Positions 1 to 64,000 of a stretch of DNA of 64,000 nucleotides are shown piece after piece. The DNA comes from Bombilactobacillus bombi (GTDB lineage Bacteria; Bacillota; Bacilli; Lactobacillales; Lactobacillaceae), in NCBI RefSeq assembly GCF_003522965.1, contig NZ_CP031513.1:1364001-1428000 (forward strand), read 5' to 3'. The notes below the pieces were generated by a model. The model saw only the letters and a program-made list of their open reading frames with translations, ran no database searches and was not told the origin of the DNA. Position numbers and translations under genes: made by a program. How positions within the stretch are numbered: position 1 is the first letter of the stretch; each line of letters opens with the position of its first letter.

Positions 1-1048
1 AGTTATAAGTTTTGCCATCAGGTCCAATATAAGTTTTCAGTGAATACGCGTTAATCTGTCCTTGCGTCGTAATCGAAGTATTAGAACCTGAAACGCTGTA
101 TAAGAACTGTGCGCCGTAATAATTCACATCTTTGTAAATTTCTTGAGTATTATTACCAAGAGATTCTGCGCGGACGATACCATAGAAACTATTGCCATAA
201 AGGTCAACATTTTGCACTGTGATTTTTTGATTCCAACGTGGAGGATCAGGTTGATAGGTTGTAATACTGAATCGGCTCAAATTCAGCCAATGGCGTTGAC
301 CTTGATGATCCTGACCATCAATGGTTAAGGCACTAAAGTCTAAATGTTTAGTACTGCCATCAGCTGCTTTAATGTCATCAACTGTCCAACTAGGAGTCCG
401 CCGAGTAACTAAATAAATATACCAGCAGTCCCCCGCGGCAGTTGCACTAGTACCAGTAAAATCTCCAAAACCAAAAAATTGCACTTTATGGGCATTATCT
501 TGGATTATTTTATTTGTTTTCGGATCAGGTACATAGATATCAGGATCTTGATCTGCCTGAGCCAGATTAATATCATCCTCCAGGACAATTTTCGTAATAT
601 CAGTATCATAACCAAACTGATCACTTTGGGCATTTTGATAAGGAATTCTTGCTGAACCAGATCGGCCACTATAATAATTACCATAAACAGCATGCAAAAA
701 TTGCTTGGCATTCCAAACATAAGCAATCTTGCCTTGAGGAACATCCACCACTTTGCCTTGAGCATCAGTAATCTGACGCGCTGGATAATCAGGATCGTCT
801 TTTAAAAGATAGTCGTTAGAACCATCTTGGGGTGGATTAATCGAACTTTGCAATAGATTAGGTTTTATTGGTATTTTACGGGGATTTGCAATAGTTGGCT
901 TTAACAAGTCAGCAACTTGAGTCGTTGTTGATAGTGATGTTTGCTGGGCTTGGACTTTAACTGTCAGCACTAGAAATTTATAGCAGTTAGCAATGATTAT
1001 TAATGTAATTATTATTAAAAAATTTTGTTTAACCGTTCGAAATTGCAT
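1..1048 (-). CDS. Giant secreted beta-helix adhesin, 3' part outside window (adhesin 1)
   Basis: The frame stays open from the ATG at 1048 to the window edge, giving about 349 residues of the N-terminal part. The start follows a good ribosome site (AAGGAG, 6 bases upstream). Residues 1-33 form a signal peptide: a basic start, an Ile/Leu-rich core, then VQAQQ. From about residue 75 on it closely parallels adhesin 2 (1250-5566), sharing GSNDYLL, PQGKIAYVWNAKQFLHAVYG, LTIDGQ and the NYYGAQF segment. These are features of the pectate-lyase-like adhesive (right-handed beta-helix) domain of lactobacilli. Role inferred: cell-surface adhesion. No catalytic lyase residues are recognised. The C-terminal anchor lies outside the window; by analogy with its neighbours it should be WxL-type. 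Confidence 0.85.
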   Translation of the reverse strand, partial: MQFRTVKQNFLIIITLIIIANCYKFLVLTVKVQAQQTSLSTTTQVADLLKPTIANPRKIPIKPNLLQSSINPPQDGSNDYLLKDDPDYPARQITDAQGKVVDVPQGKIAYVWNAKQFLHAVYGNYYSGRSGSARIPYQNAQSDQFGYDTDITKIVLEDDINLAQADQDPDIYVPDPKTNKIIQDNAHKVQFFGFGDFTGTSATAAGDCWYIYLVTRRTPSWTVDDIKAADGSTKHLDFSALTIDGQDHQGQRHWLNLSRFSITTYQPDPPRWNQKITVQNVDLYGNSFYGIVRAESLGNNTQEIYKDVNYYGAQFLYSVSGSNTSITTQGQINAYSLKTYIGPDGKTYN

Positions 1049-1209
1049 CTTATTCTCCTTTAAATTAATCAAGATTACAATTTGCAACTTTATCCAGCTA
1101 AATAAACACCTTGTATTTATATAGCTACATAATGTAGTTTTGCATCCTCATTCTATGCCCTTTATACTATTTTTGCAATATTTTTATTGATAAAGCTTCA
1201 GAAAAACAA

Positions 1210-1243
1210 AAAAAGTTCTGAGAACTATTCTCAGAACTTTTTA
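1210..1243 (-). terminator. Intrinsic terminator of adhesin 2
   Basis: A perfect GTTCTGAGAA/TTCTCAGAAC hairpin lies 7 bases past the adhesin 2 stop codon. On the minus strand it is followed by a T-rich tract. It separates adhesin 2 from adhesin 1. Confidence 0.9.
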
Positions 1244-1249
1244 TTCATT

Positions 1250-4200
1250 TTAATTTGGACCTAAGGTCATTGTCCAAGTCAATGTAGCTTGATGTTTACC
1301 TATATTATTCGACGATATGGACTGTGGCATTTTCAATACTGGTTCTATTATATTGTCACTGCCACCTGGTTTCCACAGTAAGAGCTTGTGGTCAGCTGGA
1401 AAACTCGAATTATCATATTTAAATTTTGAAATATTGTCATAGCTAGTTGTATTAGTCTTTGAATCCTTATATTTATAATCTAAAAAATTAGAAAATAACT
1501 GATTAGGATCTTGAGAACTATCCGAAATGTTAGCCGTCAATAATATCTTTTGCTTATCAGCTGTATCATTAAATATTGACAACTCTCCCTTAGCTGTTTT
1601 AGGAGCAATCTCTCCTACAGCTTGGGTATGCTTTTTGCCGTAATCTATTGAAGCCGGCACATTTAGGACAACTGAACCCACACTGTTAAAATTCAAACCG
1701 TCACTACGTCCTAATTCTTGAGTGGTTCCATCAGCAGCCCTAGATATAATCGTATCGGGCCCAATAGTCACGGGGGTATTTTTAGTAGCTTCTACTTTAA
1801 TTGTTCGTTTAATAGTGAATTGAATACCCGCAGGAAATGCCTTCATACTACTATCCCAACCAAAGTAGCTCGGATCATAAACTTTTTGTGGATCAGCAAC
1901 TACGGGCTTCGTAGCTGTAATGGCTTTACCACTGGCATCTATATACGAAGCTGTAATCTGACCAGTGCCACTGTTGCTCCAATTTGGTGTATCACTGGTA
2001 CTTTCGTGACCAAACATCACAGAATGAATAGGAGCATTAGCCTTAGGTGTATAAGTCGTAACCAAATTATAGCTGCCGTTTAAAATTTTCTGATGACCGT
2101 TTTTATCCGTACCATAAGGGTTATTCGTAATCTTTTGCACCACATTATACGCCGGCAGATTTAACACTTCATAATTCCATTTAAAAGTATCACCATCACT
2201 TGTTGCGCCACTATTATCTTGGGCCTTGCTTTCATCATGGGCATAATTAGGTGGATTAGCGTTATCCTTGGCTTTAAATTGAATTTGATGTTGACCAATA
2301 TCACCAGGCTTAGCGGTTGCAATATTCCAAGAAGTTTGACCTTTGGTCTTAGGCTTAATGGCTATGGAGCCACTGATTGCTTTTTTATTGTCGGAATCAA
2401 TGGTTCCCGTCAAATTCAACTTAGAATCAGCTGGCAAATAATTTTCATCGCCATCATAATAGTTCAAAGGAACCTTGATATCGTCTCCAAGAAGAAATTT
2501 CTTCTTATCTTCTGTTGTATATAATGAAAGATTACTTACAAAAGTAACTGAATACGGTGATGACTGAAAGTTAGTCACAACGCTTGTCCATATTTGGTCA
2601 GTCCCTTTGAGTTTGATTTTTTCATTAGGATGTGCCTTATTATAATCTTCTATCAAATTGCTTAGATTATATGATATTTTATGATGGAAAGAATCAAAAC
2701 TGTCTTCTCCATTTTTAGACTCGTCCCAACCATTAGTATCCCAAGTAACTTTGTTGGCGGCCAAATATTTAGGCAATTGCTTCTCATAACCATCAATCGG
2801 TTTATAATCGTTGATTGAAATCGGCTGGCCACTTGCATTTGTGGTCTTTGCAGGATACTTTGTAATCATTTTTCCTAAATTAGGATTATCAATGGTATTA
2901 CCCTTACTATCAGTAGCATGCAGACTCAAATTACCCAAATTATCATCTAACACATTAGGAGTAACAGGGTTAACTACCACACCTAATTCAGGATCAAGAC
3001 TATTATTAGCTTTTTGTTCAGCTGCATAGGTATTGAACTCTGTCCCCAAATCAACTGTACTGCCATCATCATGATGCACTTGAACACGGACTAATGGTGG
3101 CGCAGGTAGGTATTCAGTGTGCAGTGTTTCTCTGGACTTACTATTGGTTTTTGGATTATCTGACCAAATATCGCCACCACTTTCAGCACCAATTAACCAA
3201 TCGCCACCCTTGCTGGGATAAATTACATTAGAGTCCTTATTTAATAGCAAAGAAGCGCTCGGCAAATCTGTTAAATTAATATAACGAAATTCTTTACCCA
3301 ACATCTTGAACATGGCCGTTTTTAATGGAACAAAACTATCTTTATCCGGTGCTTGCACAGATTTCGTACCATCGGCATATAATAATGGATCAATTAAATT
3401 TCTGGTAAAAGGTAACTCAACTCGCTGCACACGAATCGGTCCATCTATACCATTGCCCATTCCTAAATTCACATCTTCTGGTGGACTTAATGTAGGATCT
3501 ATCGGGGTTCCTTGGGCACCAGCAATGGCTATACCATTACCTGAAGTAGGCCCATTATTTCCTGTTGCTCTAATCTTGGTATCATAAACTTCAATATCTG
3601 AATTAGAATTACTACCAGCCAACAAACTAGGAGGAAGCACTACATTTGTACCTCTAGGAATAGTATATGGTCCCATTTTTGTAGTAGCTCCAAAAGAGTA
3701 GTTGTTATAATTACCGTCCGCATAGACTAAGGCACTAGCATCACATGGATCTTGACGTAAATCTAAGGTAACATCAGCCGGGTTAACGATATGAACATTC
3801 ATCTTATTAGCAGCATAGAGTAGATTCAATGGTGAATTAGCATCATGTCCTGGACCCACCACAATACTAAATTTACCACCGGTCCGTACATTAATATCCA
3901 TTCCGGAACCGACATTCATTAAGCCGCCTCCATTATAACCATTAGCAGTATTATATTTACCTAAATTATTAGCAGTAATATGCAGAGTTCCTTGGGTCAA
4001 ATTAGCTGAACCACCATTAAACCTAATTAAAGAACCATTATTAATAATTTGACCATCACTAACCACATCTAATTCGGGATAACGATGTTCGCCTGTTTGT
4101 TTGTCGACTACGTAATCAAACTTTAATAAACTATCTGTTGTAGTCATGTTAATGGCACCACAAGGTTGGTTGGTTTCTGGTAAATCTGCACTTATGTCAT

Positions 4201-5566
4201 TCAAACTCGGATTGTTCAACGAATCAGCTAAATTCTTACCATCACAATAAACATTTAATTTAGCTGAACCCTGCAAATCGATTGTCGGTTTAGTTCCTGT
4301 TAAAAGCAAGCCCCAAGCCATTCCGTTAGCCCCATCTTCAGGGTAATCTCCATGCGGATATAAGTTAACAGTAGACCCATCTTCAAAAGTAGCATTCCCA
4401 GATAGTTCTAACGCATTACCATTATATGTGTAACCTGTATACGTACATCCAGGTTTGAAATCAATCTCTGATGTCTGCAGATTTTGTTGATTACCGCCAC
4501 CTTCACAATTATATATTAATTTATCATGATCATAATCAGGACTCTTATAAGTTTTAAGCGAGTAGGCATTAATAGTACCCTTCATCGTCGCAGTTACAGA
4601 ACCATTAGTCCATGCAAATTGTGCACCATAATAATTAACGTTCTCAAAGGTCTGTCTGGTAATATTTCTAGTACCTGCAGCTGCCCAAATTATCCCATAG
4701 TAGCTATTACCATAGATATTTAAATTTTTAATAGTTATATCGTAATTAGACCGCGGAACATCTGGTACCCAGGTTTGCATACTAAACTTACCTAAATTAA
4801 GATAATGGCGCAGACCATCAGAACCTTGTCCGTCAATAGTCAACCGACTATAATCACTGCCATTGACTACTTCTTGGCTCGGTGGGCGATTCACAGTCAG
4901 ATACCAAAATGCTTCCCCTGCAGCTGTAGGATTCAAGGTAAATCCTCCATCATCACTAAACGTAACTTTGACCCAATTGCCAGTTTTAGGATCTTTCACT
5001 TGAATAGCAGGATCGTTTCTAAAATTCACCAATTTAATATCTTTTTCTAGAACAATACTAGTAATATCTGTTGCATGTCCATATTGATCCGATAGAGAAT
5101 TAGCATATGGAATTTTTGAATTTGAATCTCCCCCATTTTCGCCTGAGACTCCAACATAATAATTACCGTAAACGGCATGCAGAAATTGCTTAGCATTCCA
5201 GACATGAGCAGTTTTCCCTTGAGGAACGGTAATCGTCTGTCCAGCTGCATTCGTAATTGTTCTTTCAGGATAGGCTGGATCATCTGTTAGGACATAATCA
5301 TTGGAGCCATCACTAGAAGGTGCTATTCGCGGTTGTAATATTGAAAAAGTCTGTCGTGTATTAATAAATGGTAAACTATTAGACTGATCAAATACGAAAT
5401 TAGCACTAGGATCTGTCAATTTATCAATTGTCTGCGAAGAGACATTATCTTGTTGTGATTGGGCATGCACTGAGGTTGTTAAATACTTAGCACAAATAGA
5501 AACATCAGTAATAACATTTAAAACTATTAATAAAAAGAATAAATGTTTTAGCTTTTTATTTTTCAT
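1250..5566 (-). CDS. Giant secreted beta-helix adhesin with WxL-type C-terminus (adhesin 2)
   Basis: A 1438-residue secreted protein. I start it at the ATG at 5566, because GGAG lies 9 bases upstream; the in-frame TTG at 5581 overlaps that ribosome site. Signal peptide about 1-36 (MKNKKLKH, hydrophobic core, VHAQ). Residues ~85-690 form the pectate-lyase-like beta-helix, rich in Asn/Gly rungs such as TIDGQG, NLNIYGNSYYG and NVHIVNPADVTLDLR. Residues ~690-1130 are beta-sandwich linkers. Residues ~1290-1438 resemble a WxL domain: VPASIDYG at its start and LTWTMTLGPN at the end. WxL domains bind peptidoglycan non-covalently, and no LPXTG motif is present. Conserved Cys residues (CEGGG, GCTYTGYTY, QPCGAI, DPC) could form disulfides. 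A mini-HTH gene (5697-5885) lies 130 bases upstream on the same strand. Adhesion is inferred; the ligand is unknown. Confidence 0.88.
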   Translation of the reverse strand: MKNKKLKHLFFLLIVLNVITDVSICAKYLTTSVHAQSQQDNVSSQTIDKLTDPSANFVFDQSNSLPFINTRQTFSILQPRIAPSSDGSNDYVLTDDPAYPERTITNAAGQTITVPQGKTAHVWNAKQFLHAVYGNYYVGVSGENGGDSNSKIPYANSLSDQYGHATDITSIVLEKDIKLVNFRNDPAIQVKDPKTGNWVKVTFSDDGGFTLNPTAAGEAFWYLTVNRPPSQEVVNGSDYSRLTIDGQGSDGLRHYLNLGKFSMQTWVPDVPRSNYDITIKNLNIYGNSYYGIIWAAAGTRNITRQTFENVNYYGAQFAWTNGSVTATMKGTINAYSLKTYKSPDYDHDKLIYNCEGGGNQQNLQTSEIDFKPGCTYTGYTYNGNALELSGNATFEDGSTVNLYPHGDYPEDGANGMAWGLLLTGTKPTIDLQGSAKLNVYCDGKNLADSLNNPSLNDISADLPETNQPCGAINMTTTDSLLKFDYVVDKQTGEHRYPELDVVSDGQIINNGSLIRFNGGSANLTQGTLHITANNLGKYNTANGYNGGGLMNVGSGMDINVRTGGKFSIVVGPGHDANSPLNLLYAANKMNVHIVNPADVTLDLRQDPCDASALVYADGNYNNYSFGATTKMGPYTIPRGTNVVLPPSLLAGSNSNSDIEVYDTKIRATGNNGPTSGNGIAIAGAQGTPIDPTLSPPEDVNLGMGNGIDGPIRVQRVELPFTRNLIDPLLYADGTKSVQAPDKDSFVPLKTAMFKMLGKEFRYINLTDLPSASLLLNKDSNVIYPSKGGDWLIGAESGGDIWSDNPKTNSKSRETLHTEYLPAPPLVRVQVHHDDGSTVDLGTEFNTYAAEQKANNSLDPELGVVVNPVTPNVLDDNLGNLSLHATDSKGNTIDNPNLGKMITKYPAKTTNASGQPISINDYKPIDGYEKQLPKYLAANKVTWDTNGWDESKNGEDSFDSFHHKISYNLSNLIEDYNKAHPNEKIKLKGTDQIWTSVVTNFQSSPYSVTFVSNLSLYTTEDKKKFLLGDDIKVPLNYYDGDENYLPADSKLNLTGTIDSDNKKAISGSIAIKPKTKGQTSWNIATAKPGDIGQHQIQFKAKDNANPPNYAHDESKAQDNSGATSDGDTFKWNYEVLNLPAYNVVQKITNNPYGTDKNGHQKILNGSYNLVTTYTPKANAPIHSVMFGHESTSDTPNWSNSGTGQITASYIDASGKAITATKPVVADPQKVYDPSYFGWDSSMKAFPAGIQFTIKRTIKVEATKNTPVTIGPDTIISRAADGTTQELGRSDGLNFNSVGSVVLNVPASIDYGKKHTQAVGEIAPKTAKGELSIFNDTADKQKILLTANISDSSQDPNQLFSNFLDYKYKDSKTNTTSYDNISKFKYDNSSFPADHKLLLWKPGGSDNIIEPVLKMPQSISSNNIGKHQATLTWTMTLGPN
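1331..2179. repeat. Near-identical 849-bp block shared with 6589-7437
   Basis: This stretch, encoding roughly residues 1129-1411 of adhesin 2, aligns with 6589-7437 of adhesin 3 at a constant offset of 5258 with no indels and only scattered substitutions by eye. Both flanks drop abruptly to much weaker similarity. It reads as a recent gene-conversion or duplication tract. Confidence 0.88.
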
Positions 5567-5696
5567 ACATAATATCTCCAAAAATTAAATCAATTATTCA
5601 AAATCTATTTGCTCTGCTTTTCATATATGCTTCTATAAAGCTGATACTTAGCGCTTTAAAGATATAAAATCTTAATTAAAAGCATCTTTATTGCAT

Positions 5697-5885
5697 TTAG
5701 ATGAGGATTTCTAGCGGTATTTTCAGTTCATAATATAATTGATGAATTTCACTTTGGGTAAAATCAGAATGATGATTAATTTTACGATTTGTAGATGATA
5801 TTGAACGACCTATTACTTCAGCAACTTTTTGTTGAGAAATATGATGAGCTTTCAAATATCCCAATAATTCATTAGCTTCTTCCAT
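5697..5885 (-). CDS. Mini-HTH DNA-binding protein, copy A, upstream of adhesin 2
   Basis: A 62-residue protein consisting of little more than a helix-turn-helix of the Cro/XRE type. The segment QQKVAEVIGRSISSTNRKI gives helices 2-3, with SSTNRKI as the probable recognition helix. The tail IPLEILI is shared in form by three paralogues at 36303, 41438 and 46123. It is the most divergent of the four. It lies on the same strand just before adhesin 2 and probably regulates it, or is co-transcribed with it; this is inferred from position. No dimerisation or ligand domain is visible, so it would have to act as a small Cro-like dimer. Start ATG follows GAGGGGA. Confidence 0.8.
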   Translation of the reverse strand: MEEANELLGYLKAHHISQQKVAEVIGRSISSTNRKINHHSDFTQSEIHQLYYELKIPLEILI

Positions 5886-6440
5886 TGCTTAAATTCCCCT
5901 CAATTTTAAATTGATAGTAAATAATCAGCTTTTAACGCCTTGATATTAGACATCAAAAACAGACTAAATCGACAAAGTCCAAACTTTGCTATAAGTTGGA
6001 TTTTTCTTTTATTAGTAAAAGATGACATTCAAAAGCAAGGCAAACAAAATTATGATAAGGCATAAATAAATGCTATTTTGGAAATCGTTCTCACCACTCA
6101 TTACCAAAAAGTTATACAATGCTCCTTCTTTTATCTCTTGTTGCTATAATTTTCGTCATTAACTTACTACTAATAAAAAGATAAGCGCTTTAGTCTTTAT
6201 GCTTCCATACTTACTACTTTTCAAACTTATTATGTAGTTAAAATAATCTGAGAAACGAATCCTTTGAGATTCATTAGAACTATTATTATAACTAGATTAA
6301 TTATAATACTTTTTTATTTTAATGGCATATTTATTTTTTATACTTAACTTATGTTTTGTTTAAATCAGTAAAATGTTATTAAAGTCAAATTATAGAATTA
6401 ATAGTTTACTTATTGAAAATAAAACACAAACTTCTCATCA
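5886..6440. other. Long AT-rich intergenic region
   Basis: About 550 bases upstream of mini-HTH copy A with no convincing gene. It presumably holds the promoter of the mini-HTH/adhesin 2 unit on the minus strand. One 21-codon hydrophobic frame (6119-6184, plus strand) has no ribosome site and is not called. Confidence 0.5.
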
Positions 6441-6490
6441 AAAAAAAGTGCTCTCTAAATTGGATTTCATCTCCAACTTAGAGAGCACTT
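6441..6490 (-). terminator. Intrinsic terminator of adhesin 3
   Basis: A long stem AAGTGCTCTCTAA/TTAGAGAGCACTT, with the inner pair TTGGA/TCCAA, is followed on the minus strand by seven T residues. It lies 17 bases beyond the adhesin 3 stop. Confidence 0.92.
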
Positions 6491-6507
6491 CAAAATTATT
6501 AAGATGT

Positions 6508-9500
6508 TTAATTTGGACCTAAAGTCATTGTCCAAGTTAACGTAGCTTGATGTTTGCCTAAATTACTGGTTGATAAAGGTTTAGGTATTTTCAATACTGG
6601 TTCCATTATATTGTCACTGCCACCTGGTTTCCACAGTAAGAGCTTGTGGTCAGCTGGAAAACTCGAATTATCATATTTAAATTTCGTAATATTGTCATAG
6701 CTAATTGTATTAGTCTTTGGATCCTTATATTTATAATCTAAAAAATTAGAAAATAACTGATTAGAATCTTGAGAACTATCAGTAATTTCAGCAGTCAATA
6801 ATATCTTTTGCTTATCAGCTGTATCATTAAATATTGACAACTCTCCTTTAGCTGTTTTAGAAGCAATCTCTCCAGCAAAGTTTAGGTGTTTTTTGCCGTA
6901 ATCTATTGAAGTGGGCACATTTAAGACAACTGAACCCACGCTGTTAAAATTCAAACCGTCACTACGTCCTAATTCTTGAGTGGTTCCATCAGCGGCCTTA
7001 GATATAATCGTATCGGGACCAATAGTCACGGGAGTATTTTTAGTAGCTTCTACTTTAATTGTCCGTTTAATAGTGAATTGAATGCCCGCAGGAAATGCCT
7101 TCATACTACTATCCCAACCAAAGTAGCTCGGATCATAAACTTTTTGTGGATCAGCAGCTACGGGCTTCGTAGCTGTGATGGTTTTGCCGCTGGCATCTGT
7201 ATATGAGGCTGTAATCTGACCAGTACCACTATTGCTCCAATTTGGTGTATCACTAGTACTTTCGTGACCAAACATCACAGAATGAACAGGGGCATTCGCT
7301 TTAGGTGTATAAGTTGTAACCAAATTATAGCTGCCGTTTAAAATTTTCTGATGACCGTTTTTGTCCGTACCATAAGGGTTATTCGTAATCTTTTGCACCA
7401 CATTATACGCTGGCAGATTTAACACTTCATAATTCCAAATGAAGGTATCGCCGTCAGCTTTTTTATTTCGCTGATTCTCATCATAAGCCCTATTATTCGG
7501 AGAAGCATTGTCTTGTCCAATAAAAGTAAAACTATGCTTACCCACTATTGTAGCTTTTCCAATATTCCAACGAGTTTTAGTAACTTTTCTAATATTTAAC
7601 GGTTTAATTGTCGTAGTTATTGGTGTGGAATTATTTTTGGTTTGCCCACTTAAAGTTATTGCATCTGGCCCACCGTCACTTTTAGAACGATCATCCCCAT
7701 CATAATATTGGAAAGGAATTGCAATATCATCACCTAGTAAAAAGGACTGATCGTTATCTATCTTCATTGATAAGTTACGTACAAAAGTAATAGATAGTGG
7801 TGAAGATTGAAAATTCGTTACAGCACTAGTTTTAATTTGATCTGTTGCTTTCAAATGTAACGGTGCTTGTGGATGTTGCTTATTATATTTATCTAACAAA
7901 TCCCGTAGATTATACTGCACCTTATGGCGAAATCCCTCCAAGGCACCCGGTCCACTTAAATTAGGATTCCATTGACCATTGTCCCAAGTTACTTCTTTAT
8001 CTGACAAATACTTAGGATAAAGTTTATCAAAATCTGCCGCTGTTGGTTGTTGATATCTTTCCAACGGCTTACCTAAGTTGGGATTAGCGATTTTATTTCC
8101 CTGATCGTCATTTGCAAAGAGACTTAAATTCCCTAAATTATCATCTAAAATATTGGGAGTTACCGGATTAACATTTTCTGCAGTAGGGCCAATCAAACTA
8201 CTATCAGCTTTTTGTGTGGCTTCATATTGGCGATAATCATCATCATCAATATTTTTGAAATCACCTAAATCAATAGTACTCTTATCATCACGACAAACTT
8301 GAACCCTAATTTGTGGCGGAGCGGGATGAAATTCATCATATTGGGTATCATTCGTATAATCTTCCCATTCATCACCACCACTAGTAGCAGATATATTCCA
8401 ATCATCTCGGCTAGGATAAATAACATTAGATGGCCGATCTAATATTAGTGAAGGCCCTGGTAAATCAGACAAATTAATATACCGGAATTCTTTACCAAAC
8501 ATTTTAACCATAGCTTCTTTTAAGACGTCTAACTCATATTTTGGAGCTTGGATGACTTTACTACCATTTAAATAGAGCATTGGTGCTAATAAATTATGCG
8601 CAAAAGGCAAAGTTACTCGTTGAACTCTTATTGGCGGTTGACCATACATTCCCACTGAAACATTACCATATTCACTACTCGTAGTAGGATAACCTATAAT
8701 TTCACCATTACTACCGTTTATTAAGCCATTATCTCCTTCAGCTCTAATTTTAGTATCATAAGCATTGATATCTGCTCCACTAATACCAGCAACTAATGTG
8801 CTATTAGAAACAATTTTACCATTGGGCAATTTAATCCCATTGGGTACTTTAACCTCACTAGGTAGACCAGGAACTGAACCAACGCTGATAATTGTTCCCG
8901 TGTTAACATAAACCAAAGCACTATTTGGACAAGGATCATTTCTTAAATCCAAAGTAACATTTTTAGGATTGACAATATTAACTTTCATTGTATTCGCTGA
9001 ATATAAAAGATTTAATGGCTTATCACTACTATGATTTTTATCTGCAACTTCGAGATTAAAGTCTCCTCCAGTTCGAACATCAATACTCATATCGGGTCCC
9101 ACTGCCATTAAACCACCATTTTCGGGAGTATTATAATCACCTAAGTTATAAGCCTTAATACTAAACTTTCCGTGGGATAAATTAGCAGTCCCTCCAACAA
9201 AGTTAACTAAAGGATTATTTTTCAAAATTGCTCCCGCATTACTTGATTGATCATTGCCCAATCCACTATCAATATTTATTTCGCCCGGTTTAGAATCTTT
9301 GATATTATTATAAACCAATAGTGATGGCGAACTAGCCATATCAATAGCCCCACAAGGTTGTTTGGCGGCAGCAGCATGATTAAGATTAGGATCATTAATA
9401 TCATCATTATTGCAATGAATATTCAATTGTGCAGAACCATTCATTTCAATTTCTGGAACCAAACCATTATTTTGAGCGGCCATATAAATTCCCCAGGCCA

Positions 9501-10851
9501 TGCCTAATTGATTCGGACTATTCATCCCTCCGGGCGACTCAGGACTATCACCATGTGGATAAAGATTAACTACTGAACCATTTTCAAATGTTGCTTTCCC
9601 GGTTAAATACAAACATTGCCCATTGAATGTATAACCTGTGTAATGACAATCTTTAGCAAAAATAACTCGATCAACTTCAAAATTTTGTTGATTACCCGTT
9701 ATCCCGAGATTTTTTGTAATCCATTGGTAACTATCCCCTGGGATAAGGTAAGAATAAACTGAACGTACATTAACTGTACCGGCAATAGTAATTCCTGAAG
9801 TTTGACTACCTGTCCAAGAAAATTGAGAACCAGTATAATTAACGTCTCGATATGTAATCCAACTATAACCACCATTTAAGCCAGCTTTAGCAGTTTGAAT
9901 CTTATCATTGTTGGCCGGATCAGTATTCGGATCATAGTCAACATCGTTAGGATTTTTAGGTTCTGTATTCGCCAAATCATAGTTCGTGGCTAATCCTGTA
10001 TTACAACTAATAAATCCCCACCAACTAGTACCATAAATATCAAGATTTTCAACGGTCCAATTTTCCTTATATGGCTGAGTTGCCACTGGTTCTAGTTGTC
10101 TATCATGATGACCAGATAAAGCAAAGTTATTATAGCCCATATTAATACTATATTGTTTACCATCAATGATTAAATCATCATGACGAATATGGATATATTT
10201 ATATGAGTAAGATTTTCGAGCTTCTTCACCAGAACCACTAATATCTTGAGTTCTAGGACGATTAAAATAATAGGCTGTCGCTACATCATCAGGAAGATCT
10301 CTGATATCTAAGGAATTTTTGAGGTTAATTCGATGAATTTTGGAAACTGGTAATATCAAATTGGTCGCATAAGTTGGACTTTCGACGTTTAAGTTGGTAC
10401 CTAATGCTGCACCAGTAAATTTTTTCCACGCATCAGAATCTTGTGCATTAAAATTCCATTGGGGATTAGCTGGATCCCACAATGCTTCAAAAAAGCCTTT
10501 CCAAGTATAAACGTCGGCTATATAACCACCATTGCCATCACTAGATAATACGATATCTTGTTGATTGTCGGGTAACAAAGCATTGTTTTGATCCCGTAAA
10601 GCATAAACCGTCAAATATTCATCTGCAACATAAGCCATTCTGACATCATGCTGCGGTAATTCCCGTAACTGTGTGACATCTTTAATATTTACTGGAGAAG
10701 TTAGTGGTGTTGTATGTAATGATGGTACTTGTGTGTAACTAATTAAGTTATTTTTGTTAGCGTTTGCAATTGCCTGTACAAGCTGGGATTTTAAATACAA
10801 AACATTACAAACAATAAAAAATATAACAACAAGTTGAATACCCTTTTTCAT
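6508..10851 (-). CDS. Giant secreted beta-helix adhesin with WxL-type C-terminus (adhesin 3)
   Basis: A 1447-residue secreted protein. Signal peptide 1-28 (MKKGIQLVVIFF to VQA). Residues ~90-690 form the pectate-lyase-like beta-helix, with DLIIDGKQYSINMGYNNF, NLDIYGTSWWGFIS, FVGGTANLSHG and NPKNVTLDLR. Beta-sandwich modules follow. The C-terminal ~150 residues are WxL-like (VPTSIDYG at the start, LTWTMTLGPN at the end). The N-terminal half is closest to adhesin 4, while the last ~300 residues are almost the same as adhesin 2, so the gene looks mosaic. Unlike adhesins 2, 5 and 6 it has no mini-HTH directly upstream; the next gene upstream is the 69-residue membrane protein after mgtA. A possible TATAAT -10 box lies at 10908-10913. 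Confidence 0.88.
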   Translation of the reverse strand: MKKGIQLVVIFFIVCNVLYLKSQLVQAIANANKNNLISYTQVPSLHTTPLTSPVNIKDVTQLRELPQHDVRMAYVADEYLTVYALRDQNNALLPDNQQDIVLSSDGNGGYIADVYTWKGFFEALWDPANPQWNFNAQDSDAWKKFTGAALGTNLNVESPTYATNLILPVSKIHRINLKNSLDIRDLPDDVATAYYFNRPRTQDISGSGEEARKSYSYKYIHIRHDDLIIDGKQYSINMGYNNFALSGHHDRQLEPVATQPYKENWTVENLDIYGTSWWGFISCNTGLATNYDLANTEPKNPNDVDYDPNTDPANNDKIQTAKAGLNGGYSWITYRDVNYTGSQFSWTGSQTSGITIAGTVNVRSVYSYLIPGDSYQWITKNLGITGNQQNFEVDRVIFAKDCHYTGYTFNGQCLYLTGKATFENGSVVNLYPHGDSPESPGGMNSPNQLGMAWGIYMAAQNNGLVPEIEMNGSAQLNIHCNNDDINDPNLNHAAAAKQPCGAIDMASSPSLLVYNNIKDSKPGEINIDSGLGNDQSSNAGAILKNNPLVNFVGGTANLSHGKFSIKAYNLGDYNTPENGGLMAVGPDMSIDVRTGGDFNLEVADKNHSSDKPLNLLYSANTMKVNIVNPKNVTLDLRNDPCPNSALVYVNTGTIISVGSVPGLPSEVKVPNGIKLPNGKIVSNSTLVAGISGADINAYDTKIRAEGDNGLINGSNGEIIGYPTTSSEYGNVSVGMYGQPPIRVQRVTLPFAHNLLAPMLYLNGSKVIQAPKYELDVLKEAMVKMFGKEFRYINLSDLPGPSLILDRPSNVIYPSRDDWNISATSGGDEWEDYTNDTQYDEFHPAPPQIRVQVCRDDKSTIDLGDFKNIDDDDYRQYEATQKADSSLIGPTAENVNPVTPNILDDNLGNLSLFANDDQGNKIANPNLGKPLERYQQPTAADFDKLYPKYLSDKEVTWDNGQWNPNLSGPGALEGFRHKVQYNLRDLLDKYNKQHPQAPLHLKATDQIKTSAVTNFQSSPLSITFVRNLSMKIDNDQSFLLGDDIAIPFQYYDGDDRSKSDGGPDAITLSGQTKNNSTPITTTIKPLNIRKVTKTRWNIGKATIVGKHSFTFIGQDNASPNNRAYDENQRNKKADGDTFIWNYEVLNLPAYNVVQKITNNPYGTDKNGHQKILNGSYNLVTTYTPKANAPVHSVMFGHESTSDTPNWSNSGTGQITASYTDASGKTITATKPVAADPQKVYDPSYFGWDSSMKAFPAGIQFTIKRTIKVEATKNTPVTIGPDTIISKAADGTTQELGRSDGLNFNSVGSVVLNVPTSIDYGKKHLNFAGEIASKTAKGELSIFNDTADKQKILLTAEITDSSQDSNQLFSNFLDYKYKDPKTNTISYDNITKFKYDNSSFPADHKLLLWKPGGSDNIMEPVLKIPKPLSTSNLGKHQATLTWTMTLGPN
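6589..7437. repeat. Near-identical 849-bp block shared with 1331-2179
   Basis: The second copy of the shared 3' block. The reading frame and boundaries match the copy in adhesin 2. The right boundary falls just after the EVLNLPAYNVVQ module, where the two proteins become different. Confidence 0.88.
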
Positions 10852-11022
10852 TCTTCAATCACCTAAATTACATAAATATTTTTATAGTAACTAGCTTTTA
10901 CTTTATCATTATAGCATTTTAATTGCTAAAGTTGCATAATAATTTATCTTGTTGTTACAATTATTATCTAGAAATTAAGGCCGTCTTTAAACTTTGAAAA
11001 AGTATCTTAACTCTTATAAAAC

Positions 11023-11058
11023 AAAAAAATCTCCCAAAATTTTTTCTTTGGGAGATTA
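11023..11058 (-). terminator. Terminator after the mgtA operon
   Basis: Hairpin AATCTCCCAAA/TTTGGGAGATT, with T residues after it on the minus strand. It lies 14 bases beyond the stop of the small membrane gene at 11073. Confidence 0.88.
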
Positions 11059-11072
11059 CTTACATAATATTT

Positions 11073-11282
11073 TTATTTTTTCAGATTTAAGATTTGATTC
11101 AGATATCGATGTCCTATAGATGTAGCATCCACCAACATTAACAGTGCCACACCAATCAATAAAACTGCCATTATAATTTGACCGCCGGTGAGAGGCCGAT
11201 GGAACAGCCAAGCCCCACCCAAACATAACCAAGCCAAGGCAATAGCTGCTTGCACCGGATAACGGATTGTTTTGTTTTTCAT
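11073..11282 (-). CDS. Small two-helix membrane protein downstream of mgtA
   Basis: A 69-residue protein with two hydrophobic helices (about 12-28 and 35-52) and a basic tail. A strong AGGAGG precedes the ATG, and the gene follows the mgtA stop by 11 bases, so it shares the M-box-controlled transcript. I do not recognise the family. Position suggests a role in Mg2+ transport or membrane adaptation to low Mg2+, for example a small modulator of MgtA, but this is inference from the operon only. Confidence 0.7.
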   Translation of the reverse strand: MKNKTIRYPVQAAIALAWLCLGGAWLFHRPLTGGQIIMAVLLIGVALLMLVDATSIGHRYLNQILNLKK

Positions 11283-11293
11283 CTTTTAGCCTC

Positions 11294-13939
11294 CTATAAT
11301 AATGTAGAAAAGCGACTAATATACCAACGTTTTACAAGGGTAACCAACAACAGATATGCCAGACAAGTTATCAGCAACAATCCCCAGAAACTCACTGGCA
11401 AAGCTGTCAAATGCAAGGTAGTTCCAATTTTGGTAAACGGCAAAATAGACCCTACTACCACAGCAAAAGTAGTCACCAAAGTCATTATTCCTGAAGCTTG
11501 ACTTTGAATAAAAGGTAACTTTTGAGTACGCAAAGCATGTAAAACTAATGTTTGCGTCCATAAAGATTCTACAAACCAACCACTATTAAAAAGCCAGATA
11601 AATTGTTGACGAGTCGTACCGCTAGCAGCTGAAAAAGAACTGCCAATAACTTGTGGACAAATAAACCAATATAATGCTAGAAAAGTCGTAATATCAAAAA
11701 TCGAACTCGTCGGACCAAAAAATTTCATAAAACTCACGATACTTTGAGCTTCCCATTTACGTGGCGTTTTTAAATACTGCGCATCCATCCGATCCCAAGG
11801 AATAGATAAACAAGATAAATCATAGATTAAATTCAAGAGTAATAACTGCATCGGTTGCATGGGTAAAAATGGTAAAAACGCACTCGCACAAAGCACAGAA
11901 AACATATTACCAAAATTAGATGAGCAAGTAGCTTTGATATATTTCATAATATTACCAAAGGTTTGCCGTCCCGTAATGACACCTTGTTCTAAAATCATTA
12001 AATCCTTTTTCAATAAAACAATGGCGGCGGATTGCTTAGCAATATCAACTGCTGTATCAACTGAAATACCTACGTCGGCAATTTTTAACGATGGCGCATC
12101 ATTAATTCCATCTCCTAAAAAGCCAACCACATGGCCATTGGTCCGTAACGCTTGGACAATTTGGGCTTTTTGATCGGGAGCAATTTTAACAAATATATTG
12201 GTCTTTTCTACAGCAGCAGCAAGTTCTTCAGTAGTTAAATGACTTACCTGCGCGCCAGTCAGAAGATTATTCACTGTAAAGCCTAGATTACGACAGACAG
12301 CTTGGGTTACTAATAAATTATCTCCGGTAATAATTTTAACCTCGGTCCCATGGTCATGTAAGGCCTGAATTGCTTGAGCTGCAGTACTTTTAGGTGGATC
12401 TAAGAAAGCTAAATAACCTAAAAATGTCATCTGAGTTTCATCTGCTACACTCAATTCTGAACCTACTTGTGGTTGCGGATTGTTCTTGACAGCTAATCCT
12501 AAAACTCGCAAGCCGTCATGATTCAAAGCGGCGACTTGTTGCAGAATTTGTTGGTGCCATTGAGTCGTCAAGGGCTCGACTTGGCCTTGTGTTAATACCT
12601 GATTAGAAATACTCAGCATCTCTTCAATGGCACCCTTAGTGACCATTTCTACTTCGCCGTTATTTTCTTGAACAATCGTACTCATGCGTCGCCGAGAAAA
12701 ATCAAATGGCAATTCATCAATTTTTTGATATTGAGAATCATCGATTTGCAATTCGTTTTGAGCTGCTTGAATAATCGCTTTATCCATTAAATTATTTAAG
12801 CCCGTTTGAAAACGACTATTCAAATAAGCATACTTTAAAATATTATCATCTTCTTGATGATTAGCATCATAATGATATTCTAAAATAATTTGGTCTTGAG
12901 TTAAGGTGCCCGTTTTGTCTGTACAAAGTACATCCATGGCACCAAAGTTTTGGATGGCGTTCACATTCTTAACAATCGTGCCACTCTGAGACATTTTCAA
13001 AGCTCCCCGGACCAGATTAGTAGTCACAATGACGGGCAGCATTTCAGGAGTTAACCCAACAGCCATAGATAAACCAAATAGTATTGCCTGTCCCCAATCT
13101 CCTTTGGTGAAGCCATTTAATACACAAACAATCGGGGCCATGACTGCCATAAATTTAATTAACAGCCATGAGGTTTGACTAATACCAATATCAAAGTTGG
13201 TCTGATTCTTCTTATTATTCGTAATACTTTGTGTCACTTTACCAAATCGAGTAGCAGAGCCCACAGCAATCACTACTCCTACTGCTGTACCGCTAACGAC
13301 ATTACTACCCATAAAAGCTAGTGTCGGATAATCAGTTATGTCTTCATAATTGCTATTTTCATAGTGAGCTTGTTTTTCAACAGGATAACTTTCACCAGTT
13401 AAAGCAGCTTGCGATACAAATAAATCTCTTGCTTGTAGTAAACGTAAATCAGCGGGAATCATATCACCAGCAGCTAACTTGACCACATCCCCAACAACTA
13501 ACTCATCTAAAGCGAGCTCTTGTAATTGTTGGTTCCGCCATACTTGAACAGTCACTTTCACCATAGACTGCAAGTTTTCCGCAGCATTGGTCGATTTCAC
13601 CGATTGAATCAAGGTCATGGTTCCACTTGCAATCACCATTAATGCAATAATTAATGTACCAGTTAAGTCTCGAGTTGTCGGCGTGGCCCAAACATAATCT
13701 GTCAAAAAAGAAATAATCCCTAAAATTACTAAGACCATTGTAAAGGGAGTCACAAAGGCTTGAACAACTTGAACTGCCAACGGCGTTTTATGATGATAAG
13801 TTAATTTATTACTGCCATATTGTTCTCGTAAAGAAACCACTTGCTCAGCAGTCAAACCATGCATTGACGTTTGCAATGTGTGTAATACCTCTTGGGGTGC
13901 TTGTTGGGCAACTTGTTTATAATCTTGAAAAATAGCCAT
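11294..13939 (-). CDS. mgtA: P-type Mg2+-importing ATPase
   Basis: An 881-residue P3B-type ATPase that imports Mg2+ across the cell membrane using ATP. The order of motifs is canonical: cation-ATPase N-terminal region (HTLQTSMHGLTAEQV), actuator TGES at about 168, phosphorylation site DKTGTLTQD at about 340, TGDN, GDGINDAPSL, then a C-terminal bundle of membrane helices. Length matches the MgtA/MgtB family. The start follows GGAGG. An M-box riboswitch and its terminator precede the gene, which is strong independent support for Mg2+ as the substrate. A small membrane gene follows in the same operon. Confidence 0.95.
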   Translation of the reverse strand: MAIFQDYKQVAQQAPQEVLHTLQTSMHGLTAEQVVSLREQYGSNKLTYHHKTPLAVQVVQAFVTPFTMVLVILGIISFLTDYVWATPTTRDLTGTLIIALMVIASGTMTLIQSVKSTNAAENLQSMVKVTVQVWRNQQLQELALDELVVGDVVKLAAGDMIPADLRLLQARDLFVSQAALTGESYPVEKQAHYENSNYEDITDYPTLAFMGSNVVSGTAVGVVIAVGSATRFGKVTQSITNNKKNQTNFDIGISQTSWLLIKFMAVMAPIVCVLNGFTKGDWGQAILFGLSMAVGLTPEMLPVIVTTNLVRGALKMSQSGTIVKNVNAIQNFGAMDVLCTDKTGTLTQDQIILEYHYDANHQEDDNILKYAYLNSRFQTGLNNLMDKAIIQAAQNELQIDDSQYQKIDELPFDFSRRRMSTIVQENNGEVEMVTKGAIEEMLSISNQVLTQGQVEPLTTQWHQQILQQVAALNHDGLRVLGLAVKNNPQPQVGSELSVADETQMTFLGYLAFLDPPKSTAAQAIQALHDHGTEVKIITGDNLLVTQAVCRNLGFTVNNLLTGAQVSHLTTEELAAAVEKTNIFVKIAPDQKAQIVQALRTNGHVVGFLGDGINDAPSLKIADVGISVDTAVDIAKQSAAIVLLKKDLMILEQGVITGRQTFGNIMKYIKATCSSNFGNMFSVLCASAFLPFLPMQPMQLLLLNLIYDLSCLSIPWDRMDAQYLKTPRKWEAQSIVSFMKFFGPTSSIFDITTFLALYWFICPQVIGSSFSAASGTTRQQFIWLFNSGWFVESLWTQTLVLHALRTQKLPFIQSQASGIMTLVTTFAVVVGSILPFTKIGTTLHLTALPVSFWGLLLITCLAYLLLVTLVKRWYISRFSTLL

Positions 13940-13987
13940 AAAAAAAACCTCCTGCTAAACTTAATGGCAAGGAGATTCCTACAAAAA

Positions 13988-14009
13988 AGCCGCGATTTGC
14001 TTCGCGGCT
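13988..14009 (-). terminator. Expression-platform terminator of the M-box
   Basis: Stem AGCCGCGA/TCGCGGCT with a short loop, followed by TTTTTT on the minus strand. It sits between the aptamer and the mgtA ribosome site. Just upstream is a perfect AT palindrome, CTAAAATAAAA/TTTTATTTTAG (14012-14033), which may belong to the alternative fold. Confidence 0.9.
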
Positions 14010-14029
14010 CCCTAAAATAAAATTTTATT

Positions 14030-14172
14030 TTAGCACTACCCGGCGTAAAGACGTCAGCCATAGCTGCTTGGGAAATAGCCTTCGATCGGCAATTTCTGTC
14101 CTATACATTGGCGTTTCGCAACGTTTCTGTACAGCAGCTTGTGTCCGTGTAGGAGCCTCTTGATATTCAACT
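14030..14172 (-). promoter_or_regulatory. M-box (ykoK-type) Mg2+ riboswitch
   Basis: Read on the minus strand, the leader contains the hallmark M-box elements in order: GAGGCTCCTAC, GCTGCTG, an ACGCCAATG segment, the CCGATCGAAGG hairpin, GCTATGGCTGACG and a closing GTAGTGCTAA. An intrinsic terminator and a Mg2+ ATPase gene follow. In the known class, high Mg2+ favours termination, so transport is induced when Mg2+ is scarce. Confidence 0.92.
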
Positions 14173-14188
14173 AAATAACAACGCGCTT

Positions 14189-14217
14189 AATTTACCATGT
14201 TCCAAACATCATGTCAA
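14189..14217 (-). promoter_or_regulatory. Promoter of the M-box/mgtA operon
   Basis: On the minus strand TTGACA (14212-14217), a 17-base spacer and TAAATT (14189-14194). Transcription would begin just before the M-box. Confidence 0.75.
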
Positions 14218-14273
14218 CTGATTAACCAAAATAATATGAAAATTACATTAAATATTTTCTTTATAATTTCAAA

Positions 14274-14303
14274 AAACGTAGATATCTTTTCATATCTACG
14301 TTT
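14274..14303 (-). terminator. Intrinsic terminator of adhesin 4
   Basis: Perfect stem AAACGTAGATAT/ATATCTACGTTT, 7 bases past the adhesin 4 stop, with a T run after it on the minus strand. Confidence 0.92.
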
Positions 14304-14310
14304 CATCATT

Positions 14311-17300
14311 TTATGGTCCGAAAACTAAGGACCAAGTAATATCAGCATTATAAGGCTTGCGCGTAATTATTGGTGTTTGCGGCAAGTCTAAATCTAAAAT
14401 TGGACCCTGAACTTGCTTATTCTTGTCAAACCATTGCTGAGAAATATTCACACCATTCGCATCAGCACTCAAATTAGAATTTTGATAGATAAGATAGTTA
14501 TTATCTAACAAATGTTCATTGCCTGAGCCATCCTGATAACGCAAAAATCTAGCAATTGCATTATTGGAATCAGGGGCAGAAACTGAAGCTGTGAGTTTAA
14601 CAGCATGTTCTTTAGTAGTATCGTTGGTTATTTTTAAATTGTTGGTTAGTTTTTTAATAGTCAACTTTCCTTGCTTTGGCAAATGATGCGAACCGTAATC
14701 AATTTGACCAGGAACATCTAATTTAATTATCCCAATCATGTTATAGCTCAAATCATTACTCTGACCTAAATCTTTATGAGTTTGGTCAGCAGCAATCGAA
14801 GTAATAATATTATTGCCAATCTTAACAGGATTATTTTTTCCAGCTGTTATCTCCACTTTGTTATTCACAATAAAACTAGTTCCTGCCAAAAAGTCATTAC
14901 CACTAAAACCAAAATCAGTAGGCGCGTATTCTTTATCTAAAGTAAACTCAATTGGCTTCGATTTTACTACCTTGCTGTTGGCGTCCTTATAAGCAGCCAC
15001 GATGGTTGAACCAGAATATTTCTCAATGGCACCAATATCTTGACTGCTGTCATGGCTGATTTTGATATGATGGACTGGGGCGTTGGCTTTAGGCGTAAAG
15101 GTAGTTGTTGAATGCTGCATACCACCTAAAATATTATCTCCATTCACTCCGGAAACTTTTTTAACACCTTGATAAGCAGGCAGATTCAACACTTTATAAT
15201 TCCAGATGATATCTTTTTCAATTTTATTAGTTTGATCATCAATACCTGAAAATACTAAACTATGTTCACCTGCAGTTTGGGTTTGCTTATCAATTGTCCA
15301 GTCATAAGAAGTGTCTGTATCATGCTTAATGTTGTCAATAGTAGCACCCGGAATTGGCTGACCATCAATCTTACCCGTAATAGTAATCGTTTTAGCATCG
15401 ACATCCCCATCATGATAATGAATTGGGACATGAATCGTATCACCTAAAAGATAATCTGGGGCTTTATCAGCTGTCATCACTAAATTAACCACCTTGGTAG
15501 TAGTAATAGGTGATGATTGATAGTTAGTCACTGCGCTCGTTTTTATTTGATCAGAAGATTTGAGATGTAATGGTAACTGTCCCGCTTTCAAATTCTGATT
15601 ATACTGATCCACTAAAGCATCTAAATCATACTTAAAAGTGTATTGCCCCTGTCCTTGAGGTGTCCACTTTATTTCATTATCTTGCAGATATTTCGGATTA
15701 TCTTGAGAATCTGTAACTGGTTTGCCTAAATTATCAGTATTAGAAACGTCTAGATTACCTTCATTATCTATCAGTAGATTAGGAGTAACGGGATAAACTG
15801 CAATATCGTTTGGGTCAGTAGTGGCTTTTTGCTTCGCCGATTCCTTATTAGTTTTTGTGCCTAAATCGATAATACTTCCATCTTTACGAACCACTTGTAC
15901 TTGTACAAGTGGTGGATCCGGTTTAAATATTGGATCTGAAGGATCTTCATTATCAGCTACTTGCCATGCTTTACCACCAACAGTACCACTAATAGTCCGA
16001 TTGGCTATCGGATAAACTGAATTCGATGTTTCTGTCAGTGAAGGACCAGGCAAATCAGAAAGTCGAATATAGCTAAATTCCTTGCCCTGCATATCTTCCA
16101 TCGCTGCCTTTAAAGTTTTCAACTCCAAATCATTAGGAGGATTATCTGGAGCTTGAATAATTTTAGAACCATTTAAATATAAATTCGCCGTAATAGCTCC
16201 ACGGGAAAAAGGTAAGACGAGTCGTTGCACTCGCACCGGCAAAGGTGTTGTTGTTCCTGCCGGATTACTAGAACTAACAGTCTCCCCCATACCTAAACTG
16301 ACGACTTTACCATAATTAGGATCTGAAGAAGCTACTCCAGGATTTCCTAATGATGTTTGTTGCTTATTATCACCAAAGGCACTAATTCGCGTATCATAAG
16401 CATTAATATCGGCACCACTTGCATTTGCATCACCAGAATTAATATAAACTAAAGCATTATTAGCACCTTGATGTTTCCGTAAATCTAAGGTAACATTTTT
16501 AGGATTCATAATATTAACATCCATTTTATCGCTTGCATATAACAAATGAATTATGGACTTAGGATTATTATCTTTATCACCAATAGAAATACTAAAATCC
16601 CCGCCGGTTTTGACATTAATCTTCATCCCACTGCCTACAGACATTAATCCACCATTTGTAGCATCTGTACCGTTAGTATAATCACCTAATTTGTTAGCTT
16701 TGACATGGAATGTACCATGAGAAAGATTGGCAATACCACCCATCATCTTAATTAATGGATAATTATTAAAAATTGTTCCCTCACTATCAATATTAATTGT
16801 TGGAGAATCATTACTATCAGGTGACTTATGAAATTGCAATTCTGAATTAGTACTCCCCATATAAATACCACCACAAGGTAATATTGCGTCAAAAATGTGG
16901 CCATCATCACTTGAAGGAACTTCATTAGGATCAAGGCCGTTACAGTGAATATTTAATTGCGCGCTACCATACATATTAATGGTCGGCGTCCCACTGGGCA
17001 TGGAAATACCATAAGCCATGCCTCCATCATGATGTTCAGCCGTATTAGTTCCGTGAGGATACAAATCAACTTTGGCTCCATCTCTAAAGACAGCACTACC
17101 AGTTAATTCCAGCGTATTTCCATTATAAGTGGTTCCAGTATAATTACAGTCTTTGCCAAATTCAACTTGATCAACTTCAAAGTTTTGTTGGTCATTACCA
17201 CCATGAGGAACAGCGGCATTATTATTACTATCAATGGCCAGATTATTAGATTCAGAAAGCCAAATAAAATCACTATCTGGTGCTCTAAAGGAACGTACAG

Positions 17301-18402
17301 ATTTACCAGAAGTATCTCCTAAAATAGTGACCCCGGAAGTTCCACCCCCAGTCCAGGAAAATTGGGAACCGACATAATGAACATTATCATAAGTAATCCA
17401 ACTATAACCGCCAGCCAATCCCTTTTTATAATCATCCAAATTATTTGCACGATTATAATCTGAAGTGGGATCATTTTTGTCAGAATTATAACCAACATCC
17501 CCTGGTTGCTTAATTGGCTCTTTCATTTTTATTGCAACCCGATTCTTAGCGATTCCAGTATTGCAACTAATAAACCCCCAATAAGTTGTCCCATAAATAT
17601 CAAGATTTTCTATTGTCCAGTCTTCCTTATATGGTTGTAGTCCACTAGTACCATCAGGATAAGTTACAGTTTTATCTTCTTTTGCAGCCCAATTATGTCC
17701 TATCAAAGCAAAATTGTTGAAACCCATCACTATATAATGATTTTTACCATCAAGCAATAAGTTATCGTGTCTAATTGCTACATATTTATATGAAGTTTTA
17801 CTATTAATTTCATTTCCACGGCCTATGTTATTAGCTGGCAATTGATAATTCATTCGATAATTTTTTGCAGTTAAGTCATCTATCTTAGATAAATCAATAT
17901 TATTCATCAAAACAATTTTATGAATTTGCGAAATGGGTAAATAATCTTTATTAGATGACCAACCCAATCTTAAATTAGCATCCTCACCTAAAGTTCCTTT
18001 ACTAAACAAATCCTTCCAGTTATCAGGATTGTTCCGATTAAAATCCCAAGTCGGACTAGCAGGATCCCAAACTGCTTCAAATAAGCCTTTTGCAGTATAA
18101 ACATCTGCTTCATAACCGCCATTACCATCTTCCACCAAATCCAAATCATGGTCCGGCGAATCATAAGGATTATCTGTAGCTCGGACTATCCTGTTTGCTG
18201 CCGGCATAGTAGTCATTGAGAAATTGTTCATTTTCTTTGCAGCATTGGCTTGTAAATTGGGTACACTAGTAGTGGTCAGAGGCGTAATTGTTTGCGATTG
18301 AGCACCAGCCTGCGCATTGTTTGTAATCGTTACCATAAGCAAAAAAATAAAGAAAGCAAACAGTGACATCAGGTAAACTTTTTTATTTTTCATAATTTGC
18401 AT
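14311..18402 (-). CDS. Giant secreted beta-helix adhesin with WxL-type C-terminus (adhesin 4)
   Basis: About 1360 residues. The start could be ATG 18402 or ATG 18393; the ribosome site AAAGGA is slightly too close to the first and slightly far from the second. Signal peptide ~1-35 (MKNKKVYLMS to AQA). Beta-helix adhesive region ~90-680, with NLLLDGKNHYIVMGFNNF, NLDIYGTTYWGFIS, MMGGIANLSHG and NPKNVTLDLR. The C-terminus has VPGQIDYG then ITWSLVFGP, a WxL-type ending. Its N-terminal half is most like adhesin 3. It lies alone between the Mg2+ operon and an antiporter, with its own promoter and terminator and no mini-HTH. Confidence 0.87.
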   Translation of the reverse strand: MQIMKNKKVYLMSLFAFFIFLLMVTITNNAQAGAQSQTITPLTTTSVPNLQANAAKKMNNFSMTTMPAANRIVRATDNPYDSPDHDLDLVEDGNGGYEADVYTAKGLFEAVWDPASPTWDFNRNNPDNWKDLFSKGTLGEDANLRLGWSSNKDYLPISQIHKIVLMNNIDLSKIDDLTAKNYRMNYQLPANNIGRGNEINSKTSYKYVAIRHDNLLLDGKNHYIVMGFNNFALIGHNWAAKEDKTVTYPDGTSGLQPYKEDWTIENLDIYGTTYWGFISCNTGIAKNRVAIKMKEPIKQPGDVGYNSDKNDPTSDYNRANNLDDYKKGLAGGYSWITYDNVHYVGSQFSWTGGGTSGVTILGDTSGKSVRSFRAPDSDFIWLSESNNLAIDSNNNAAVPHGGNDQQNFEVDQVEFGKDCNYTGTTYNGNTLELTGSAVFRDGAKVDLYPHGTNTAEHHDGGMAYGISMPSGTPTINMYGSAQLNIHCNGLDPNEVPSSDDGHIFDAILPCGGIYMGSTNSELQFHKSPDSNDSPTINIDSEGTIFNNYPLIKMMGGIANLSHGTFHVKANKLGDYTNGTDATNGGLMSVGSGMKINVKTGGDFSISIGDKDNNPKSIIHLLYASDKMDVNIMNPKNVTLDLRKHQGANNALVYINSGDANASGADINAYDTRISAFGDNKQQTSLGNPGVASSDPNYGKVVSLGMGETVSSSNPAGTTTPLPVRVQRLVLPFSRGAITANLYLNGSKIIQAPDNPPNDLELKTLKAAMEDMQGKEFSYIRLSDLPGPSLTETSNSVYPIANRTISGTVGGKAWQVADNEDPSDPIFKPDPPLVQVQVVRKDGSIIDLGTKTNKESAKQKATTDPNDIAVYPVTPNLLIDNEGNLDVSNTDNLGKPVTDSQDNPKYLQDNEIKWTPQGQGQYTFKYDLDALVDQYNQNLKAGQLPLHLKSSDQIKTSAVTNYQSSPITTTKVVNLVMTADKAPDYLLGDTIHVPIHYHDGDVDAKTITITGKIDGQPIPGATIDNIKHDTDTSYDWTIDKQTQTAGEHSLVFSGIDDQTNKIEKDIIWNYKVLNLPAYQGVKKVSGVNGDNILGGMQHSTTTFTPKANAPVHHIKISHDSSQDIGAIEKYSGSTIVAAYKDANSKVVKSKPIEFTLDKEYAPTDFGFSGNDFLAGTSFIVNNKVEITAGKNNPVKIGNNIITSIAADQTHKDLGQSNDLSYNMIGIIKLDVPGQIDYGSHHLPKQGKLTIKKLTNNLKITNDTTKEHAVKLTASVSAPDSNNAIARFLRYQDGSGNEHLLDNNYLIYQNSNLSADANGVNISQQWFDKNKQVQGPILDLDLPQTPIITRKPYNADITWSLVFGP

Positions 18403-18444
18403 TATCCTTTATAAAAACATAACTCTAGAGGCATCTACAAACTA

Positions 18445-18472
18445 ATTATAGTATTTATATGCTAAATTTCAA
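18445..18472 (-). promoter_or_regulatory. Promoter of adhesin 4
   Basis: On the minus strand TTGAAA (18467-18472), a 16-base spacer and a perfect TATAAT (18445-18450), about 40 bases upstream of the start codon. Confidence 0.65.
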
Positions 18473-18535
18473 GAAAATATCTTTATTATCTATTTTTAAA
18501 GGCAAATTTAAATAGCAACTGCTTATTATAAATAC

Positions 18536-18592
18536 TAAAAAATCTGTCCTAGTTATACTTGAGTTATTCTACAAGCATAATTAAGACAGATT
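18536..18592 (-). terminator. Probable terminator of the antiporter gene
   Basis: Stem AATCTGTC/GACAGATT with an inner CTTG/CAAG pair, followed by T residues on the minus strand. It lies about 55 bases past the antiporter stop. Confidence 0.65.
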
Positions 18593-18648
18593 CAATACAG
18601 TCAGTCAATTTGACAACTAGTGAGTTTTTACTAAGCCATAATTAAGAA

Positions 18649-19788
18649 CTAGTTATTCGCTTGGGATACATTCAACGCCCATTTTAACAGTAATGGCGCT
18701 AAGATGGTGGTTGCAATAATAACAGCAATAACTAACGAGTAATCATTACTATTCAGTAAATGCTGCGCATGACCAATTTGCGCAACTACTAAGGCCATTT
18801 CACCTCTGGAAACCATCCCCATGCCAATTACTAAAGAACTTTTCCTGGAAAATCCTGCCCCTTTGGCTCCTAAGCCAGCACCTACTAACTTAGTCAGTAC
18901 TGCTGCTATCGTTAAAATCACAAAGAATCCCCATGATTGTTTAATTCCATTTAAGCGCATTTGGAGTCCAATATTAACAAAAAAGAGCGGAATAAATAAT
19001 GCATAACCGAGCGTTTGCAATTGCGTTGTGATTTTAGAACCATGGGGTGTTTGCCTGATAATTATTCCGGCAAAAAAAGCCCCAATGGCACTGCTTAAAT
19101 GGGCCCATTCTGCTGTAGCTACCAAAGCAAATACAATAACTAAAGCAACAATAGTCACATTCGCACTGACTAATAAACGTTGACTGAGAAATAATATTTT
19201 TTTAATCAATGGACGTGAAAACCATAATAAAACAAAGTAACCCACTTGTAATAGTAATATTAATGCCAAATTTACAGACTGCGTACTTGTGAATGCTGTT
19301 AATAATCCTAAAGCAATCATAGCTAAGATGTCATCTACTACTGCAGCAGCAAGAATTGTCGTTCCTTCAGCGCTATTTAGTTGTGCAAACTCACGCAAAA
19401 CATCTACCGAAATAGACACTGAGGTGGCAGAAAATATCACACCAAGATAAATACTTTCTTGACCGGACAAATGTCCAGCAAATCCTAAAGCCGTCATAAT
19501 CACCACTGGCACCACGACCCCCGAGACAGCAACTATTACTCCCGGCCGCCAAAATTTACGCAGTAATTGGATATCACTATTGGCTCCAGCTAGAAACATT
19601 AACAAGATTAACCCAATATCTGCTCCCAGCGTCAATAACGAAGTTTGTTGAATCCAATGCAATATTGGTCCCACAATTACTCCTAACACCAGTTGACCCA
19701 CAACCGTGGGTAAGCCCAGCCGCGCACTAAGATGTCCACTGACCGCTGCCAAAAATAAAATCACTGCTAATAATCCAATTGTCTGCAT
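18649..19788 (-). CDS. Cation/proton antiporter, CPA2 (Kef/NapA) type
   Basis: A 379-residue integral membrane protein with about 11-12 helices, matching the transporter domain of the Na+/H+ exchanger superfamily (GLPTVVGQLVLGVIVGP, FLAGANSDIQLLRKFW, AAAVVDDILAMIALG). The VVDDI pair of aspartates is the usual ion-binding site of electrogenic members. There is no C-terminal RCK/TrkA domain, so it resembles NapA-like antiporters rather than full Kef K+ efflux systems. Probable role: Na+ or K+/H+ exchange in pH and salt homeostasis. The ATG has GGGAGA upstream. The leader carries an unusual terminator hairpin. Confidence 0.88.
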   Translation of the reverse strand: MQTIGLLAVILFLAAVSGHLSARLGLPTVVGQLVLGVIVGPILHWIQQTSLLTLGADIGLILLMFLAGANSDIQLLRKFWRPGVIVAVSGVVVPVVIMTALGFAGHLSGQESIYLGVIFSATSVSISVDVLREFAQLNSAEGTTILAAAVVDDILAMIALGLLTAFTSTQSVNLALILLLQVGYFVLLWFSRPLIKKILFLSQRLLVSANVTIVALVIVFALVATAEWAHLSSAIGAFFAGIIIRQTPHGSKITTQLQTLGYALFIPLFFVNIGLQMRLNGIKQSWGFFVILTIAAVLTKLVGAGLGAKGAGFSRKSSLVIGMGMVSRGEMALVVAQIGHAQHLLNSNDYSLVIAVIIATTILAPLLLKWALNVSQANN

Positions 19789-19806
19789 CTATATTCTCCC
19801 TAATAA

Positions 19807-19864
19807 AAAAAGCCTCCAAGAAAGTCTCAGGCAACCCAAACCTGAGACATATTCTTGAAAGCTT
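19807..19864 (-). terminator. Terminator-like hairpin in the antiporter 5' leader
   Basis: On the minus strand, outer stem AAGCTTTCAAGA/TCTTGGAGGCTT and inner stem GTCTCAGG/CCTGAGAC, then TTTTTTT, all between the promoter and the ribosome site of the antiporter. A strong terminator inside a leader implies attenuation control. I cannot match the short leader to a known riboswitch class. Confidence 0.75.
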
Positions 19865-19900
19865 TTTGCTTCAACCTAATAATTATTTAATTGTGATGAT

Positions 19901-19928
19901 ATTTTAACACAATTCACCAAAAGACAAA
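19901..19928 (-). promoter_or_regulatory. Probable antiporter promoter
   Basis: Minus strand TAAAAT (19901-19906), with a weak -35 (TTTGTC, 19923-19928) at 16 bases. Transcription would start about 100 bases before the antiporter start codon, leaving room for the leader hairpin. Confidence 0.5.
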
Positions 19929-19954
19929 ACTCATTTTATATTGAATAACTATGA

Positions 19955-19983
19955 TTGCCTTTAACTCAGAAAGTCGTTATAGT
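19955..19983 (+). promoter_or_regulatory. Promoter of the MFS-kynureninase operon
   Basis: TTGCCT (19955-19960), a 17-base spacer and TATAGT (19978-19983). It lies 33 bases before the chosen MFS start, which rules out the earlier in-frame ATG at 19951 because that one overlaps the -35 region. Confidence 0.7.
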
Positions 19984-20016
19984 ATAAGTAAGCGATTTCC
20001 AAAAGCGAGGTGTATC

Positions 20017-21204
20017 ATGCAAAAAAGAGCCTGGTTTAAGTTCTTATTGTTATATTTAGGCGGAGTTACCATTTCTTTAAGTCAGTTAAAGATTGTTCCC
20101 ATCCTTACTGAAATCAATCAACATTTCCACTTGTCATTAACTGCTTCTGCTTGGCTAATGTCAGTTTTTACTTTTTCGGCAGTTTTTCTGGCTTTGCCAG
20201 GAGGTGGAATTGTCAGCAAATTAGGCCCTAAAAAGTTACTCATTGCTCTAATGAGTTGTCTTATTTTAGGTAATTTGTTAGGTCTAATGGCAAACAATTA
20301 TCCTTTATTGTTATTGTCGCGCTTTATTGAAGGTATCCCTTTTGCCATGATTATTATGGTGGGGATTGTTTTTATTAATAAGTGGTTTCCTCAACACAAT
20401 AGTGGCCTTGCAACCGGAATTTGGGGCACATTTTCCGCTGCGGGTTCGTTAATTGCAATGAATATCTTCAAACCCTTAAGTGTTCATTTTGGGTTAAAAT
20501 CACCTTGGATTTTCATCAGCATTTTGGGCGTTATTTTATTAGTTTTATATTTAACTTACTTTGAAAATGACGCAGTACCTGCTTCAGACAAAAATTCAGC
20601 CTCAATGTTGCAATTGCTCAAACCAATTCTGCATAATCGTAGTATTTGGGCTTTAGCCATCGCCCAAGGAGCCATGGCCTTTGTCTTATATGCTTTTATT
20701 ACTCTGTATCCACTGCTTTTTACTAATTTTTATCATGTCAGTGCTAATCAGGCCAACTTCCTTGCTAGTTTATTTGGTCTATTTGGGGTACCGTTTGGCT
20801 TATTAGCAGGTTACTTAATGGATAAGTTTCCACAGCACAATTCTTTAATTACCTTGATAGCTTTTGTCCTGATGACTTTAAGCTGTATTCCTATGCTTTG
20901 GCTGCACGGAACTGTCAGCTATATTGTTCAGGTATTTTGTCTCTCAGCTACCATTATGATGGCTTCTTCATGTGTAATGGTTTTGGCACCAAAAACCGTC
21001 GCGGCTGGACAATTAGTAGGTTATGCGGTTTCTTTTGTTAACTTTTTATATTATATTGGGATTATCATTGGTACCCCAATTGTTACTAGTATGATTGAAA
21101 TTTCTTGGTCAGCAGCTAGTTGGCTGTTAGGAGGTGTTTGCCTGTTAGGAGCAATTAGTATTATTATGTTCATAATTTTTAATCATAGAAAGGAAATATC
21201 TTAA
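20017..21204 (+). CDS. MFS transporter coupled to kynureninase
   Basis: A 395-residue major facilitator superfamily protein with 12 predicted helices. It starts at MQKRAWFKF after the ribosome site GCGAGG; an upstream in-frame ATG is excluded by the promoter. The N-terminal half shows the family pattern SAWLMSVFTFSAVFLALPGG followed by SKLGPKKLL, and the second half repeats it at LLAGYLMDKFPQHN. The stop TAA overlaps the kynU ATG by one base (TAATG), so the two proteins are translationally coupled. The best inference is an uptake system for kynurenine or a related tryptophan metabolite, or an exporter of anthranilate. Sequence alone cannot tell direction or substrate. Confidence 0.82.
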   Translation: MQKRAWFKFLLLYLGGVTISLSQLKIVPILTEINQHFHLSLTASAWLMSVFTFSAVFLALPGGGIVSKLGPKKLLIALMSCLILGNLLGLMANNYPLLLLSRFIEGIPFAMIIMVGIVFINKWFPQHNSGLATGIWGTFSAAGSLIAMNIFKPLSVHFGLKSPWIFISILGVILLVLYLTYFENDAVPASDKNSASMLQLLKPILHNRSIWALAIAQGAMAFVLYAFITLYPLLFTNFYHVSANQANFLASLFGLFGVPFGLLAGYLMDKFPQHNSLITLIAFVLMTLSCIPMLWLHGTVSYIVQVFCLSATIMMASSCVMVLAPKTVAAGQLVGYAVSFVNFLYYIGIIIGTPIVTSMIEISWSAASWLLGGVCLLGAISIIMFIIFNHRKEIS

Positions 21205-22475
21205 TGAAATATCAATTTACTAATGACTTAAAACAAGCTCAAGAACTTGATCAAAACGATCCCTTAGCTTCAATTCGTGACCATTTTTATATTCAACCGG
21301 GTCAAATCTACATGGACGGTAATTCTTTGGGGTTAGCCTCTAAAGATGCTGAACAAGCTTTATTAAAAATGATGGACGTCTGGAAAACTCAGGGTATTAA
21401 TATGTGGGATGACTATTTCCATTACGGAATGCAACTTGGTGCCAAATGTGCCCAATTAATTAATGCCAAGGACAATGAAGTACTTATTACCGGCAGCACT
21501 ACTTCCAATGTTCATTCAGCTGTTAGTACCTTATATCATCCAACTAAAGAACGCTACAAAATTTTAGTTGATGATTTGAACTTTCCTACGGACCGTTACG
21601 CAATTGACAGCGAAGTCCGTTTGAAGGGCTATACTCCACAAGAAGCTGTTAAAGTGGTCAAAAGTCCTGATGGCAAGTATATTGACGAAGATGCTGTTAT
21701 CGAAGCTATGACTGATGATGTAGCTTTAATTTTATTGCCTACTGTCTTATATCGGAGCGCGCAAATCTTAGATATGGAACGAATTACTAAGGCTGCCCAT
21801 GAGCGAGATATTATCATTGGTTGGGATCTTTGCCATGCTATTGGTGCCATTCCGATGGACTTTGAAAAAGTACAACCAGACTTTGCTATTTGGTGTACTT
21901 ATAAGTATCTATCCGCAGGTCCAGGCTCAATTGCCGGTTTGTATTTAAATCAAAAGCACTTCGACAAACAACCCGGACTAGCTGGATGGTGGGGAAATCG
22001 GGACGATACCCAATTTCAATTAAAACATCAATTTGAACATCAACAAGACGTCAGCGGTTGGCAAATCGGAACTCCAACCATGTTAGCTATGGCACCATTA
22101 GAAGGTACTTTAAATCTTATTAATAGTATTGGCATGGATAAAATTCGGACCAAATCATTAAAAATCACTGCCTATTTAATGTACTTAATTGATGAAAAGT
22201 TAGCACAATATGGCTGTACTGTTGGTAATCCTCGTGAAGATGATAAACGTGGCGGTCATGTCTGTTTGGAACATCCACATGGTTATCAAATTTCTTTAGC
22301 GCTAAAAGAACGTAATGTGATTCCAGATTTTCGGGAACCTGATGTTATCCGTCTGGCTCCAATTGCACTGTATACTTCTTATCAAGAAGTCTATCAAATG
22401 GTAGAAATTCTCGAAGATATTCTTAAAAACAAGACCTATGAACAGTACAGTGAAAAACGTGGCTTGGTAGTTTAG
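21204..22475 (+). CDS. kynU: Kynureninase
   Basis: A 423-residue PLP enzyme that splits L-kynurenine into anthranilate and alanine. Family marks include MDGNSLGL near residue 38, the loop FPTDRYA at about 127, GWDLCHAIG with the PLP-binding Asp, and WCTYKYLSAGPGS, whose Lys should carry PLP. The C-terminal segment GGHVCLEHPHGYQI and VIPDFREPDVIRLAP is also typical. Length is normal for the family. No other kynurenine-pathway gene is in the window, so the enzyme probably acts on kynurenine taken from the surroundings by the coupled MFS protein. A terminator follows 22 bases after the stop. Confidence 0.93.
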   Translation: MKYQFTNDLKQAQELDQNDPLASIRDHFYIQPGQIYMDGNSLGLASKDAEQALLKMMDVWKTQGINMWDDYFHYGMQLGAKCAQLINAKDNEVLITGSTTSNVHSAVSTLYHPTKERYKILVDDLNFPTDRYAIDSEVRLKGYTPQEAVKVVKSPDGKYIDEDAVIEAMTDDVALILLPTVLYRSAQILDMERITKAAHERDIIIGWDLCHAIGAIPMDFEKVQPDFAIWCTYKYLSAGPGSIAGLYLNQKHFDKQPGLAGWWGNRDDTQFQLKHQFEHQQDVSGWQIGTPTMLAMAPLEGTLNLINSIGMDKIRTKSLKITAYLMYLIDEKLAQYGCTVGNPREDDKRGGHVCLEHPHGYQISLALKERNVIPDFREPDVIRLAPIALYTSYQEVYQMVEILEDILKNKTYEQYSEKRGLVV

Positions 22476-22497
22476 AAATTTTATTAATATGCAAAAC

Positions 22498-22530
22498 AAA
22501 AAGGTATCCCAATTTGAAGGGGTACCTTTT
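22498..22530. terminator. Bidirectional terminator between kynU and the SLAP genes
   Basis: Hairpin AAAGGTATCCC/GGGGTACCTTT with A residues before and T residues after, between converging genes. Confidence 0.85.
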
Positions 22531-22539
22531 ATCTTGATA

Positions 22540-23394
22540 TTAATAACTGCCTACCATATTATCAGATCGAATCCATTCATTAGTAGAAACTTGATAATAA
22601 TCATAGCCATCTAATTTCAATCTATTGTTGGCTGCCCAGGCAGTATTTTCAGCTAATCTTCTGCCCGAATCAACCATTTGTAGCTTATCTTTCAATGCAT
22701 AAACAATTGCACCAGCAGCTTTATTCGTTAATAAAGAAATATGAACAATTGCTGGCTTACCGTTCGAAGTGACATCCATCCCTCGGACAGTAACATCGCC
22801 ATCTTTAAGCCATTCAACAGAAGAAACTTTATAATAATTGACACCGTTAACTTGCTTCATCGCAGCTGCATGCCAAGCTGAGCTTTGAGGCATTACTCTA
22901 CTAGTAACAGAAACTTTATCGTCATTAATTGAATATACGGGAATGCTTTCTTTCTTAACTACTACTGTAGCACTAAAGTCTCTATCATCACGTCGATCAG
23001 AAGGTAAAATTCCTGGAGTAGTTGAGTTATTATTATCTTGATTTCTTAGATAAGTGACAGAATCACTTTGCGAAAGTTCAAAATTATCATTTGCTATAAA
23101 TGTGACTGTTGGTCGACTAGGAGTATAACCTGCTATTTGAGGTACCGTAACTTGGACAGGAGTATTCTTATAAAAAGTATAAGAATCATCGGTCATAAAA
23201 TATCTTTCTTGACCATCGATGGTCGCAGTAACTGGAACTCTGCCAGCAGTATATCCTATATAGTGTGTTCCATCAGGAAATTCATCACCAATAGCTGGTT
23301 CTGCTTTTACAATCTGTGAGGGTAAACCTATCAGTCCACCAATAGTTAAGAAAGCAATACTAAAAAATAATAACACGGTATTCTTTTTAATCAT
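22540..23394 (-). CDS. Secreted protein with two C-terminal SLAP domains (second gene of pair)
   Basis: 284 residues. Signal peptide 1-31 (MIKKNTVLLFFSIAF to VKAEP). Residues ~35-125 are beta-rich and contain VPVTATIDGQERYFMTDD and VQVTVPQIAGYTPSRPTV, resembling a MucBP-like beta module. Two tandem SLAP units follow, at ~150-215 and ~216-284, each ending in a W-rich motif (NYYKVSSVEWLKDGDV and DYYQVSTNEWIRSDNM). SLAP domains attach S-layer and other surface proteins of lactobacilli to wall polymers. The gene begins 4 bases after the previous SLAP gene and its ribosome site lies in that gene's end, so they form one operon. Function is probably surface binding; the ligand is unknown. Confidence 0.85.
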   Translation of the reverse strand: MIKKNTVLLFFSIAFLTIGGLIGLPSQIVKAEPAIGDEFPDGTHYIGYTAGRVPVTATIDGQERYFMTDDSYTFYKNTPVQVTVPQIAGYTPSRPTVTFIANDNFELSQSDSVTYLRNQDNNNSTTPGILPSDRRDDRDFSATVVVKKESIPVYSINDDKVSVTSRVMPQSSAWHAAAMKQVNGVNYYKVSSVEWLKDGDVTVRGMDVTSNGKPAIVHISLLTNKAAGAIVYALKDKLQMVDSGRRLAENTAWAANNRLKLDGYDYYQVSTNEWIRSDNMVGSY

Positions 23395-23398
23395 TAAA

Positions 23399-24214
23399 TT
23401 ACCTCAACACTACTGACATAGAATCTGCATCTAACCATTCATTAGGTGAAACTTGGTAATATACTTTACCATCAATAATTATAGCTGAAGTAGTAAGCCA
23501 AGGAGTTCTAGCAGCTAATACTCTGCCAGATAAAGTCAGCATATTATTTTTAATATTATAAACTTGAGATCCACTCTTTAACATAACTTTAATAACGTGT
23601 TGGCCGATACTTTGACCAGAGATTGATACATCTGCTGATTTAATCCATTCATTTGTAGAAACACGATAATAAACTACACCAGCAATGGTCTTACTCTTAT
23701 CAGATCTCCAAGGAGTATTTAAGGCTAGGAAACGGTCAGTTTTAGTCACTGTATCGCCATTTATTGCGTAAAGTTGGGCATTATCTTTATTAGTCTTAAC
23801 TACACCTCTAAATGAAACAACTTCATCGGTTCCATCTGGATTATGATGGATAATTCCATCTTTAGAGGTATCATCATCCATACCCACAATAGTTATATCT
23901 TCACCCTCATGGGTATCAGTAACAGGATGAGTTTCAGGAACATCATCAATGTAATTATTATCTATATTATCAGACGTTGCAACTGCTGCTGTTGCACCAG
24001 TATCAGGAACCTCAGAAATATCATCACTCTCTGGATCATAATTTGGTCCAGGTACGAATTCCTTAGATGAATCTGGTTTTCCAATGGAAGTTCCTGTAGC
24101 TGTATCAATTGCTGCATTTACCACTTGTGTAGTTGAACTTGCTAAACCACCTGTAGTTAAGAGAGCAATTGCTGCCAGTGAAGTTAAAACCAATTTTTTA
24201 TTCTTTTTAAACAT
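23399..24214 (-). CDS. Secreted protein with two C-terminal SLAP domains (first gene of pair)
   Basis: 271 residues, started at the ATG at 24214 because AGAGGA lies 8 bases upstream; the ATG at 24223 touches that site. Signal peptide 1-35 (MFKKNKKLVLTSLAAIALL to VNAA). Residues ~36-125 are acidic and Asp/Thr-rich and look disordered (PDSSKEF, DNIDNNYIDD, EGEDITI). Two SLAP units occupy ~135-200 and ~201-271, ending in VYYRVSTNEWIKSADV and VYYQVSPNEWLDADSM. A wall-attached acidic surface protein is the likeliest role. A near-consensus promoter and several operator-like sites precede it. Confidence 0.86.
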   Translation of the reverse strand: MFKKNKKLVLTSLAAIALLTTGGLASSTTQVVNAAIDTATGTSIGKPDSSKEFVPGPNYDPESDDISEVPDTGATAAVATSDNIDNNYIDDVPETHPVTDTHEGEDITIVGMDDDTSKDGIIHHNPDGTDEVVSFRGVVKTNKDNAQLYAINGDTVTKTDRFLALNTPWRSDKSKTIAGVVYYRVSTNEWIKSADVSISGQSIGQHVIKVMLKSGSQVYNIKNNMLTLSGRVLAARTPWLTTSAIIIDGKVYYQVSPNEWLDADSMSVVLR

Positions 24215-24251
24215 ATAAAACATCCTCTTTCTTCATTCTTAAGTAAAAAAG

Positions 24252-24350
24252 TCGCTATGTGACTTGTTTTTTAGTACACTTTACGTGAACATAATATCTT
24301 TAATTTCTTACATTGTCAACACCAATTAACACATTACGTGTACTTAATGT
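24252..24350. promoter_or_regulatory. Operator-like sites around the SLAP promoter
   Basis: Inverted sequence ACATTA-CGTGTACT-TAATGT (24331-24350) lies just upstream of the -35 box. GTACAC-TTTAC-GTGAAC (24274-24290) lies just downstream of the -10 box. TCGCTATGTG is at 24252-24261. GTGTAC and CGCTATGTG recur upstream of the XRE regulator at 26432, so that protein is the natural candidate to bind here. Confidence 0.5.
24291..24319 (-). promoter_or_regulatory. Strong promoter of the SLAP pair
   Basis: Minus strand TTGACA (24314-24319), a 17-base spacer and TATTAT (24291-24296). This is close to the sigma-70/A consensus, which fits abundant surface-protein expression. Confidence 0.8.
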
Positions 24351-24386
24351 ATTAGCTTAATAATTAATCTTCTAACCTGCAAATAA

Positions 24387-25673
24387 TTATTTCAATTTGA
24401 TACCATCAGCTGCTAAATTATGCTGTATGGTAGTTAGCGATTTATTAACCGAGGTATGACTGGCATCATCATCAGTATTAATTTTATCAATATTTAGTAC
24501 ATTGTTTTGGTCCTTCAAGTTAGAAATAGTTACTTCAACATATTCTGGCTTGTTGTCCTCTTCTTGATCAACATATTGACATTGATATAGAGCAATAACT
24601 TTCACTCGTTTATTTAAAATTTTCTTAGCCGTATGATCATTAACTTCAACCTGAGATGTTATTTCTGCAGAATTAGAGCTATCATAACTAGAGTCATCCT
24701 TAGTCTTAGTAGAATTAGGGAAAGCATACAGATTAATGAAAGTCACCGTATAATGATCATCATCATAACTATCTTTAACAACTGAATCAGTTACTTTTTT
24801 AACTTCATCCACATTAGAAATTTTAGTAAATTCACTTAATCCTCGCACCTTAAATTTGACAGTGCGCCTGCCCACATATTTCACGCCATCTTCTTGAAAT
24901 AAACTTTCTGGAGCTTTTACTGTAACTGTCTGTCCATTAGATAATGATCCATTTCTTTTTACAGTAAAAGTTGTATTACTCTTAATTTTATTACTACTTA
25001 AAACAACAGCCCCATAACCGTCAAACCCAACAAAGTCAGCTTTAATGCTCGACAATAAACTATTCGTCGACTTAGTTTTAACGGATTTCAATCCTTTAAC
25101 TTTAAAAGTTTTTGTTTCAGCTTTAATTGGATTATTTTTGTCGTTACTAGTATCCACAGTAACTTTAATCTTATCACCATTGCTTAAATGTGAAGTTGGT
25201 TCAATATCCACTTTAGTTTCTTTAGCCCACTGAACCATTTTTATAATTTTATCACGCTGGTCTGACGTATAAGCGTATGAACTATACGGGTTAGTAGAAT
25301 TCCACAAAGTAGTATCGCCACTTTCAAGTAACTTGTTCGCAACTGATTCGTCCAGTCCTACTTTCTTTGCTAAAGTATGAAACATATTTAAGTTAGCGGT
25401 TGTAGTATCATAAATAGCACTTCCCGAACCATCATAGCCACTAAATTTGACATTAGCAGCTTCACCAGTTAATATACTGGTCTTACGATTTAAATAAAAA
25501 TATGTTCCCGCTACTAGGACTACAACTACTAAAGCAATACCTATCCAAGTTTGGCTGGGTACTTTATGGATTTTAGAAGCAACTTTCGAAACAGTTTCGT
25601 TTTCACTTAATTTTGTATTTTTAACTTGTTCTTCTTTATCTTGTTGTATATCATCCTTATTCTCTGACACCAC
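24387..25673 (-). CDS. Membrane-anchored extracellular protein, unknown family
   Basis: 428 residues. The GTG start follows GAGGAGG. Residues 1-40 are hydrophilic and cytoplasmic, ~43-65 is a single membrane helix (WIGIALVVVVLVAGTYFYL), and the rest is outside. The outer part has two similar modules opening with VKFSGYDGSGSA (~76) and ADFVGFDGYGAV (~213), each followed by a beta-rich stretch on the pattern NG-T-VTV, then a C-terminal domain from ~280. I do not recognise a named family. It follows the 157-residue membrane gene by 20 bases. It may be a sensor or an envelope protein linked to SLAP surface assembly; that is inferred from position. Confidence 0.7.
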   Translation of the reverse strand: MVSENKDDIQQDKEEQVKNTKLSENETVSKVASKIHKVPSQTWIGIALVVVVLVAGTYFYLNRKTSILTGEAANVKFSGYDGSGSAIYDTTTANLNMFHTLAKKVGLDESVANKLLESGDTTLWNSTNPYSSYAYTSDQRDKIIKMVQWAKETKVDIEPTSHLSNGDKIKVTVDTSNDKNNPIKAETKTFKVKGLKSVKTKSTNSLLSSIKADFVGFDGYGAVVLSSNKIKSNTTFTVKRNGSLSNGQTVTVKAPESLFQEDGVKYVGRRTVKFKVRGLSEFTKISNVDEVKKVTDSVVKDSYDDDHYTVTFINLYAFPNSTKTKDDSSYDSSNSAEITSQVEVNDHTAKKILNKRVKVIALYQCQYVDQEEDNKPEYVEVTISNLKDQNNVLNIDKINTDDDASHTSVNKSLTTIQHNLAADGIKLK

Positions 25674-25693
25674 TTATCCTCCTCTTTAAGTAA

Positions 25694-26167
25694 CTATTGC
25701 TGTTTCTTTTCAAAGAACATGTTCAAATCAGTCTTATCAGTATCTTGAGCTAACATTTCAGTAATTGCATCTTGAATAGTTAATAATTTAGCTTTTTCAA
25801 AAAAGGGAACTGGAATTAAATAGTCTGAACCAGCACGTTGGATTACTAGCACATTTTGCAGACCACTACCTAAAATCCCTGCACCAATTAATAACAAAAC
25901 AAGAGCCCCTAAAAAGCTTTGTCCTATAGCACTAAAAGCTAGAAAAATTATAATAATTCCTAGAATAATTGGTTTAATTTTATATTGTGAAGAAATCATT
26001 GTAGAACTAATATTTTTCAGAGGAATATTCTGATTATCTCTACCTGCAGGTATAAAACCTAAAATAGTATTTCCCTTAGAAACCCTAACAAATCTTGAGT
26101 CAACAGCAATAAAACCTTTGACCCAAAAAAATAACAGCGATAACGAAACATCAACTCTTTTTTCCAT
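25694..26167 (-). CDS. Small membrane protein with PH-like layout
   Basis: 157 residues. A hydrophilic N-terminal beta segment (VKGFIAVDSRFVRVSK, IPLKNISSTMIS) precedes two adjacent membrane helices (~66-82 and ~84-103). A second short beta segment and a polar tail follow. This layout resembles bacterial PH-domain/YcxB-type membrane proteins, but I cannot assign a family. Ribosome site AAGGAG before the ATG. It is first in an operon with the 428-residue protein and divergent from the XRE gene. Confidence 0.65.
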   Translation of the reverse strand: MEKRVDVSLSLLFFWVKGFIAVDSRFVRVSKGNTILGFIPAGRDNQNIPLKNISSTMISSQYKIKPIILGIIIIFLAFSAIGQSFLGALVLLLIGAGILGSGLQNVLVIQRAGSDYLIPVPFFEKAKLLTIQDAITEMLAQDTDKTDLNMFFEKKQQ

Positions 26168-26214
26168 CTAACCTACTCCTTATTTAGATTTATTGATGAT
26201 TTTGAATAAAAATA

Positions 26215-26413
26215 GTGTACAAAAGCTTGTTTAGCTCAATACACTAAATTCAAATCATTATAATCAATAGCGATATGTAACTATGTAGCGATTTGCTTTC
26301 GCTAAAAAGTTAACGCTATGTGTACATGTTATTCCATGCTTCGCCGTCTGTCAATATCCCTTGACAACAATTTGTGTACTTAGTTGTACTCTCTTGTATG
26401 AGACATTTATAAT
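26215..26413. promoter_or_regulatory. Divergent control region with repeated GTGTAC and TAGCGA motifs
   Basis: Between the divergent membrane gene and XRE gene, GTGTAC occurs at 26215-26220, 26320-26325 and 26374-26379. TAGCGA occurs at 26268 and 26286, with its inverse TCGCTA at 26299. CGCTATGTG is at 26314-26322. A plus-strand promoter for the XRE gene can be read as TTGTAC (26384-26389), 18 bases, TATAAT (26408-26413), overlapped by the last GTGTAC site, which fits autorepression. Confidence 0.5.
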
Positions 26414-26431
26414 CTCGATGGGGGACTGCTA

Positions 26432-26815
26432 ATGACCATTGGACAAAAAATCAAAAAACTGCGTCATGCCCAACACATCACACAAACCGAGTTAGGACAA
26501 CATTTAAATATGACTAAGTCGACAGTCTCAATGTGGGAACGGGGAGAACGTACACCTGATATCTCGACAGTCATTAAGATAGCTCAATACTTTCAAGTTT
26601 CCACTGATTATTTATTAGATAAAAATGCTCCCTCAACAACTCTGAATGATTCTTCTATTAGTGATTTAGGTCTTATTTTAGAAGAATTACTATTAGTTAT
26701 TAAGCAAAATTCTAATCTCCAATTTTGGGGACAACCAGCAACAAAATCTCAAATTGCACGCTTACAAACGGCTTTAGAAATTACCATTAAACTTAATAAG
26801 AATGAAAACAAATAA
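26432..26815 (+). CDS. XRE-family transcriptional regulator
   Basis: 127 residues. Residues 5-60 form a classical HTH_3 domain (IGQKIKKLRHAQHITQTELGQHLNMTKSTVSMWERGERTPD), ending in YFQVSTDYLLDK. The C-terminal ~60 residues are helical with no known ligand domain. Ribosome site GGGGGA before the ATG. It is divergent from the membrane-protein/SLAP cluster, and its promoter region shares motifs with the SLAP promoter. It probably represses its own gene and the cluster. Confidence 0.85.
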   Translation: MTIGQKIKKLRHAQHITQTELGQHLNMTKSTVSMWERGERTPDISTVIKIAQYFQVSTDYLLDKNAPSTTLNDSSISDLGLILEELLLVIKQNSNLQFWGQPATKSQIARLQTALEITIKLNKNENK

Positions 26816-26845
26816 AGCAATCTATCGTTTATGATAGATTGCTTT
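26814..26845. terminator. Bidirectional terminator between XRE gene and copper ATPase
   Basis: Perfect stem AAAGCAATCTATC/GATAGATTGCTTT between converging genes, with A and T tracts on either side. Confidence 0.92.
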
Positions 26846-26866
26846 TTAATATTATGAATATCTGCT

Positions 26867-28789
26867 TTAATCTGGGATGGGTGTTAGTTTGGTTTTGTTC
26901 AAGAGTAAGGAACTAGACACCACTGAAATTGAACTTAATGCCATCGCCAAACCAGCTATTTCTGGACTTAAAGTTAAGCCCCAGCCGACAAATAAACCCG
27001 CCGCAATCGGAATGCCCAAAGCATTATAGATAAAAGCCCAAAACAAGTTCAATTTGATTCGTTGAAAAGTTTTTTTACTTAATTCTAAGGCTTGAACTAC
27101 TCCGCGCAAATCGTTTTTGACCAGAACAATTCCGCCGGATTCAATAGCAATATCAGTTCCTGAACCCATAGCAATTCCGACATCAGCAATTGTTAGAGCG
27201 GGCGCATCGTTAATTCCATCACCCACAAAGGCTACTCGACTTTGCTGCTGCAGTTCTTGGACTTTAGTGGCTTTATCTCCCGGCAAAACATTAGCAATTA
27301 CTTGATCTATGCCAACTTGTTGCGCAATAGCCTGGGCTACTCGTTGATTATCACCTGTCAGCATCACTGTTTTTAGACCTTGCTTTTTTAAGGCTGTAAT
27401 AGTTGGTCGAGCACTAGCTTTAGGTGTATCTTGAATTGCAATTAAACCAATAATTTTCTCCTGAAATCCAACTAAAACTACTGTTTTGGCTTGATTTTGC
27501 AACTGAACCATTTGTTGTTGCAAATCCTGACTCAATTGATAATTAGCTACCAATTTGTCATTACCCACAAAGGCTGTTTGGTGGTCAATTTCACCTTGAA
27601 CCCCCTTGCCGGTAATAGCTTGAAAATTTTGAACAGTTGGTGTTGCAATGTGTTCTGTCTGAGCTTGGTGGAGAATTGCTGCGGCTAAAGGATGCTCGGA
27701 ATTGGTTTCTAACGCTGCGGCAATTTGTAAAATTTGTGTGTGATTATCCCCCACAACATCAGTCACTTGGGGTTGTCCATTAGTAATGGTGCCGGTTTTA
27801 TCAAAAACTACTGTCTGAATATTATTAGCTGCTTCCAAAACTTCACCATTTTTGATTAGTACACCCGACTTAGCACTGCGGCCAGTACCAACCATCAAAG
27901 CAGTCGGTGTCGCTAAGCCTAATGCACAAGGACAAGCAATAATGATTACAGATACCGCAAAGAGTAACGCTCTTACAGGAACAGCATTCAAAAAAACATT
28001 CCAAACGACAAAGGTAACAATCGCAATGATTAAAACAATCGGTACAAATATATTAGAAATTTGATCAGCTGTTTTTTGAATGGGCGCGCGACTGTTTTGA
28101 GCTTTTTTAACCATTTCTACAATTTGTGCCAGTAAGGTGTCGTTCCCAACTTTTTGAGCTGTATATCTAAAGGTACCTGTTTTATTAATAGTTGAGCCAA
28201 TTACCTGATCACCAACTTTTTTGGTGATGGGCATACTTTCACCGGTTACCATTGACTCATCGACACTAGAAGAACCTGTGGTGATAATACCATCGACTGC
28301 AATTTTTTGCCCCGGCTTAACTTGCAGTGTATCACCCACTTGAATTTGTTCTAATGGTACTTTAACTACTTGACCATCGCGAATAACATCAGCTTCTTTG
28401 ACCTGTAAATCCATCAATTTTTCAACAGCACTGGAAGCATTGGTTCGCATTTTTTCTTCCAGGACTTGACCTAATAAGATGAAGGTAATGACAAATGCTG
28501 CACTTTCAAAAAATACCCCTTGATGATGCAACAAAGCATAAACGCTATAGAGATAAGCGGTAGCAGTTCCAATTGCTACAAGAGTATCCATGTTAGCATG
28601 GTGGTTCTTAAAAGCTGCCCATGCACTGTGAATAAATGGCCGCGCAGATACCAACATAATTGCTGTTGTTAGAGCAAACATCGTCCAAGCCCCACCAGGT
28701 AACATCCAGCCAAAGGGCATTGCTATCATTTGCACCAACATTGGCAATGAAAGTACTAAAGAAAATATAAAGCGTTGTTTAATGCTCAT
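26867..28789 (-). CDS. Copper-exporting P1B-type ATPase lacking N-terminal metal-binding domain
   Basis: 640 residues. Motifs: membrane CPC (IACPCALGLATP, ~288), phosphorylation DKTGTITNG (~334), SEHPLAAAI (~368), TGDN, GDGINDAPAL, and MALSSISVVSSS in the last helix; the MSS pattern fits group IB-1, Cu+. It begins directly at the first membrane helices. No HMA (CXXC) domain and no His-rich CopB tail are present, so metal delivery may rely on the two cupredoxin-like proteins encoded just upstream. The start overlaps the preceding gene's stop (ATGA). Role: Cu+ efflux. The assignment to copper is supported by two cop boxes in front of the operon. Confidence 0.92.
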   Translation of the reverse strand: MSIKQRFIFSLVLSLPMLVQMIAMPFGWMLPGGAWTMFALTTAIMLVSARPFIHSAWAAFKNHHANMDTLVAIGTATAYLYSVYALLHHQGVFFESAAFVITFILLGQVLEEKMRTNASSAVEKLMDLQVKEADVIRDGQVVKVPLEQIQVGDTLQVKPGQKIAVDGIITTGSSSVDESMVTGESMPITKKVGDQVIGSTINKTGTFRYTAQKVGNDTLLAQIVEMVKKAQNSRAPIQKTADQISNIFVPIVLIIAIVTFVVWNVFLNAVPVRALLFAVSVIIIACPCALGLATPTALMVGTGRSAKSGVLIKNGEVLEAANNIQTVVFDKTGTITNGQPQVTDVVGDNHTQILQIAAALETNSEHPLAAAILHQAQTEHIATPTVQNFQAITGKGVQGEIDHQTAFVGNDKLVANYQLSQDLQQQMVQLQNQAKTVVLVGFQEKIIGLIAIQDTPKASARPTITALKKQGLKTVMLTGDNQRVAQAIAQQVGIDQVIANVLPGDKATKVQELQQQSRVAFVGDGINDAPALTIADVGIAMGSGTDIAIESGGIVLVKNDLRGVVQALELSKKTFQRIKLNLFWAFIYNALGIPIAAGLFVGWGLTLSPEIAGLAMALSSISVVSSSLLLNKTKLTPIPD

Positions 28790-29049
28790 GAGTCAATAAC
28801 GACCTTTCCGTGAAACATATTCATTCCACAAGCAAATTCATATTCTCCTGGTTGACTAGTATCAATTGTGACAGTTTTTGTATCGCCGACTGCTAATTGT
28901 ACCTTGAATTGAAGTGCTGTTGATTGTACTTCGCTTAAGCAAGGTGATGAGTCTTCTTGCTGAAAGATAATTTGTGCTGGTTGTTGAGCTTGAAAATAGA
29001 CTTCAGTAGGTTGATAGCCGTTTTTAATAATGATAGTTGCTGTTTGCAT
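28786..29049 (-). CDS. Cupredoxin-like protein, cytoplasmic or membrane-associated
   Basis: 87 residues when begun at the ATG at 29049, which has AGGAGA at good distance. The longer frame starts inside the preceding gene. It is a single cupredoxin-like domain ending in YEFACGMNMFHGKVVI, whose Cys, Met and His fit a copper site; a further Cys lies in SSPCLSE. No signal peptide is visible. Its stop overlaps the ATPase start by four bases, so it is made together with the pump. It probably chaperones copper to the pump, which lacks its own metal-binding domain. Confidence 0.85.
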   Translation of the reverse strand: MQTATIIIKNGYQPTEVYFQAQQPAQIIFQQEDSSPCLSEVQSTALQFKVQLAVGDTKTVTIDTSQPGEYEFACGMNMFHGKVVIDS

Positions 29050-29063
29050 TGTTATTTCTCCTT

Positions 29064-29438
29064 TTATTTGACAATTACTTTTCCATGAAACATGTTCATC
29101 CCACAAGCATAGTCATATTCTGCAGTTTGGCTAGTATCAATAGTAATAGGATGATCTGCTTGTTCTGGTAAGAACTCATTAATTCCTAAATCTGGAAACA
29201 CGACCCGTTCCAGACAACTAGAAGGATCACGCCGCTTAAAGGTTACTTGGGCCGGAATGCCCTTTTTGAGCACTACTGTTTCTGGTTTATAACCGCCATC
29301 GACAATCACTTGCACATTTTGCTGATGAGCTGGTGATACATCCGCAGCTACAGCTGCTTGTTGGTGATTGCCGAAGAACCACCAACTAATAAAACCAATT
29401 AAGACTATAGCCACAATCATTACTACAATTTTACTCAT
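29064..29438 (-). CDS. Membrane-anchored cupredoxin-like protein
   Basis: 124 residues: N-terminal membrane helix or signal anchor (MSKIVVMIVAIVLIGFISWWFF, cut here to its recognisable core IVAIVLIGFISWWF), then a cupredoxin-like domain (~38-124) ending YDYACGMNMFHGKVIV. It shares the Cys-Met-Met-His copper motif with the next gene, and both have a second conserved Cys (SSCLERV). The anchor would place it outside the membrane, so it may bind copper leaving or arriving at the pump. It is first in the operon, directly under the cop-box promoter. Confidence 0.86.
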   Translation of the reverse strand: MSKIVVMIVAIVLIGFISWWFFGNHQQAAVAADVSPAHQQNVQVIVDGGYKPETVVLKKGIPAQVTFKRRDPSSCLERVVFPDLGINEFLPEQADHPITIDTSQTAEYDYACGMNMFHGKVIVK

Positions 29439-29463
29439 TAATCAAACCTCCACCACTTTTGTT

Positions 29464-29510
29464 TACATTTGTAAATGTATCTTCATTATAGCATCAAATT
29501 TACAAATGTA
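29464..29510 (-). promoter_or_regulatory. Copper promoter with two CopY-type cop boxes
   Basis: TACATTTGTA (29464-29473) and TACAAATGTA (29501-29510) both fit the CopY operator TACANNTGTA. On the minus strand a perfect TATAAT lies between them (29485-29490); the far box overlaps the -35 and the near box the start region. A CopY repressor released by copper is expected, but no copY gene is in the window. Confidence 0.88.
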
Positions 29511-29530
29511 AACTAATGAGACAATAATAA

Positions 29531-29560
29531 AGGGTTAAGACAATATTTTGCCCTAACCCC
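29531..29560 (-). terminator. Terminator of the adhesin relic
   Basis: Stem GGGTTA/TAACCC with an inner CAAAATATTG segment, followed by T-rich sequence on the minus strand. It lies a few bases beyond the relic's last codon. Confidence 0.6.
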
Positions 29561-29567
29561 CTATTTA

Positions 29568-30060
29568 TTAATCCAAACTATTAGTAGCACTCCAGGTCAT
29601 CTTGCCTGCATAATGTCCTGTTTTATTCGGTTGCGCCCTCGTCTGCAAAAAAAGACCCGATTTTTGATTTTGTTTACTATCCCACCAATTATCTAAAATA
29701 TGTTTCGTTTTTAGATTATCTGTTGGCGAACTCTTAATTGTATTAATGGTTGTTGTTTTATTCGTCAAAATTGTGAAAGATTTTATCGGTACTATTATTT
29801 AAAATATGATGACCATAATCAATAGTATCGGGAACTGTTAACAAGAGATAGTAAGGATTAGCAAATTTCAAAGATTTTGTTTGTGCTAATGGATGATCCA
29901 GCTCATTGCCAGCATGATTAACGGATGGCGTTTGCTTGTCATTAAAGATTAATGATTGTATTTGTATTACTGCTCAAAATTAGTATCCGACTGTGCAGAT
30001 TGAGCAACATTAACTTACCATGAAATGAAAAATACCAGTATTATAAATAAATTTGTAAAA
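29568..30060 (-). pseudogene. Remnant of a WxL-type surface-protein gene
   Basis: The last ~66 codons read NWWDS, GLFLQ and GHYAGKMTWSATNS, the C-terminal WxL pattern of adhesins 5 and 6. Just upstream, in another frame, VPDTIDYGHH matches the WxL-domain opening of the other adhesins (VPASIDYG). Further upstream, around 29980-30060, a hydrophobic stretch and VNVAQSAQS look like a signal-peptide end, again with stops and frame changes. So an adhesin gene has suffered an internal deletion and frameshifts. The ends of the relic are approximate. Confidence 0.72.
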
Positions 30061-30158
30061 AGACCAACATGCTATTTCAAACATTAACAGAGATATTATA
30101 TTAAGTAAATAGTATAAAAATACCAATCATAGTAAAATCAATCTAATTATAGGCAATA

Positions 30159-30192
30159 AAAAAGCTAAGACATCCTGATATCTCAGCTTTTT
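30159..30192 (-). terminator. Terminator of the 1117-residue WxL protein
   Basis: Stem AAAGCTGAGATATC/GATGTCTTAGCTTT (read on the minus strand), with a T run, 18 bases past the stop. Confidence 0.85.
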
Positions 30193-30210
30193 TATCGTTT
30201 AAAGTGATAA

Positions 30211-33200
30211 TTAATTAATGCTGTTTTTTATTGTCCAAGTTATTTTGGTGGAATATTTACCAATAGTTACTCCCTTAGGTACATTCAAATGAATAGTATT
30301 ACTATTCCAAGTTAACTTCAGTGATTCAGACTTATAAGTAGGACCTGATAATGTATTAGGAGTATCCTTTAATCCGTTCACTTTTAGAACTTGATGTTCC
30401 ATCTTATCTAAAGGTAAAGTAAAGCCACTCTGTAAATAGGTGGAAAAACTGTCATTAATGGTAGGTTCGTTCTTAAGACCAGTCGATTTATATTCAATGT
30501 TTGACGGTTTATCAAATTTAATAGTAGGTATTACTGACATACTAGTGCCATTACTCAATTTGAAATTATCTGCTTGTACAGATAAATCCCATTCTCGATC
30601 AGGCCATTGCATACTCTTATCTGCATAAGTGAAACCATCGTCTATTTGAACGGTAACAGGATTAGCTTGATTCTTATTATCACGTTTTAAGTCTTCCAAA
30701 AATCCCTTACCAAAGTCAATATTGTTAGAAGTTTTTACACTAAGACCATTATCAGCATCTTTGGAAACATAGACAAAAACAATTACTTGATTATCCGCGC
30801 CATATTTTCCCATAGCCCACGCATTATTTTTAGTTTTATCTTTTTCCTTAATATTATAAGGATGGAAAACTCCTTGTGAAGTTCCCACGGTATATTGATA
30901 GTACCCTAAATAGCGATAATTTTTTATTTGAGGAGCTGGAGAGCCAGAATAAACTTTTTTCACTTTAGACGAATCTTCACCTTGAAATTTAGCCGGTGGA
31001 GTAATCGGCCCATCATCACTAGGATTAGTACTAGGAGATACTATTGGTTGGTTAATTGGCAGTTCTTCTGCGATTGGCACATCTTTGTTAACACCATTTT
31101 CAACATAGCTGCGAATAGTATAGTTACCATTTGTTGAATGAGCTTTTAGAGAATAAAGATTTAATGAGGGTGAATTGTTAGGCCAACTACTACTACCAGA
31201 ACTAAAGTAATTAGATGGATCTAAAATATTAGAGCCTTTATTATTATTAACCGCCGCATATTGGAAAGTTACTCGACTTACAGTAGGACTATAATATACT
31301 TTGATAGTTTTTGCTTGATTATTATTATAAGTGAATTCTAAATTCGTCAAATCAGTAATGGTTAAAGGTGTTTCATTATTCTTGTCATCAACTAATACAG
31401 CTTTCTCAAAGAGATAGTCCTTTTTTGCAAAACTATTGAGATATTTTGGCACTGGTGTAGGACCATCTGTTGCATCAGGAGTTATAGCATTATAACTATT
31501 TCCAATTTCTTTAACAACCGAAGTTACATCAGCTGGATGTGTAGTATTCTTGGGATCATTAACATTAATTGGTCTATTATTAGTATTATCAACGTATTTA
31601 AAGTTATAAGTTCCATTAGGAACACGAACATTGGAAGTATATGAGTCTTGTAAATAATTTGTGGAATCTGTTATTGAATGATACTTTTCTACCTGTCCTT
31701 CCTTTCGGAAAACATCAGTATTCATACCTTGCATTTTAGCAGCAACATAATCTTGACCATCTATTTGTGTCACATCTTTTTTCCAAGGATATTCTCCATT
31801 AACCTTTTTATCCCAGTCAATTTTAAAATTCAAATCTCCTTTGATAAACAAGTTGCTGAATCCATTAAAACCAGGAGCAAGTCCTAACACCATGGATGTA
31901 TCCAGTTTATAATTATATACTTTCTTGCCTGCAGGAGGATTGGCGCTTTCTTCTAAACTCTGTGGTTTATATTGTGGAAGAGAAGGCACACCATTGACAG
32001 CACTATCAAGCTGAGAATTATTCAATGCACTAATTTCAATATTTGACAAATCAATGCTGAGATAATTTGGAACCTCAACATTATTAACTTTAACCACTGA
32101 AGGAGCTACTGGTTTAGGAGTAATTGGCTGTGGTGGAAGCTTTTGGTATATTTTAAATTGCACCGTCTGAGGACTATATTTGCTTTTATTTGAAGTAACA
32201 ATCTCATCGGAACTATCAGTTACATTTCCAAAATTATTCGTAGTACCCTCAAAATCAGTATAAGGAATCTCTGCTCTAAAGGTAGCATTATTACTCATAT
32301 TAGTGTACATAGCACCACCAGTATCTCCTCTACCACTAAAGATATCTGTCACCCTTAAATGACCATGATTAAATAAATATAGAAAACCATTATCTAACCT
32401 TGTACCAGAGTTATCAATACCTACTCCGGAAACTTCAAAGTAATTTTCAGCGCCTGGTGCAGTATTTTGATGACCCTTAACCTGAGTAGGAGTACCGCTT
32501 ATGACAGATTTTTTTCCATTGCTATTTTGTCCATAAGTTACTCCATTATTAATGAGTAAAAGTCGGTTGCCATCACCAGTACCTAAAGTATCTAAGTCAG
32601 CTTTATCAAATGCGTATATCTTACGTTCATTAACATTAAACACCTGAAAATTACCGGAAGCATCAATAGGCGTATCGTTTTTTTCGTTTGGAGTAGGATT
32701 AGCTTTAGTAGAACGATCATAAACAAACTTAATATCTATAATCCAGCGTGAAGCCTCTGGATTATTATTACGCATCTTTCTAGAAGCTACAGTTGTATAA
32801 CTTACAGGGTTTAACCAATTTAATGTATTAGGATTACCAGGAGCCCCTAAGTTAAAATAAACGTCTGCATTATCATTACGAGGAATAGCTAGAGTATTAG
32901 GATCTATTCTTACAAAATTCATCCAAGCATCTGCAGTCGAATTAGTCCTATCCCAGCCTATAGGACTATTTTGATTTGTATTGCCATTAGTCCCTTCCAA
33001 AGTGAATGTGTACACCGCATCAACCCATTTACCTCGATAAAAACCTACTTTTTTAATAATAAAAGAAGCTGGTTTACGATGATCTTTAATTAAAAAACCA
33101 TTTTGAAAAGGAGATTGCCAAGCCCATAAATTATTTGAAAATAGAAAATTATCAATATTGGTATAAACATTGTCAGGTTTAGTTTTATCTTTATTGTCAG

Positions 33201-33564
33201 GATTAGTGGGATCATATTGCGCAAAGTTGGCAGGTGCTGACAAGGTTAAATCACTATATTTACGCGGAATATAGTCAGTATCAGGATTATTAACATCCTT
33301 TATTTCTACAAAATTCGAAAAATCTTCCGTCGTCTGCTTATTCCTGCCATCTAAGAAATCCCATTTCCCAAATACATCAGTAAATTTTTGATATTCGTCG
33401 CCATCAAATATTGTTGGTCCCCCAGCACGTAGCAGAATATTACGATTGTTAATAATATCTTGAAAAGAATCTGCTCGTACAATAGTCAAATTGCAAACTA
33501 AAATTAAAAAAACTCCTAATATTGTACTACTCATATAACTGGTTATTTTATGATTCATTGTCAT
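30211..33564 (-). CDS. Large secreted WxL-domain surface protein (different architecture)
   Basis: 1117 residues from the ATG at 33564, which follows GAAGGGA; an upstream in-frame GTG at 33597 has no ribosome site. Signal peptide ~1-33 (MTMNHKITSYMSS to VRADS). Residues ~110-450 are beta-rich and unlike the beta-helix adhesins (FSGRGDTGGAMYTNMSNN). Two MucBP-like segments follow, at ~650-770 (YNFKYVDNTNN to KTIKVYYS) and ~840-940 (to QVIVFVYVS). The last ~150 residues form a convincing WxL domain with both motifs, REWDLSVQADNFKLSNGTS and ITWTIKNS. It should bind the cell wall without covalent linkage. Role inferred: adhesion, possibly to mucin-like or glycan ligands. Confidence 0.85.
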   Translation of the reverse strand: MTMNHKITSYMSSTILGVFLILVCNLTIVRADSFQDIINNRNILLRAGGPTIFDGDEYQKFTDVFGKWDFLDGRNKQTTEDFSNFVEIKDVNNPDTDYIPRKYSDLTLSAPANFAQYDPTNPDNKDKTKPDNVYTNIDNFLFSNNLWAWQSPFQNGFLIKDHRKPASFIIKKVGFYRGKWVDAVYTFTLEGTNGNTNQNSPIGWDRTNSTADAWMNFVRIDPNTLAIPRNDNADVYFNLGAPGNPNTLNWLNPVSYTTVASRKMRNNNPEASRWIIDIKFVYDRSTKANPTPNEKNDTPIDASGNFQVFNVNERKIYAFDKADLDTLGTGDGNRLLLINNGVTYGQNSNGKKSVISGTPTQVKGHQNTAPGAENYFEVSGVGIDNSGTRLDNGFLYLFNHGHLRVTDIFSGRGDTGGAMYTNMSNNATFRAEIPYTDFEGTTNNFGNVTDSSDEIVTSNKSKYSPQTVQFKIYQKLPPQPITPKPVAPSVVKVNNVEVPNYLSIDLSNIEISALNNSQLDSAVNGVPSLPQYKPQSLEESANPPAGKKVYNYKLDTSMVLGLAPGFNGFSNLFIKGDLNFKIDWDKKVNGEYPWKKDVTQIDGQDYVAAKMQGMNTDVFRKEGQVEKYHSITDSTNYLQDSYTSNVRVPNGTYNFKYVDNTNNRPINVNDPKNTTHPADVTSVVKEIGNSYNAITPDATDGPTPVPKYLNSFAKKDYLFEKAVLVDDKNNETPLTITDLTNLEFTYNNNQAKTIKVYYSPTVSRVTFQYAAVNNNKGSNILDPSNYFSSGSSSWPNNSPSLNLYSLKAHSTNGNYTIRSYVENGVNKDVPIAEELPINQPIVSPSTNPSDDGPITPPAKFQGEDSSKVKKVYSGSPAPQIKNYRYLGYYQYTVGTSQGVFHPYNIKEKDKTKNNAWAMGKYGADNQVIVFVYVSKDADNGLSVKTSNNIDFGKGFLEDLKRDNKNQANPVTVQIDDGFTYADKSMQWPDREWDLSVQADNFKLSNGTSMSVIPTIKFDKPSNIEYKSTGLKNEPTINDSFSTYLQSGFTLPLDKMEHQVLKVNGLKDTPNTLSGPTYKSESLKLTWNSNTIHLNVPKGVTIGKYSTKITWTIKNSIN

Positions 33565-33597
33565 CACATTCCCTTCTCGAAAGCGACTAGTTTTCAC

Positions 33598-34066
33598 TGA
33601 TATTAATCAAAAAAACTAATTTCTCATAATTTTATAATTGGTTATCTCATCAAATAGTTAAAAATATCGCTGTTTGCTTATAAAAAATCAATTATAGACT
33701 TCGATCGCTGACTCTTTTAAACGTGGTTCTTGAACAAAAAATAACTCTACAATGTCTAGTAGTCTCCCAGCTCCTTAATTAAGATTATATTTTTATATAA
33801 CATCAACAATTTGATTATTATCGCTCTTTTTTAATAAAAAGAGCATTTAATCTCTTACAATGATATAGGTAGTCTGCTAAATTAGCAAGAAAAAAAATTT
33901 CTAATTTAATAAAAATTATTTCTAATTTTTAATTAATAAAGCAAATAAAATAGCCTAAGAATCAAAGTAATTGCATAGACTGCAATACTTATCAAATTCT
34001 TAGGCTTGTACTATTATTTTGTCAGAATAATACTGTTAGATATGCTCTTATATTGATTTAAAGTCA
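33598..34066. other. Intergenic region with two hairpins
   Basis: No gene seen. It holds a palindrome GCTCTTTTTT/AAAAAGAGC (33823-33844). It also holds a long imperfect cruciform, AGCCTAAGAAT/ATTCTTAGGCT, with inner AGTA-TTGCA/TGCAA-TACT arms (33952-34006). The second may be a back-up terminator for the bgl gene, followed by T-rich sequence on the minus strand, or a relic element. The promoter of the WxL gene must lie near the left end. Confidence 0.5.
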
Positions 34067-34106
34067 AAGCCCCCAAAATGGACTTAATATCCACTCTTGA
34101 GGGCTT
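34067..34106 (-). terminator. Terminator of the 6-phospho-beta-glucosidase gene
   Basis: Long stem AAGCCCTCAAGAGTGGA/TCCATTTTGGGGGCTT on the minus strand, 25 bases past the stop. Confidence 0.85.
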
Positions 34107-34131
34107 ATTAATGTTTGTAATTTTAAAATAA

Positions 34132-35592
<1,461 letters not shown>

Positions 35593-35595
35593 TTA

Positions 35596-35745
35596 TTATT
35601 TAATAGTATACAGTAAAATGTCATCATTAGTCACAGTCGTTTGAGAAGGAATAGTAACTTCACTAAATTCAGAAGAATTAGTAATTACCACTGGTGTAGT
35701 GATATCATAATCAGCTTGTTTAATAGCATCTAAATCTACATCCAT
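35596..35745 (-). pseudogene. C-terminal relic of a beta-glucoside PTS EIIBCA gene
   Basis: About 50 codons reading VDLDAIKQADYDITTPVVIT and ending before AAGGAGG of the bgl gene. This matches the extreme C-terminus of the IIA domain of BglP-type PTS permeases, which usually precede a 6-phospho-beta-glucosidase. An in-frame stop lies just upstream and the rest of the ~620-codon gene is gone. The breakpoint is near 35745. It could in theory be expressed as a peptide but has no ribosome site. Confidence 0.78.
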
Positions 35746-35819
35746 TAAAAGTTAGTTTGGAACAAGCAAAATCTATTAAGGACTTTAAAAAGAAATTAGA
35801 ACAAAAAACAGTTATTTAA
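35745..35819 (+). pseudogene. Possible 3' fragment of an unknown gene at the deletion junction
   Basis: Starting exactly where the PTS relic ends, the plus strand reads 24 codons of charged, helix-forming sequence (SLEQAKSIKDFKKKLEQK) to a TAA. Codon use looks coding, but no start is present. It may be the tail of a gene joined here by the deletion. The family is not recognisable and the call is weak. Confidence 0.3.
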
Positions 35820-35986
35820 ATCAATATTATTTGTTTTAAATGAGTTATATAAATTAAAAAATAAAAATATTTTTAATAAAATAATTAAAATATATTTTTT
35901 ATTGCACTTTATATAGTTATTTGTTATTATTTGTTTCTAATATATTTTAATTATCGATTTAATGCTTACCATCAAAGGAGGTTAAT

Positions 35987-36187
35987 ATGGAAAAGTTATT
36001 TAACGCTTTTAATTATATTATTTGGATAGTTTTATTATCTTTTTATTTTCTTCTTATGTTTACTAAAAATGATATATTTTTAGTGCTTTTTATAATTGCA
36101 TCTATTTGTTACTCTATTTATGGAGTGTTAATTTTTGCTAAATTTATAAATTCTTATGATGAAAAGGATAAGAAAAAATATAGATAA
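35987..36187 (+). CDS. Small two-helix membrane protein
   Basis: 66 residues with two hydrophobic helices (~8-27 and ~29-52) and a Lys-rich cytoplasmic tail (YDEKDKKKYR). An excellent AAAGGAGG lies 6 bases before the ATG, so the gene is likely real. The promoter region upstream is extremely AT-rich. No family is recognised; similar orphan peptides occur in many firmicutes. Confidence 0.65.
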   Translation: MEKLFNAFNYIIWIVLLSFYFLLMFTKNDIFLVLFIIASICYSIYGVLIFAKFINSYDEKDKKKYR

Positions 36188-36251
36188 ATTTTTAGACAAC
36201 AAAGCAAAAAATTCTTCCTAAACTATTCTTAATTTGGTAGCTAAAAACACA

Positions 36252-36287
36252 AAAAGCGGCATTAGCTAGAAAGCTAATGCCGCTTTT
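36252..36287. terminator. Bidirectional terminator
   Basis: Perfect 16-base stem AAAAGCGGCATTAGCT/AGCTAATGCCGCTTTT between the converging small membrane gene and mini-HTH copy B. Confidence 0.93.
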
Positions 36288-36302
36288 ACAAATAATATAT
36301 TA

Positions 36303-36488
36303 TTAAATAATTACATCAATTGGAATATTCAAAAGATCATGTAATTTTTGAATTTCACGCTTAGTAAAGTCAGTATGATTATTAATTTTTCGATTTGTCG
36401 CCGATAGCGAACGTCCAATAATTTTAGCAACTTGTTGTTGCTTGATATGATTTGCTTTCAGATACCCCAACAATTTATTTTCTTCCAT
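36303..36488 (-). CDS. Mini-HTH DNA-binding protein, copy B (orphan)
   Basis: 61-62 residues, nearly the same as copies C and D: LLGYLKANHIKQQQVAKIIG, then LSATNRKINNHTDFT and NIPIDVII. The second of two adjacent ATGs is used here; the first (36491) is equally possible. Unlike the other copies it is followed by its own terminator and not by an adhesin gene. It may have lost its partner, or may act in trans on the neighbouring adhesin loci with the same recognition helix (inference). Confidence 0.8.
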   Translation of the reverse strand: MEENKLLGYLKANHIKQQQVAKIIGRSLSATNRKINNHTDFTKREIQKLHDLLNIPIDVII

Positions 36489-36491
36489 CAT

Positions 36492-37196
36492 TAATTATTC
36501 CCCCCTGATTTTAAATAATTTGATTATCAAACAAATTTTAAAAACCAGCTAATAGCTTTACTATTTATAAGCCAATTTTTTATTTTGATAATTGAAACAA
36601 TATCGTATAATTGGAACATTGTCAATAATATAAATAATTTTTTTACGGCTTGAGATAATTCAGATATATAAATCCACAATAATATCATTTAGCTAATACT
36701 AACTATTAGTTAAAACGAAAGCAAGTACTAATCAACATTTTTTAAGCAAACCGATTCATAATCACTCCTTCAATTCAAAAATATTACAATTGGAATAAAA
36801 TTATTCTTCTTATGAAGTTGAGGTGACCTTGGTTAACTATTCGTTCGACAAAAACTTTTTGAAAATAGCAGCGGATAGTCAAGCGCTTACACAATGCTCA
36901 CTATATATTCAAAAATAGACAATTCATTAACTTTAAACAATAAAACTTTTTAATGAATTCAACATTTCATAGGAGTCAAATAATTATAATTTTCTAATTT
37001 CAAAACAACTATCCAACGAATAACATTTTTTATAAAATAAGAATGTTTGAGAACATATATCAACAAGTTAATTATCGTTTTCATTATGACCCCCTTAAGA
37101 TTCTATCCAGCGCAATAAAAATAGCTAATTCAAGTATAATATAGCATATTTGTTCTTTAAATTAAATGATTAATTTTTAATTTTTAAACAAAATTA
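36492..37196. other. Long AT-rich intergenic region
   Basis: About 700 bases between mini-HTH copy B and the adhesin 5 terminator. I see no gene. A 32-codon GTG frame at 36823-36918 is locally richer in G+C and reads like coding sequence (SFDKNFLKIAADSQAL), possibly debris of a lost gene. The promoter of mini-HTH copy B should lie at the left end. Confidence 0.45.
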
Positions 37197-37262
37197 AAAA
37201 CATTGTTCTCATTTTCTTATGGCCAAAATTTCATCCATAAGAAAAAATTCAAACAATGTTCT
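37197..37262 (-). terminator. Two-tier terminator of adhesin 5
   Basis: Outer arms AACATTGTT/AACAATGTT enclose an inner stem TTTTCTTATGG/CCATAAGAAAA. It lies 30 bases beyond the adhesin 5 stop. Adhesin 6 ends in a hairpin of the same design. Confidence 0.8.
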
Positions 37263-37291
37263 AATTATATCTGGCTGAATTAATTATTTTG

Positions 37292-40200
37292 TTAAATACT
37301 ATTGGATAAATTCCAAATAATCTTACCTTTATATTTCCCCCAATGAGCGTCAGTTGCTTTACTTTTCAGAAATACACCAGCTACTTGCTTATCGTTATCC
37401 CACCAGTCATTACTTAAGTGCGTATTAACTGGACTATTCTGGGAACCATCAATTCTTGCAGGTAGTTGCTTATCATATATAGGTACGGATATCGGTTGTC
37501 CGTTATTATCATAGAAAGATACTTCACGGTGCGGCGCGACTGTTTGCTTAAAAAACAACGCATTCTTCCATATATTATTGCTATCATCAGTCAAATCATT
37601 TTGCAATTTCATAGTTACCTGTAAATGGTTGTTCGCAATTGGATCATAAACTAACAACAAGTTGTCATAAACACTCTGTTTATTAGTTAGAGAATAAGTG
37701 GTATCAGTAAATTTACCTACTCGATGCTTGCCAAAGTCTAAGCGGTTCGGCACCGTTAATTGAAGATAATAAACATTTCCAATCTTAATTTGGCCACTTT
37801 CCCCTAATTGGATATCTTCATGACTGCCATCGCTATGCGTAAAGTCTGTCTGCATATGCAGCGAGGCAAGTTTCAAATCTTTAGTCGGCTTCAAAACTCG
37901 GACATTCGTATCCACTTCAAAACTTGTTCCTTGTGGAAAACTACCGCCTACGGCAATTAAACCAAAATCTTTAGGCAACACTTTAATCGGATTACCATTG
38001 GTAATATAGGTATGCGTTTGTGATTTACCCGCCTTATTCGTGGCTATCACTTTGACTACATGATTAACCTGTACATCTGGCGAATCTGTATCAGCAGCAG
38101 TCCCATCACCTCGAGTAAAGGTGACATTATCAATGGTTGCTGTGTCATCCTTTGGTGTAAAGAAGTCCTTTTCGGTATAATTACCCATTCCCAGACGGTC
38201 GGGATTAGTGAATCCCGCTTCTGTACTGAATCGCTTATCCTGGCCTTGATACAGCTGTTTATTTCCAGAATAGCCTGGCAAATTCAGCACCGTATACTTA
38301 TAAGAGATTAATTGGTCTGCCAAGATATTGCCACCATCATCAAAGGCATTGGTTGGACTTTGTCCACCCTGATCATCAGTACCATAAAATTTTAATTCGT
38401 AGTCTTTGGTACTGCCGGTAACTTTATTCGGAGGTGTTGCCGGAATCGTCCAAGTAAGCTGATTGGACTTATTATCACCCTTAATTGTCAAATCACTACT
38501 AAAGTCCGCCGCATTCGGTTTTAAAGTTGAGTGAGCCGTCGGATTCAGATAGCCTTTAACATTCATCTGCTTCGAAGAAGCAATATTTTCTTGATAAATC
38601 AGTGGTACTTGAATATCATCACCTAAAACGTAATATTTTTTGGCTTGCTTATCATTAAGATTCAGATACAAACTACTGATTTTGACAGTTTTAACCACTG
38701 ACGCTTGAAAATTATTCACCACCGTTATTTGTAATTTATCATTAGGTACTAAAGTCCCAATTGGATTAGCAGCATTATTCTTATCGTATTCTGCCAGCAG
38801 CTTATCTACATCCAACTGGAAATGACCTGTATTATCCCAAGTGACTACCTTGGAATCAGTTACATAACGCCAAGGCTGTGCCAACAAATTGCCTTTGGCT
38901 GTCAAATCACTAGTAGCTATTCCAGAACTATCATGATGGTGTTCAAACCACAGTCCTTCATCAGGTTCAACTGCTGTGGGTGTTGGTGCTGGCGTAGCAA
39001 AGATATTTCCTGGATCTAAGGAATCTTTATTCGGATTCAACTCCGCAACTGTGGCCCCACTATCGCCCAAATCAATCGGAGTACTAGAACCTGTGCGAGT
39101 CAAAGTGACATGCAGACGTGCACCGATAGCAGGTTGACGTGCAGTATTATCATCTACAACATCACCTTCAATTAAACGATGTTGCGGATCAATAGTTGGT
39201 AAGGGCTTGGCAATCACTTGTCCCGGATCAATTGCAGTTGCATCAAACACTCTAAATTGTGGGAAGCTACTATTATTATTAGGAGATAGTTGGGCTAAAA
39301 GTTGTTTTAATTTAACCAGATTAGTCGCACTTGTTTGCGCGGACATTGTAGTACCATTAGCACTACTTTGCAATCTATCACTAGAAAAAGGTAAGTTCAA
39401 ATATTGAAATTGTGTATCTCTTATAGAGATATCCGGACCTGAAGGGTCATCAGGATTATCTGCAAGCGCCGTTTCTTTAACACCATGCATTTCAACATTC
39501 CCTGTACCATGAAGCAGAACCGAAGCTTTATTAGGGCGCTCTAAATGAAGCTTCTTTGGTTTATAAATATTAATTCTACAAGAACCCCTACTATTAATTA
39601 AATAAACTCGCGATGTCGCTTTAGGAGCGCTCATTGAAAAACTCCCATTGCGATCAACAAAAATATTAGCTGCATTGGAAGTAGACAAGAGACTAGCTGT
39701 TGCCCCATTATTATTACCCAAATTCTTAGCTTCTACATTCATCTCGCCTTCACCAATATTGGCTTGACCACCAGTCAAATTAATTAAATTATTCGAACCA
39801 ATGGCACCATCACTTTTAATATTAATCACCGAGTTAGAATTAGTAACATATTGTAAATTACCGCGACCAGATAAAGATAATGCTAGTGGTGTAGCATAAA
39901 ATCCATCAGTCATTCTTGAATCATACCAAGTATCATTCTTATCTTTTAAAATTAATCCTTTATCAGCAGTTGGGATACTATCAGCTAAGGGCTTGCGGTC
40001 AACTATAATATTTAACTGTGCATTATGTTGCATCGTTAAATCACCTTGATTGCCAACAACTGCTAACCCAATAGGTGTATTACCTGCAGGAACTACTCCT
40101 GCTTCAGCTGCGGAATTATGGTTAGGTCCACCACGCATATAATGTGGATGTAATTCAACATTAGCTCTGTCGCCAACTGTTACATTACCTGTAACTAAAA

Positions 40201-41353
40201 GTACGTGGCCACCATACGTATAACCTTTAAAATTACAATCTGCATCAAAATTAATATTCTGACCTTCTAATAATTGTTGAGCAGAACCAGTAATAGTTCC
40301 TTGACAACTATATACATTACCATCAGGACCAATATAAGAATACAGTGCATAACCTGTACAATCACCTTGAAAATGGACTGTAACTCCAGAGTTACTATAT
40401 AATAACTGCGATCCATAATAAGTTATATCTTTATACGTAAGTACAGTGGGTACCGAAGTCATATTCTCAGTTCTAATCGGACCAAAAAAATTACTGCCAT
40501 ATATTTTCATATTATTTAAAGTTATATTTGCAGCGCGACTTTGTCTTAAAAAAATACTAAAATTTCCTAAATTCCAAGTATGTCCTTGGCCATCAATAGT
40601 AAAAGTCGACTGTACTTTTCCTGATATTTCAGTAGTAAGATCGTCGGGCTTATTCGAAGAATGAATAATCCTCAAATTCCATTCTCCACCATCTTGTCCT
40701 GAATATTTTCCCGAATGAGGTGCTGATGGGCTCGTTAATGAACCATAATTATTAATTCGCGAAAAATTCAACATGTAAGGATCATGATTAACATTATTAA
40801 TAGCTCCCGTACTGCGAACAGTGGCACCTGCTCCAGTCGATGGAGTAGCAAAGGTAATATCAGGATCATTGGCCAAATTAGGAATATCGATATCTTTAGT
40901 TAAAACGATTTTAGTAATATCTGAATATCCCCATGTACCAGTCCCACTACGAATGTCTATATTTTTATAATCCGTACCAAATCCATAGATAGCATGCAGA
41001 AGTTGTTTAGCATTATGCACATAAGCTATTTTGCCTCCATCTGGATTATCTGTCAGATAAAAATCATTATTGGTTGGCCAAGGAATAGTGCTGTCATCAA
41101 CAACAAAAGTTGAGGGCATCCCTAATCTTTCTATATGATTATTTGTTGAGCGAGACTGTGTAGGCAAAATATTTTGCCTAAAATTAACCAGATTGTTGAT
41201 ATCATAATTGGCATCAGAAAAAGCAGCTGCATATCCAACATGGCCCCCCACAGCTAAGAAAAAGCTACTAATTAAAAAAGCAATAACTATTTGAGTTTTT
41301 TGAATACTTGTTTTCCAATATGTATTCACACTCTTTGGTTTTGTATCAATCAT
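37292..41353 (-). CDS. Giant secreted beta-helix adhesin with WxL-type C-terminus (adhesin 5)
   Basis: 1353 residues; ATG preceded by GAGGTG. A long signal peptide ends near residue 44 (FLISSFFLAVGGHVGYAAA). Beta-helix region ~75-640, with STFTIDGQGHTWNLGNFSIF, NMKIYGSNFFGPI, LTGGQANIGEG and INIYKPKKLHLERP. Beta-sandwich modules ~690-1200. The C-terminal WxL-type domain has VPNRLDFGKHRV at ~1213 and ends in IIWNLSNSI, preceded by NDWWDNDKQVAGVFL. It pairs with adhesin 6, sharing a nearly identical ~350-residue stretch, while the N-terminal halves differ. A mini-HTH gene lies 84 bases upstream. Surface adhesion is inferred from the domain family. Confidence 0.88.
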   Translation of the reverse strand: MIDTKPKSVNTYWKTSIQKTQIVIAFLISSFFLAVGGHVGYAAAFSDANYDINNLVNFRQNILPTQSRSTNNHIERLGMPSTFVVDDSTIPWPTNNDFYLTDNPDGGKIAYVHNAKQLLHAIYGFGTDYKNIDIRSGTGTWGYSDITKIVLTKDIDIPNLANDPDITFATPSTGAGATVRSTGAINNVNHDPYMLNFSRINNYGSLTSPSAPHSGKYSGQDGGEWNLRIIHSSNKPDDLTTEISGKVQSTFTIDGQGHTWNLGNFSIFLRQSRAANITLNNMKIYGSNFFGPIRTENMTSVPTVLTYKDITYYGSQLLYSNSGVTVHFQGDCTGYALYSYIGPDGNVYSCQGTITGSAQQLLEGQNINFDADCNFKGYTYGGHVLLVTGNVTVGDRANVELHPHYMRGGPNHNSAAEAGVVPAGNTPIGLAVVGNQGDLTMQHNAQLNIIVDRKPLADSIPTADKGLILKDKNDTWYDSRMTDGFYATPLALSLSGRGNLQYVTNSNSVINIKSDGAIGSNNLINLTGGQANIGEGEMNVEAKNLGNNNGATASLLSTSNAANIFVDRNGSFSMSAPKATSRVYLINSRGSCRINIYKPKKLHLERPNKASVLLHGTGNVEMHGVKETALADNPDDPSGPDISIRDTQFQYLNLPFSSDRLQSSANGTTMSAQTSATNLVKLKQLLAQLSPNNNSSFPQFRVFDATAIDPGQVIAKPLPTIDPQHRLIEGDVVDDNTARQPAIGARLHVTLTRTGSSTPIDLGDSGATVAELNPNKDSLDPGNIFATPAPTPTAVEPDEGLWFEHHHDSSGIATSDLTAKGNLLAQPWRYVTDSKVVTWDNTGHFQLDVDKLLAEYDKNNAANPIGTLVPNDKLQITVVNNFQASVVKTVKISSLYLNLNDKQAKKYYVLGDDIQVPLIYQENIASSKQMNVKGYLNPTAHSTLKPNAADFSSDLTIKGDNKSNQLTWTIPATPPNKVTGSTKDYELKFYGTDDQGGQSPTNAFDDGGNILADQLISYKYTVLNLPGYSGNKQLYQGQDKRFSTEAGFTNPDRLGMGNYTEKDFFTPKDDTATIDNVTFTRGDGTAADTDSPDVQVNHVVKVIATNKAGKSQTHTYITNGNPIKVLPKDFGLIAVGGSFPQGTSFEVDTNVRVLKPTKDLKLASLHMQTDFTHSDGSHEDIQLGESGQIKIGNVYYLQLTVPNRLDFGKHRVGKFTDTTYSLTNKQSVYDNLLLVYDPIANNHLQVTMKLQNDLTDDSNNIWKNALFFKQTVAPHREVSFYDNNGQPISVPIYDKQLPARIDGSQNSPVNTHLSNDWWDNDKQVAGVFLKSKATDAHWGKYKGKIIWNLSNSI
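37641..38690. repeat. Near-identical ~1.05-kb block shared with 42482-43531
   Basis: Adhesin 5 and adhesin 6 are aligned at a constant offset of 4841 here with very few substitutions. Similarity falls sharply on both sides, although the reading frame and domain layout continue. It looks like a recent gene-conversion tract. Confidence 0.9.
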
Positions 41354-41437
41354 CTTTTCACCTCAATTATGATAATCTGTCCAACCATTAACTAAAATCA
41401 TAAGCTCTAATCGAATGATAGGATCTAAAAGTTGCAC

Positions 41438-41626
41438 TCACAATAAAATGTCAATCGGTATCTTTAAAATATCGTGTAATCTTTGAATTTCTTGTCTCGT
41501 GAAATCACTATGATTATTAATTTTACGGTTCGTAGATGATAAGGAACGCTCAATAATCTCTGCAACTTGTTGTTGCTTAATATGATTAGCCTTTAAATAA
41601 CCTAATAATTTGTTTTCTTCTTTCAT
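41438..41626 (-). CDS. Mini-HTH DNA-binding protein, copy C, upstream of adhesin 5
   Basis: 62 residues from the ATG at 41626, chosen because AAAGGTGA lies 7 bases upstream; an earlier in-frame ATG at 41641 overlaps that region. Helix-turn-helix IKQQQVAEIIERSLSSTNRKI; the usual Gly before the turn (IIG) is Glu here. Tail KIPIDILL. It precedes adhesin 5 by 84 bases on the same strand and is probably transcribed with it. Likely a Cro-like autoregulator or adhesin regulator. Confidence 0.82.
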   Translation of the reverse strand: MKEENKLLGYLKANHIKQQQVAEIIERSLSSTNRKINNHSDFTRQEIQRLHDILKIPIDILL

Positions 41627-41641
41627 TTGTTCACCTTTCAA

Positions 41642-42041
41642 CTTTTATAAATTTTTAAAACGATTACATTAAGTCCAAAACAATCTATAAATTAAAAAAG
41701 AAGTATAACTAGTTATTAAACCTAATATCTAATTCAGCCATTATGCTTCATTAACACAAAGTGCATGGACTTTTCTTATCATTTATATCCTATTCAAAAG
41801 ATTAGACACTAATAATATAATTACTTTTTCAATATAACATACATTTATTTTAAGATTAAAGTTTTATGCTTAAATTTGTTTTTTTTAATTTATTGAATAA
41901 ACACTAATATAGCAAGGATCATTTCCAATAAATGGTGATATTTAAAATAAAATATAGCTTGTTTTTGCGATTTTATTAAAAAAAATTAATAGAAAATAAA
42001 ATTTATATACTCTATGCCTCAAACTATTATTTGTAACAAAA
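41642..42041. other. AT-rich intergenic region
   Basis: Upstream of mini-HTH copy C. No gene or repeat seen. It must hold the promoter for the mini-HTH/adhesin 5 unit on the minus strand. Confidence 0.5.
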
Positions 42042-42108
42042 AAGAACATCGCTCAAAAAGTTTTTATTGATAAAATCCCATCAATAAAAGCATCTCAAAC
42101 AATGTTCT
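42042..42108 (-). terminator. Two-tier terminator of adhesin 6
   Basis: Outer arms AGAACAT/ATGTTCT and an inner stem TTTTATTGAT/ATCAATAAAA, 33 bases past the stop. The outer element resembles that of adhesin 5. Confidence 0.78.
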
Positions 42109-42141
42109 ACTTCAATCTGGCTGAATATTTAAATTATTTTG

Positions 42142-45100
42142 TTAAATACTATTAGTTAAATTCCATGTTATTTGACCTTTATATTTCCCCCAATGAGCAT
42201 CAGTTGGCTTACTTTTTAGAAAAACACCGGCAACTTGCTTGTCAGAATTGTTCCACCAATTTTCACTTAAGTGCGTATTAACTGGTAAATTACCAGAATT
42301 TCCTACTGTTGTAGAATATACGGGAACAGCAACAGGATTGCCACTACTATCCTTCTGGAAAAATTGGGCCGCAGAAGCACTTGTCTGTTTAAAGAACAAT
42401 GCATTTTCCCATATATCATTATTATCATTAGTCAAGTCGCTTTGCAGTTGCATAGTGACTTTGAGCTGATTTCTAGTAATCGGATCATAAACTAACAACA
42501 AGTTGTCATAAACACTCTGTTTATTAGTTAGAGAATAAGTGGTATCAGTAAATTTACCTACTCGATGCTTGCCAAAGTCTAAGCGGTTCGGCACCGTTAA
42601 TTGAAGATAATAAACATTCCCAATCTTAATCTGCCCGCTTTCCCCTAATTGGATATCTTCATGACTGCCATCACTATGTGTAAAGTCTGTCTGCATATGC
42701 AGTGAGGCGAGTTTCAAATCTTTAGTCGGCTTCAAAACTCGGACATTCGTATCCACTTCAAAACTTGTTCCTTGTGGGAAACTACCGCCTACGGCAATTA
42801 AACCAAAATCTTTAGGCAACACTTTAATCGAATTACCATTGGTAATATAGGTATGCGTTTGTGATTTACCCGCCTTATTCGTGGCTATCACTTTGACTAC
42901 ATGATTAACCTGTACATCTGGCGAATCTGTATCAGCAGCAGTCCCATCACCTCGAGTAAAGGTGACATTATCAATGGTTGCTGTGTCATCCTTTGGTGTA
43001 AAGAAGTCCTTTTCGGTGTAATTCCCCATTCCTAAACGGTCGGGATTAGTGAATCCCGCTTCTGTACTGAATCGCTTATCCTGGCCTTGATACAGCTGTT
43101 TATTTCCAGAATAGCCTGGCAAATTCAACACCGTATACTTATAAGAGATTAATTGATCTGCCAAAATATTGCCACTATCATCAAAGGCATTGGTAGGACT
43201 TTGTCCGCCCTGATCATCAGTACCATAAAATTTTAATTCATAGTCTTGGGTACTGCCGGTAACTTTATTCGGAGGTGTTGCCGGAATCGTCCAAGTAAGC
43301 TGATTGGACTTATTATCACCCTTAATTGTAAAGTCACTACTAAAGTCAGCCGCATTCGGTTTTAAAGTTGAGTGAGCCGTCGGATTCAGATAGCCTTTAA
43401 CATTCATCTGCTTTGAGGAAGCAATATTTTCTTGATAAATCAGTGGTACTTGAATATCATCACCTAAAACGTAATATTTTTTGGCTTGCTTATCATTAAG
43501 ATTCAGATACAGACTACTGATTTTGACAGTATAAACAGTTGACGCTTGAAAGTTATCAACTGCAGTTACAGTTAGCTTATCACTTGGTAATAGTGTGCCT
43601 ATTTTATTTACTGCAGTCTTATCATATGTCCGGACAATATCATCAATGTCTAAAGAAAAGTTATTATTATCTTTCCCACTCCAAGTAAGAGCAGAAGATG
43701 TTACATATTTCCATGGTTTAGACAATCTGTTACCAGGACTTGTCAAAGAATCTTGTACTACACCTGCAATATGATGGTCTGCAAACCAGCTAACTTTATC
43801 AGGTTCTACTGCAGCATAATTAGGCGTTGATAAATTTTGCGGATCTATGGAATCCAAATCTGGATCTAGCTTCGTAATGTCATCACTAGTATCGCCTAAA
43901 TCAATTGCAGTAGGTGAACCTGCTCTTTGCAGCGTAACGTGTAGACGAGCATTATTAAACGGCTGAGTTTTATCATCAGCATCAACTACACTCCCAGTGA
44001 TTTTTCTTTGTACCGGATCAATATTAAATTGATTTTTAGTAATATCTGGGCCATCATCAATTGTAGTTACATCAATTTTTTCAAATTGTTTAAATTGTGT
44101 ATTAGATGGATTCGTTGGATTCGTTGATAATGATTGCAAAATTATATTTAACTTTTTCAAAGCACTGGTACTAGTTTGAGCATTCATTATATTACCATTA
44201 CTACTACTATACATATAATTACCATAAAACGGTAACTTTAAATATTGAAATGGAATAGTTATTGGCTTACCAGTTCCTGTTGGATTAGGAATAATCTCTT
44301 TAACATCCCTCATTTCTACACTACCAGTACCATAAATAATATTACTTCCAGGATTAGTATTGGGACGAGCAATACTTAAGCTCTTAGGCTTATAAACATT
44401 GACTTTAAAAGTCCCTGAACTATAAACCATATTAACATTACCTGTAGCTTTAGGTGCTTGAATATCAAATGAACCATTTTTATTAACAAACACTTTACCA
44501 GTAGAGCCTAATTGGACTAAATTAACATTACTTGCGCCTAAATTATTGGCAGCTATATGCATATTACCTTCACCAATATCTATAACCCCACCTTGAATCA
44601 AGGCGATTCCGTATCCTGCCAAAGCGCCATCACTAGTTAAATTAATTGTTGAATTAGAATGATCAACATACTGAATTTTACTATTGGCAGCACTTAAAAT
44701 TAGGGCAGTGGCAGGAGTCCTATAGCCAGTATCCATAATCGGATCATGATAAACAGTATCAGGATTAAGCTTGGTTAATACGTCAGCTAATGGCTTGCGA
44801 TCAACTTGAATATTCAGTTGAGCATTTTTACCGATTTTTAATTGTGGTACTGATCCAGCAGTACCACCACCAAGCATATAAATACCCGCACCGGTACTAT
44901 TACCATAAGAATCTTCAGGAATAAGATTAACCGCAGTAGTAATTCCGGTAGTAGGAGTACCAACTCCAGTATGGGGATAAAGGGTGACTTTAGCGCCATC
45001 ATGCACGGTCGCTCCCCCTGTTAATTCCAAAACATTTCCCGCATAAGTATAACCGTTATAAATACAATCTTCACCAAAATCTACATTCTGCGCTTGCATA

Positions 45101-46095
45101 TTCTGTTGGTTGCCATCACCCTGACAATGATAAGATCTAGAATCTCCCGGCACATAATACTCTCTTAGAGAAAAGGCATTAATGGTACCATAAGTTTCAA
45201 TATTAACATTTCCACTACTATACAAAAATTGAGAACCATAATAATTAACATCGCGATATATTTCCTGCGTATTACCACGGCCCCAAATATATCCATAAAA
45301 GCTACTATTATAGATAGTGGCATTTTGTAATGCAATCGTCATTTTATAATTACCACCGACATCACAAGTTTGAATAGCCATATTACCTACATTTATAGAG
45401 TGATTATTAGCTTCAATAGTTAAGGTGTTGTCCTTTGAAGGCCGTTGTATTGCCATTGTTCTTGGAGCATCACCCCCCGTATGATTGCCAGAAATACCGC
45501 TTAATAAATTTCCCCAAATGGGTAGTGTAAATTTATTATTGGTATTGGGATAATTCATTGTGATATCAGGATTATTAGGATTCGGATTAGTTGGACTAGT
45601 AGCAGAAGTATTAACCAAATCAATATCGGCTACTAAAACAACTTTAGTAATATTTGATTTGTTTGTATAAGTGTCACTATTAGGAACTTGATCGTAATTT
45701 TGTGGATTAGGATCCCCTACGCTACTATACCCATAAATAGCATGTAAATATTGATTAGGTGTCCTAACGTAAGCAATGTATCCACCATTAGAATTAGGGT
45801 CTAAATCTGGCGCTAAAGCATAATCATTGTTGGCAGGCCAGACCAGATTGCTTGGTACTGGAGTTTGCGAACGAACATTTGCAGTATTGATGTTATTATT
45901 AGAAACCTTCGGAATGAGAACACCTAAGCCCTGAGAATTAATCAGCGTTGTAATATCCATATCCAAATCATTGGCTCGCACGTCAGATTTAGTAACCTGA
46001 TAATTATTAAACAATCCAAAAATAACTATTACTAATAATAAGGGAAATAGAAATAACTTTTTTTCTTTAAAATAACTACTGCACAATTTAAACAT
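42142..46095 (-). CDS. Giant secreted beta-helix adhesin with WxL-type C-terminus (adhesin 6)
   Basis: 1317 residues; ATG preceded by GGAAG. Signal peptide ~1-41 (LFLFPLLLVIVIFGLF to VRAND). Beta-helix region ~90-620, with LTIEANNHSINVGNMAIQ, NATIYNSSFYGYIWG, VIDIGEGNMHI and KVNVYKPKSLSIARP. Beta-sandwich modules follow. The WxL-type C-terminus has VPNRLDFGKHRV, then SENWWNNSDKQVAGVFL and ITWNLTNSI. N-terminal Cys residues sit at YHCQGDGNQQN and EDCIYNGYTY, as in adhesin 2. A mini-HTH gene lies only 27 bases upstream, so the two almost certainly share a transcript. Confidence 0.88.
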   Translation of the reverse strand: MFKLCSSYFKEKKLFLFPLLLVIVIFGLFNNYQVTKSDVRANDLDMDITTLINSQGLGVLIPKVSNNNINTANVRSQTPVPSNLVWPANNDYALAPDLDPNSNGGYIAYVRTPNQYLHAIYGYSSVGDPNPQNYDQVPNSDTYTNKSNITKVVLVADIDLVNTSATSPTNPNPNNPDITMNYPNTNNKFTLPIWGNLLSGISGNHTGGDAPRTMAIQRPSKDNTLTIEANNHSINVGNMAIQTCDVGGNYKMTIALQNATIYNSSFYGYIWGRGNTQEIYRDVNYYGSQFLYSSGNVNIETYGTINAFSLREYYVPGDSRSYHCQGDGNQQNMQAQNVDFGEDCIYNGYTYAGNVLELTGGATVHDGAKVTLYPHTGVGTPTTGITTAVNLIPEDSYGNSTGAGIYMLGGGTAGSVPQLKIGKNAQLNIQVDRKPLADVLTKLNPDTVYHDPIMDTGYRTPATALILSAANSKIQYVDHSNSTINLTSDGALAGYGIALIQGGVIDIGEGNMHIAANNLGASNVNLVQLGSTGKVFVNKNGSFDIQAPKATGNVNMVYSSGTFKVNVYKPKSLSIARPNTNPGSNIIYGTGSVEMRDVKEIIPNPTGTGKPITIPFQYLKLPFYGNYMYSSSNGNIMNAQTSTSALKKLNIILQSLSTNPTNPSNTQFKQFEKIDVTTIDDGPDITKNQFNIDPVQRKITGSVVDADDKTQPFNNARLHVTLQRAGSPTAIDLGDTSDDITKLDPDLDSIDPQNLSTPNYAAVEPDKVSWFADHHIAGVVQDSLTSPGNRLSKPWKYVTSSALTWSGKDNNNFSLDIDDIVRTYDKTAVNKIGTLLPSDKLTVTAVDNFQASTVYTVKISSLYLNLNDKQAKKYYVLGDDIQVPLIYQENIASSKQMNVKGYLNPTAHSTLKPNAADFSSDFTIKGDNKSNQLTWTIPATPPNKVTGSTQDYELKFYGTDDQGGQSPTNAFDDSGNILADQLISYKYTVLNLPGYSGNKQLYQGQDKRFSTEAGFTNPDRLGMGNYTEKDFFTPKDDTATIDNVTFTRGDGTAADTDSPDVQVNHVVKVIATNKAGKSQTHTYITNGNSIKVLPKDFGLIAVGGSFPQGTSFEVDTNVRVLKPTKDLKLASLHMQTDFTHSDGSHEDIQLGESGQIKIGNVYYLQLTVPNRLDFGKHRVGKFTDTTYSLTNKQSVYDNLLLVYDPITRNQLKVTMQLQSDLTNDNNDIWENALFFKQTSASAAQFFQKDSSGNPVAVPVYSTTVGNSGNLPVNTHLSENWWNNSDKQVAGVFLKSKPTDAHWGKYKGQITWNLTNSI
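42482..43531. repeat. Near-identical ~1.05-kb block shared with 37641-38690
   Basis: The second copy of the adhesin 5/6 shared block. It covers the beta-sandwich module from KISSLYLNLNDKQ to the middle of the WxL-type domain (YDPI). Confidence 0.9.
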
Positions 46096-46122
46096 TAAAA
46101 AACTTCCTTTTAGTAATAAAAA

Positions 46123-46311
46123 TCAAATAATAATATCAATCGGTATATTTAAAGAACTATGCAATTTTTTAATTTCTCTTTTAGTAAAATCACTATGATT
46201 GTTAATTTTGCGATTTGTCGTAGATAATGAGCGGCCAATAATCTCTGCTACCTGTTGTTGTTTAATATGATTAGCTTTAAGGTAGCCTAATAATTTGTTT
46301 TCCTCGTTCAA
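46123..46311 (-). CDS. Mini-HTH DNA-binding protein, copy D, upstream of adhesin 6
   Basis: 62 residues. The start is a TTG preceded by GGAGG at 7 bases; no ATG fits. HTH IKQQQVAEIIGRSLSTTNRKI, tail NIPIDIII. The 27-base gap to adhesin 6 makes this the clearest mini-HTH/adhesin operon. A weak TTG start would keep the regulator level low compared with the adhesin. It is divergent from another small HTH gene (46479) across a region with a GTCCTA/TAGGAC inverted repeat. Confidence 0.84.
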   Translation of the reverse strand: MNEENKLLGYLKANHIKQQQVAEIIGRSLSTTNRKINNHSDFTKREIKKLHSSLNIPIDIII

Positions 46312-46350
46312 TTGCTTAACCTCCTTATAAATTATTTTTTGATTAATTTT

Positions 46351-46366
46351 GTCCTATATTTAGGAC
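46351..46366. promoter_or_regulatory. Inverted repeat between divergent small HTH genes
   Basis: GTCCTA-TATT-TAGGAC lies 40 bases before mini-HTH copy D and about 110 before the plus-strand HTH gene. A compact dyad of this size between two regulators is a likely operator for one of them. Confidence 0.5.
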
Positions 46367-46478
46367 ATTTAAGCATAATATACCATATTTCTCCCTAAAA
46401 TCAAATTGCAAATAGTATCATTTGTTTGTTATGGCAAAAAGATACTAATAATCACAATGTTTTAGAAGGGGGAGAGCT

Positions 46479-46730
46479 ATGACGGTTAATCAATTACTAT
46501 GTAAAGAACGCAAAAAACAGCACTTAAGTGTTCGAAAATTAGCAGAAATCATTCAAATTAAGTATGATTATTTCGTTTCCAAATCGACTTTAAATTATAT
46601 TGAGCAACCTGGCAAAGGTATTGATGCCAAATTGCTTTTTATTCTAATCGATTATTACCAATTAGATATTGTAAAGATTCAAAATATTTTTTTAGCTGAA
46701 AAAAACAAAAAAAGCTCGCATAAAGAATAA
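46479..46730 (+). CDS. Small XRE-like DNA-binding protein
   Basis: 83 residues with one helix-turn-helix (SVRKLAEIIQIKYDYFVSKSTLNYIEQ) that has a longer turn than usual, then a helical part resembling the end of XRE domains (KLLFILIDYYQLDIVKI). A second member of this subtype is at 55733. GGGGGAGA precedes the ATG. It is divergent from mini-HTH copy D and adhesin 6, so it could influence that adhesin unit; this is positional inference. Confidence 0.75.
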   Translation: MTVNQLLCKERKKQHLSVRKLAEIIQIKYDYFVSKSTLNYIEQPGKGIDAKLLFILIDYYQLDIVKIQNIFLAEKNKKSSHKE

Positions 46731-46821
46731 ATTTTGTAACAAAACAACATAAATATTGCGGTTGACTTTTTGCCTTAACAACATCTTCAATGTCTGGCAA
46801 TTCTAGAATTTGAAGATAATA

Positions 46822-46862
46822 AAAAACCATCGAAGTTAATTAAATAATTTCGGTGGTTTTTA
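46822..46862. terminator. Terminator between HTH gene and threonine-exporter gene
   Basis: Imperfect stem AAAACCATCGAA/TTTCGGTGGTTTT between converging genes, overlapping the last codon of the minus-strand gene. Confidence 0.75.
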
Positions 46863-47303
46863 TCTCTTGTAGTAGTGATTTTTATTTAATTGTTCAGCAA
46901 CCAATTGAGCCAACAAATAACCTAAAGCAATCGCGCCCGTCAGTAAAATTACGTGAAAACATTTGGTTACAAAGGCATTACGTTGACCGATAATTAATAA
47001 TTCTAATGCTTGATAAGCGGTAGCCCCCGGTACTAGTGGTACTAATCCTGGAATATTAAAGGTCGTACTAGGTTGCTTACGTTGACGTGAAAGTAACATC
47101 CCCATAATTCCCACTAAAAAAGCGCCCGCGAAATTAGCAAAAATACTTCCTGTTCCCATTTGAAACAATAGCCAATAACATGTCCAGCCTAGACTGCCAG
47201 TAACTCCTGCCCACACTAACTCTTGGACAGGAACTTGAATAAATAATCCAAACGCGATTGTGCCCAAAAAACTCAAACTGATTTGTACGATTAAGTGCCA
47301 CAT
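46860..47303 (-). CDS. Threonine/serine exporter, small subunit (ThrE_2/DUF3815)
   Basis: 147 residues with four membrane helices and the family motif IPGLVPLVPGATAYQALE. It is the C-terminal half of the ThrE exporter as a separate protein, as in many firmicutes. It follows the larger subunit gene by 12 bases, so the two are co-expressed. Predicted role: proton-driven export of threonine/serine or small dicarboxylates; substrate not proven. Confidence 0.88.
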   Translation of the reverse strand: MWHLIVQISLSFLGTIAFGLFIQVPVQELVWAGVTGSLGWTCYWLLFQMGTGSIFANFAGAFLVGIMGMLLSRQRKQPSTTFNIPGLVPLVPGATAYQALELLIIGQRNAFVTKCFHVILLTGAIALGYLLAQLVAEQLNKNHYYKR

Positions 47304-47315
47304 ATAATTACCTCA

Positions 47316-48065
47316 CTAGATATGTAGATAAAATCCCACAGCCACTCCAATAGCAATCGCACCTACAACCATTAACGATTCCATCCCCCGCTGCATTCCT
47401 GCTAATAAGTTGCCTTCAATTAAATCTCGTAAGGCGTTAGTCATCGGCACACCAGGTACCAAAGGCATAATCGCGCCAATAATAATATTGCTTGCATTAT
47501 GTCCTAAGCCACTTCGCACTAGCAATAACGTTAGTAAAGAAATAAAAAACGAGCCCAACAGCTCACTCACAAATCTAATCCGTGTTCGTTGACTAATTAA
47601 AGTAGTTAACAAATAACCACTAGCTCCAATCAAAAAACTCCACGGGAAATCCCACCAATCATAGTGCTGCGTAAAAATAATCATCAAACAGGCACTTTCC
47701 AGTCCAGCACCTAAAGTTTGTATCCACAATGGAAAAAGAGGCTTTTCTTGTTCAATTTGTTGTAATGCTTGTTGTAATTGAGCCAAAGATATTTCATGTT
47801 GAACAAATTGGCGGGACAAAGTATTTACTTTAGCAATGCGATTCATATCAATACCACGATGTGTTACTTGCATAAAACGTGTATATGGCGCTTGACGAAT
47901 ACTAATTAAAACTCCTGTCAAACTGGTAAAAGCTGCATTATGTTCTTCATCACCCGCACAAGCAATACGGCGCATTGTATCTTCAACCCGATACATTTCG
48001 GATCCTGATTCTACAAGAATTTTACCTGCTAATAAACAAGATTGCGTTAGTTCAACTTTGGCCAT
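47316..48065 (-). CDS. Threonine/serine exporter, large subunit (ThrE/DUF1212)
   Basis: 249 residues from the ATG at 48065, which has AAGGAG at 7 bases; the longer frame from 48092 lacks one. A cytoplasmic N-terminal domain (ESGSEMYRVEDTMRRIA, DMNRIAKVNTLSRQ) is typical of DUF1212, followed by five membrane helices and IMPLVPGVPMTNALRD. It acts with the downstream small subunit as a split ThrE-type exporter. Confidence 0.88.
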   Translation of the reverse strand: MAKVELTQSCLLAGKILVESGSEMYRVEDTMRRIACAGDEEHNAAFTSLTGVLISIRQAPYTRFMQVTHRGIDMNRIAKVNTLSRQFVQHEISLAQLQQALQQIEQEKPLFPLWIQTLGAGLESACLMIIFTQHYDWWDFPWSFLIGASGYLLTTLISQRTRIRFVSELLGSFFISLLTLLLVRSGLGHNASNIIIGAIMPLVPGVPMTNALRDLIEGNLLAGMQRGMESLMVVGAIAIGVAVGFYLHI

Positions 48066-48186
48066 TGTTGACTCCTTTTTCCAAAACAACATAACTTTTC
48101 ATTACTTTGGGTAACTAGTAGTATTAGAACAATTTATCATACATATGTTCCCTTTTACAACTTAGAATATCTCAAGTTGAAGTTAC

Positions 48187-48621
48187 TTAGTTTGATATCT
48201 GACTAATTTGTCCTAACTTTTGATAGTCAACTCGATTATGATGGCGTAACTTGACTGACATCGTATTAAATCTTAAAACTACCGGTTTGGTATAATGCAG
48301 TTCTCGTTGAAAAGCATTTAAACTAGCTTGTAATTCTTGCTGGTCTTGAGCTCCTGCAACCGCACTTAATGTACCCTTGAGCATCACCGAAGAATGAGCG
48401 TCTTCATTGAAACTGATAACAGCCGCGCTAGATGAATTGAGCAAATTTTTAAAGGTGGTTGACTGTTCACTTGTGTAAAATAAAATTGATTTAACACTTC
48501 GATGGATGGGCAAGGGTGTCAGAACTACCAAACTAGGAAAGTTCATTTTATCAAGTGTTGCTACTTCTAGTACAGTAGCCTTTTTAATTTCTTGATTTGC
48601 CTGATCTAATGTATTGACCAT
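48187..48621 (-). CDS. Pyridoxamine-5'-phosphate-oxidase-like (FMN split-barrel) protein
   Basis: 144 residues with the fold pattern of small FMN-binding split-barrel proteins: ATVLEVATLD at the start, ILFYTSEQSTTFKNLLNSSSAAVISF in the middle, then VMLKGTLSAV. Members bind FMN or F420 and reduce small substrates or act in stress. The exact substrate is unknown. Single gene between the ThrE pair and the divergent Asp23 operon. Confidence 0.7.
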   Translation of the reverse strand: MVNTLDQANQEIKKATVLEVATLDKMNFPSLVVLTPLPIHRSVKSILFYTSEQSTTFKNLLNSSSAAVISFNEDAHSSVMLKGTLSAVAGAQDQQELQASLNAFQRELHYTKPVVLRFNTMSVKLRHHNRVDYQKLGQISQISN

Positions 48622-48744
48622 TAATTTTCCTCATTTCATAATTTAAGTTTATTGTAGCTGATTTTTTAATCAAAAACAGCATTTTAAAATTATTTACGGA
48701 CAATATACTAAAGTGCTAAGATAAAGACAAAGGAGGTGAGATTT

Positions 48745-49302
48745 TTGAACCGAGGTTGGAAATGGTTATTAACAATTATTACTTTGTTAGTGCTGCCCCT
48801 ACCGGCTTTGGCTTTTAGTGCTAACTGGAACTTAATCCAGCCTTACATTAAATTGAAACTGCCACAAGTGACCTTAAACAATCAATATATTCGCTACTAC
48901 TTGTTCTTCAGTGGTGCTGTTGTATTGGTATTTTTAATTATTATTTTAATTGTCGTACTGTGTTATCCAACCAGACGCAAATTTAATTTAATCAATAAAA
49001 ATTATGGCCGCTTGACAGTCACTACCAAGGCAATTAATAATTTTGTCAAAGCTTCATTAGAAACCGAACCTTATTTAAAAAATCCCAAGGTTAGCTCTCG
49101 TCTGACTAAAAGACATCTTAAAATTAATGTCAGTGGTGATTTGTTATCTGGTTCTAATGCTCAGGCTAAGTTTGACAAATACTTACATAACTTAGAAGAT
49201 GACTTGCGTAATCTTTTAGGAATTGAGCAAAAGCCAAAAGTCAGCATTAAACTAACGAATTATCATCCAGACAAGCAACAAAAGGATCGCGAATTGCAAT
49301 AA
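48745..49302 (+). CDS. amaP: Alkaline-shock membrane anchor protein AmaP
   Basis: 185 residues begun at the TTG at 48745, which has a perfect AGGAGG 8 bases upstream; the frame's earlier GTG lies inside that site. Two membrane helices (~7-25 and ~50-74) are followed by a cytoplasmic Asp23-like domain with KAINNFVKASLETEPYLKNP. AmaP anchors Asp23 at the membrane in staphylococci. First gene of an operon with DUF2273 and Asp23. Confidence 0.87.
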   Translation: MNRGWKWLLTIITLLVLPLPALAFSANWNLIQPYIKLKLPQVTLNNQYIRYYLFFSGAVVLVFLIIILIVVLCYPTRRKFNLINKNYGRLTVTTKAINNFVKASLETEPYLKNPKVSSRLTKRHLKINVSGDLLSGSNAQAKFDKYLHNLEDDLRNLLGIEQKPKVSIKLTNYHPDKQQKDRELQ

Positions 49303-49314
49303 GGGGTGGGAATA

Positions 49315-49497
49315 ATGAAGGACTTTTTCAAACAATATCAACGAGAAATTATAGGCGGCGTAATTGGCTTCTTGATAGCTATTTGTTTTATAACTATCGG
49401 ATTCATTAAAACTATTTTTGTAGCCTTTTTCGTTGTTATTGGTGGTTTGGGGGGACATTATTTGCCCCAGTTATTACATTTAATTCAAAAAAATTAG
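49315..49497 (+). CDS. DUF2273 small membrane protein
   Basis: 60 residues from the ATG at 49315 (AAGGGGTGGG upstream). Two membrane helices with a glycine-rich turn (IIGGVIGFLIAICFITIG, FFVVIGGLGGHYLP). This is the DUF2273 pattern, which accompanies Asp23/AmaP in many Gram-positives. It lies 12 bases after amaP and 13 before asp23. Confidence 0.88.
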   Translation: MKDFFKQYQREIIGGVIGFLIAICFITIGFIKTIFVAFFVVIGGLGGHYLPQLLHLIQKN

Positions 49498-49510
49498 GAG
49501 GATATTTATT

Positions 49511-50005
49511 ATGGCTAAAGAAGCAGAAAAAAAACAAACAGAAATAAAAGGCGAATTAACTTACGATCAAAAGGTTGTCCAAAAGATTATTGGCATGGCT
49601 TTATCTAGTATCAATGGTTTATTAACTGTTGATGGAGGCTTTTTCTCTAACTTAACAGATAAACTAGTGAACACTGATGATGTTACTTCTGGTATTAATG
49701 TTGAAGTCGGCAAAAAACAAGTCGCAGTGGACATTGATATTGTTGCTGAATATGGCACTAACATTTCCAAGTTGTACGACGAAATAAAAAATAAAATTTA
49801 CGACAAAGTCATGAATATGACTGGACTAGAAGTCGTCGAAGTTAATGTTAATGTCGCAGATGTTAAAACAAAACAAGAACATGAAAAAGATTCCACCAGC
49901 TTACAAGATAAACTCACTCATGTAGGCAAAAATGTCAAGCAAGATACCGAAAAAGTCAAAGATAATGTCAAAGATAAGGCTGAAGATCAAACACGCGTCA
50001 AATAA
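49511..50005 (+). CDS. Asp23/Gls24 family envelope stress protein
   Basis: 164 residues. The Asp23 domain spans ~10-120 (GELTYDQKVVQKIIGMALSSINGLLTVDGG, VAVDIDIVAEYGTNI, MTGLEVVEVNVNVADV). A Lys/Asp-rich tail follows. The family is abundant and membrane-tethered by AmaP, and is linked to alkaline and envelope stress. Last gene of the three-gene operon, followed by a perfect terminator. Confidence 0.93.
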   Translation: MAKEAEKKQTEIKGELTYDQKVVQKIIGMALSSINGLLTVDGGFFSNLTDKLVNTDDVTSGINVEVGKKQVAVDIDIVAEYGTNISKLYDEIKNKIYDKVMNMTGLEVVEVNVNVADVKTKQEHEKDSTSLQDKLTHVGKNVKQDTEKVKDNVKDKAEDQTRVK

Positions 50006-50024
50006 GCTTTGCATTAATTCATGC

Positions 50025-50065
50025 AAAAAGGATACAAAGACAATCCTGTCTTTGTATCCTTTTTT
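50025..50065. terminator. Terminator after asp23
   Basis: Perfect 17-base stem AAAAAGGATACAAAGACA/TGTCTTTGTATCCTTTTT, also serving the converging gene at 50080. Confidence 0.95.
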
Positions 50066-50079
50066 GAACTCAACTAAAT

Positions 50080-50439
50080 TTAACTTTTCTCTAATTCCAG
50101 CTGATCTAACAACTTTTTAACTTTTTGATTAGTGATCTTTTCATCTTGATCACTATTTAATTCCAGTAAAATTTGATTACCGACTACAAAGATAATCTCA
50201 TCATTACTGTTATCATCAATCAAATATCCTAATTTTAAAAATGATTCCAGATTCTTAATTTGTTCTGGATCTCGTTTGGTCAGAATATCATGTACTAACT
50301 TATACAAAAATAGTTTCAAATTGCGCGTCCGTAATTTACTTTTACGATGTTCATCATAATATGGAAGAAACAACGCAACAATTACGGCTGCTATTTCTGC
50401 ACTAGCAGTCACCCATTCTGAAAGTGGACCCCATTCCAT
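50080..50439 (-). CDS. Small single-helix membrane protein, unknown
   Basis: 119 residues. A hydrophobic helix at ~10-28 (VTASAEIAAVIVALFLPYY), followed by a basic and then acidic cytoplasmic helical region. Ribosome site GAGGTGA. I do not recognise a family. It lies 26 bases after the DHA2 exporter stop on the same strand and may be co-transcribed with it. Confidence 0.6.
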   Translation of the reverse strand: MEWGPLSEWVTASAEIAAVIVALFLPYYDEHRKSKLRTRNLKLFLYKLVHDILTKRDPEQIKNLESFLKLGYLIDDNSNDEIIFVVGNQILLELNSDQDEKITNQKVKKLLDQLELEKS

Positions 50440-50465
50440 AAGTATATCACCTCAACGTGATTATA

Positions 50466-51878
50466 CTATTTCAAGTCCGCAGTTGCATCTTCTGGTTTTA
50501 AAGTTAACGCCAGAATTAAACCAGCTAAGGCCAACGCTAAAGTGAAGTATAAACCAAAATGCACGCCATTAGTAAATTGTGCTGCTTTGTCCATTCCATG
50601 ATAAGCATTTTGTCCTAAACTCAAAAAGCTGGTTGCCAATGCTGTTGCCACTGCTCCAATGATTTGTTGCATTGTGTTTAAAATTGTACTCCCATCAGCT
50701 GATTCAGGTCCTTGCAAAGCATTCAAAGCATGTGTTTGCACTGGTGACATTGCCAAAGGACAGCCAATCATCAAAATAATATGAGCCGCAATAACATAGG
50801 CAATTGTTGATTTACTACTGGAGAAAATCAACATTATAATGCCAATTACAGCAATGGCAAATCCAGCCACTGCCGGCTTTTTGGCACCTAAAGAATCAAA
50901 TAATCTTCCAGCAAAAGCAGAAACAATTGCGTTGATAATCCCCCCTGGCAACATAATAATACCGGTCAAGGCCACTGGTAACAATAGACCTCGTTGCAAA
51001 TATTGTGGCAACAAATACATTGCTGATAGAATAATTGCAAAATCTAACATCACACCAAATGCCCCTTGGGCAAAGGCTACTTTTTTAAAAACATGCAAAT
51101 TAATAATTGGCTGTTCCAAATGCAATTGCCGATAAGCATATAAAACAAGCACTATAATACCTATCACTAACATCATTAAAACTGCAGGTGAGCCCCAACC
51201 TAAATCGGAGGCAAAACTAACACCCATTACTAAACACGAAAAACCAATAATCGACTCTAATAACGATAATAAGTCAACTTTAGGTTTAGTAATTTGACCA
51301 ACATTAGGCAGCCCTGCTATTGCACAAATTAACGCAATTAATAAGAACGGAATAAAAAACCAAAAAATCCAATTCCACGCCAACTTGCCCAATATAATTC
51401 CTGTAATGGTCGGTCCAATTGCAGGAGCCAGCATAATAACTAATGCACAGACACCCATGGCCGTTCCCATTTTATGGGGTGGAAAAATTAACATTGCCAC
51501 TGTAAACATTAACGGCAAAATCAATCCTGTTCCTAATCCTTGAATCATTCGTCCAATTAACAAAATTGTAAAACTAGGTGCTAAAGCAGCAATTACGGCA
51601 CCAATAATAAAATCCAATAAACCCGTAATAACAATTTGACGAGTAGTAAACCATTTAGTCAATAAGCTAGAAAACGGCAAAATAATTCCAATTACTAACA
51701 TATAACCTGTAACTAGCCATTGAACACTTCCTGAATTAATTTGAAATGTTTTCATTAACTGAGGCAAAGCAATATTTAATGACGTTTCAGAAAGCATTCC
51801 GACAAACGCCCCAATCATCATACTTGCCATGGCAAACCAAGGGCGTTTAACATTAACCCTTGCTTGATTCTTTTTCAT
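50466..51878 (-). CDS. DHA2-family MFS multidrug exporter
   Basis: 470 residues with about 14 membrane helices. The N-terminus shows the EmrB/QacA pattern: MIGAFVGMLSETSLNIALPQL, TGYMLVIGIILPFSSLL and GRMIQGLGTGLILPLMFTV. Members export drugs and other amphipathic compounds using the proton gradient. Ribosome site GAGGAG before the ATG. No regulator gene is adjacent. Confidence 0.88.
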   Translation of the reverse strand: MKKNQARVNVKRPWFAMASMMIGAFVGMLSETSLNIALPQLMKTFQINSGSVQWLVTGYMLVIGIILPFSSLLTKWFTTRQIVITGLLDFIIGAVIAALAPSFTILLIGRMIQGLGTGLILPLMFTVAMLIFPPHKMGTAMGVCALVIMLAPAIGPTITGIILGKLAWNWIFWFFIPFLLIALICAIAGLPNVGQITKPKVDLLSLLESIIGFSCLVMGVSFASDLGWGSPAVLMMLVIGIIVLVLYAYRQLHLEQPIINLHVFKKVAFAQGAFGVMLDFAIILSAMYLLPQYLQRGLLLPVALTGIIMLPGGIINAIVSAFAGRLFDSLGAKKPAVAGFAIAVIGIIMLIFSSSKSTIAYVIAAHIILMIGCPLAMSPVQTHALNALQGPESADGSTILNTMQQIIGAVATALATSFLSLGQNAYHGMDKAAQFTNGVHFGLYFTLALALAGLILALTLKPEDATADLK

Positions 51879-52162
51879 TAAAAAACTCCTCTCAACTTCT
51901 TGGCCCTTAGGGCAACTCGATTATCTTATCAAAATAAAAAAAATTGTGTAAGTCCTTTTAAATTATTTTCGGAAATTTTTTTGTAATTATATGAGAAATA
52001 AACTATCTTTTTGAGATTATTAACAAGCGCAAAAGCCTAATAAACTAATTAATTGAAACACCTTAAGCTTCATGTTATGATACTAAAAATACAGCTTGTT
52101 GATTTTATCGAACAAACTGAAGTTATACTTACTTAATGATATTTATAAAGGCGGTGTTTTAA

Positions 52163-52291
52163 ATGTTTCCTATTTCTAGGACAGTTATCGCTGTACTCTT
52201 ACTTTTTATTTCTATTACAACTATTTCTTTAATTACGTCCGCCATTATTTGGATTATTATTAAAAAACATCGAGATGGTTGGAATGGTTAA
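52163..52291 (+). CDS. 42-residue membrane peptide upstream of a GT2 glycosyltransferase
   Basis: Too short for a routine ORF list. ATG at 52163 follows AAGGCGG. It reads MFPISRTVIAVLLLF, a hydrophobic helix to about residue 33, then IKKHRDGWNG and a stop. It overlaps the start of the glycosyltransferase gene by 17 bases in another frame, a typical coupling arrangement. Processive GT2 synthases such as IcaA or PgaC often need a small membrane partner (IcaD, PgaD). This may play that role, though it is much smaller and shows no clear similarity. Confidence 0.6.
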   Translation: MFPISRTVIAVLLLFISITTISLITSAIIWIIIKKHRDGWNG

Positions 52292-53588
52292 ATTCTTTAT
52301 CAGTATTTACGGTGGAATTCTCTTCATATTTTTAAATTATCTTTTCTTGCAGCTTTTGTTGGGACTATTTAGCTTTCATCATGATTATCCGCTTATTAAA
52401 AAACAACTTACTGCCAAGCAAATCGATCCTGAATTGTTTTATTTCATCATCATTCCTTGTTGTAATGAAGAAGCCGTCATTGCACGGACACTCACGCAAC
52501 TTTGTCAACTTGATTTTCAGGGTAAAATTATCGCAATTGACGATGGTTCAACTGATCAAACTGCCCAACAAATTCAAACAGTTCACAATGACAAAATCCA
52601 TTATTTAAAGCGGGTGCTCCCTAATGCCCAAACTGGTAAGGGTGAGGCTTTAAACCATGCCTTAAAAATATGTGAACAAATAATTCAACAAAAACATCTC
52701 AATCCTAATAAAGTGATTATTGGCGTCGTTGACGCCGACGGTGCCCTATCTAAAAATTCTTTTAATGTCTTAAACCACTATTTTTCTAATCCAAAAACTA
52801 TTGCAGCACAATTACGTGTCAAGATGTATCCGCAATTTGAGAACACTTTACAAATCTCTCAAGATGCTGAATTTTTTACTATTATTAATTTATTGCAAAA
52901 TATGCGCATGTATACCCGTACTGTTGGTTTAAGTGGTAATGGTCAATTCTTTCGTTTGCAGCCCATTGTAGAAAAAATTGGCCACCAACCTTGGGGCAAT
53001 GCCCTTTTAGATAATTATGAATTGACCCTCAAGCTTATGCTACAAAAAATTCCCATTGATTATATTAGCCATGCTTGGGTTTATCAGCAATCTCTAAAAA
53101 ATATGCGTGCTTACATTCGTCAACGCAGCCGCTGGGCTCAAGGAGATTTAGATTGTCTTAAATATTTAAAACCCGTACTTCAAAGTTCTGCTTTAGATTT
53201 TTGGCAAAAGGGGGGTATTCTACTGTTCTTTATTCAACCCTGGTTAAATTTCATGGCAGATATTGCTGTTTTTGGACTTTTTTTATTAACTGTCAAACAA
53301 GTTATTTTTATTTTAATAGCAAGACACTTTAACTTAGCTATTATCAACAAGCTTGTCATTAATATTGTTGTTTTATTTGTCAGTTCCAGTTCTTGGGGTG
53401 TTTTATTTACTTTTCTTTATCATTATGATTTAAAACATAACCATGAAACACGTCCTTCTAAAAAATATCTATTGAGATTACCTATCTTAATTGCTTATAT
53501 GTATTTAATTTTATTTTTTAGTATTAGCATAGCCTTCTGGCGGCACTTACGTCATAAATCTAGCTGGATTAAGACTAAACATGAATAA
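52275..53588 (+). CDS. Membrane-bound processive glycosyltransferase, family 2
   Basis: 437 residues. N-terminal helix (~7-29), then a cytoplasmic GT2 domain with PCCNEEAVIARTL, AIDDGSTDQT (UDP-binding Asp), GVVDADGALS (DXD-like), GNGQFFR and QRSRWAQGD (the QXXRW motif of processive synthases). Three C-terminal helices from ~315 follow. This layout fits the cellulose/poly-N-acetylglucosamine/hyaluronan synthase type. It probably makes an extracellular polysaccharide; the sugar cannot be told. No other polymer genes are nearby. An alternative start is the ATG at 52284. Confidence 0.88.
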   Translation: MVGMVKFFISIYGGILFIFLNYLFLQLLLGLFSFHHDYPLIKKQLTAKQIDPELFYFIIIPCCNEEAVIARTLTQLCQLDFQGKIIAIDDGSTDQTAQQIQTVHNDKIHYLKRVLPNAQTGKGEALNHALKICEQIIQQKHLNPNKVIIGVVDADGALSKNSFNVLNHYFSNPKTIAAQLRVKMYPQFENTLQISQDAEFFTIINLLQNMRMYTRTVGLSGNGQFFRLQPIVEKIGHQPWGNALLDNYELTLKLMLQKIPIDYISHAWVYQQSLKNMRAYIRQRSRWAQGDLDCLKYLKPVLQSSALDFWQKGGILLFFIQPWLNFMADIAVFGLFLLTVKQVIFILIARHFNLAIINKLVINIVVLFVSSSSWGVLFTFLYHYDLKHNHETRPSKKYLLRLPILIAYMYLILFFSISIAFWRHLRHKSSWIKTKHE

Positions 53589-53625
53589 AATAGGGAGTAG
53601 ACTAATCTTGTCCAACTCCCTATTT
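53588..53625. terminator. Bidirectional terminator after the glycosyltransferase gene
   Basis: Perfect stem AAATAGGGAGT/ACTCCCTATTT between converging genes. Confidence 0.9.
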
Positions 53626-53626
53626 A

Positions 53627-54280
53627 TTATCCATCAATCACAGTAAAACGCTGTTGATGATGTGTCGGTTGCCAAATCTCTTGAGTCAATGCAGTTGCCA
53701 TGGTTCCAGCAGTCGTTTGCGATTGACCTTGTTGATTAAACATTAACTTATTATCACCCGTTAAAATTTGTTGAGCTTTAGGTCCCGGAACAAAATTTAA
53801 TCCAGGAGAAATACCAAACCAATCCACATTATCAACCAATTGTAAGAATTCTAACTCTTGATATTGATAATGTGGTACAGCAGTTTCAGCATTAGTATTG
53901 GCAGATTGTTCTATATCGGACAATAGTACATGTTGGTCATTGCCGATTAATAAACTGCCAGCTCCCAAGATGAATCCCAAGCGAACTTTTTTATTTTCAC
54001 GAAATTGGCTTGCTAAACGTGTAGCTAAATCCACGTGCAAATAGGCTTTTTCTGGTGTAGTTGCAAAAGCATCAATAATAACATCACTATCAGCAAAATC
54101 GGTTAACTCAAGCTGAAAAGCATCTTTGGCCAAAATTTGGATAGCTGAATACTGTTTCTGCAAAGCTGTTAATTTATCAGTATTTCGTCCATTCGCAATT
54201 ACAGCCATTCCTTGAGCGACTGCAGCTTGAACAAAAGCTGAACCGGCCATTCCTGTAGCACCAATTACGAATACTTGCAT
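53627..54280 (-). CDS. NAD(P)-binding (NmrA/YwnB-like) short-chain protein
   Basis: 217 residues from the ATG at 54280, which has AAGGAAGG 6 bases upstream; longer frames lack this. Rossmann fold with GATGMAGSAF, NGRNTDKLTAL, DVIIDAF and a substrate segment WFGISPGLNFVPGPKAQQ. Similar proteins are NADPH-binding reductases or epimerase-like regulators of unknown substrate. Single gene. Confidence 0.75.
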   Translation of the reverse strand: MQVFVIGATGMAGSAFVQAAVAQGMAVIANGRNTDKLTALQKQYSAIQILAKDAFQLELTDFADSDVIIDAFATTPEKAYLHVDLATRLASQFRENKKVRLGFILGAGSLLIGNDQHVLLSDIEQSANTNAETAVPHYQYQELEFLQLVDNVDWFGISPGLNFVPGPKAQQILTGDNKLMFNQQGQSQTTAGTMATALTQEIWQPTHHQQRFTVIDG

Positions 54281-54415
54281 ATACATCCTTCCTTTCACCT
54301 GTAAAATAACATAATCTATGCAGGTTAGCGAATAAAAGGAATTAAATTGCCCCAAACTATTTCATACTAAAAATTCATTTAATGATTTATAAATATAACT
54401 ATATATAAACTGTTT

Positions 54416-55618
54416 TCACTTGATTATTTTTTCTAATTGATCAGCTATTTTTTCAGCAATTTGGCTTTTAGGTAATAAATCAGTTGTTATCGGCGGCTGA
54501 TTAGAAGCAATCATCGTTACTCGATTTGTGTCACCATTAAAGCCTACTCCTGGTTTTGAAACATCATTAGCGATGACTAAGTCTAAATTTTTTTGAACTA
54601 ACTTTTTCCGAGCATTTGCAACTAGATTTTGTGTTTCTGCTGCAAAGCCAATTGTAATTTGATCAGGACGTTTTATTTGCGCTACAGCTTGCAAAATATC
54701 TGGTGTCTTTTCTAATTCTAAAGACCATTGATTATTATCAGAATTTTTTTTGATTTTTTGCTGGGCCGTTGTTATTGGTTTAAAATCTGCCACTGCTGCT
54801 GTCATAATTAACGCATCTTGACTCGGAAATTTCTGTAAAACAGCTTCGTAGAGCTCTTCAGTGCTAGTAATCGACTGTAATTTAACCATCGTTGGGGCTG
54901 TTAATTTCGTTGGCGCTGAAATTAGGGTTACTTCTGCTCCACGCTGCTGTAAAGCTTGGGCAATAGCATAGCCCATTTTTCCCGAGGAATCATTAGCCAA
55001 AAAGCGTACTGGATCTAACCGTTCACGTGTACCACCAGCGGTTACTAAAATTTTTTTACCCGTTAATATTGTTGGCACAAACAAGCTAGCAGTAATCATT
55101 GCCAAGATTTGTTGAGGTTCTGCCATACGGCCTTTACCCTGATAACCTTCAGCCAAAAAACCAGTTTCAGGATCTATCAACTTTATACCATCTGCTTGCA
55201 GTAGTTGAATATTACGTCGGACTGCTGGATTAGACCACATATGATTATTCATTGCTGGTGCTACTAATTTAGGTGCTGTGGTTGCCATTAAAGTTAAACT
55301 CGCAAAATCATCTGCAATCCCTTGCGCCATTTTGCCGATTATATCAGCACTAGCTGGTGCAACTACCGCTAAATCTGTCCAGTCAGCCAATTCAATATGA
55401 TCGACAATTGTCGGATGCTGTCCAGCAAAAGTGTCAGTCATGACTTCGTGCTTAGATAAAGTTTGAAAACTCAAAGGTGTTACAAATTTTTGGGCCGCAG
55501 CAGTCATTACCACCCGCACTTGAGCTTGTTGTTTAACCAGCATGCGAACTAAAGTTAATGCCTTATAAGCAGCGATACTACCAGTCACGTAAAGAGTAAT
55601 ATGTTGATTTTTGAGCAT
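54416..55618 (-). CDS. coaBC: Bifunctional phosphopantothenoylcysteine decarboxylase / phosphopantothenate-cysteine ligase
   Basis: A 400-residue enzyme for two steps of coenzyme A synthesis. The N-terminal FMN decarboxylase part (CoaC) has VTGSIAAYKA, VVAPASADIIGKMAQGIADD and the VAPAMNNHMW substrate motif. The C-terminal ligase part (CoaB) begins at about 187 with ILVTAGGTRERLDPVRFLAN and has NDVSKPGVGF near the end. Normal length. Ribosome site AGAGGA. Many lactobacilli carry CoaB and CoaC separately; the fusion here is the common bacterial form. Confidence 0.94.
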   Translation of the reverse strand: MLKNQHITLYVTGSIAAYKALTLVRMLVKQQAQVRVVMTAAAQKFVTPLSFQTLSKHEVMTDTFAGQHPTIVDHIELADWTDLAVVAPASADIIGKMAQGIADDFASLTLMATTAPKLVAPAMNNHMWSNPAVRRNIQLLQADGIKLIDPETGFLAEGYQGKGRMAEPQQILAMITASLFVPTILTGKKILVTAGGTRERLDPVRFLANDSSGKMGYAIAQALQQRGAEVTLISAPTKLTAPTMVKLQSITSTEELYEAVLQKFPSQDALIMTAAVADFKPITTAQQKIKKNSDNNQWSLELEKTPDILQAVAQIKRPDQITIGFAAETQNLVANARKKLVQKNLDLVIANDVSKPGVGFNGDTNRVTMIASNQPPITTDLLPKSQIAEKIADQLEKIIK

Positions 55619-55695
55619 TATTACAATCCTCTTTTTCTTTAATTGTCTTTATTATCGCACAGCTGAAAACAGTATTAAATTAATTAGTGTTATAG

Positions 55696-55725
55696 TTGCG
55701 TCTGACCATCGCTTCTTGTTAATAT
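55696..55725 (+). promoter_or_regulatory. Promoter for a probably leaderless HTH transcript
   Basis: TTGCGT (55696-55701), an 18-base spacer and TAATAT (55720-55725). The -10 box ends 7 bases before the ATG at 55733, so transcription would begin at or next to the start codon. This agrees with the lack of a ribosome site. Confidence 0.5.
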
Positions 55726-55732
55726 TTAGCTT

Positions 55733-55960
55733 ATGGAAAATATAAGAATAATCTTAAAAGACCAACGCCTACAAAATCATTATTCTATTCGTCAATTAAG
55801 TTTTATATTAAATAATCGGTATCATATTAAAGCTAGCAAATCAACTATTCAGCGTTTAGAAAATAGCAACACTGCTATTAGCGCTCAACTATTATGTGCC
55901 CTGGCTGATTTGTATGAATTAGATCTAGAAGAATTAAAAGGTATTATTTTAAAAAAATAA
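55733..55960 (+). CDS. Small XRE-like DNA-binding protein, possibly leaderless
   Basis: 75 residues with HTH SIRQLSFILNNRYHIKASKSTIQRLENS and a tail of XRE type (LLCALADLYELDLEELKGIIL). Same subtype as the protein at 46479. No Shine-Dalgarno sequence precedes the ATG, unusual in this window. Function unknown; it converges on the PTS operon. Confidence 0.72.
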   Translation: MENIRIILKDQRLQNHYSIRQLSFILNNRYHIKASKSTIQRLENSNTAISAQLLCALADLYELDLEELKGIILKK

Positions 55961-55971
55961 AAAATCATAAT

Positions 55972-56796
55972 TTATACAATACCAAAATATTTTAGCAAAA
56001 CTGTTAGAGCCATCATAATGATTATTAACATAGCTGCATGTTTTCCATTAGTTTTCTTTAAAATTAGATAAACAACAATTGTTACCAACAAGCTTAAAAC
56101 TGATGGCATAATTTTATCAAACATAGATTGTAAAGCAATTGAGTTCCCTCCAATTTTCCCAGAAAGGTTAGAATGTACAGCAATTTTAACAGGAGTCTTC
56201 ACTTTGATTACCGTTGCAATAAGTGAACCTACTACCATTAATCCAACTACATTAGCCATTGTAGATATTCGTTGAATAACATTGGTTTTCTTATTTTTAT
56301 TTAAAAAATCAATACCTGCTTTATATCCATAAACAACAGCATAGTAACGACCTAAAATATTAACAATGTTATACAAGACAAACATTAAAATTGGACCTGC
56401 AATACTACCACTAAAGGCCAATGATGCTCCAATACTTCCGACAATAGGTACCCACGTGAATTTTACCAAACTATCACCTAATCCTGCCAAGGGTCCCATC
56501 AATCCTGTTTTTAGTGCATTAATACCTTCTTTTTCATCCGCACTAGTAGATTCTTCCATTGCAGCTGTTAAACCAAGAATAGCTGCGTCACCATTAACAT
56601 GTGAATTATAAAATACTAAATGACGTTTCATAGCTTCAGACAAATCTTTTTTATCTGTGTAAATTTTAGATAAAGCAGGAGCAATTGCACGCATAAAACC
56701 TACACCTTGTAATGTTTCGTAGTTTAGCGTAATTCGCATTGTATTTAAACGCCAAAACATCTTCCAAAGATCTTTTTGATTCAATTTATGTTCCAT
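55972..56796 (-). CDS. PTS mannose-family component IID
   Basis: 274 residues of the EIID_AGA family: KDLWKMFWRLNTMRITLNYE at the start, GFMRAIAPAL, HVNGDAAILGLTAAMEES, GPLAGLGDSLVKFTWVP, and one C-terminal hydrophobic region. It forms the membrane channel with IIC. Its ATG overlaps the IIC stop by one base. Last gene of the operon; no clear terminator seen after it. Confidence 0.92.
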   Translation of the reverse strand: MEHKLNQKDLWKMFWRLNTMRITLNYETLQGVGFMRAIAPALSKIYTDKKDLSEAMKRHLVFYNSHVNGDAAILGLTAAMEESTSADEKEGINALKTGLMGPLAGLGDSLVKFTWVPIVGSIGASLAFSGSIAGPILMFVLYNIVNILGRYYAVVYGYKAGIDFLNKNKKTNVIQRISTMANVVGLMVVGSLIATVIKVKTPVKIAVHSNLSGKIGGNSIALQSMFDKIMPSVLSLLVTIVVYLILKKTNGKHAAMLIIIMMALTVLLKYFGIV

Positions 56797-57617
56797 TAGA
56801 GATCATAATCTCCTTCCTCATCATCCTCTTCACCATCAGGTGTTTCTATAACAGTAGTTGCAGACTGAACAGTTGTTGCGCTAACTTTTCTTGTAGCAAC
56901 CTCATATAAGAATGCAAAAACTATTGCAATTAGAGTAATTGGTAGTACTTCTAATTTTAAGTAGGCTGCTAAAACAAAACCCAAAATTAAAAACATCCAT
57001 AATTCAAATTTTTTAATCATTGACATCATTAGTAAAGCGATTCCGACAGAAGGAATAATAGATCCTGATGTACTTAATCCATTGATAACAAATTTTGGCA
57101 AAGAATTGATTACATTTTGAATTGCTCCTGCACCAAATTCTAAAGCAAGGAAAGTTGGTAATGCGCGTGCTAATCCAGTTAAAATTGCTGGTGGATAAAT
57201 TAACCAAACAGTACTTTTAACATCTGCATTATCAGCCATTCGTTTAGCCCATCCATTTAACGAACAATTAGCTGTTTCAATTAAAACTAATAATTGTTGA
57301 GCTAAAATAGAAGTAGGAACTGCTAAAGTTACGGCTGTTGCAACCAAAGTAGGCAAGGGACGACTGCCACCACTCATAATGGCAAGTGAAGTACTAATAA
57401 TTGTTCCGGTAATCAAATCTGGTGCCATATATGCACCTACATTACCAATACCCATCCACATAATTTCTAGTGTAGCACCTATAACTAATCCAGCAGGCAA
57501 ATTACCTAATACCAAACCAACTAAAGGGGCTATTAATAGTGGTCGACGAAATAATTTTGTACTTACGTCATCAATACCTAAAACAAAGGATAAAATTGTA
57601 ATTATTAAAATCTTCAT
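56796..57617 (-). CDS. PTS mannose-family component IIC
   Basis: A 273-residue membrane protein, EII-Sor family: RPLLIAPLVGLVLGNLPAGL, GATLEIMWMGIGNVGAYMAPD and several further helices. The last ~35 residues are polar and strongly acidic (TPDGEEDDEEGDYDL), unusual for this subunit. It overlaps the IIB gene by four bases. Sugar specificity cannot be read from the sequence. Confidence 0.92.
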   Translation of the reverse strand: MKILIITILSFVLGIDDVSTKLFRRPLLIAPLVGLVLGNLPAGLVIGATLEIMWMGIGNVGAYMAPDLITGTIISTSLAIMSGGSRPLPTLVATAVTLAVPTSILAQQLLVLIETANCSLNGWAKRMADNADVKSTVWLIYPPAILTGLARALPTFLALEFGAGAIQNVINSLPKFVINGLSTSGSIIPSVGIALLMMSMIKKFELWMFLILGFVLAAYLKLEVLPITLIAIVFAFLYEVATRKVSATTVQSATTVIETPDGEEDDEEGDYDL

Positions 57618-58090
57618 TTAGCTATGACCTCACTCATCTTTTCAGCAGGATTAGTTGGAATCATCTGAATTTCAACATCCACTCCCTGAGCAATTAATCT
57701 TTCAAAAGCCGTCTTTTCATCATTAGTTAAGAAAACTGCTTTTGTATATTGTTTTCTTTGATCATTGCCTCTCATACCACCAACATTTAATTTATCTATC
57801 TCAAAACCGTTTTGAATCAGTTTTTCTACATCAAAGGGATTAGTGAATAGCAACATTGTTGAACGTGTTATTGGCGCTTTTTTTGTTACTCTTAAAAACT
57901 TATCTGGGGAAAAAATGTGAAGTTTAACATTACTAGGGATACTCATTTCTAAAACTTTAGATTGGATTTTATCTTTAGCAACAGTTTCATTAACAATAAT
58001 TACTTGTTCAATCTTATAAACATTTAACCAAGTTGTAACTACTTGTCCATGAATTAAACGATCATCAATTCTACAAAATTTCACTGTCAT
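57614..58090 (-). CDS. PTS mannose-family component IIB
   Basis: A 158-residue cytoplasmic phosphocarrier. The phosphorylated His lies in FCRIDDRLIHGQVVTTW (~15). NVGGMRGNDQRKQYTKAVFL is the typical later segment. It passes phosphate from IIA to the incoming sugar. Begins within the end of the IIA gene (20-base overlap). Confidence 0.93.
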   Translation of the reverse strand: MTVKFCRIDDRLIHGQVVTTWLNVYKIEQVIIVNETVAKDKIQSKVLEMSIPSNVKLHIFSPDKFLRVTKKAPITRSTMLLFTNPFDVEKLIQNGFEIDKLNVGGMRGNDQRKQYTKAVFLTNDEKTAFERLIAQGVDVEIQMIPTNPAEKMSEVIAK

Positions 58091-58511
58091 CTTCTTGTTC
58101 CTCCTCTTGAAATCTTTCTGTTATATTTTGAAACCCAATTTGATAAGATTGTTGCAATGATTCTGCAATCTCCTCTAAACTGCGTTGACGATTTGTAAAT
58201 AAATCCAGTAACATAGGAAGATTCAACCCACTAATAACTAATACATTGGGTTTAGTTAAACAAAAATTACCGCTAACATTTGATGGTGTACCGCCTAAAA
58301 TATCTACCAAAATTACTGTTCCCGCACTAGTATCTAATGATTGATAAATATCTGTCATTTTTTGTGTTGCCTCTTCTAAATTCAAGTCCATTGTTACAGA
58401 TAAGACCCCACAATTATTTTGCTTACCTACAATCATTTCAGCACTATCAAGCGCATATTTAGCAAAACTACCATGGCTAGCTAAAATTACAGCTACTGAT
58501 TTTTTAGTCAT
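58071..58511 (-). CDS. PTS mannose-family component IIA
   Basis: 146 residues. Active His in VILASHGSFAKYAL (~13), then VDILGGTPSNVSGNF. It takes phosphate from HPr. Separate IIA and IIB proteins, as in the sorbose/N-acetylgalactosamine-like branch, instead of the fused ManX. Overlaps the phosphatase gene by 8 bases. Confidence 0.92.
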   Translation of the reverse strand: MTKKSVAVILASHGSFAKYALDSAEMIVGKQNNCGVLSVTMDLNLEEATQKMTDIYQSLDTSAGTVILVDILGGTPSNVSGNFCLTKPNVLVISGLNLPMLLDLFTNRQRSLEEIAESLQQSYQIGFQNITERFQEEEQEDDSEIL

Positions 58512-59589
58512 TTATTTCCACTCCTTCCTCTAAGTAAAAATCACGCATTCTTTCAATTTCTTCTTTAGTAAAGTCAAAATGTTTAATCATATATTGATCT
58601 ACACTTCCATATAATTCTTTAATTTTATCAATTGCTGCTTGAATATATTTTTCACGCGTATCAATCATTGCCATTAAGTAATCTAAGTACTCTTTTTTAT
58701 CAACTAATTCACGATATTGATTGTATTTTAATTGATTTCGTTCCTGTCGAATCGTTTTGGTAAGCATATAATCCTTAACGATTTCTTCTTCTTTAACATT
58801 TAATAACAATAATATCAACATTGATGCAAAACCCGTCCGATCCTTACCTCCACGACAATGATGAAATAATGGTACATTATTCGGATTAGCGCAAGCATGT
58901 AAAAATTGCCCATAGGCTTTTTGAGCTGGTTTAGAGGTTACTAATTTTTGATAACTTAAAACAACATTTTCTCCTTTATCATTAATAAATTTCGAATCAA
59001 CTTCACCATTCTCTAATGACTGAACCAATTTAACATTTTCACTATGTAAATCTACTACATTAGCAGCAGCCTCAGAAAAACTAGATTGTGGATCACAATT
59101 AAAAATTGTTAAAACTGTTGCCAATGATTTATTAGGATGGATCTTACGTTCATGTGAAGAACGATAATCAACAATCGTTTTAATTCCATATTTTTCTAGT
59201 ATATTTATATCGTTTTCATTTATTTTAGATAGTTGATCACCTCTAAACAGTATTCCCCATTTAGTATAACGTCCATCATTACACTGGTATCCTCCCATAT
59301 CACGGACGTTAATCGCATTTTCTAAAGGCAAAACTCTTTCCGAAAATATATTAGTTTGAAATTTCTCTGCCTTAACCATAAAATACTTTGGTAATTCCGT
59401 GATTGGTAAATTGATGGTAAAATTACCTGAAGAACTTTTTGCTACTTGTTCTTGTATCGCATTAATATTTGGAGCATCACCCATAAATAATTGATAATTT
59501 TGTTGTTCAGAATTTAATAAAGAAATCTTTAATTGATCACCTTTTCTCTGCATACTAATATTATTGATAACATATGGTTGTTTATCCAT
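58504..59589 (-). CDS. Tyrosine phosphatase-like protein (Tyr_phosphatase3) heading the PTS operon
   Basis: 361 residues from the ATG at 59589, after AAAGGGG. N-terminal beta-sandwich (~1-95), then a phosphatase domain that opens with NVRDMGGYQCNDGRYTKWGILFRGDQL and has the catalytic P-loop HHCRGGKDRTG (Cys/Arg, ~240). Family members hydrolyse phosphotyrosine or phospholipids. In this operon a substrate such as a sugar phosphate or a phosphorylated PTS/regulatory protein is possible, but that is inference. First gene of a tightly overlapping five-gene operon, divergent from RpiR. Confidence 0.88.
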   Translation of the reverse strand: MDKQPYVINNISMQRKGDQLKISLLNSEQQNYQLFMGDAPNINAIQEQVAKSSSGNFTINLPITELPKYFMVKAEKFQTNIFSERVLPLENAINVRDMGGYQCNDGRYTKWGILFRGDQLSKINENDINILEKYGIKTIVDYRSSHERKIHPNKSLATVLTIFNCDPQSSFSEAAANVVDLHSENVKLVQSLENGEVDSKFINDKGENVVLSYQKLVTSKPAQKAYGQFLHACANPNNVPLFHHCRGGKDRTGFASMLILLLLNVKEEEIVKDYMLTKTIRQERNQLKYNQYRELVDKKEYLDYLMAMIDTREKYIQAAIDKIKELYGSVDQYMIKHFDFTKEEIERMRDFYLEEGVEIND

Positions 59590-59631
59590 ATCTGGAACCC
59601 CTTTCATATCTACAATTGCATTATAAAATAT

Positions 59632-59672
59632 GAAAATTATTTTTGCAATAGTTTTTTTAGAAAATAGTTTTC
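59632..59672. promoter_or_regulatory. Candidate RpiR operators between divergent genes
   Basis: GAAAATTATTTTTGC (59632-59646) and GAAAATAGTTTTC (59660-59672) are imperfect GAAAA/TTTTC dyads lying 14 bases apart between the PTS operon and the RpiR gene. Spacing and symmetry suit a divergent repressor. AT-rich background lowers confidence. Confidence 0.4.
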
Positions 59673-59719
59673 GATTATATTTATCAAATTTAACAAACTA
59701 ATTAATCAAGGAGATATCC

Positions 59720-60520
59720 ATGGACATTTTACTAAATATGCAAAAAAAATATTTAAATTTTTCTAAAAGCGAAAAAAAAATAGCTGATTATATTTTAAGT
59801 CATAGTAATCAAATTAATAATATGAATATCAATGAATTATCACAAAAAACACAAACTTCTAATGCCACAATTACTCGTTTTGTTAAAAAAAACGGCTGTA
59901 AAACATATGCTGATATGAAATTAAGTATTAGTCAAAGTTTAATTCCTAATGAAACTATCAGCCAAGATGAAATAATTGATGAGGTTTTTCTTTTTTATCA
60001 GAAAGTAATTAAAAAAACTCAAAGATTTATCAAACCAGAGAAGTTTCAAAAATTTTATCAATTGCTAAAACAAAAAAAACATATTATTGTTATTGGGGCT
60101 AGTAGTTCTGGAGAAACTGCTAAAACTTTTAGTTTACGTCTAACACGAATGGGATTAGATTCACAGAGCTATAGTGATCCATTATGGATGGTTATGCGAG
60201 CTAATATTGCTAGTAAAGATGATTTATTTTTAGCAATATCTAACAGTGGTATTACTGATTGTATTGTTAGCACAATTAAAGCAGCAAAAAAACAAGGATC
60301 TACAATCGCTTCCATCACAAGCTATCACGATAATCCAGTATCTCAACTAAGTGATTTAACTTTTTATGTCTACAATACTCGTTTTGTAAATAACGAAAAA
60401 TTTATTAATTCTCAGTTTTCTAATATGTATCTAATTGATGTTTTAACCACTTATTTACAAAAAGATGATATATTTAAAAATACCATGATTAAAACACGAA
60501 AAGCAATTAACGATATTTAA
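59720..60520 (+). CDS. RpiR/MurR-family transcriptional regulator
   Basis: 266 residues: HTH_6 domain at ~1-75 (SKSEKKIADYILSHSNQI, ELSQKTQTSNATITRFVKKNGCKTYAD) and a SIS sugar-phosphate-binding domain at ~105-235 (HIIVIGASSSGETAKTFSLRL, DLFLAISNSGITDCIV). It should sense a phosphorylated sugar and control the divergent PTS operon. Ribosome site AAGGAGA. Confidence 0.92.
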   Translation: MDILLNMQKKYLNFSKSEKKIADYILSHSNQINNMNINELSQKTQTSNATITRFVKKNGCKTYADMKLSISQSLIPNETISQDEIIDEVFLFYQKVIKKTQRFIKPEKFQKFYQLLKQKKHIIVIGASSSGETAKTFSLRLTRMGLDSQSYSDPLWMVMRANIASKDDLFLAISNSGITDCIVSTIKAAKKQGSTIASITSYHDNPVSQLSDLTFYVYNTRFVNNEKFINSQFSNMYLIDVLTTYLQKDDIFKNTMIKTRKAINDI

Positions 60521-60535
60521 AAAATAATATAAATA

Positions 60536-60565
60536 AAAAGACACTATATATTGAAGTGTCTTTTT
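60536..60565. terminator. Bidirectional terminator
   Basis: AAAAAGACACT/AGTGTCTTTTT hairpin between converging RpiR and DUF4931 genes. Confidence 0.9.
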
Positions 60566-60572
60566 ATTTCTT

Positions 60573-61355
60573 TTACAACAATTGCTTAGAAATTAACTTT
60601 TGCAATGCTTGTTTTATTTGTAACATTTGTTGATGATCATTAATTTGAGGAATTTTGTAACCCACAAAATAAGGTGATGTAACAAAACGCGGCACAATCT
60701 TGACCGCTACTTGTTGATTAAATTCGTAAAAAAATAAATTATAAGAATCACAACGACCACCTAAATAATCATTTAACAAATAGCGCACGACAATTTGAAT
60801 AATGTCAGCCAAAGTAGTTTGCGCTTTTGAATTTGTCAGTAAAACATTAATTTCTACAAAACCAATTATTGGCTGTGTTGAAATATTAACTACCAAAGAC
60901 TCTTGCTGCCAAATAGACATCCCTAAAACATTATTAATAGAAACATTATCGTGAATATCGATTTTATCTAATCCCACAATTTGCATATGTGGATGACTTA
61001 AACTTCCCCCAGACAAAGGACCAAAGTTTTTATACAAAAGTACACTTTGATATTTTTGACTAGCCATCACTGCTTGCCATTTTTGCAGGGCAAAATTTAT
61101 TATTTGTCGATTCTGACTTTGCGAATAGTTAGCAATATCACCATCATGTTGGTGAGTCTCAATAATAATTGTTTGCAAAGTATCTTTTAAAGTGCGATAT
61201 TTATTTACTAGCCAGATACGATCATCTTCATGTGCCAGAATATCACTTAAATTTTCATAATCGCAGAAGGGACAGACATTATTAGCATGTCTGATGGTTT
61301 CAGGTTTATTTTTAGCTATCTGTGGCTGAAATACCAAGTTTGTTTGTCGTTCCAT
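60573..61355 (-). CDS. DUF4931/HIT-like nucleotidyl-binding protein
   Basis: 260 residues. An N-terminal CPFCDYEN could bind zinc, as in galactose-1-phosphate uridylyltransferases. The central FGPLSGGSLSHPHMQIVGL holds the HXHXQ active motif of the HIT/GalT superfamily. Length and order match DUF4931 proteins, whose substrate is unknown. A nucleotidyl transfer or hydrolysis activity is plausible. Single gene with GAAAGAAGGG before the ATG. Confidence 0.8.
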   Translation of the reverse strand: MERQTNLVFQPQIAKNKPETIRHANNVCPFCDYENLSDILAHEDDRIWLVNKYRTLKDTLQTIIIETHQHDGDIANYSQSQNRQIINFALQKWQAVMASQKYQSVLLYKNFGPLSGGSLSHPHMQIVGLDKIDIHDNVSINNVLGMSIWQQESLVVNISTQPIIGFVEINVLLTNSKAQTTLADIIQIVVRYLLNDYLGGRCDSYNLFFYEFNQQVAVKIVPRFVTSPYFVGYKIPQINDHQQMLQIKQALQKLISKQLL

Positions 61356-61690
61356 TTTTAGCCCTTCTTTCCATGCTTATTCTGGTACAATTCTAACACT
61401 TGAATAGATTTGTTTTCTAAATAAAAGCAATTCTACAAATATTATATTTTAAAATTATCTTAACTATACAATAAAAAAGCGAAGGTCTGCTACCTTCCCT
61501 CTTTCAAATAAATATTAGTTTTACACTTTTAGATAATTAACAACAATATTCATTAAAATGTATTCCAAAATAAAAAAATCGCATAATTAACACTAAAATA
61601 AATCAAAGATTATATTTAAGTAAAAAACACAAACTAATAATTTTATTATAAATGCAACTTGATTTGCTTCTTAAAATTCCAATTTTATAT
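61356..61690. other. Intergenic region
   Basis: AT-rich spacer of about 335 bases with no gene. It holds a hairpin GAAGGT/ACCTTC at 61482-61497, followed by T residues on the minus strand; this may be the distant terminator of the PfkB gene. The DUF4931 promoter should lie near the left end. Confidence 0.5.
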
Positions 61691-62638
61691 TTATAAATAT
61701 TTTATCCTTAATTTTTTAACTAAATTGTTGACATTGTTTTTTTCAATATACCCAGTTTTAGTTTCCATAGCGTTAGCTGTGCCTGATGCAATTGCATATC
61801 GAATCACATCTTCATATTCCATGTTACAATCCAAAGCATATAATAATCCACCAACAACTGAATCTCCAGATCCTTCTGTATTTATTACATTCACAGGATC
61901 AAAATCAACAAAAAGATAATCATTATAGTGTTTAACAATTGCGCCATATGATCCCAAAGAAACAAATATATTATTGACCCTTTCAAATAAAGAATTTTGC
62001 AAATATTGTTTTAAAATTTGTGGTATAACAGTTACTTTTGTTCCTAGTAGCTCTGCAAGTTCTTGTTCATTTGGTTTAATATAATCTAGTTGCTGTGAAC
62101 TTTTCAAAACAGACTTTAATGCTGTTCCAGATGTATCTAAAATAATATTTATATCTGGATTAATTTTTCTAATTATAGAAATTACACTACTGTAAAAATT
62201 AAGTGGCAATTGTTTTGGAAAACTACCATTTATTGATACAGCTTTTATATTATTAGTTGTAATTAATAATCTAATTTTATCCAAAAGACGATCCAAATCA
62301 GATAAATTTATAGAATTATAAATTTCATTAATTTCCGTTTTAGTACTATTACTTTGAATAATAGTGTAACAATTCCGTGTTTCACCATTTACTTGTACAA
62401 AATTAGGAATATAACTATCTTTTTGTGCTTGCTTTAATATATATCGACCGTTTTCTCCTCCTAGAAAACCTGTAGCAATTGCTTTAGCACCAAGCTGAGA
62501 AGCAACTCTTGCGGCATTAATTCCTTTACCACCTACCATTTTTTTTATTAATTTTGCTCTATTAAGATTGCCAATCTTTAAGTCATCAATTTTATATAGC
62601 CGATCTATAGAAGGACTAATTGTAATAGTTAAAATCAT
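61691..62638 (-). CDS. PfkB-family sugar-phosphate kinase (1-phosphofructokinase / tagatose-6-phosphate kinase type)
   Basis: 315 residues. N-terminal ISPSIDRLYKIDDLKIG and MVGGKGINAARVASQLG, and C-terminal NTEGSGDSVVGGLLYAL, whose GSGDS replaces the usual GAGDS and contains the catalytic Asp. This is the LacC/FruK subgroup acting on phosphorylated ketohexoses. With a divergent galactitol/fructose-like PTS IIA gene and a DeoR regulator alongside, a role in tagatose or fructose phosphate breakdown is likely. It lies 9 bases after the DeoR gene. Confidence 0.88.
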   Translation of the reverse strand: MILTITISPSIDRLYKIDDLKIGNLNRAKLIKKMVGGKGINAARVASQLGAKAIATGFLGGENGRYILKQAQKDSYIPNFVQVNGETRNCYTIIQSNSTKTEINEIYNSINLSDLDRLLDKIRLLITTNNIKAVSINGSFPKQLPLNFYSSVISIIRKINPDINIILDTSGTALKSVLKSSQQLDYIKPNEQELAELLGTKVTVIPQILKQYLQNSLFERVNNIFVSLGSYGAIVKHYNDYLFVDFDPVNVINTEGSGDSVVGGLLYALDCNMEYEDVIRYAIASGTANAMETKTGYIEKNNVNNLVKKLRIKYL

Positions 62639-62647
62639 TGTTTTCTC

Positions 62648-63391
62648 CTATTTTATTATTTTTACATATTGTGAATATTTTTTTTGATCTTCCAAACTAA
62701 TTTGACTATCTGTGACAAAATAATCAAAATTAGATAAATTTTGAAAAGTAATAATATCTGAATGGTTTAATTTTGTATGATCAGCTACAATTACTGCTTT
62801 ATCAGCATGATCAAAAGCGATATTTTGAATATTGCCTTCACTCATCATACTTGTAGTAACGTGATCGTTATTAATACCATTAGTCGAACAAATAGCAAAA
62901 TCAAGATTCAAACCTTTAAACATACTTTCTGCTTTTCTACCCAAAAACTCTTCAGTATTTCGATGTAATTCACCTCCAGTTAGAAATATTCGACAATCAC
63001 TATTAATTAATTCAGTAAAAGCAGGCAAACTATTAGTAACAAAAGTAGCTTTTTTCTTAGAAAGATAAGGTACTGCTAAAAGTATCGTTGTTCCAGCACC
63101 TAAATATACAGTTGAATTATCTGGAATTAATTCATTTAATCTTTGCGCAATCTCTTTCTTTTCAATAATATTCCGTTTCAATTTCTCATTAGTTGAAAAT
63201 TCAGTTTGCTTTTTACTTTGTGCACCACCATAAATTCTTGTTAACTTACCTTCATCTTCTAATTTCTTTAAATCTCTTCTAATTGTCATAGAAGAAACCT
63301 GCAAAGTTTTTGCAATCTCATTAGTAGACATAAATCCAGCTTGATCAATTAAAGCATGGATTCTTGATAACCTTTCCTCTTGAAGCCCCAT
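62648..63391 (-). CDS. DeoR-family sugar regulator
   Basis: 247 residues. HTH_DeoR at ~5-57 (STNEIAKTLQVSSMTIRRDLKKLEDEGKLTRIYGG), then the DeoRC sugar-phosphate sensor (STVYLGAGTTILLAV, CRIFLTGGELHRNTEEFLG). It heads an operon with the PfkB kinase and is divergent from the PTS IIA gene at 63551. It most likely represses both until a sugar phosphate accumulates. Confidence 0.92.
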   Translation of the reverse strand: MGLQEERLSRIHALIDQAGFMSTNEIAKTLQVSSMTIRRDLKKLEDEGKLTRIYGGAQSKKQTEFSTNEKLKRNIIEKKEIAQRLNELIPDNSTVYLGAGTTILLAVPYLSKKKATFVTNSLPAFTELINSDCRIFLTGGELHRNTEEFLGRKAESMFKGLNLDFAICSTNGINNDHVTTSMMSEGNIQNIAFDHADKAVIVADHTKLNHSDIITFQNLSNFDYFVTDSQISLEDQKKYSQYVKIIK

Positions 63392-63439
63392 TATTAATCA
63401 CTTCTCTTTATTAAAATTGTTTCCTATGTTTTGAATTAT

Positions 63440-63482
63440 AACAAAGATAAACATTTTTAGGTATATTTTGTTTAACTTTGTT
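63440..63482. promoter_or_regulatory. Inverted-repeat operator for the DeoR regulator
   Basis: AACAAAGATAAACA (63440-63453) and TGTTTAACTTTGTT (63469-63482) form an inverted repeat matching at 13 of 14 positions. They lie between the divergent DeoR and PTS genes, and a further TTTGTTTATC overlaps the second arm. DeoR-type regulators often bind such paired sites. Confidence 0.65.
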
Positions 63483-63491
63483 TATCTATGG

Positions 63492-63520
63492 TTGACATTG
63501 TAAAAATATGAGATTATACT
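63492..63520 (+). promoter_or_regulatory. Promoter of the PTS IIA gene
   Basis: TTGACA (63492-63497), a 17-base spacer and TATACT (63515-63520), directly after the inverted repeat and 31 bases before the start codon. Confidence 0.8.
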
Positions 63521-63550
63521 GGAATCGTATTCAAAGAAGGGAGGAAAAAA

Positions 63551-64000
63551 ATGGAAAATAAGATGTTCTATTCAGAGCTAATTGACTTGTCCATAGATGT
63601 AAATAGTGAATTACAGTTATTTGATTTAATTGGTAGTCGTGTTATTGATTCAAAATTTGCTAAATTAGGTTATATTTCTAGTTTAGAAAAACGTGAAATA
63701 TCTTATCCAACTGGATTAAAATTTGAAAATATATCATTAGCATTACCCCATGTTGATAGTGCATATATAGATAAACCTTTTATTTATATCGCTCGAACTA
63801 AGCATCCATTATCACTTAAACAAATGGGAGATTCCATAGATATGGAAGCAAGTAACTTTTTATTTTTAGGTATTAAAGATAGTCGTAAACAACCAGAACT
63901 CTTAGCAAAAATAATGAATGCTTTTCAAGATAAAGAATTTGCCAATAAATTTCTATGTACTAACAATGAAACCGTTATGTATAAATTAGCAAATAAAAAA
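63551..64000 (+). CDS. PTS IIA component, fructose/galactitol type (cut by window end)
   Basis: 150 codons from the ATG at 63551 (GGGAGG upstream) remain open to the edge. SLALPHVDSAYIDKPFIYIA contains the phosphorylated His of the PTS_EIIA_2 family, and YPTGLKF lies just before it, as in galactitol (GatA-like) members. The protein should be nearly complete, as this family has ~150-160 residues. Genes for IIB and IIC are expected to the right. Substrate: galactitol, tagatose or a related polyol, inferred from the PfkB and DeoR neighbours. Confidence 0.85.
   Translation, partial: MENKMFYSELIDLSIDVNSELQLFDLIGSRVIDSKFAKLGYISSLEKREISYPTGLKFENISLALPHVDSAYIDKPFIYIARTKHPLSLKQMGDSIDMEASNFLFLGIKDSRKQPELLAKIMNAFQDKEFANKFLCTNNETVMYKLANKK

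Follow-up and report, generated by a model that had tools for sequence, protein, structure and literature searches.

Mini helix-turn-helix genes beside giant adhesin genes in Bombilactobacillus, and a candidate divergent switch at one of their loci

Results

The DNA analysed here, a stretch of 64,000 nucleotides that we call the window, carries four paralogous open reading frames (ORFs), all on the minus strand, each of which encodes a helix-turn-helix (HTH) protein of only 62 residues. Three of these mini-HTH genes lie shortly before a giant adhesin gene on the same strand. Mini-HTH A (46123..46311, TTG start) heads the locus of adhesin A (42142..46095, 1317 residues), from which it is separated by 27 bases (46123/46095). 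Mini-HTH B (41438..41626), for which an alternative start five codons earlier is possible, lies 84 bases (41438/41353) before adhesin B (37292..41353, 1353 residues). Mini-HTH F (5697..5885) precedes adhesin F (1250..5581), whose length of 1443 residues is counted from a TTG codon; the gap is 115 bases to this listed start (5581) and 130 if the likely ATG at 5566 is used. We looked for terminator-like hairpins on the minus strand of these three gaps and found none. The fourth copy (36303..36491) is an orphan located 800 bp downstream of adhesin B, and directly behind it are a strong terminator-like hairpin (36252..36287, minus strand) and then a gene for a family 1 glycosyl hydrolase (34132-35580). 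B. bombi has a counterpart of this orphan at the equivalent place. The other three window copies are 61-68% identical to mini-HTH F, and S-x-TNRKIN-x-H is common to all four. The first-pass annotation, which had described four such paralogues with a nearly identical helix 3, three shortly before giant adhesins and one orphaned, was therefore accurate on these points. We noticed no phage genes in the surroundings of the four mini-HTH copies.

Giant adhesins also occur in the window with no mini-HTH upstream, namely adhesin H (6508..10851, 1447 residues), adhesin J (14311..18402, 1363 residues) and adhesin E, all on the minus strand. The ORF of adhesin E is cut by the window edge (2..1087) and is 1389 residues long when whole (C1:1360918-1365087). 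The three paired window adhesins match the Pfam model Pectate_lyase_5 at 33.0, 37.3 and 33.0 bits, above the cutoff of 24.3, and the unpaired adhesin H scores 22.9 bits, just under it. In B. bombi and in another Bombilactobacillus genome, G006, the paired adhesins have no Pfam match at E<=0.1. Adhesin A has a hydrophobic N terminus and the tripeptide W-N-L near its C terminus, and 21 of 24 adhesins examined carry a W-x-[LVM] tripeptide at 7-9 residues from the C terminus, one of the three exceptions being represented by its first piece only. The earlier label of 'WxL' adhesins rests on this tripeptide and is weaker than first stated; in a scan of four adhesins, the Pfam WxL model was absent among matches at E<=1.

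Structure prediction gives the mini-HTH five helices (residues 6-13, 18-25, 29-38, 44-54 and 58-61; pLDDT 87.5), as expected of an HTH_3 or Cro/C1 fold. A Foldseek search returned SinR, C.AhdI and CylR2 at probabilities of 0.97-1.00, as well as a chain of the TP901-1 CI-MOR complex, but nothing at E<=0.001, and its top rows were methylphosphonate synthase chains. No Pfam gathering cutoff was reached for HTH_3, BetR, HTH_26 or DUF739, with BetR coming closest (21.1 versus 21.6 bits) and HTH_3 scoring 19.5 bits against a cutoff of 23; phage repressor families are matched weakly. In collections of phages and plasmids, we found relatives in 12 phage records, the closest being 47% identical (E 8e-7), and in two Latilactobacillus curvatus plasmid records (47.7%). 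From the predicted fold and these matches, the mini-HTH is a putative Cro/MOR-like DNA-binding protein.

The complete genome holds seven mini-HTH copies, and because six of the seven immediately precede a giant adhesin ORF on the same strand, we consider the pairing to be more than chance. By position, these six are the first genes of adhesin operons. The pairing recurs within the genus: across seven Bombilactobacillus genomes, eight of 11 intact copies stand directly before a giant adhesin, and the other three lie behind an adhesin ORF. The adhesins do not need the mini-HTH, since genome G005 has adhesins, including one at the syntenic bgl site, and no mini-HTH anywhere, and since B. bombi carries a decayed mini-HTH before an intact adhesin.

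Mini-HTH A is the sole copy in the genome that retains a divergent partner. This partner (46479..46730, plus strand), which begins 167 bp from mini-HTH A, encodes an XRE protein of 83 residues that is HTH_3-like with a score under the Pfam cutoff and is 57% identical to its B. bombi counterpart. A dyad, TGTCCTAAATATAGGACA (46350..46367), lies just downstream of a promoter-like -10 element of mini-HTH A and is a candidate operator. The exact sequence TGTCCTNNNNNNAGGACA occurs once in the genome (G000), at locus A, and a strict TCC-N6-8-GGA dyad is found within 100 bp upstream of one of the seven mini-HTH copies, again that of locus A. The other six copies, mini-HTHs B and F among them, have neither an XRE partner nor the dyad, and none of these six loci shows a divergent two-HTH layout. 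When two mismatches are permitted, the dyad has 31 matches in the genome versus 51 for a reversed control pattern. One site with a single mismatch (window 52166-52183), which lies close to a gene for a family 2 glycosyltransferase, was set aside, as at least one such site is expected by chance according to an estimate from base composition.

Locus A has a B. bombi counterpart in which the mini-HTH is 90% identical, yet the adhesin behind it is unlike that of the window. The dyad there is imperfect (GTCCTAAAATTAGTAC), and the alignment of the two species' promoter regions scores well above that of shuffled sequences. It is the comparison across genera that gives the locus A dyad its meaning.

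We surveyed Lactobacillaceae outside Bombilactobacillus for mini-HTH relatives and found 86 places, of which 68 (60 + 8) were taken in; the 18 left out all had E values of 1.2e-11 or weaker. Some of the 68 copies are close relatives, and two (L069 and L070) are the same protein. A divergent small XRE gene adjoins the mini-HTH in 59 of these 68 copies versus two of the 11 within Bombilactobacillus. One copy (L074) was scored as lacking the XRE gene by our ORF rule, and its upstream DNA resembles an XRE gene by eye. The two genes are mostly 91-167 bp apart, and the partners outside the genus have 75-113 residues in 53 of the 59 cases and 216-334 in six. A profile built from 12 partner proteins matched 66 of the 1590 ORFs in the surveyed loci, 61 of these being the partners themselves.

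Enumeration of dyads across the intergenic regions gave a best pattern with p 8e-13, whereas 60 shuffled sets reached 2e-7 at best. This enumeration is the unbiased result, as the strict TCC-N6-8-GGA rule was set after inspecting the sequences. Under that rule, a palindromic candidate operator of the CI/MOR type is present in 20 of 27 dereplicated regions, mostly at most 60 bp from the mini-HTH start. Outside the genus, 43 of the 59 XRE-paired copies have it, versus 1.10 expected. Moreover, the dyad tracks the XRE gene, occurring with 44 of 61 copies that have this gene versus one of 18 that do not; the dyad may therefore be bound mainly by the XRE protein and not by the mini-HTH. Three XRE-less copies in one genus display, respectively, a strict dyad, a dyad stretched by one base and a dyad with one changed base. 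Taken together, the mini-HTH usually appears to be the Cro-like member of two divergent genes, the other of which encodes a small XRE protein, in what looks like an old switch shared by many lactobacilli. Our searches of the open-access literature turned up no description of this XRE/dyad/mini-HTH module, or of its layout with adhesins, in Lactobacillaceae.

Discussion

The explanation that we tentatively prefer, with slightly less than even confidence, is that a divergent XRE/mini-HTH module sits at locus A, that its mini-HTH/adhesin part has been copied elsewhere, and that the copies act in trans mainly on locus A. In the usual setting of other Lactobacillaceae, an XRE gene and a mini-HTH gene diverge across the dyad, and at locus A of Bombilactobacillus an adhesin follows the mini-HTH of this module. 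The mini-HTH/adhesin part would then have been duplicated to further sites, minus the XRE gene and the dyad. Mini-HTH copies can outlive or swap their adhesins, as seen in the orphan, which is retained in two species, and in the adhesin at locus A of B. bombi, which is unlike that of the window. Each mini-HTH would be co-transcribed with its adhesin and, if so, would report that adhesin's expression. The six copies may tip the XRE/mini-HTH switch of locus A in trans rather than act on their own promoters; that the action would fall mainly there is suggested by the nearly identical recognition helix together with the sole exact dyad.

This trans action leaves the G006 copy unexplained, since that copy, which is followed by an adhesin, has no adjoining XRE gene and no dyad within 100 bp. 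A more loosely placed TCC-N8-GGA occurs 199 bp upstream of it. The partnerless C72 copy of B. bombi likewise has a match of the TCC-N7/8-GGA type at -110, within the last part of the ORF before it.

A further step, which we think distinctly unlikely as a whole, is a many-to-one arrangement wherein the six dispersed mini-HTHs, each produced along with a giant adhesin or left as an orphan, converge on the locus A switch, such that the expression of any other adhesin, read as mini-HTH dose, flips locus A on or off. As the adhesin behind a mini-HTH is exchangeable in evolution and the regulator stays, such a switchboard would outlive its cargo.

The strongest alternative, possible but in our judgement rather unlikely, is that each mini-HTH acts simply as a local autoregulator of the mini-HTH/adhesin operon to which it belongs, with little action elsewhere and with sites too AT-rich or variable to see, in the style of PapB and TosR. 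The operon-like layout and the three window gaps free of terminator-like hairpins are as this reading predicts, and the promoter core is alike between locus A and G006. Of the 55 pairwise local alignments among the upstream regions, just two scored above every shuffle, namely locus A against its B. bombi counterpart and locus A against G006; another three (P 0.01-0.02) are at about chance level. Across the six pairs of this genome, mini-HTH distances also correlate with adhesin distances (r 0.49, equalled or exceeded in 22 of 720 permutations), as expected if the cassettes were co-copied; over eight pairs in a co-phylogeny comparison, r is 0.07 and 13851 of 40320 permutations are as good. However, the 11 upstream regions of the genus, for which dyads alone were enumerated, share no dyad beyond shuffles despite an almost single recognition helix. 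Single inverted repeats upstream of each copy are no better than shuffles (P 0.095 to 0.38 for those reported). A local autoregulator also fits poorly with the orphan, which is conserved though no adhesin lies behind it.

The absence of a common dyad bears equally on the first-pass proposal that each mini-HTH may bind the control regions of all the adhesins and thereby permit one-at-a-time expression. Nearly identical recognition helices, the conserved orphan copy and the precedent of cross-talk by PapB, FocB and TosR (PMC12388093, PMC5956150) all speak for such a network. Nevertheless, the module dyad lies near one of seven copies, that of locus A, and none of 16 scanned adhesins without an intact mini-HTH directly upstream (in G000, G002, G003 and G005) has a strict dyad within 260 bp upstream. 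On these sequence grounds we judge the proposal improbable and favour, as a guess, action in trans on locus A. Finally, that the mini-HTH is a hitch-hiking relic of adhesin cassette duplication or of a phage Cro, with no present regulatory role, is very improbable, because such a reading, which is favoured by the decayed B. bombi copy and by the weak phage repressor and phage record matches, is already contradicted by the few amino-acid and many silent changes in ten mini-HTH pairs (pN 0.05-0.16 versus pS 0.56-0.92; 0.10 and 0.57 for the orphan pair, 0.05 and 0.81 for the locus A pair).

Bombilactobacillus is a bee-associated genus of the Firm-4 group. Little is known about the way in which Gram-positive gut symbionts select one of their many giant surface proteins, and the two-gene switch may show how these lactobacilli choose the surface protein that they display. 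A two-HTH module whose candidate operator can be read from the sequence, present as one intact switch alongside six copies that lack a partner in a single genome, makes an adhesin hierarchy directly testable. If the convergence of the six copies on locus A is real, it would constitute a Gram-positive adhesin hierarchy derived from a domesticated two-repressor module. In addition, the presence of the XRE/dyad/mini-HTH module in many Lactobacillaceae genomes gives otherwise generic HTH genes a place in a circuit.

The first-pass annotation knew of no described system with this layout, which holds for Lactobacillaceae as far as our open-access searches reach but not more widely, since adhesin-linked small regulators with paralogues are described elsewhere. 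TosR, of the PapB family, is a small HTH regulator that heads the operon of the nonfimbrial adhesin TosA (tosRCBDAEF) in E. coli; PapB relatives are present at several adhesin loci with cross-talk between adhesin operons, and the papB gene diverges from papI, which encodes a second regulator (PMC12388093, PMC5956150). The mini-HTH resembles these in standing, by position, first in putative adhesin operons and in having paralogues at several adhesin loci. In contrast, PapB is a Gram-negative protein that acts alongside Lrp and H-NS in binding AT-rich sites (PMC12388093, PMC5956150), and the partner and dyad are kept here at only one of seven loci. The Pfam PapB model has no match at E<=1 to the four window mini-HTHs. 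MrpJ differs from the mini-HTH in operon place and in length. Its many HTH paralogues in Proteus and Morganella, some within fimbrial operons, include orphans (11 of 13 in M. morganii), and are similar to the mini-HTHs in this mixture of adhesin-linked and orphan copies; MrpJ, however, represses motility, and the account of these paralogues in PMC3521468 mentions no divergent XRE partner.

The csc/WxL clusters of Firm-4 lactobacilli and L. plantarum (DUF916/DUF3324/WxL) include lineage-specific WxL surface proteins in the Firm-4 bee-gut group (PMC4449606), which is the point of likeness, whereas the main text of that paper has 0 occurrences of 'helix-turn-helix'. The CI/MOR pairs of TP901-1 and phage 13 are divergent regulators around shared palindromic operators, MOR being a small repressor and antirepressor (PMC8516035), and the palindrome between divergent genes, along with the TP901-1 CI-MOR chain among the structural matches, links the locus A module to them. 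The differences are that CI has C-terminal domains (PMC8516035), whereas the 83-residue window XRE protein has only sub-cutoff HTH_3-like matches of note and no match to a CI-type C-terminal oligomerisation domain; that several operators per region are a phage feature; and that the gene behind the mini-HTH is an adhesin. By analogy, the layout may work like the adhesin-linked regulators PapB/TosR and MrpJ, which does not imply homology to PapB.

Mini-HTH genes are paired with giant adhesin genes

The first-pass annotation had described four paralogous genes for 62-residue helix-turn-helix (mini-HTH) proteins in the window, and all four ORFs are present (5697-5885, 36303-36491, 41438-41626 and 46123-46311), each on the minus strand and all from a single paralogous family. 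As had also been claimed, three of the four precede a same-strand gene for a giant adhesin, a large beta-helix/Pectate_lyase_5 surface protein, with gaps of 27, 84 and 115 (or 130) bases, and a minus-strand search of these gaps for terminator-like hairpins found none. The remaining copy (36303-36491) is indeed an orphan, followed on its 3' side by a strong terminator-like hairpin and then a family 1 glycosyl hydrolase gene. Between this orphan and adhesin B (window 36500-37290), promoter-like and ribosome-binding-like stretches lead, by eye, into very short ORFs and may represent a decayed cassette.

The source genome (G000; 1.84 Mb, one contig, C1), in which the window spans C1:1364001-1428000, carries seven copies in total. 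The three outside the window (C1:1306495, C1:1124732 and C1:1788576) all lie directly 5' of a same-strand giant adhesin ORF, and six of the seven copies are paired with an adhesin. The adhesin behind the C1:1788576 copy occupies two ORFs of 964 and 476 codons (G000:C1:1788820-1793131, or L010:8821-13132, plus strand), a split that is likely a frameshift. For four of the ten adhesin genes counted (E, G, H and J), a six-frame profile scan found neither a mini-HTH nor a remnant of one upstream. Short adhesin-like remnants at about 29574-29934 of the window (minus strand; two weak matches) are signs of adhesin gene decay, and a peptide-binding lipoprotein-like gene beside the C1:1306495 pair is likewise found in two ORFs (L008:11250-12902, plus strand).

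We conclude that the arrangement is real and recurrent. The seven Bombilactobacillus genomes hold 11 intact mini-HTH genes, seven in the source genome, three in Bombilactobacillus bombi XV6 (G002; plus one decayed) and one in G006, and adhesin matches occur in five of the seven. Eight of the 11 lie directly 5' of an adhesin ORF (gaps of 27-254 bp); the other three lie about 50 to 800 bp downstream of one, although a copy at a contig edge is preceded only by a 117-codon end piece, taken as adhesin by its C terminus. The source genome and B. bombi share the gene order XRE (a small HTH partner protein), mini-HTH, adhesin, mini-HTH, adhesin, orphan mini-HTH and sugar-utilisation (bgl-type) genes, except that the middle mini-HTH is decayed in B. 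bombi. The first gene past the orphan encodes a family 1 glycosyl hydrolase in the source genome; in B. bombi the gene in this position codes for an antiterminator that carries CAT_RBD and PRD domains. The same site in a third genome, G005, holds an adhesin and similar sugar genes without a mini-HTH.

Most mini-HTH relatives elsewhere accompany a divergent XRE gene

A search of named records returned three loci in B. bombi XV6, of the family Lactobacillaceae, and one in Furfurilactobacillus milii. A profile of 16 copies detected relatives in 76 of 397 Lactobacillaceae genomes (E ≤ 1e-5) and in none of 23 genomes of the order outside the family (E ≤ 0.001); in a draw of 148 genomes across the order, same-family genomes included, only the window's own mini-HTH matched (E ≤ 1e-8). 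No Pfam family scored at or above its cutoff. Structure prediction gives a compact domain of five helices, of the Cro/C1 type. Its structural matches, all with E above 0.001, include SinR, C.AhdI, CylR2 and one chain from the TP901-1 CI-MOR complex. Distant relatives in phages are up to 47% identical, and a phage Cro origin is therefore possible.

Outside the genus, by inspection, a secreted or surface protein ORF lies within 150 bp behind the mini-HTH, on the same strand, in 4 of 68 copies. Two of these have a KxYKxGKxW signal peptide (L059, gap 12; L075, overlap of 4), one an SlpA domain (L122, gap 100), and one, frameshift-broken, resembles L075 by eye (L076, gap 54). Membrane or envelope-type genes follow, by eye, in L083, L113, L116 and L120, and many copies stand alone or next to housekeeping genes. 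In this sample, therefore, only Bombilactobacillus couples the mini-HTH strongly to giant adhesins. A pgk-like gene adjoins the mini-HTH, in most cases accompanied by its XRE gene, in L074, L075, L076, L060, L121, L125 and L126, from several genera; in L074 the mini-HTH lies between this gene and a TIM gene.

Among the 79 mini-HTH ORFs examined in fetched loci (68 outside the genus, 11 inside), a divergent XRE gene lies within 350 bp in 59 of 68 and 2 of 11, respectively. The two genes are 91-167 bp apart in 49 of 61 pairs (closer in 10, farther in 2), and the partner outside the genus has 75-113 residues in 53 of 59 cases and 216-334 in six. Of 1590 ORFs of 60-360 codons in this DNA, an XRE profile built from 12 of the very partners later counted matched 66, and 61 of these were the partners. 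The window holds the partner at locus A (46479-46730), divergent from the mini-HTH at 46123-46311, and a second gene of partner type without a mini-HTH (55733-55960, plus strand). The latter adjoins a coaBC-type flavoprotein gene (54416-55618, minus strand) and has a similar match in B. bombi (G002:C76:1321-1545).

XRE/mini-HTH intergenic regions share a recurring dyad of TCC and GGA half-sites 6-8 bp apart, a type that ranks top in an unbiased enumeration of 27 dereplicated regions (p 8e-13, versus 2e-7 for the best of 60 shuffled sets). The strict form (TCC-N6-8-GGA) occurs in 20 of the 27, starting within 60 bp of the mini-HTH ORF start in 17. In counts that include related species and hence are not independent, 43 of the 59 copies outside the genus that have an XRE partner carry it within 100 bp upstream (1.10 expected), as does 1 of the 9 without a partner; inside the genus the corresponding figures are 1 of 2 and 0 of 9. 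The locus A sequence, TGTCCTNNNNNNAGGACA, has a single exact match in the source genome, which falls in the promoter region of locus A (window 46350-46367), and the B. bombi locus A has GTCCTAAAATTAGTAC at the same place. A one-mismatch copy of the dyad in the window (52166-52183), probably due to chance, overlaps the start of a small membrane-protein-like ORF, the 5' neighbour of a family 2 glycosyltransferase gene (52275-53588, plus strand).

Possible regulation in trans and maintenance of the mini-HTH copies

The proposal that each mini-HTH binds every adhesin promoter found no sequence support, since no TCC/GGA dyad lies near the six partnerless copies of the source genome and no other dyad is common to the 11 upstream regions in the genus. 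Because the recognition helix is nearly unchanged across all copies, the simplest inference is that all would still recognise the locus A dyad, acting there in trans. Two observations count against such trans action: the presence of the dyad follows that of the XRE gene, so that the XRE protein may be what chiefly binds it, and in G006 a mini-HTH persists with no XRE gene next to it.

Between the source genome and B. bombi, the locus A mini-HTH proteins are 90% identical and the XRE partners 57%, but the adhesins behind them reach only 18% identity in alignment: the regulator has been retained where its cargo differs. By simple counts, in which silent sites are often saturated, pN is 0.05 and pS 0.81 for the locus A mini-HTH pair, 0.10 and 0.57 for the orphan pair, and 0.05-0.16 and 0.56-0.92 over ten pairs touching all 11 copies. 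These counts indicate that the copies are maintained, including the orphan with no adhesin behind it.

Comparison with known systems

Among the open-access literature matches listed, we found no description of this system in Lactobacillaceae. We infer its regulatory function and regard it as a new form of HTH regulation linked to adhesins, one that seems to descend from the divergent XRE/mini-HTH module of many Lactobacillaceae. PapB and TosR, small regulators whose genes accompany adhesin operons, also act on other adhesin operons, and papB is divergent from papI (PMC12388093, PMC5956150); no PapB match was seen for the mini-HTH. The TP901-1/phage 13 switch has divergent cI and mor genes with palindromic operators (PMC8516035), whereas locus A has no full-length CI. 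M. morganii has 13 MrpJ paralogues, of which 11 are orphan (PMC3521468). The mini-HTH system appears to resemble PapB/TosR, MrpJ and the TP901-1/phage 13 switch, each in part.

Follow-up and report, generated by a model that had tools for sequence, protein, structure and literature searches.

Probable polarised gene conversion in two tandem adhesin gene pairs of a bee-gut Bombilactobacillus homogenises the predicted stalk and anchor

Ectopic recombination between the paralogous adhesin genes babA and babB of Helicobacter pylori is reported to mediate antigenic variation (PMC3444412). Non-crossover copying between surface genes has been described for mgpC of Mycoplasma genitalium, the pil genes of Neisseria and the vlsE cassettes of Borrelia (PMC2169797; PMC4534519; PMC2779866). 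Tandem giant surface genes with N-terminal beta-solenoids resembling the SRRP of L. reuteri occur in Apilactobacillus kunkeei (PMC12863079). Bombilactobacillus itself corresponds to the bee-gut "Firm-4" group, from which a cluster of tandem cell-surface genes, cscA/cscB with DUF916, DUF3324 and WxL genes, is known (PMC4449606).

The genes analysed here lie in a window of 64,000 nucleotides, which is the whole stretch of DNA under study and part of a single-contig Bombilactobacillus genome of 1.84 Mb.

37292-41353, minus strand: adh5, open frame for a predicted surface adhesin of 1353 aa with a Pectate_lyase_5 match; putative recipient and mosaic gene
42142-46095, minus strand: adh6, open frame for a predicted surface adhesin of 1317 aa with a Pectate_lyase_5 match; putative donor-type gene

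Arranged head-to-tail and 4.8 kb apart, both are full-length frames with an HTH mini-gene ahead of each. The Pectate_lyase_5 (PF20585) matches at the N-termini of adh5 and adh6 reach 37.3 and 33 bits, respectively, compared with a curated cut-off of 24.3. Like babA and babB, the two are paralogous adhesin genes of one genome that appear to have recombined. They differ from the H. pylori genes in that only the predicted stalk and anchor moved while the binding ends stayed distinct. In contrast to mgpC, pil and vlsE, there are no silent partial cassettes of N-terminal domains, adh5 and adh6 are both complete, and the variable part is not what moves: exchange of the exposed variable domain was not found in this pair (aa 45-640 of adh5, grouping of adh5 with adh6 rejected at p 1.6e-8). 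A search for silent, promoterless partial donor copies yielded none, the only fragment being a C-terminal remnant at 29574-29970. The authors of the A. kunkeei study report no sign that its paralogues recently underwent gene conversion (PMC12863079), whereas two tandem pairs are affected here. The cscA/cscB cluster shares the host group with adh5 and adh6, which are not Pfam WxL proteins.

The two genes have in common a tract of about 1.05 kb.

37641-38690, minus strand: putative young converted tract, adh5 copy (aa 889-1237), identical to 42482-43531 at 1021 of 1050 positions, dS 0.12
42482-43531, minus strand: putative young converted tract, adh6 copy, with the same identity, dS, change-point and edge evidence

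The first-pass annotation had described a nearly identical block at a constant offset of 4841 without indels and strongly diverged sequence on either side of it, and both observations were borne out. The ungapped copies differ at 29 positions (97.2% identity), and their longest exact runs measure 186 and 137 bp. Identity does not fall evenly along the genes: at this offset, 50-bp windows are 88-100% identical inside the tract and 70-78% at its edges, followed by chance level. A two-boundary likelihood scan of the adh5/adh6 codon alignment placed the change-points at 37643 and 38689, within two bases of the tract borders, with 28 mismatches in 1047 positions of the scanned block versus 1223 in 2763 outside. 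The gain in log-likelihood for such a block was 386, whereas the best of 20 codon shuffles gave 15.6. The edges are sharp at the level of single bases. Beyond them, protein identity is uneven, with 32-50% before and 53-87% after the tract. A slight clustering of the mismatches inside the tract (p 0.03-0.09) means that it may comprise several events.

Silent sites give the same picture. In the comparison of adh5 with adh6 by the Nei-Gojobori method, pS and dS are 0.63 and 1.37 before the tract, 0.11 and 0.12 inside it, and 0.68 and 1.72 after it, so that both flanks are near saturation. Inside, 25 silent changes face 4 replacement changes, and replacement divergence is low (dN 0.005). As silent-site divergence drops from 1.4-1.7 to 0.12, selection at the protein level cannot account for the tract. 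Core genes of the window genome and its Bombilactobacillus relatives show a dS of 1.5-1.9 or are saturated, and the exchange between adh5 and adh6 is therefore much younger than the divergence of the species. The earlier proposal of recent gene conversion between neighbours thus stands as far as conversion is concerned, to which a polarity can now be added. "Recent" holds relative to species divergence but not in the sense of a current event, given the 25 silent differences. These either accumulated since the exchange or already existed between donor and recipient.

Two relatives, one genome per species, were available for comparison. B. mellis Hon2 has a single homologue of adh5 and adh6, located between beta-glucosidase and MFS genes, and B. 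bombi XV6 has a single homologue beside its bgl operon. Both sites correspond to the neighbourhood of adh5 and adh6. The two homologues were retrieved with an alignment as query; a query with adh6 only gave no match in the genome contigs. Since each relative has one homologue at the same site, the event can be polarised. Trees built from the sequence preceding the tract pair adh5 with the gene of B. bombi XV6 (97/98) and adh6 with that of B. mellis (100/100), and a grouping of adh5 with adh6 is rejected (p 1.6e-5, or p 4.7e-7 with fewer rows). In the tract, adh5 and adh6 are sisters (100/99) next to B. mellis; the clade of these three has a support of 99/97, and adh5 with B. bombi XV6 is rejected (p 1.5e-5). 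Protein identity to B. mellis is 54% in the tract and 55% in the N part of adh6 versus 37% in the N part of adh5. The conflict between the tract tree and the N-part tree marks adh6-type sequence as the source and adh5 as the recipient. That the adh6 type overwrote part of adh5 is well supported by these sequence comparisons.

On both sides of the young tract, adh5 appears to carry older layers.

38714-39421, minus strand: adh5 aa 645-880, older saturated segment of adh6/B. mellis type, adjoining the young tract; 5' limit approximate
37292-37640, minus strand: adh5 3' end (aa 1246-1353), putatively homogenised with adh6 in an older exchange and saturated at silent sites

While aa 45-640 of adh5 form a lineage of their own, a relationship of aa 645-880 to B. 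bombi XV6 is rejected (p 0.0017) and this segment joins the clade of adh5, adh6 and B. mellis (96/95). Its limit at aa 645, which is approximate, was taken from a 75-aa identity profile and lies close to where the predicted beta-solenoid ends. The last 108 aa of adh5 group with adh6 (85/94), and the alternatives adh6 with B. mellis (p 0.0046) and adh5 with B. bombi XV6 (p 0.021) are rejected. We read both segments as probable earlier rounds of the same process.

Of a bglF-type PTS gene, only a remnant of the 3' end is left in the window (35596-35745). As B. bombi XV6 possesses the full order bglG-bglF-bgl (L031:16045-18828), the bgl operon has been partly deleted in the window genome. A homologue of gene 4 (30211-33597, 1128 aa), which lies on the other side of the bgl gene in the window, is found directly upstream of the adh5 orthologue in B. 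bombi XV6. The remnant at 29574-29970 is what is left of the 3' part of an adhesin gene; it is degraded, split into separate frames and corresponds to the putative C-terminal wall-binding part.

Structure predictions give a beta-solenoid N part and a beta-sandwich C part.

44206-45468, minus strand: predicted beta-solenoid (binding) domain of adh6 from an AlphaFold2 model, not homogenised; limits approximate

The best PDB match of the N-terminal AlphaFold2 model of adh6 (mean pLDDT 70) was the binding region of the Limosilactobacillus reuteri SRRP, 5nxk (E 2.9e-6, TM 0.62 by target length), which indicates likeness of fold only. The beta-solenoid folds of adh6 and the SRRP binding region (5nxk, 5ny0) are alike at a sequence identity of 14%. 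Serine-rich repeats and an LPxTG anchor were not seen when the adh5 and adh6 translations were read by eye. In the C-terminal model (mean pLDDT 79), beta-sandwich-like domains follow one another in a row, and a PDB search with this model returned only generic beta-sandwich proteins (TM about 0.2). Judged by these models, the tract would correspond to predicted Ig-like stalk domains and run into the terminal domain. The position of this terminal domain and the WNL motif that ends both proteins suggest that it binds the wall. A first W-x-L motif was found in neither protein, and Pfam WxL (PF13731) matched neither adh5 nor adh6, nor their positions in the genome search. Among the WxL genes of the genome, only gene 4, whose C-terminus reaches the Pfam WxL cut-off, is in the window; the others are situated elsewhere.

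The block in adh5 and adh6, the one case in the first-pass annotation, is accompanied by a second one at the start of the window.

1250-5581, minus strand: adh1, second tandem pair, putative donor type
6508-10851, minus strand: adh2, second tandem pair, putative recipient
1250-2198, minus strand: putative second converted tract, adh1 copy, 92.4% identical over 951 bp and reaching the stop codon
6508-7456, minus strand: putative second converted tract, adh2 copy, with the same identity and dS evidence

Over their last approximately 950 bp, dS between adh1 and adh2 is 0.25 versus 1.79 outside. Trees of the N part place adh1 next to a B. bombi XV6 gene as its sister and reject a grouping with adh2 (p 5e-5); those of the tract unite adh1 and adh2 (100/100) as sister to that same adh1 orthologue (94/88). 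Since the tract places both genes beside the adh1 orthologue and the N part does not, the adh1 type overwrote adh2. In transcription order the donor is upstream in one pair and downstream in the other, so that the direction is not fixed. When the large genes retrieved from the three genomes were compared all against all, adh5/adh6 and adh1/adh2 alone among the adhesin pairs shared a block exceeding 82% identity, and the partners in both are direct neighbours. In two further tandem adhesins at genome positions 1356403-1360698 and 1360918-1365087, partly at the window start, the N parts belong to the adh1 clade but the C parts to the adh5 clade, a combination suggestive of an older exchange of N and C modules.

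Taken as a whole, the sequence data make it probable that the common base of adh5 and adh6 was homogenised by gene conversion and that the same happened in adh1 and adh2. According to this explanation, adh5 and adh6 would be old tandem paralogues. After the split from B. mellis, recombination without crossover would have placed in adh5 about 1.05 kb of adh6-type sequence that covers the predicted stalk and the beginning of the C-terminal domain. Earlier exchanges would have hit the adjoining piece of the stalk as well as the 3' end, leaving adh5 as a layered mosaic in which an N-terminal beta-solenoid of its own sits on a base resembling adh6. By the same process adh1-type sequence would have entered adh2. 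We infer a RecA-dependent mechanism and a donor that was the neighbour on the same chromosome, as we do the functions of the adh5 and adh6 proteins. Against the explanation counts that the event was not seen as a polymorphism, one strain of the species having been examined.

An adh6-type tract might instead have come from another strain on transformed or transduced DNA and have been integrated by recombination in adh5 or in both genes. The tract dS of 0.12 leaves room for an allelic donor, and the GC3 of the tract, 0.35 in both copies, exceeds that of all other adhesin segments of comparable size; it compares with 0.18-0.26 upstream in the same genes and 0.22 in the B. mellis orthologue, and would also fit a block arriving from elsewhere. 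However, the tracts of both pairs find their best match in the directly adjacent gene, and no such block occurs in the other Bombilactobacillus genomes examined, in plasmids or in viral contigs. We therefore regard import as unlikely. A plasmid or phage source was discarded for want of a match. GC-biased conversion as the cause of the GC3 excess was likewise set aside, the signal being weak in adh5/adh6 (p 0.02-0.05, uncorrected) and absent from adh1/adh2.

The tandem arrangement and the extension of the adh1/adh2 tract to the stop codon would be expected from a recent duplication in which the ends of one copy were later replaced. Such a history is very improbable, since adh5/adh6 would need two separate replacements, both flanks being saturated at silent sites, and since the N part of adh5 is orthologous to the B. 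bombi XV6 gene in the corresponding location, which makes adh5 an old gene. Its simple form is ruled out by the N-part trees. Strong constraint on a conserved domain without any recombination would agree with the dN of 0.005, which reveals purifying selection on the tract, but silent divergence is about ten-fold lower there and the homologous B. mellis region is only 54% identical at the protein level. The silent-site contrast refutes constraint on its own, and we give it next to no weight. Equally negligible is an assembly artefact in which reads of one gene filled the other. Near-identical tandem copies are a classical hazard of assembly, yet the 29 differences are scattered and almost all silent, the two tracts differ in age (dS 0.12 and 0.25), the genome is a single contig and the frames are intact.

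Gene conversion as the preferred explanation is a well-known kind of process, seen here in polarised form and repeated at a second pair. The suggestion that the block is a possible route to surface variation is not supported by the analysis. The exchanged part is the predicted stalk and anchor, the N-terminal beta-solenoids keep their separate orthology, and the effect is homogenisation. Its net result would be concerted evolution of the common base with distinct binding ends. The two tandem pairs thus provide a polarised example, from a bee-gut symbiont, of concerted evolution limited to the wall-proximal half of large adhesins. Near-identical tracts between surface genes need not imply antigenic variation. 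Predicted recombinants are a 4.84-kb deletion and a hybrid gene. More speculatively, and with low confidence, the HTH-led tandem adhesins might form a modular system, in which repeated conversion keeps stalk and anchor interchangeable, so that recombination at a shared base could swap, delete or regain binding domains.

The HTH mini-genes encode short Cro/CI-like proteins.

46123-46311, minus strand: HTH mini-gene, 62 aa, just upstream of adh6, one of 7 genome copies
41438-41641, minus strand: HTH mini-gene upstream of adh5, one of 7 genome copies
36303-36491, minus strand: HTH mini-gene downstream of adh5, no adhesin behind it, with a copy at the matching place in B. bombi XV6

A scan for promoter and terminator consensus sequences gave counts no higher than in shuffled sequences. 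Six of the seven copies are located directly upstream of an adhesin gene, and a role as dedicated regulator of each adhesin is possible. Copies are also present in B. bombi XV6 and in one more member of the genus, where the mini-gene precedes a pectate-lyase-like gene.
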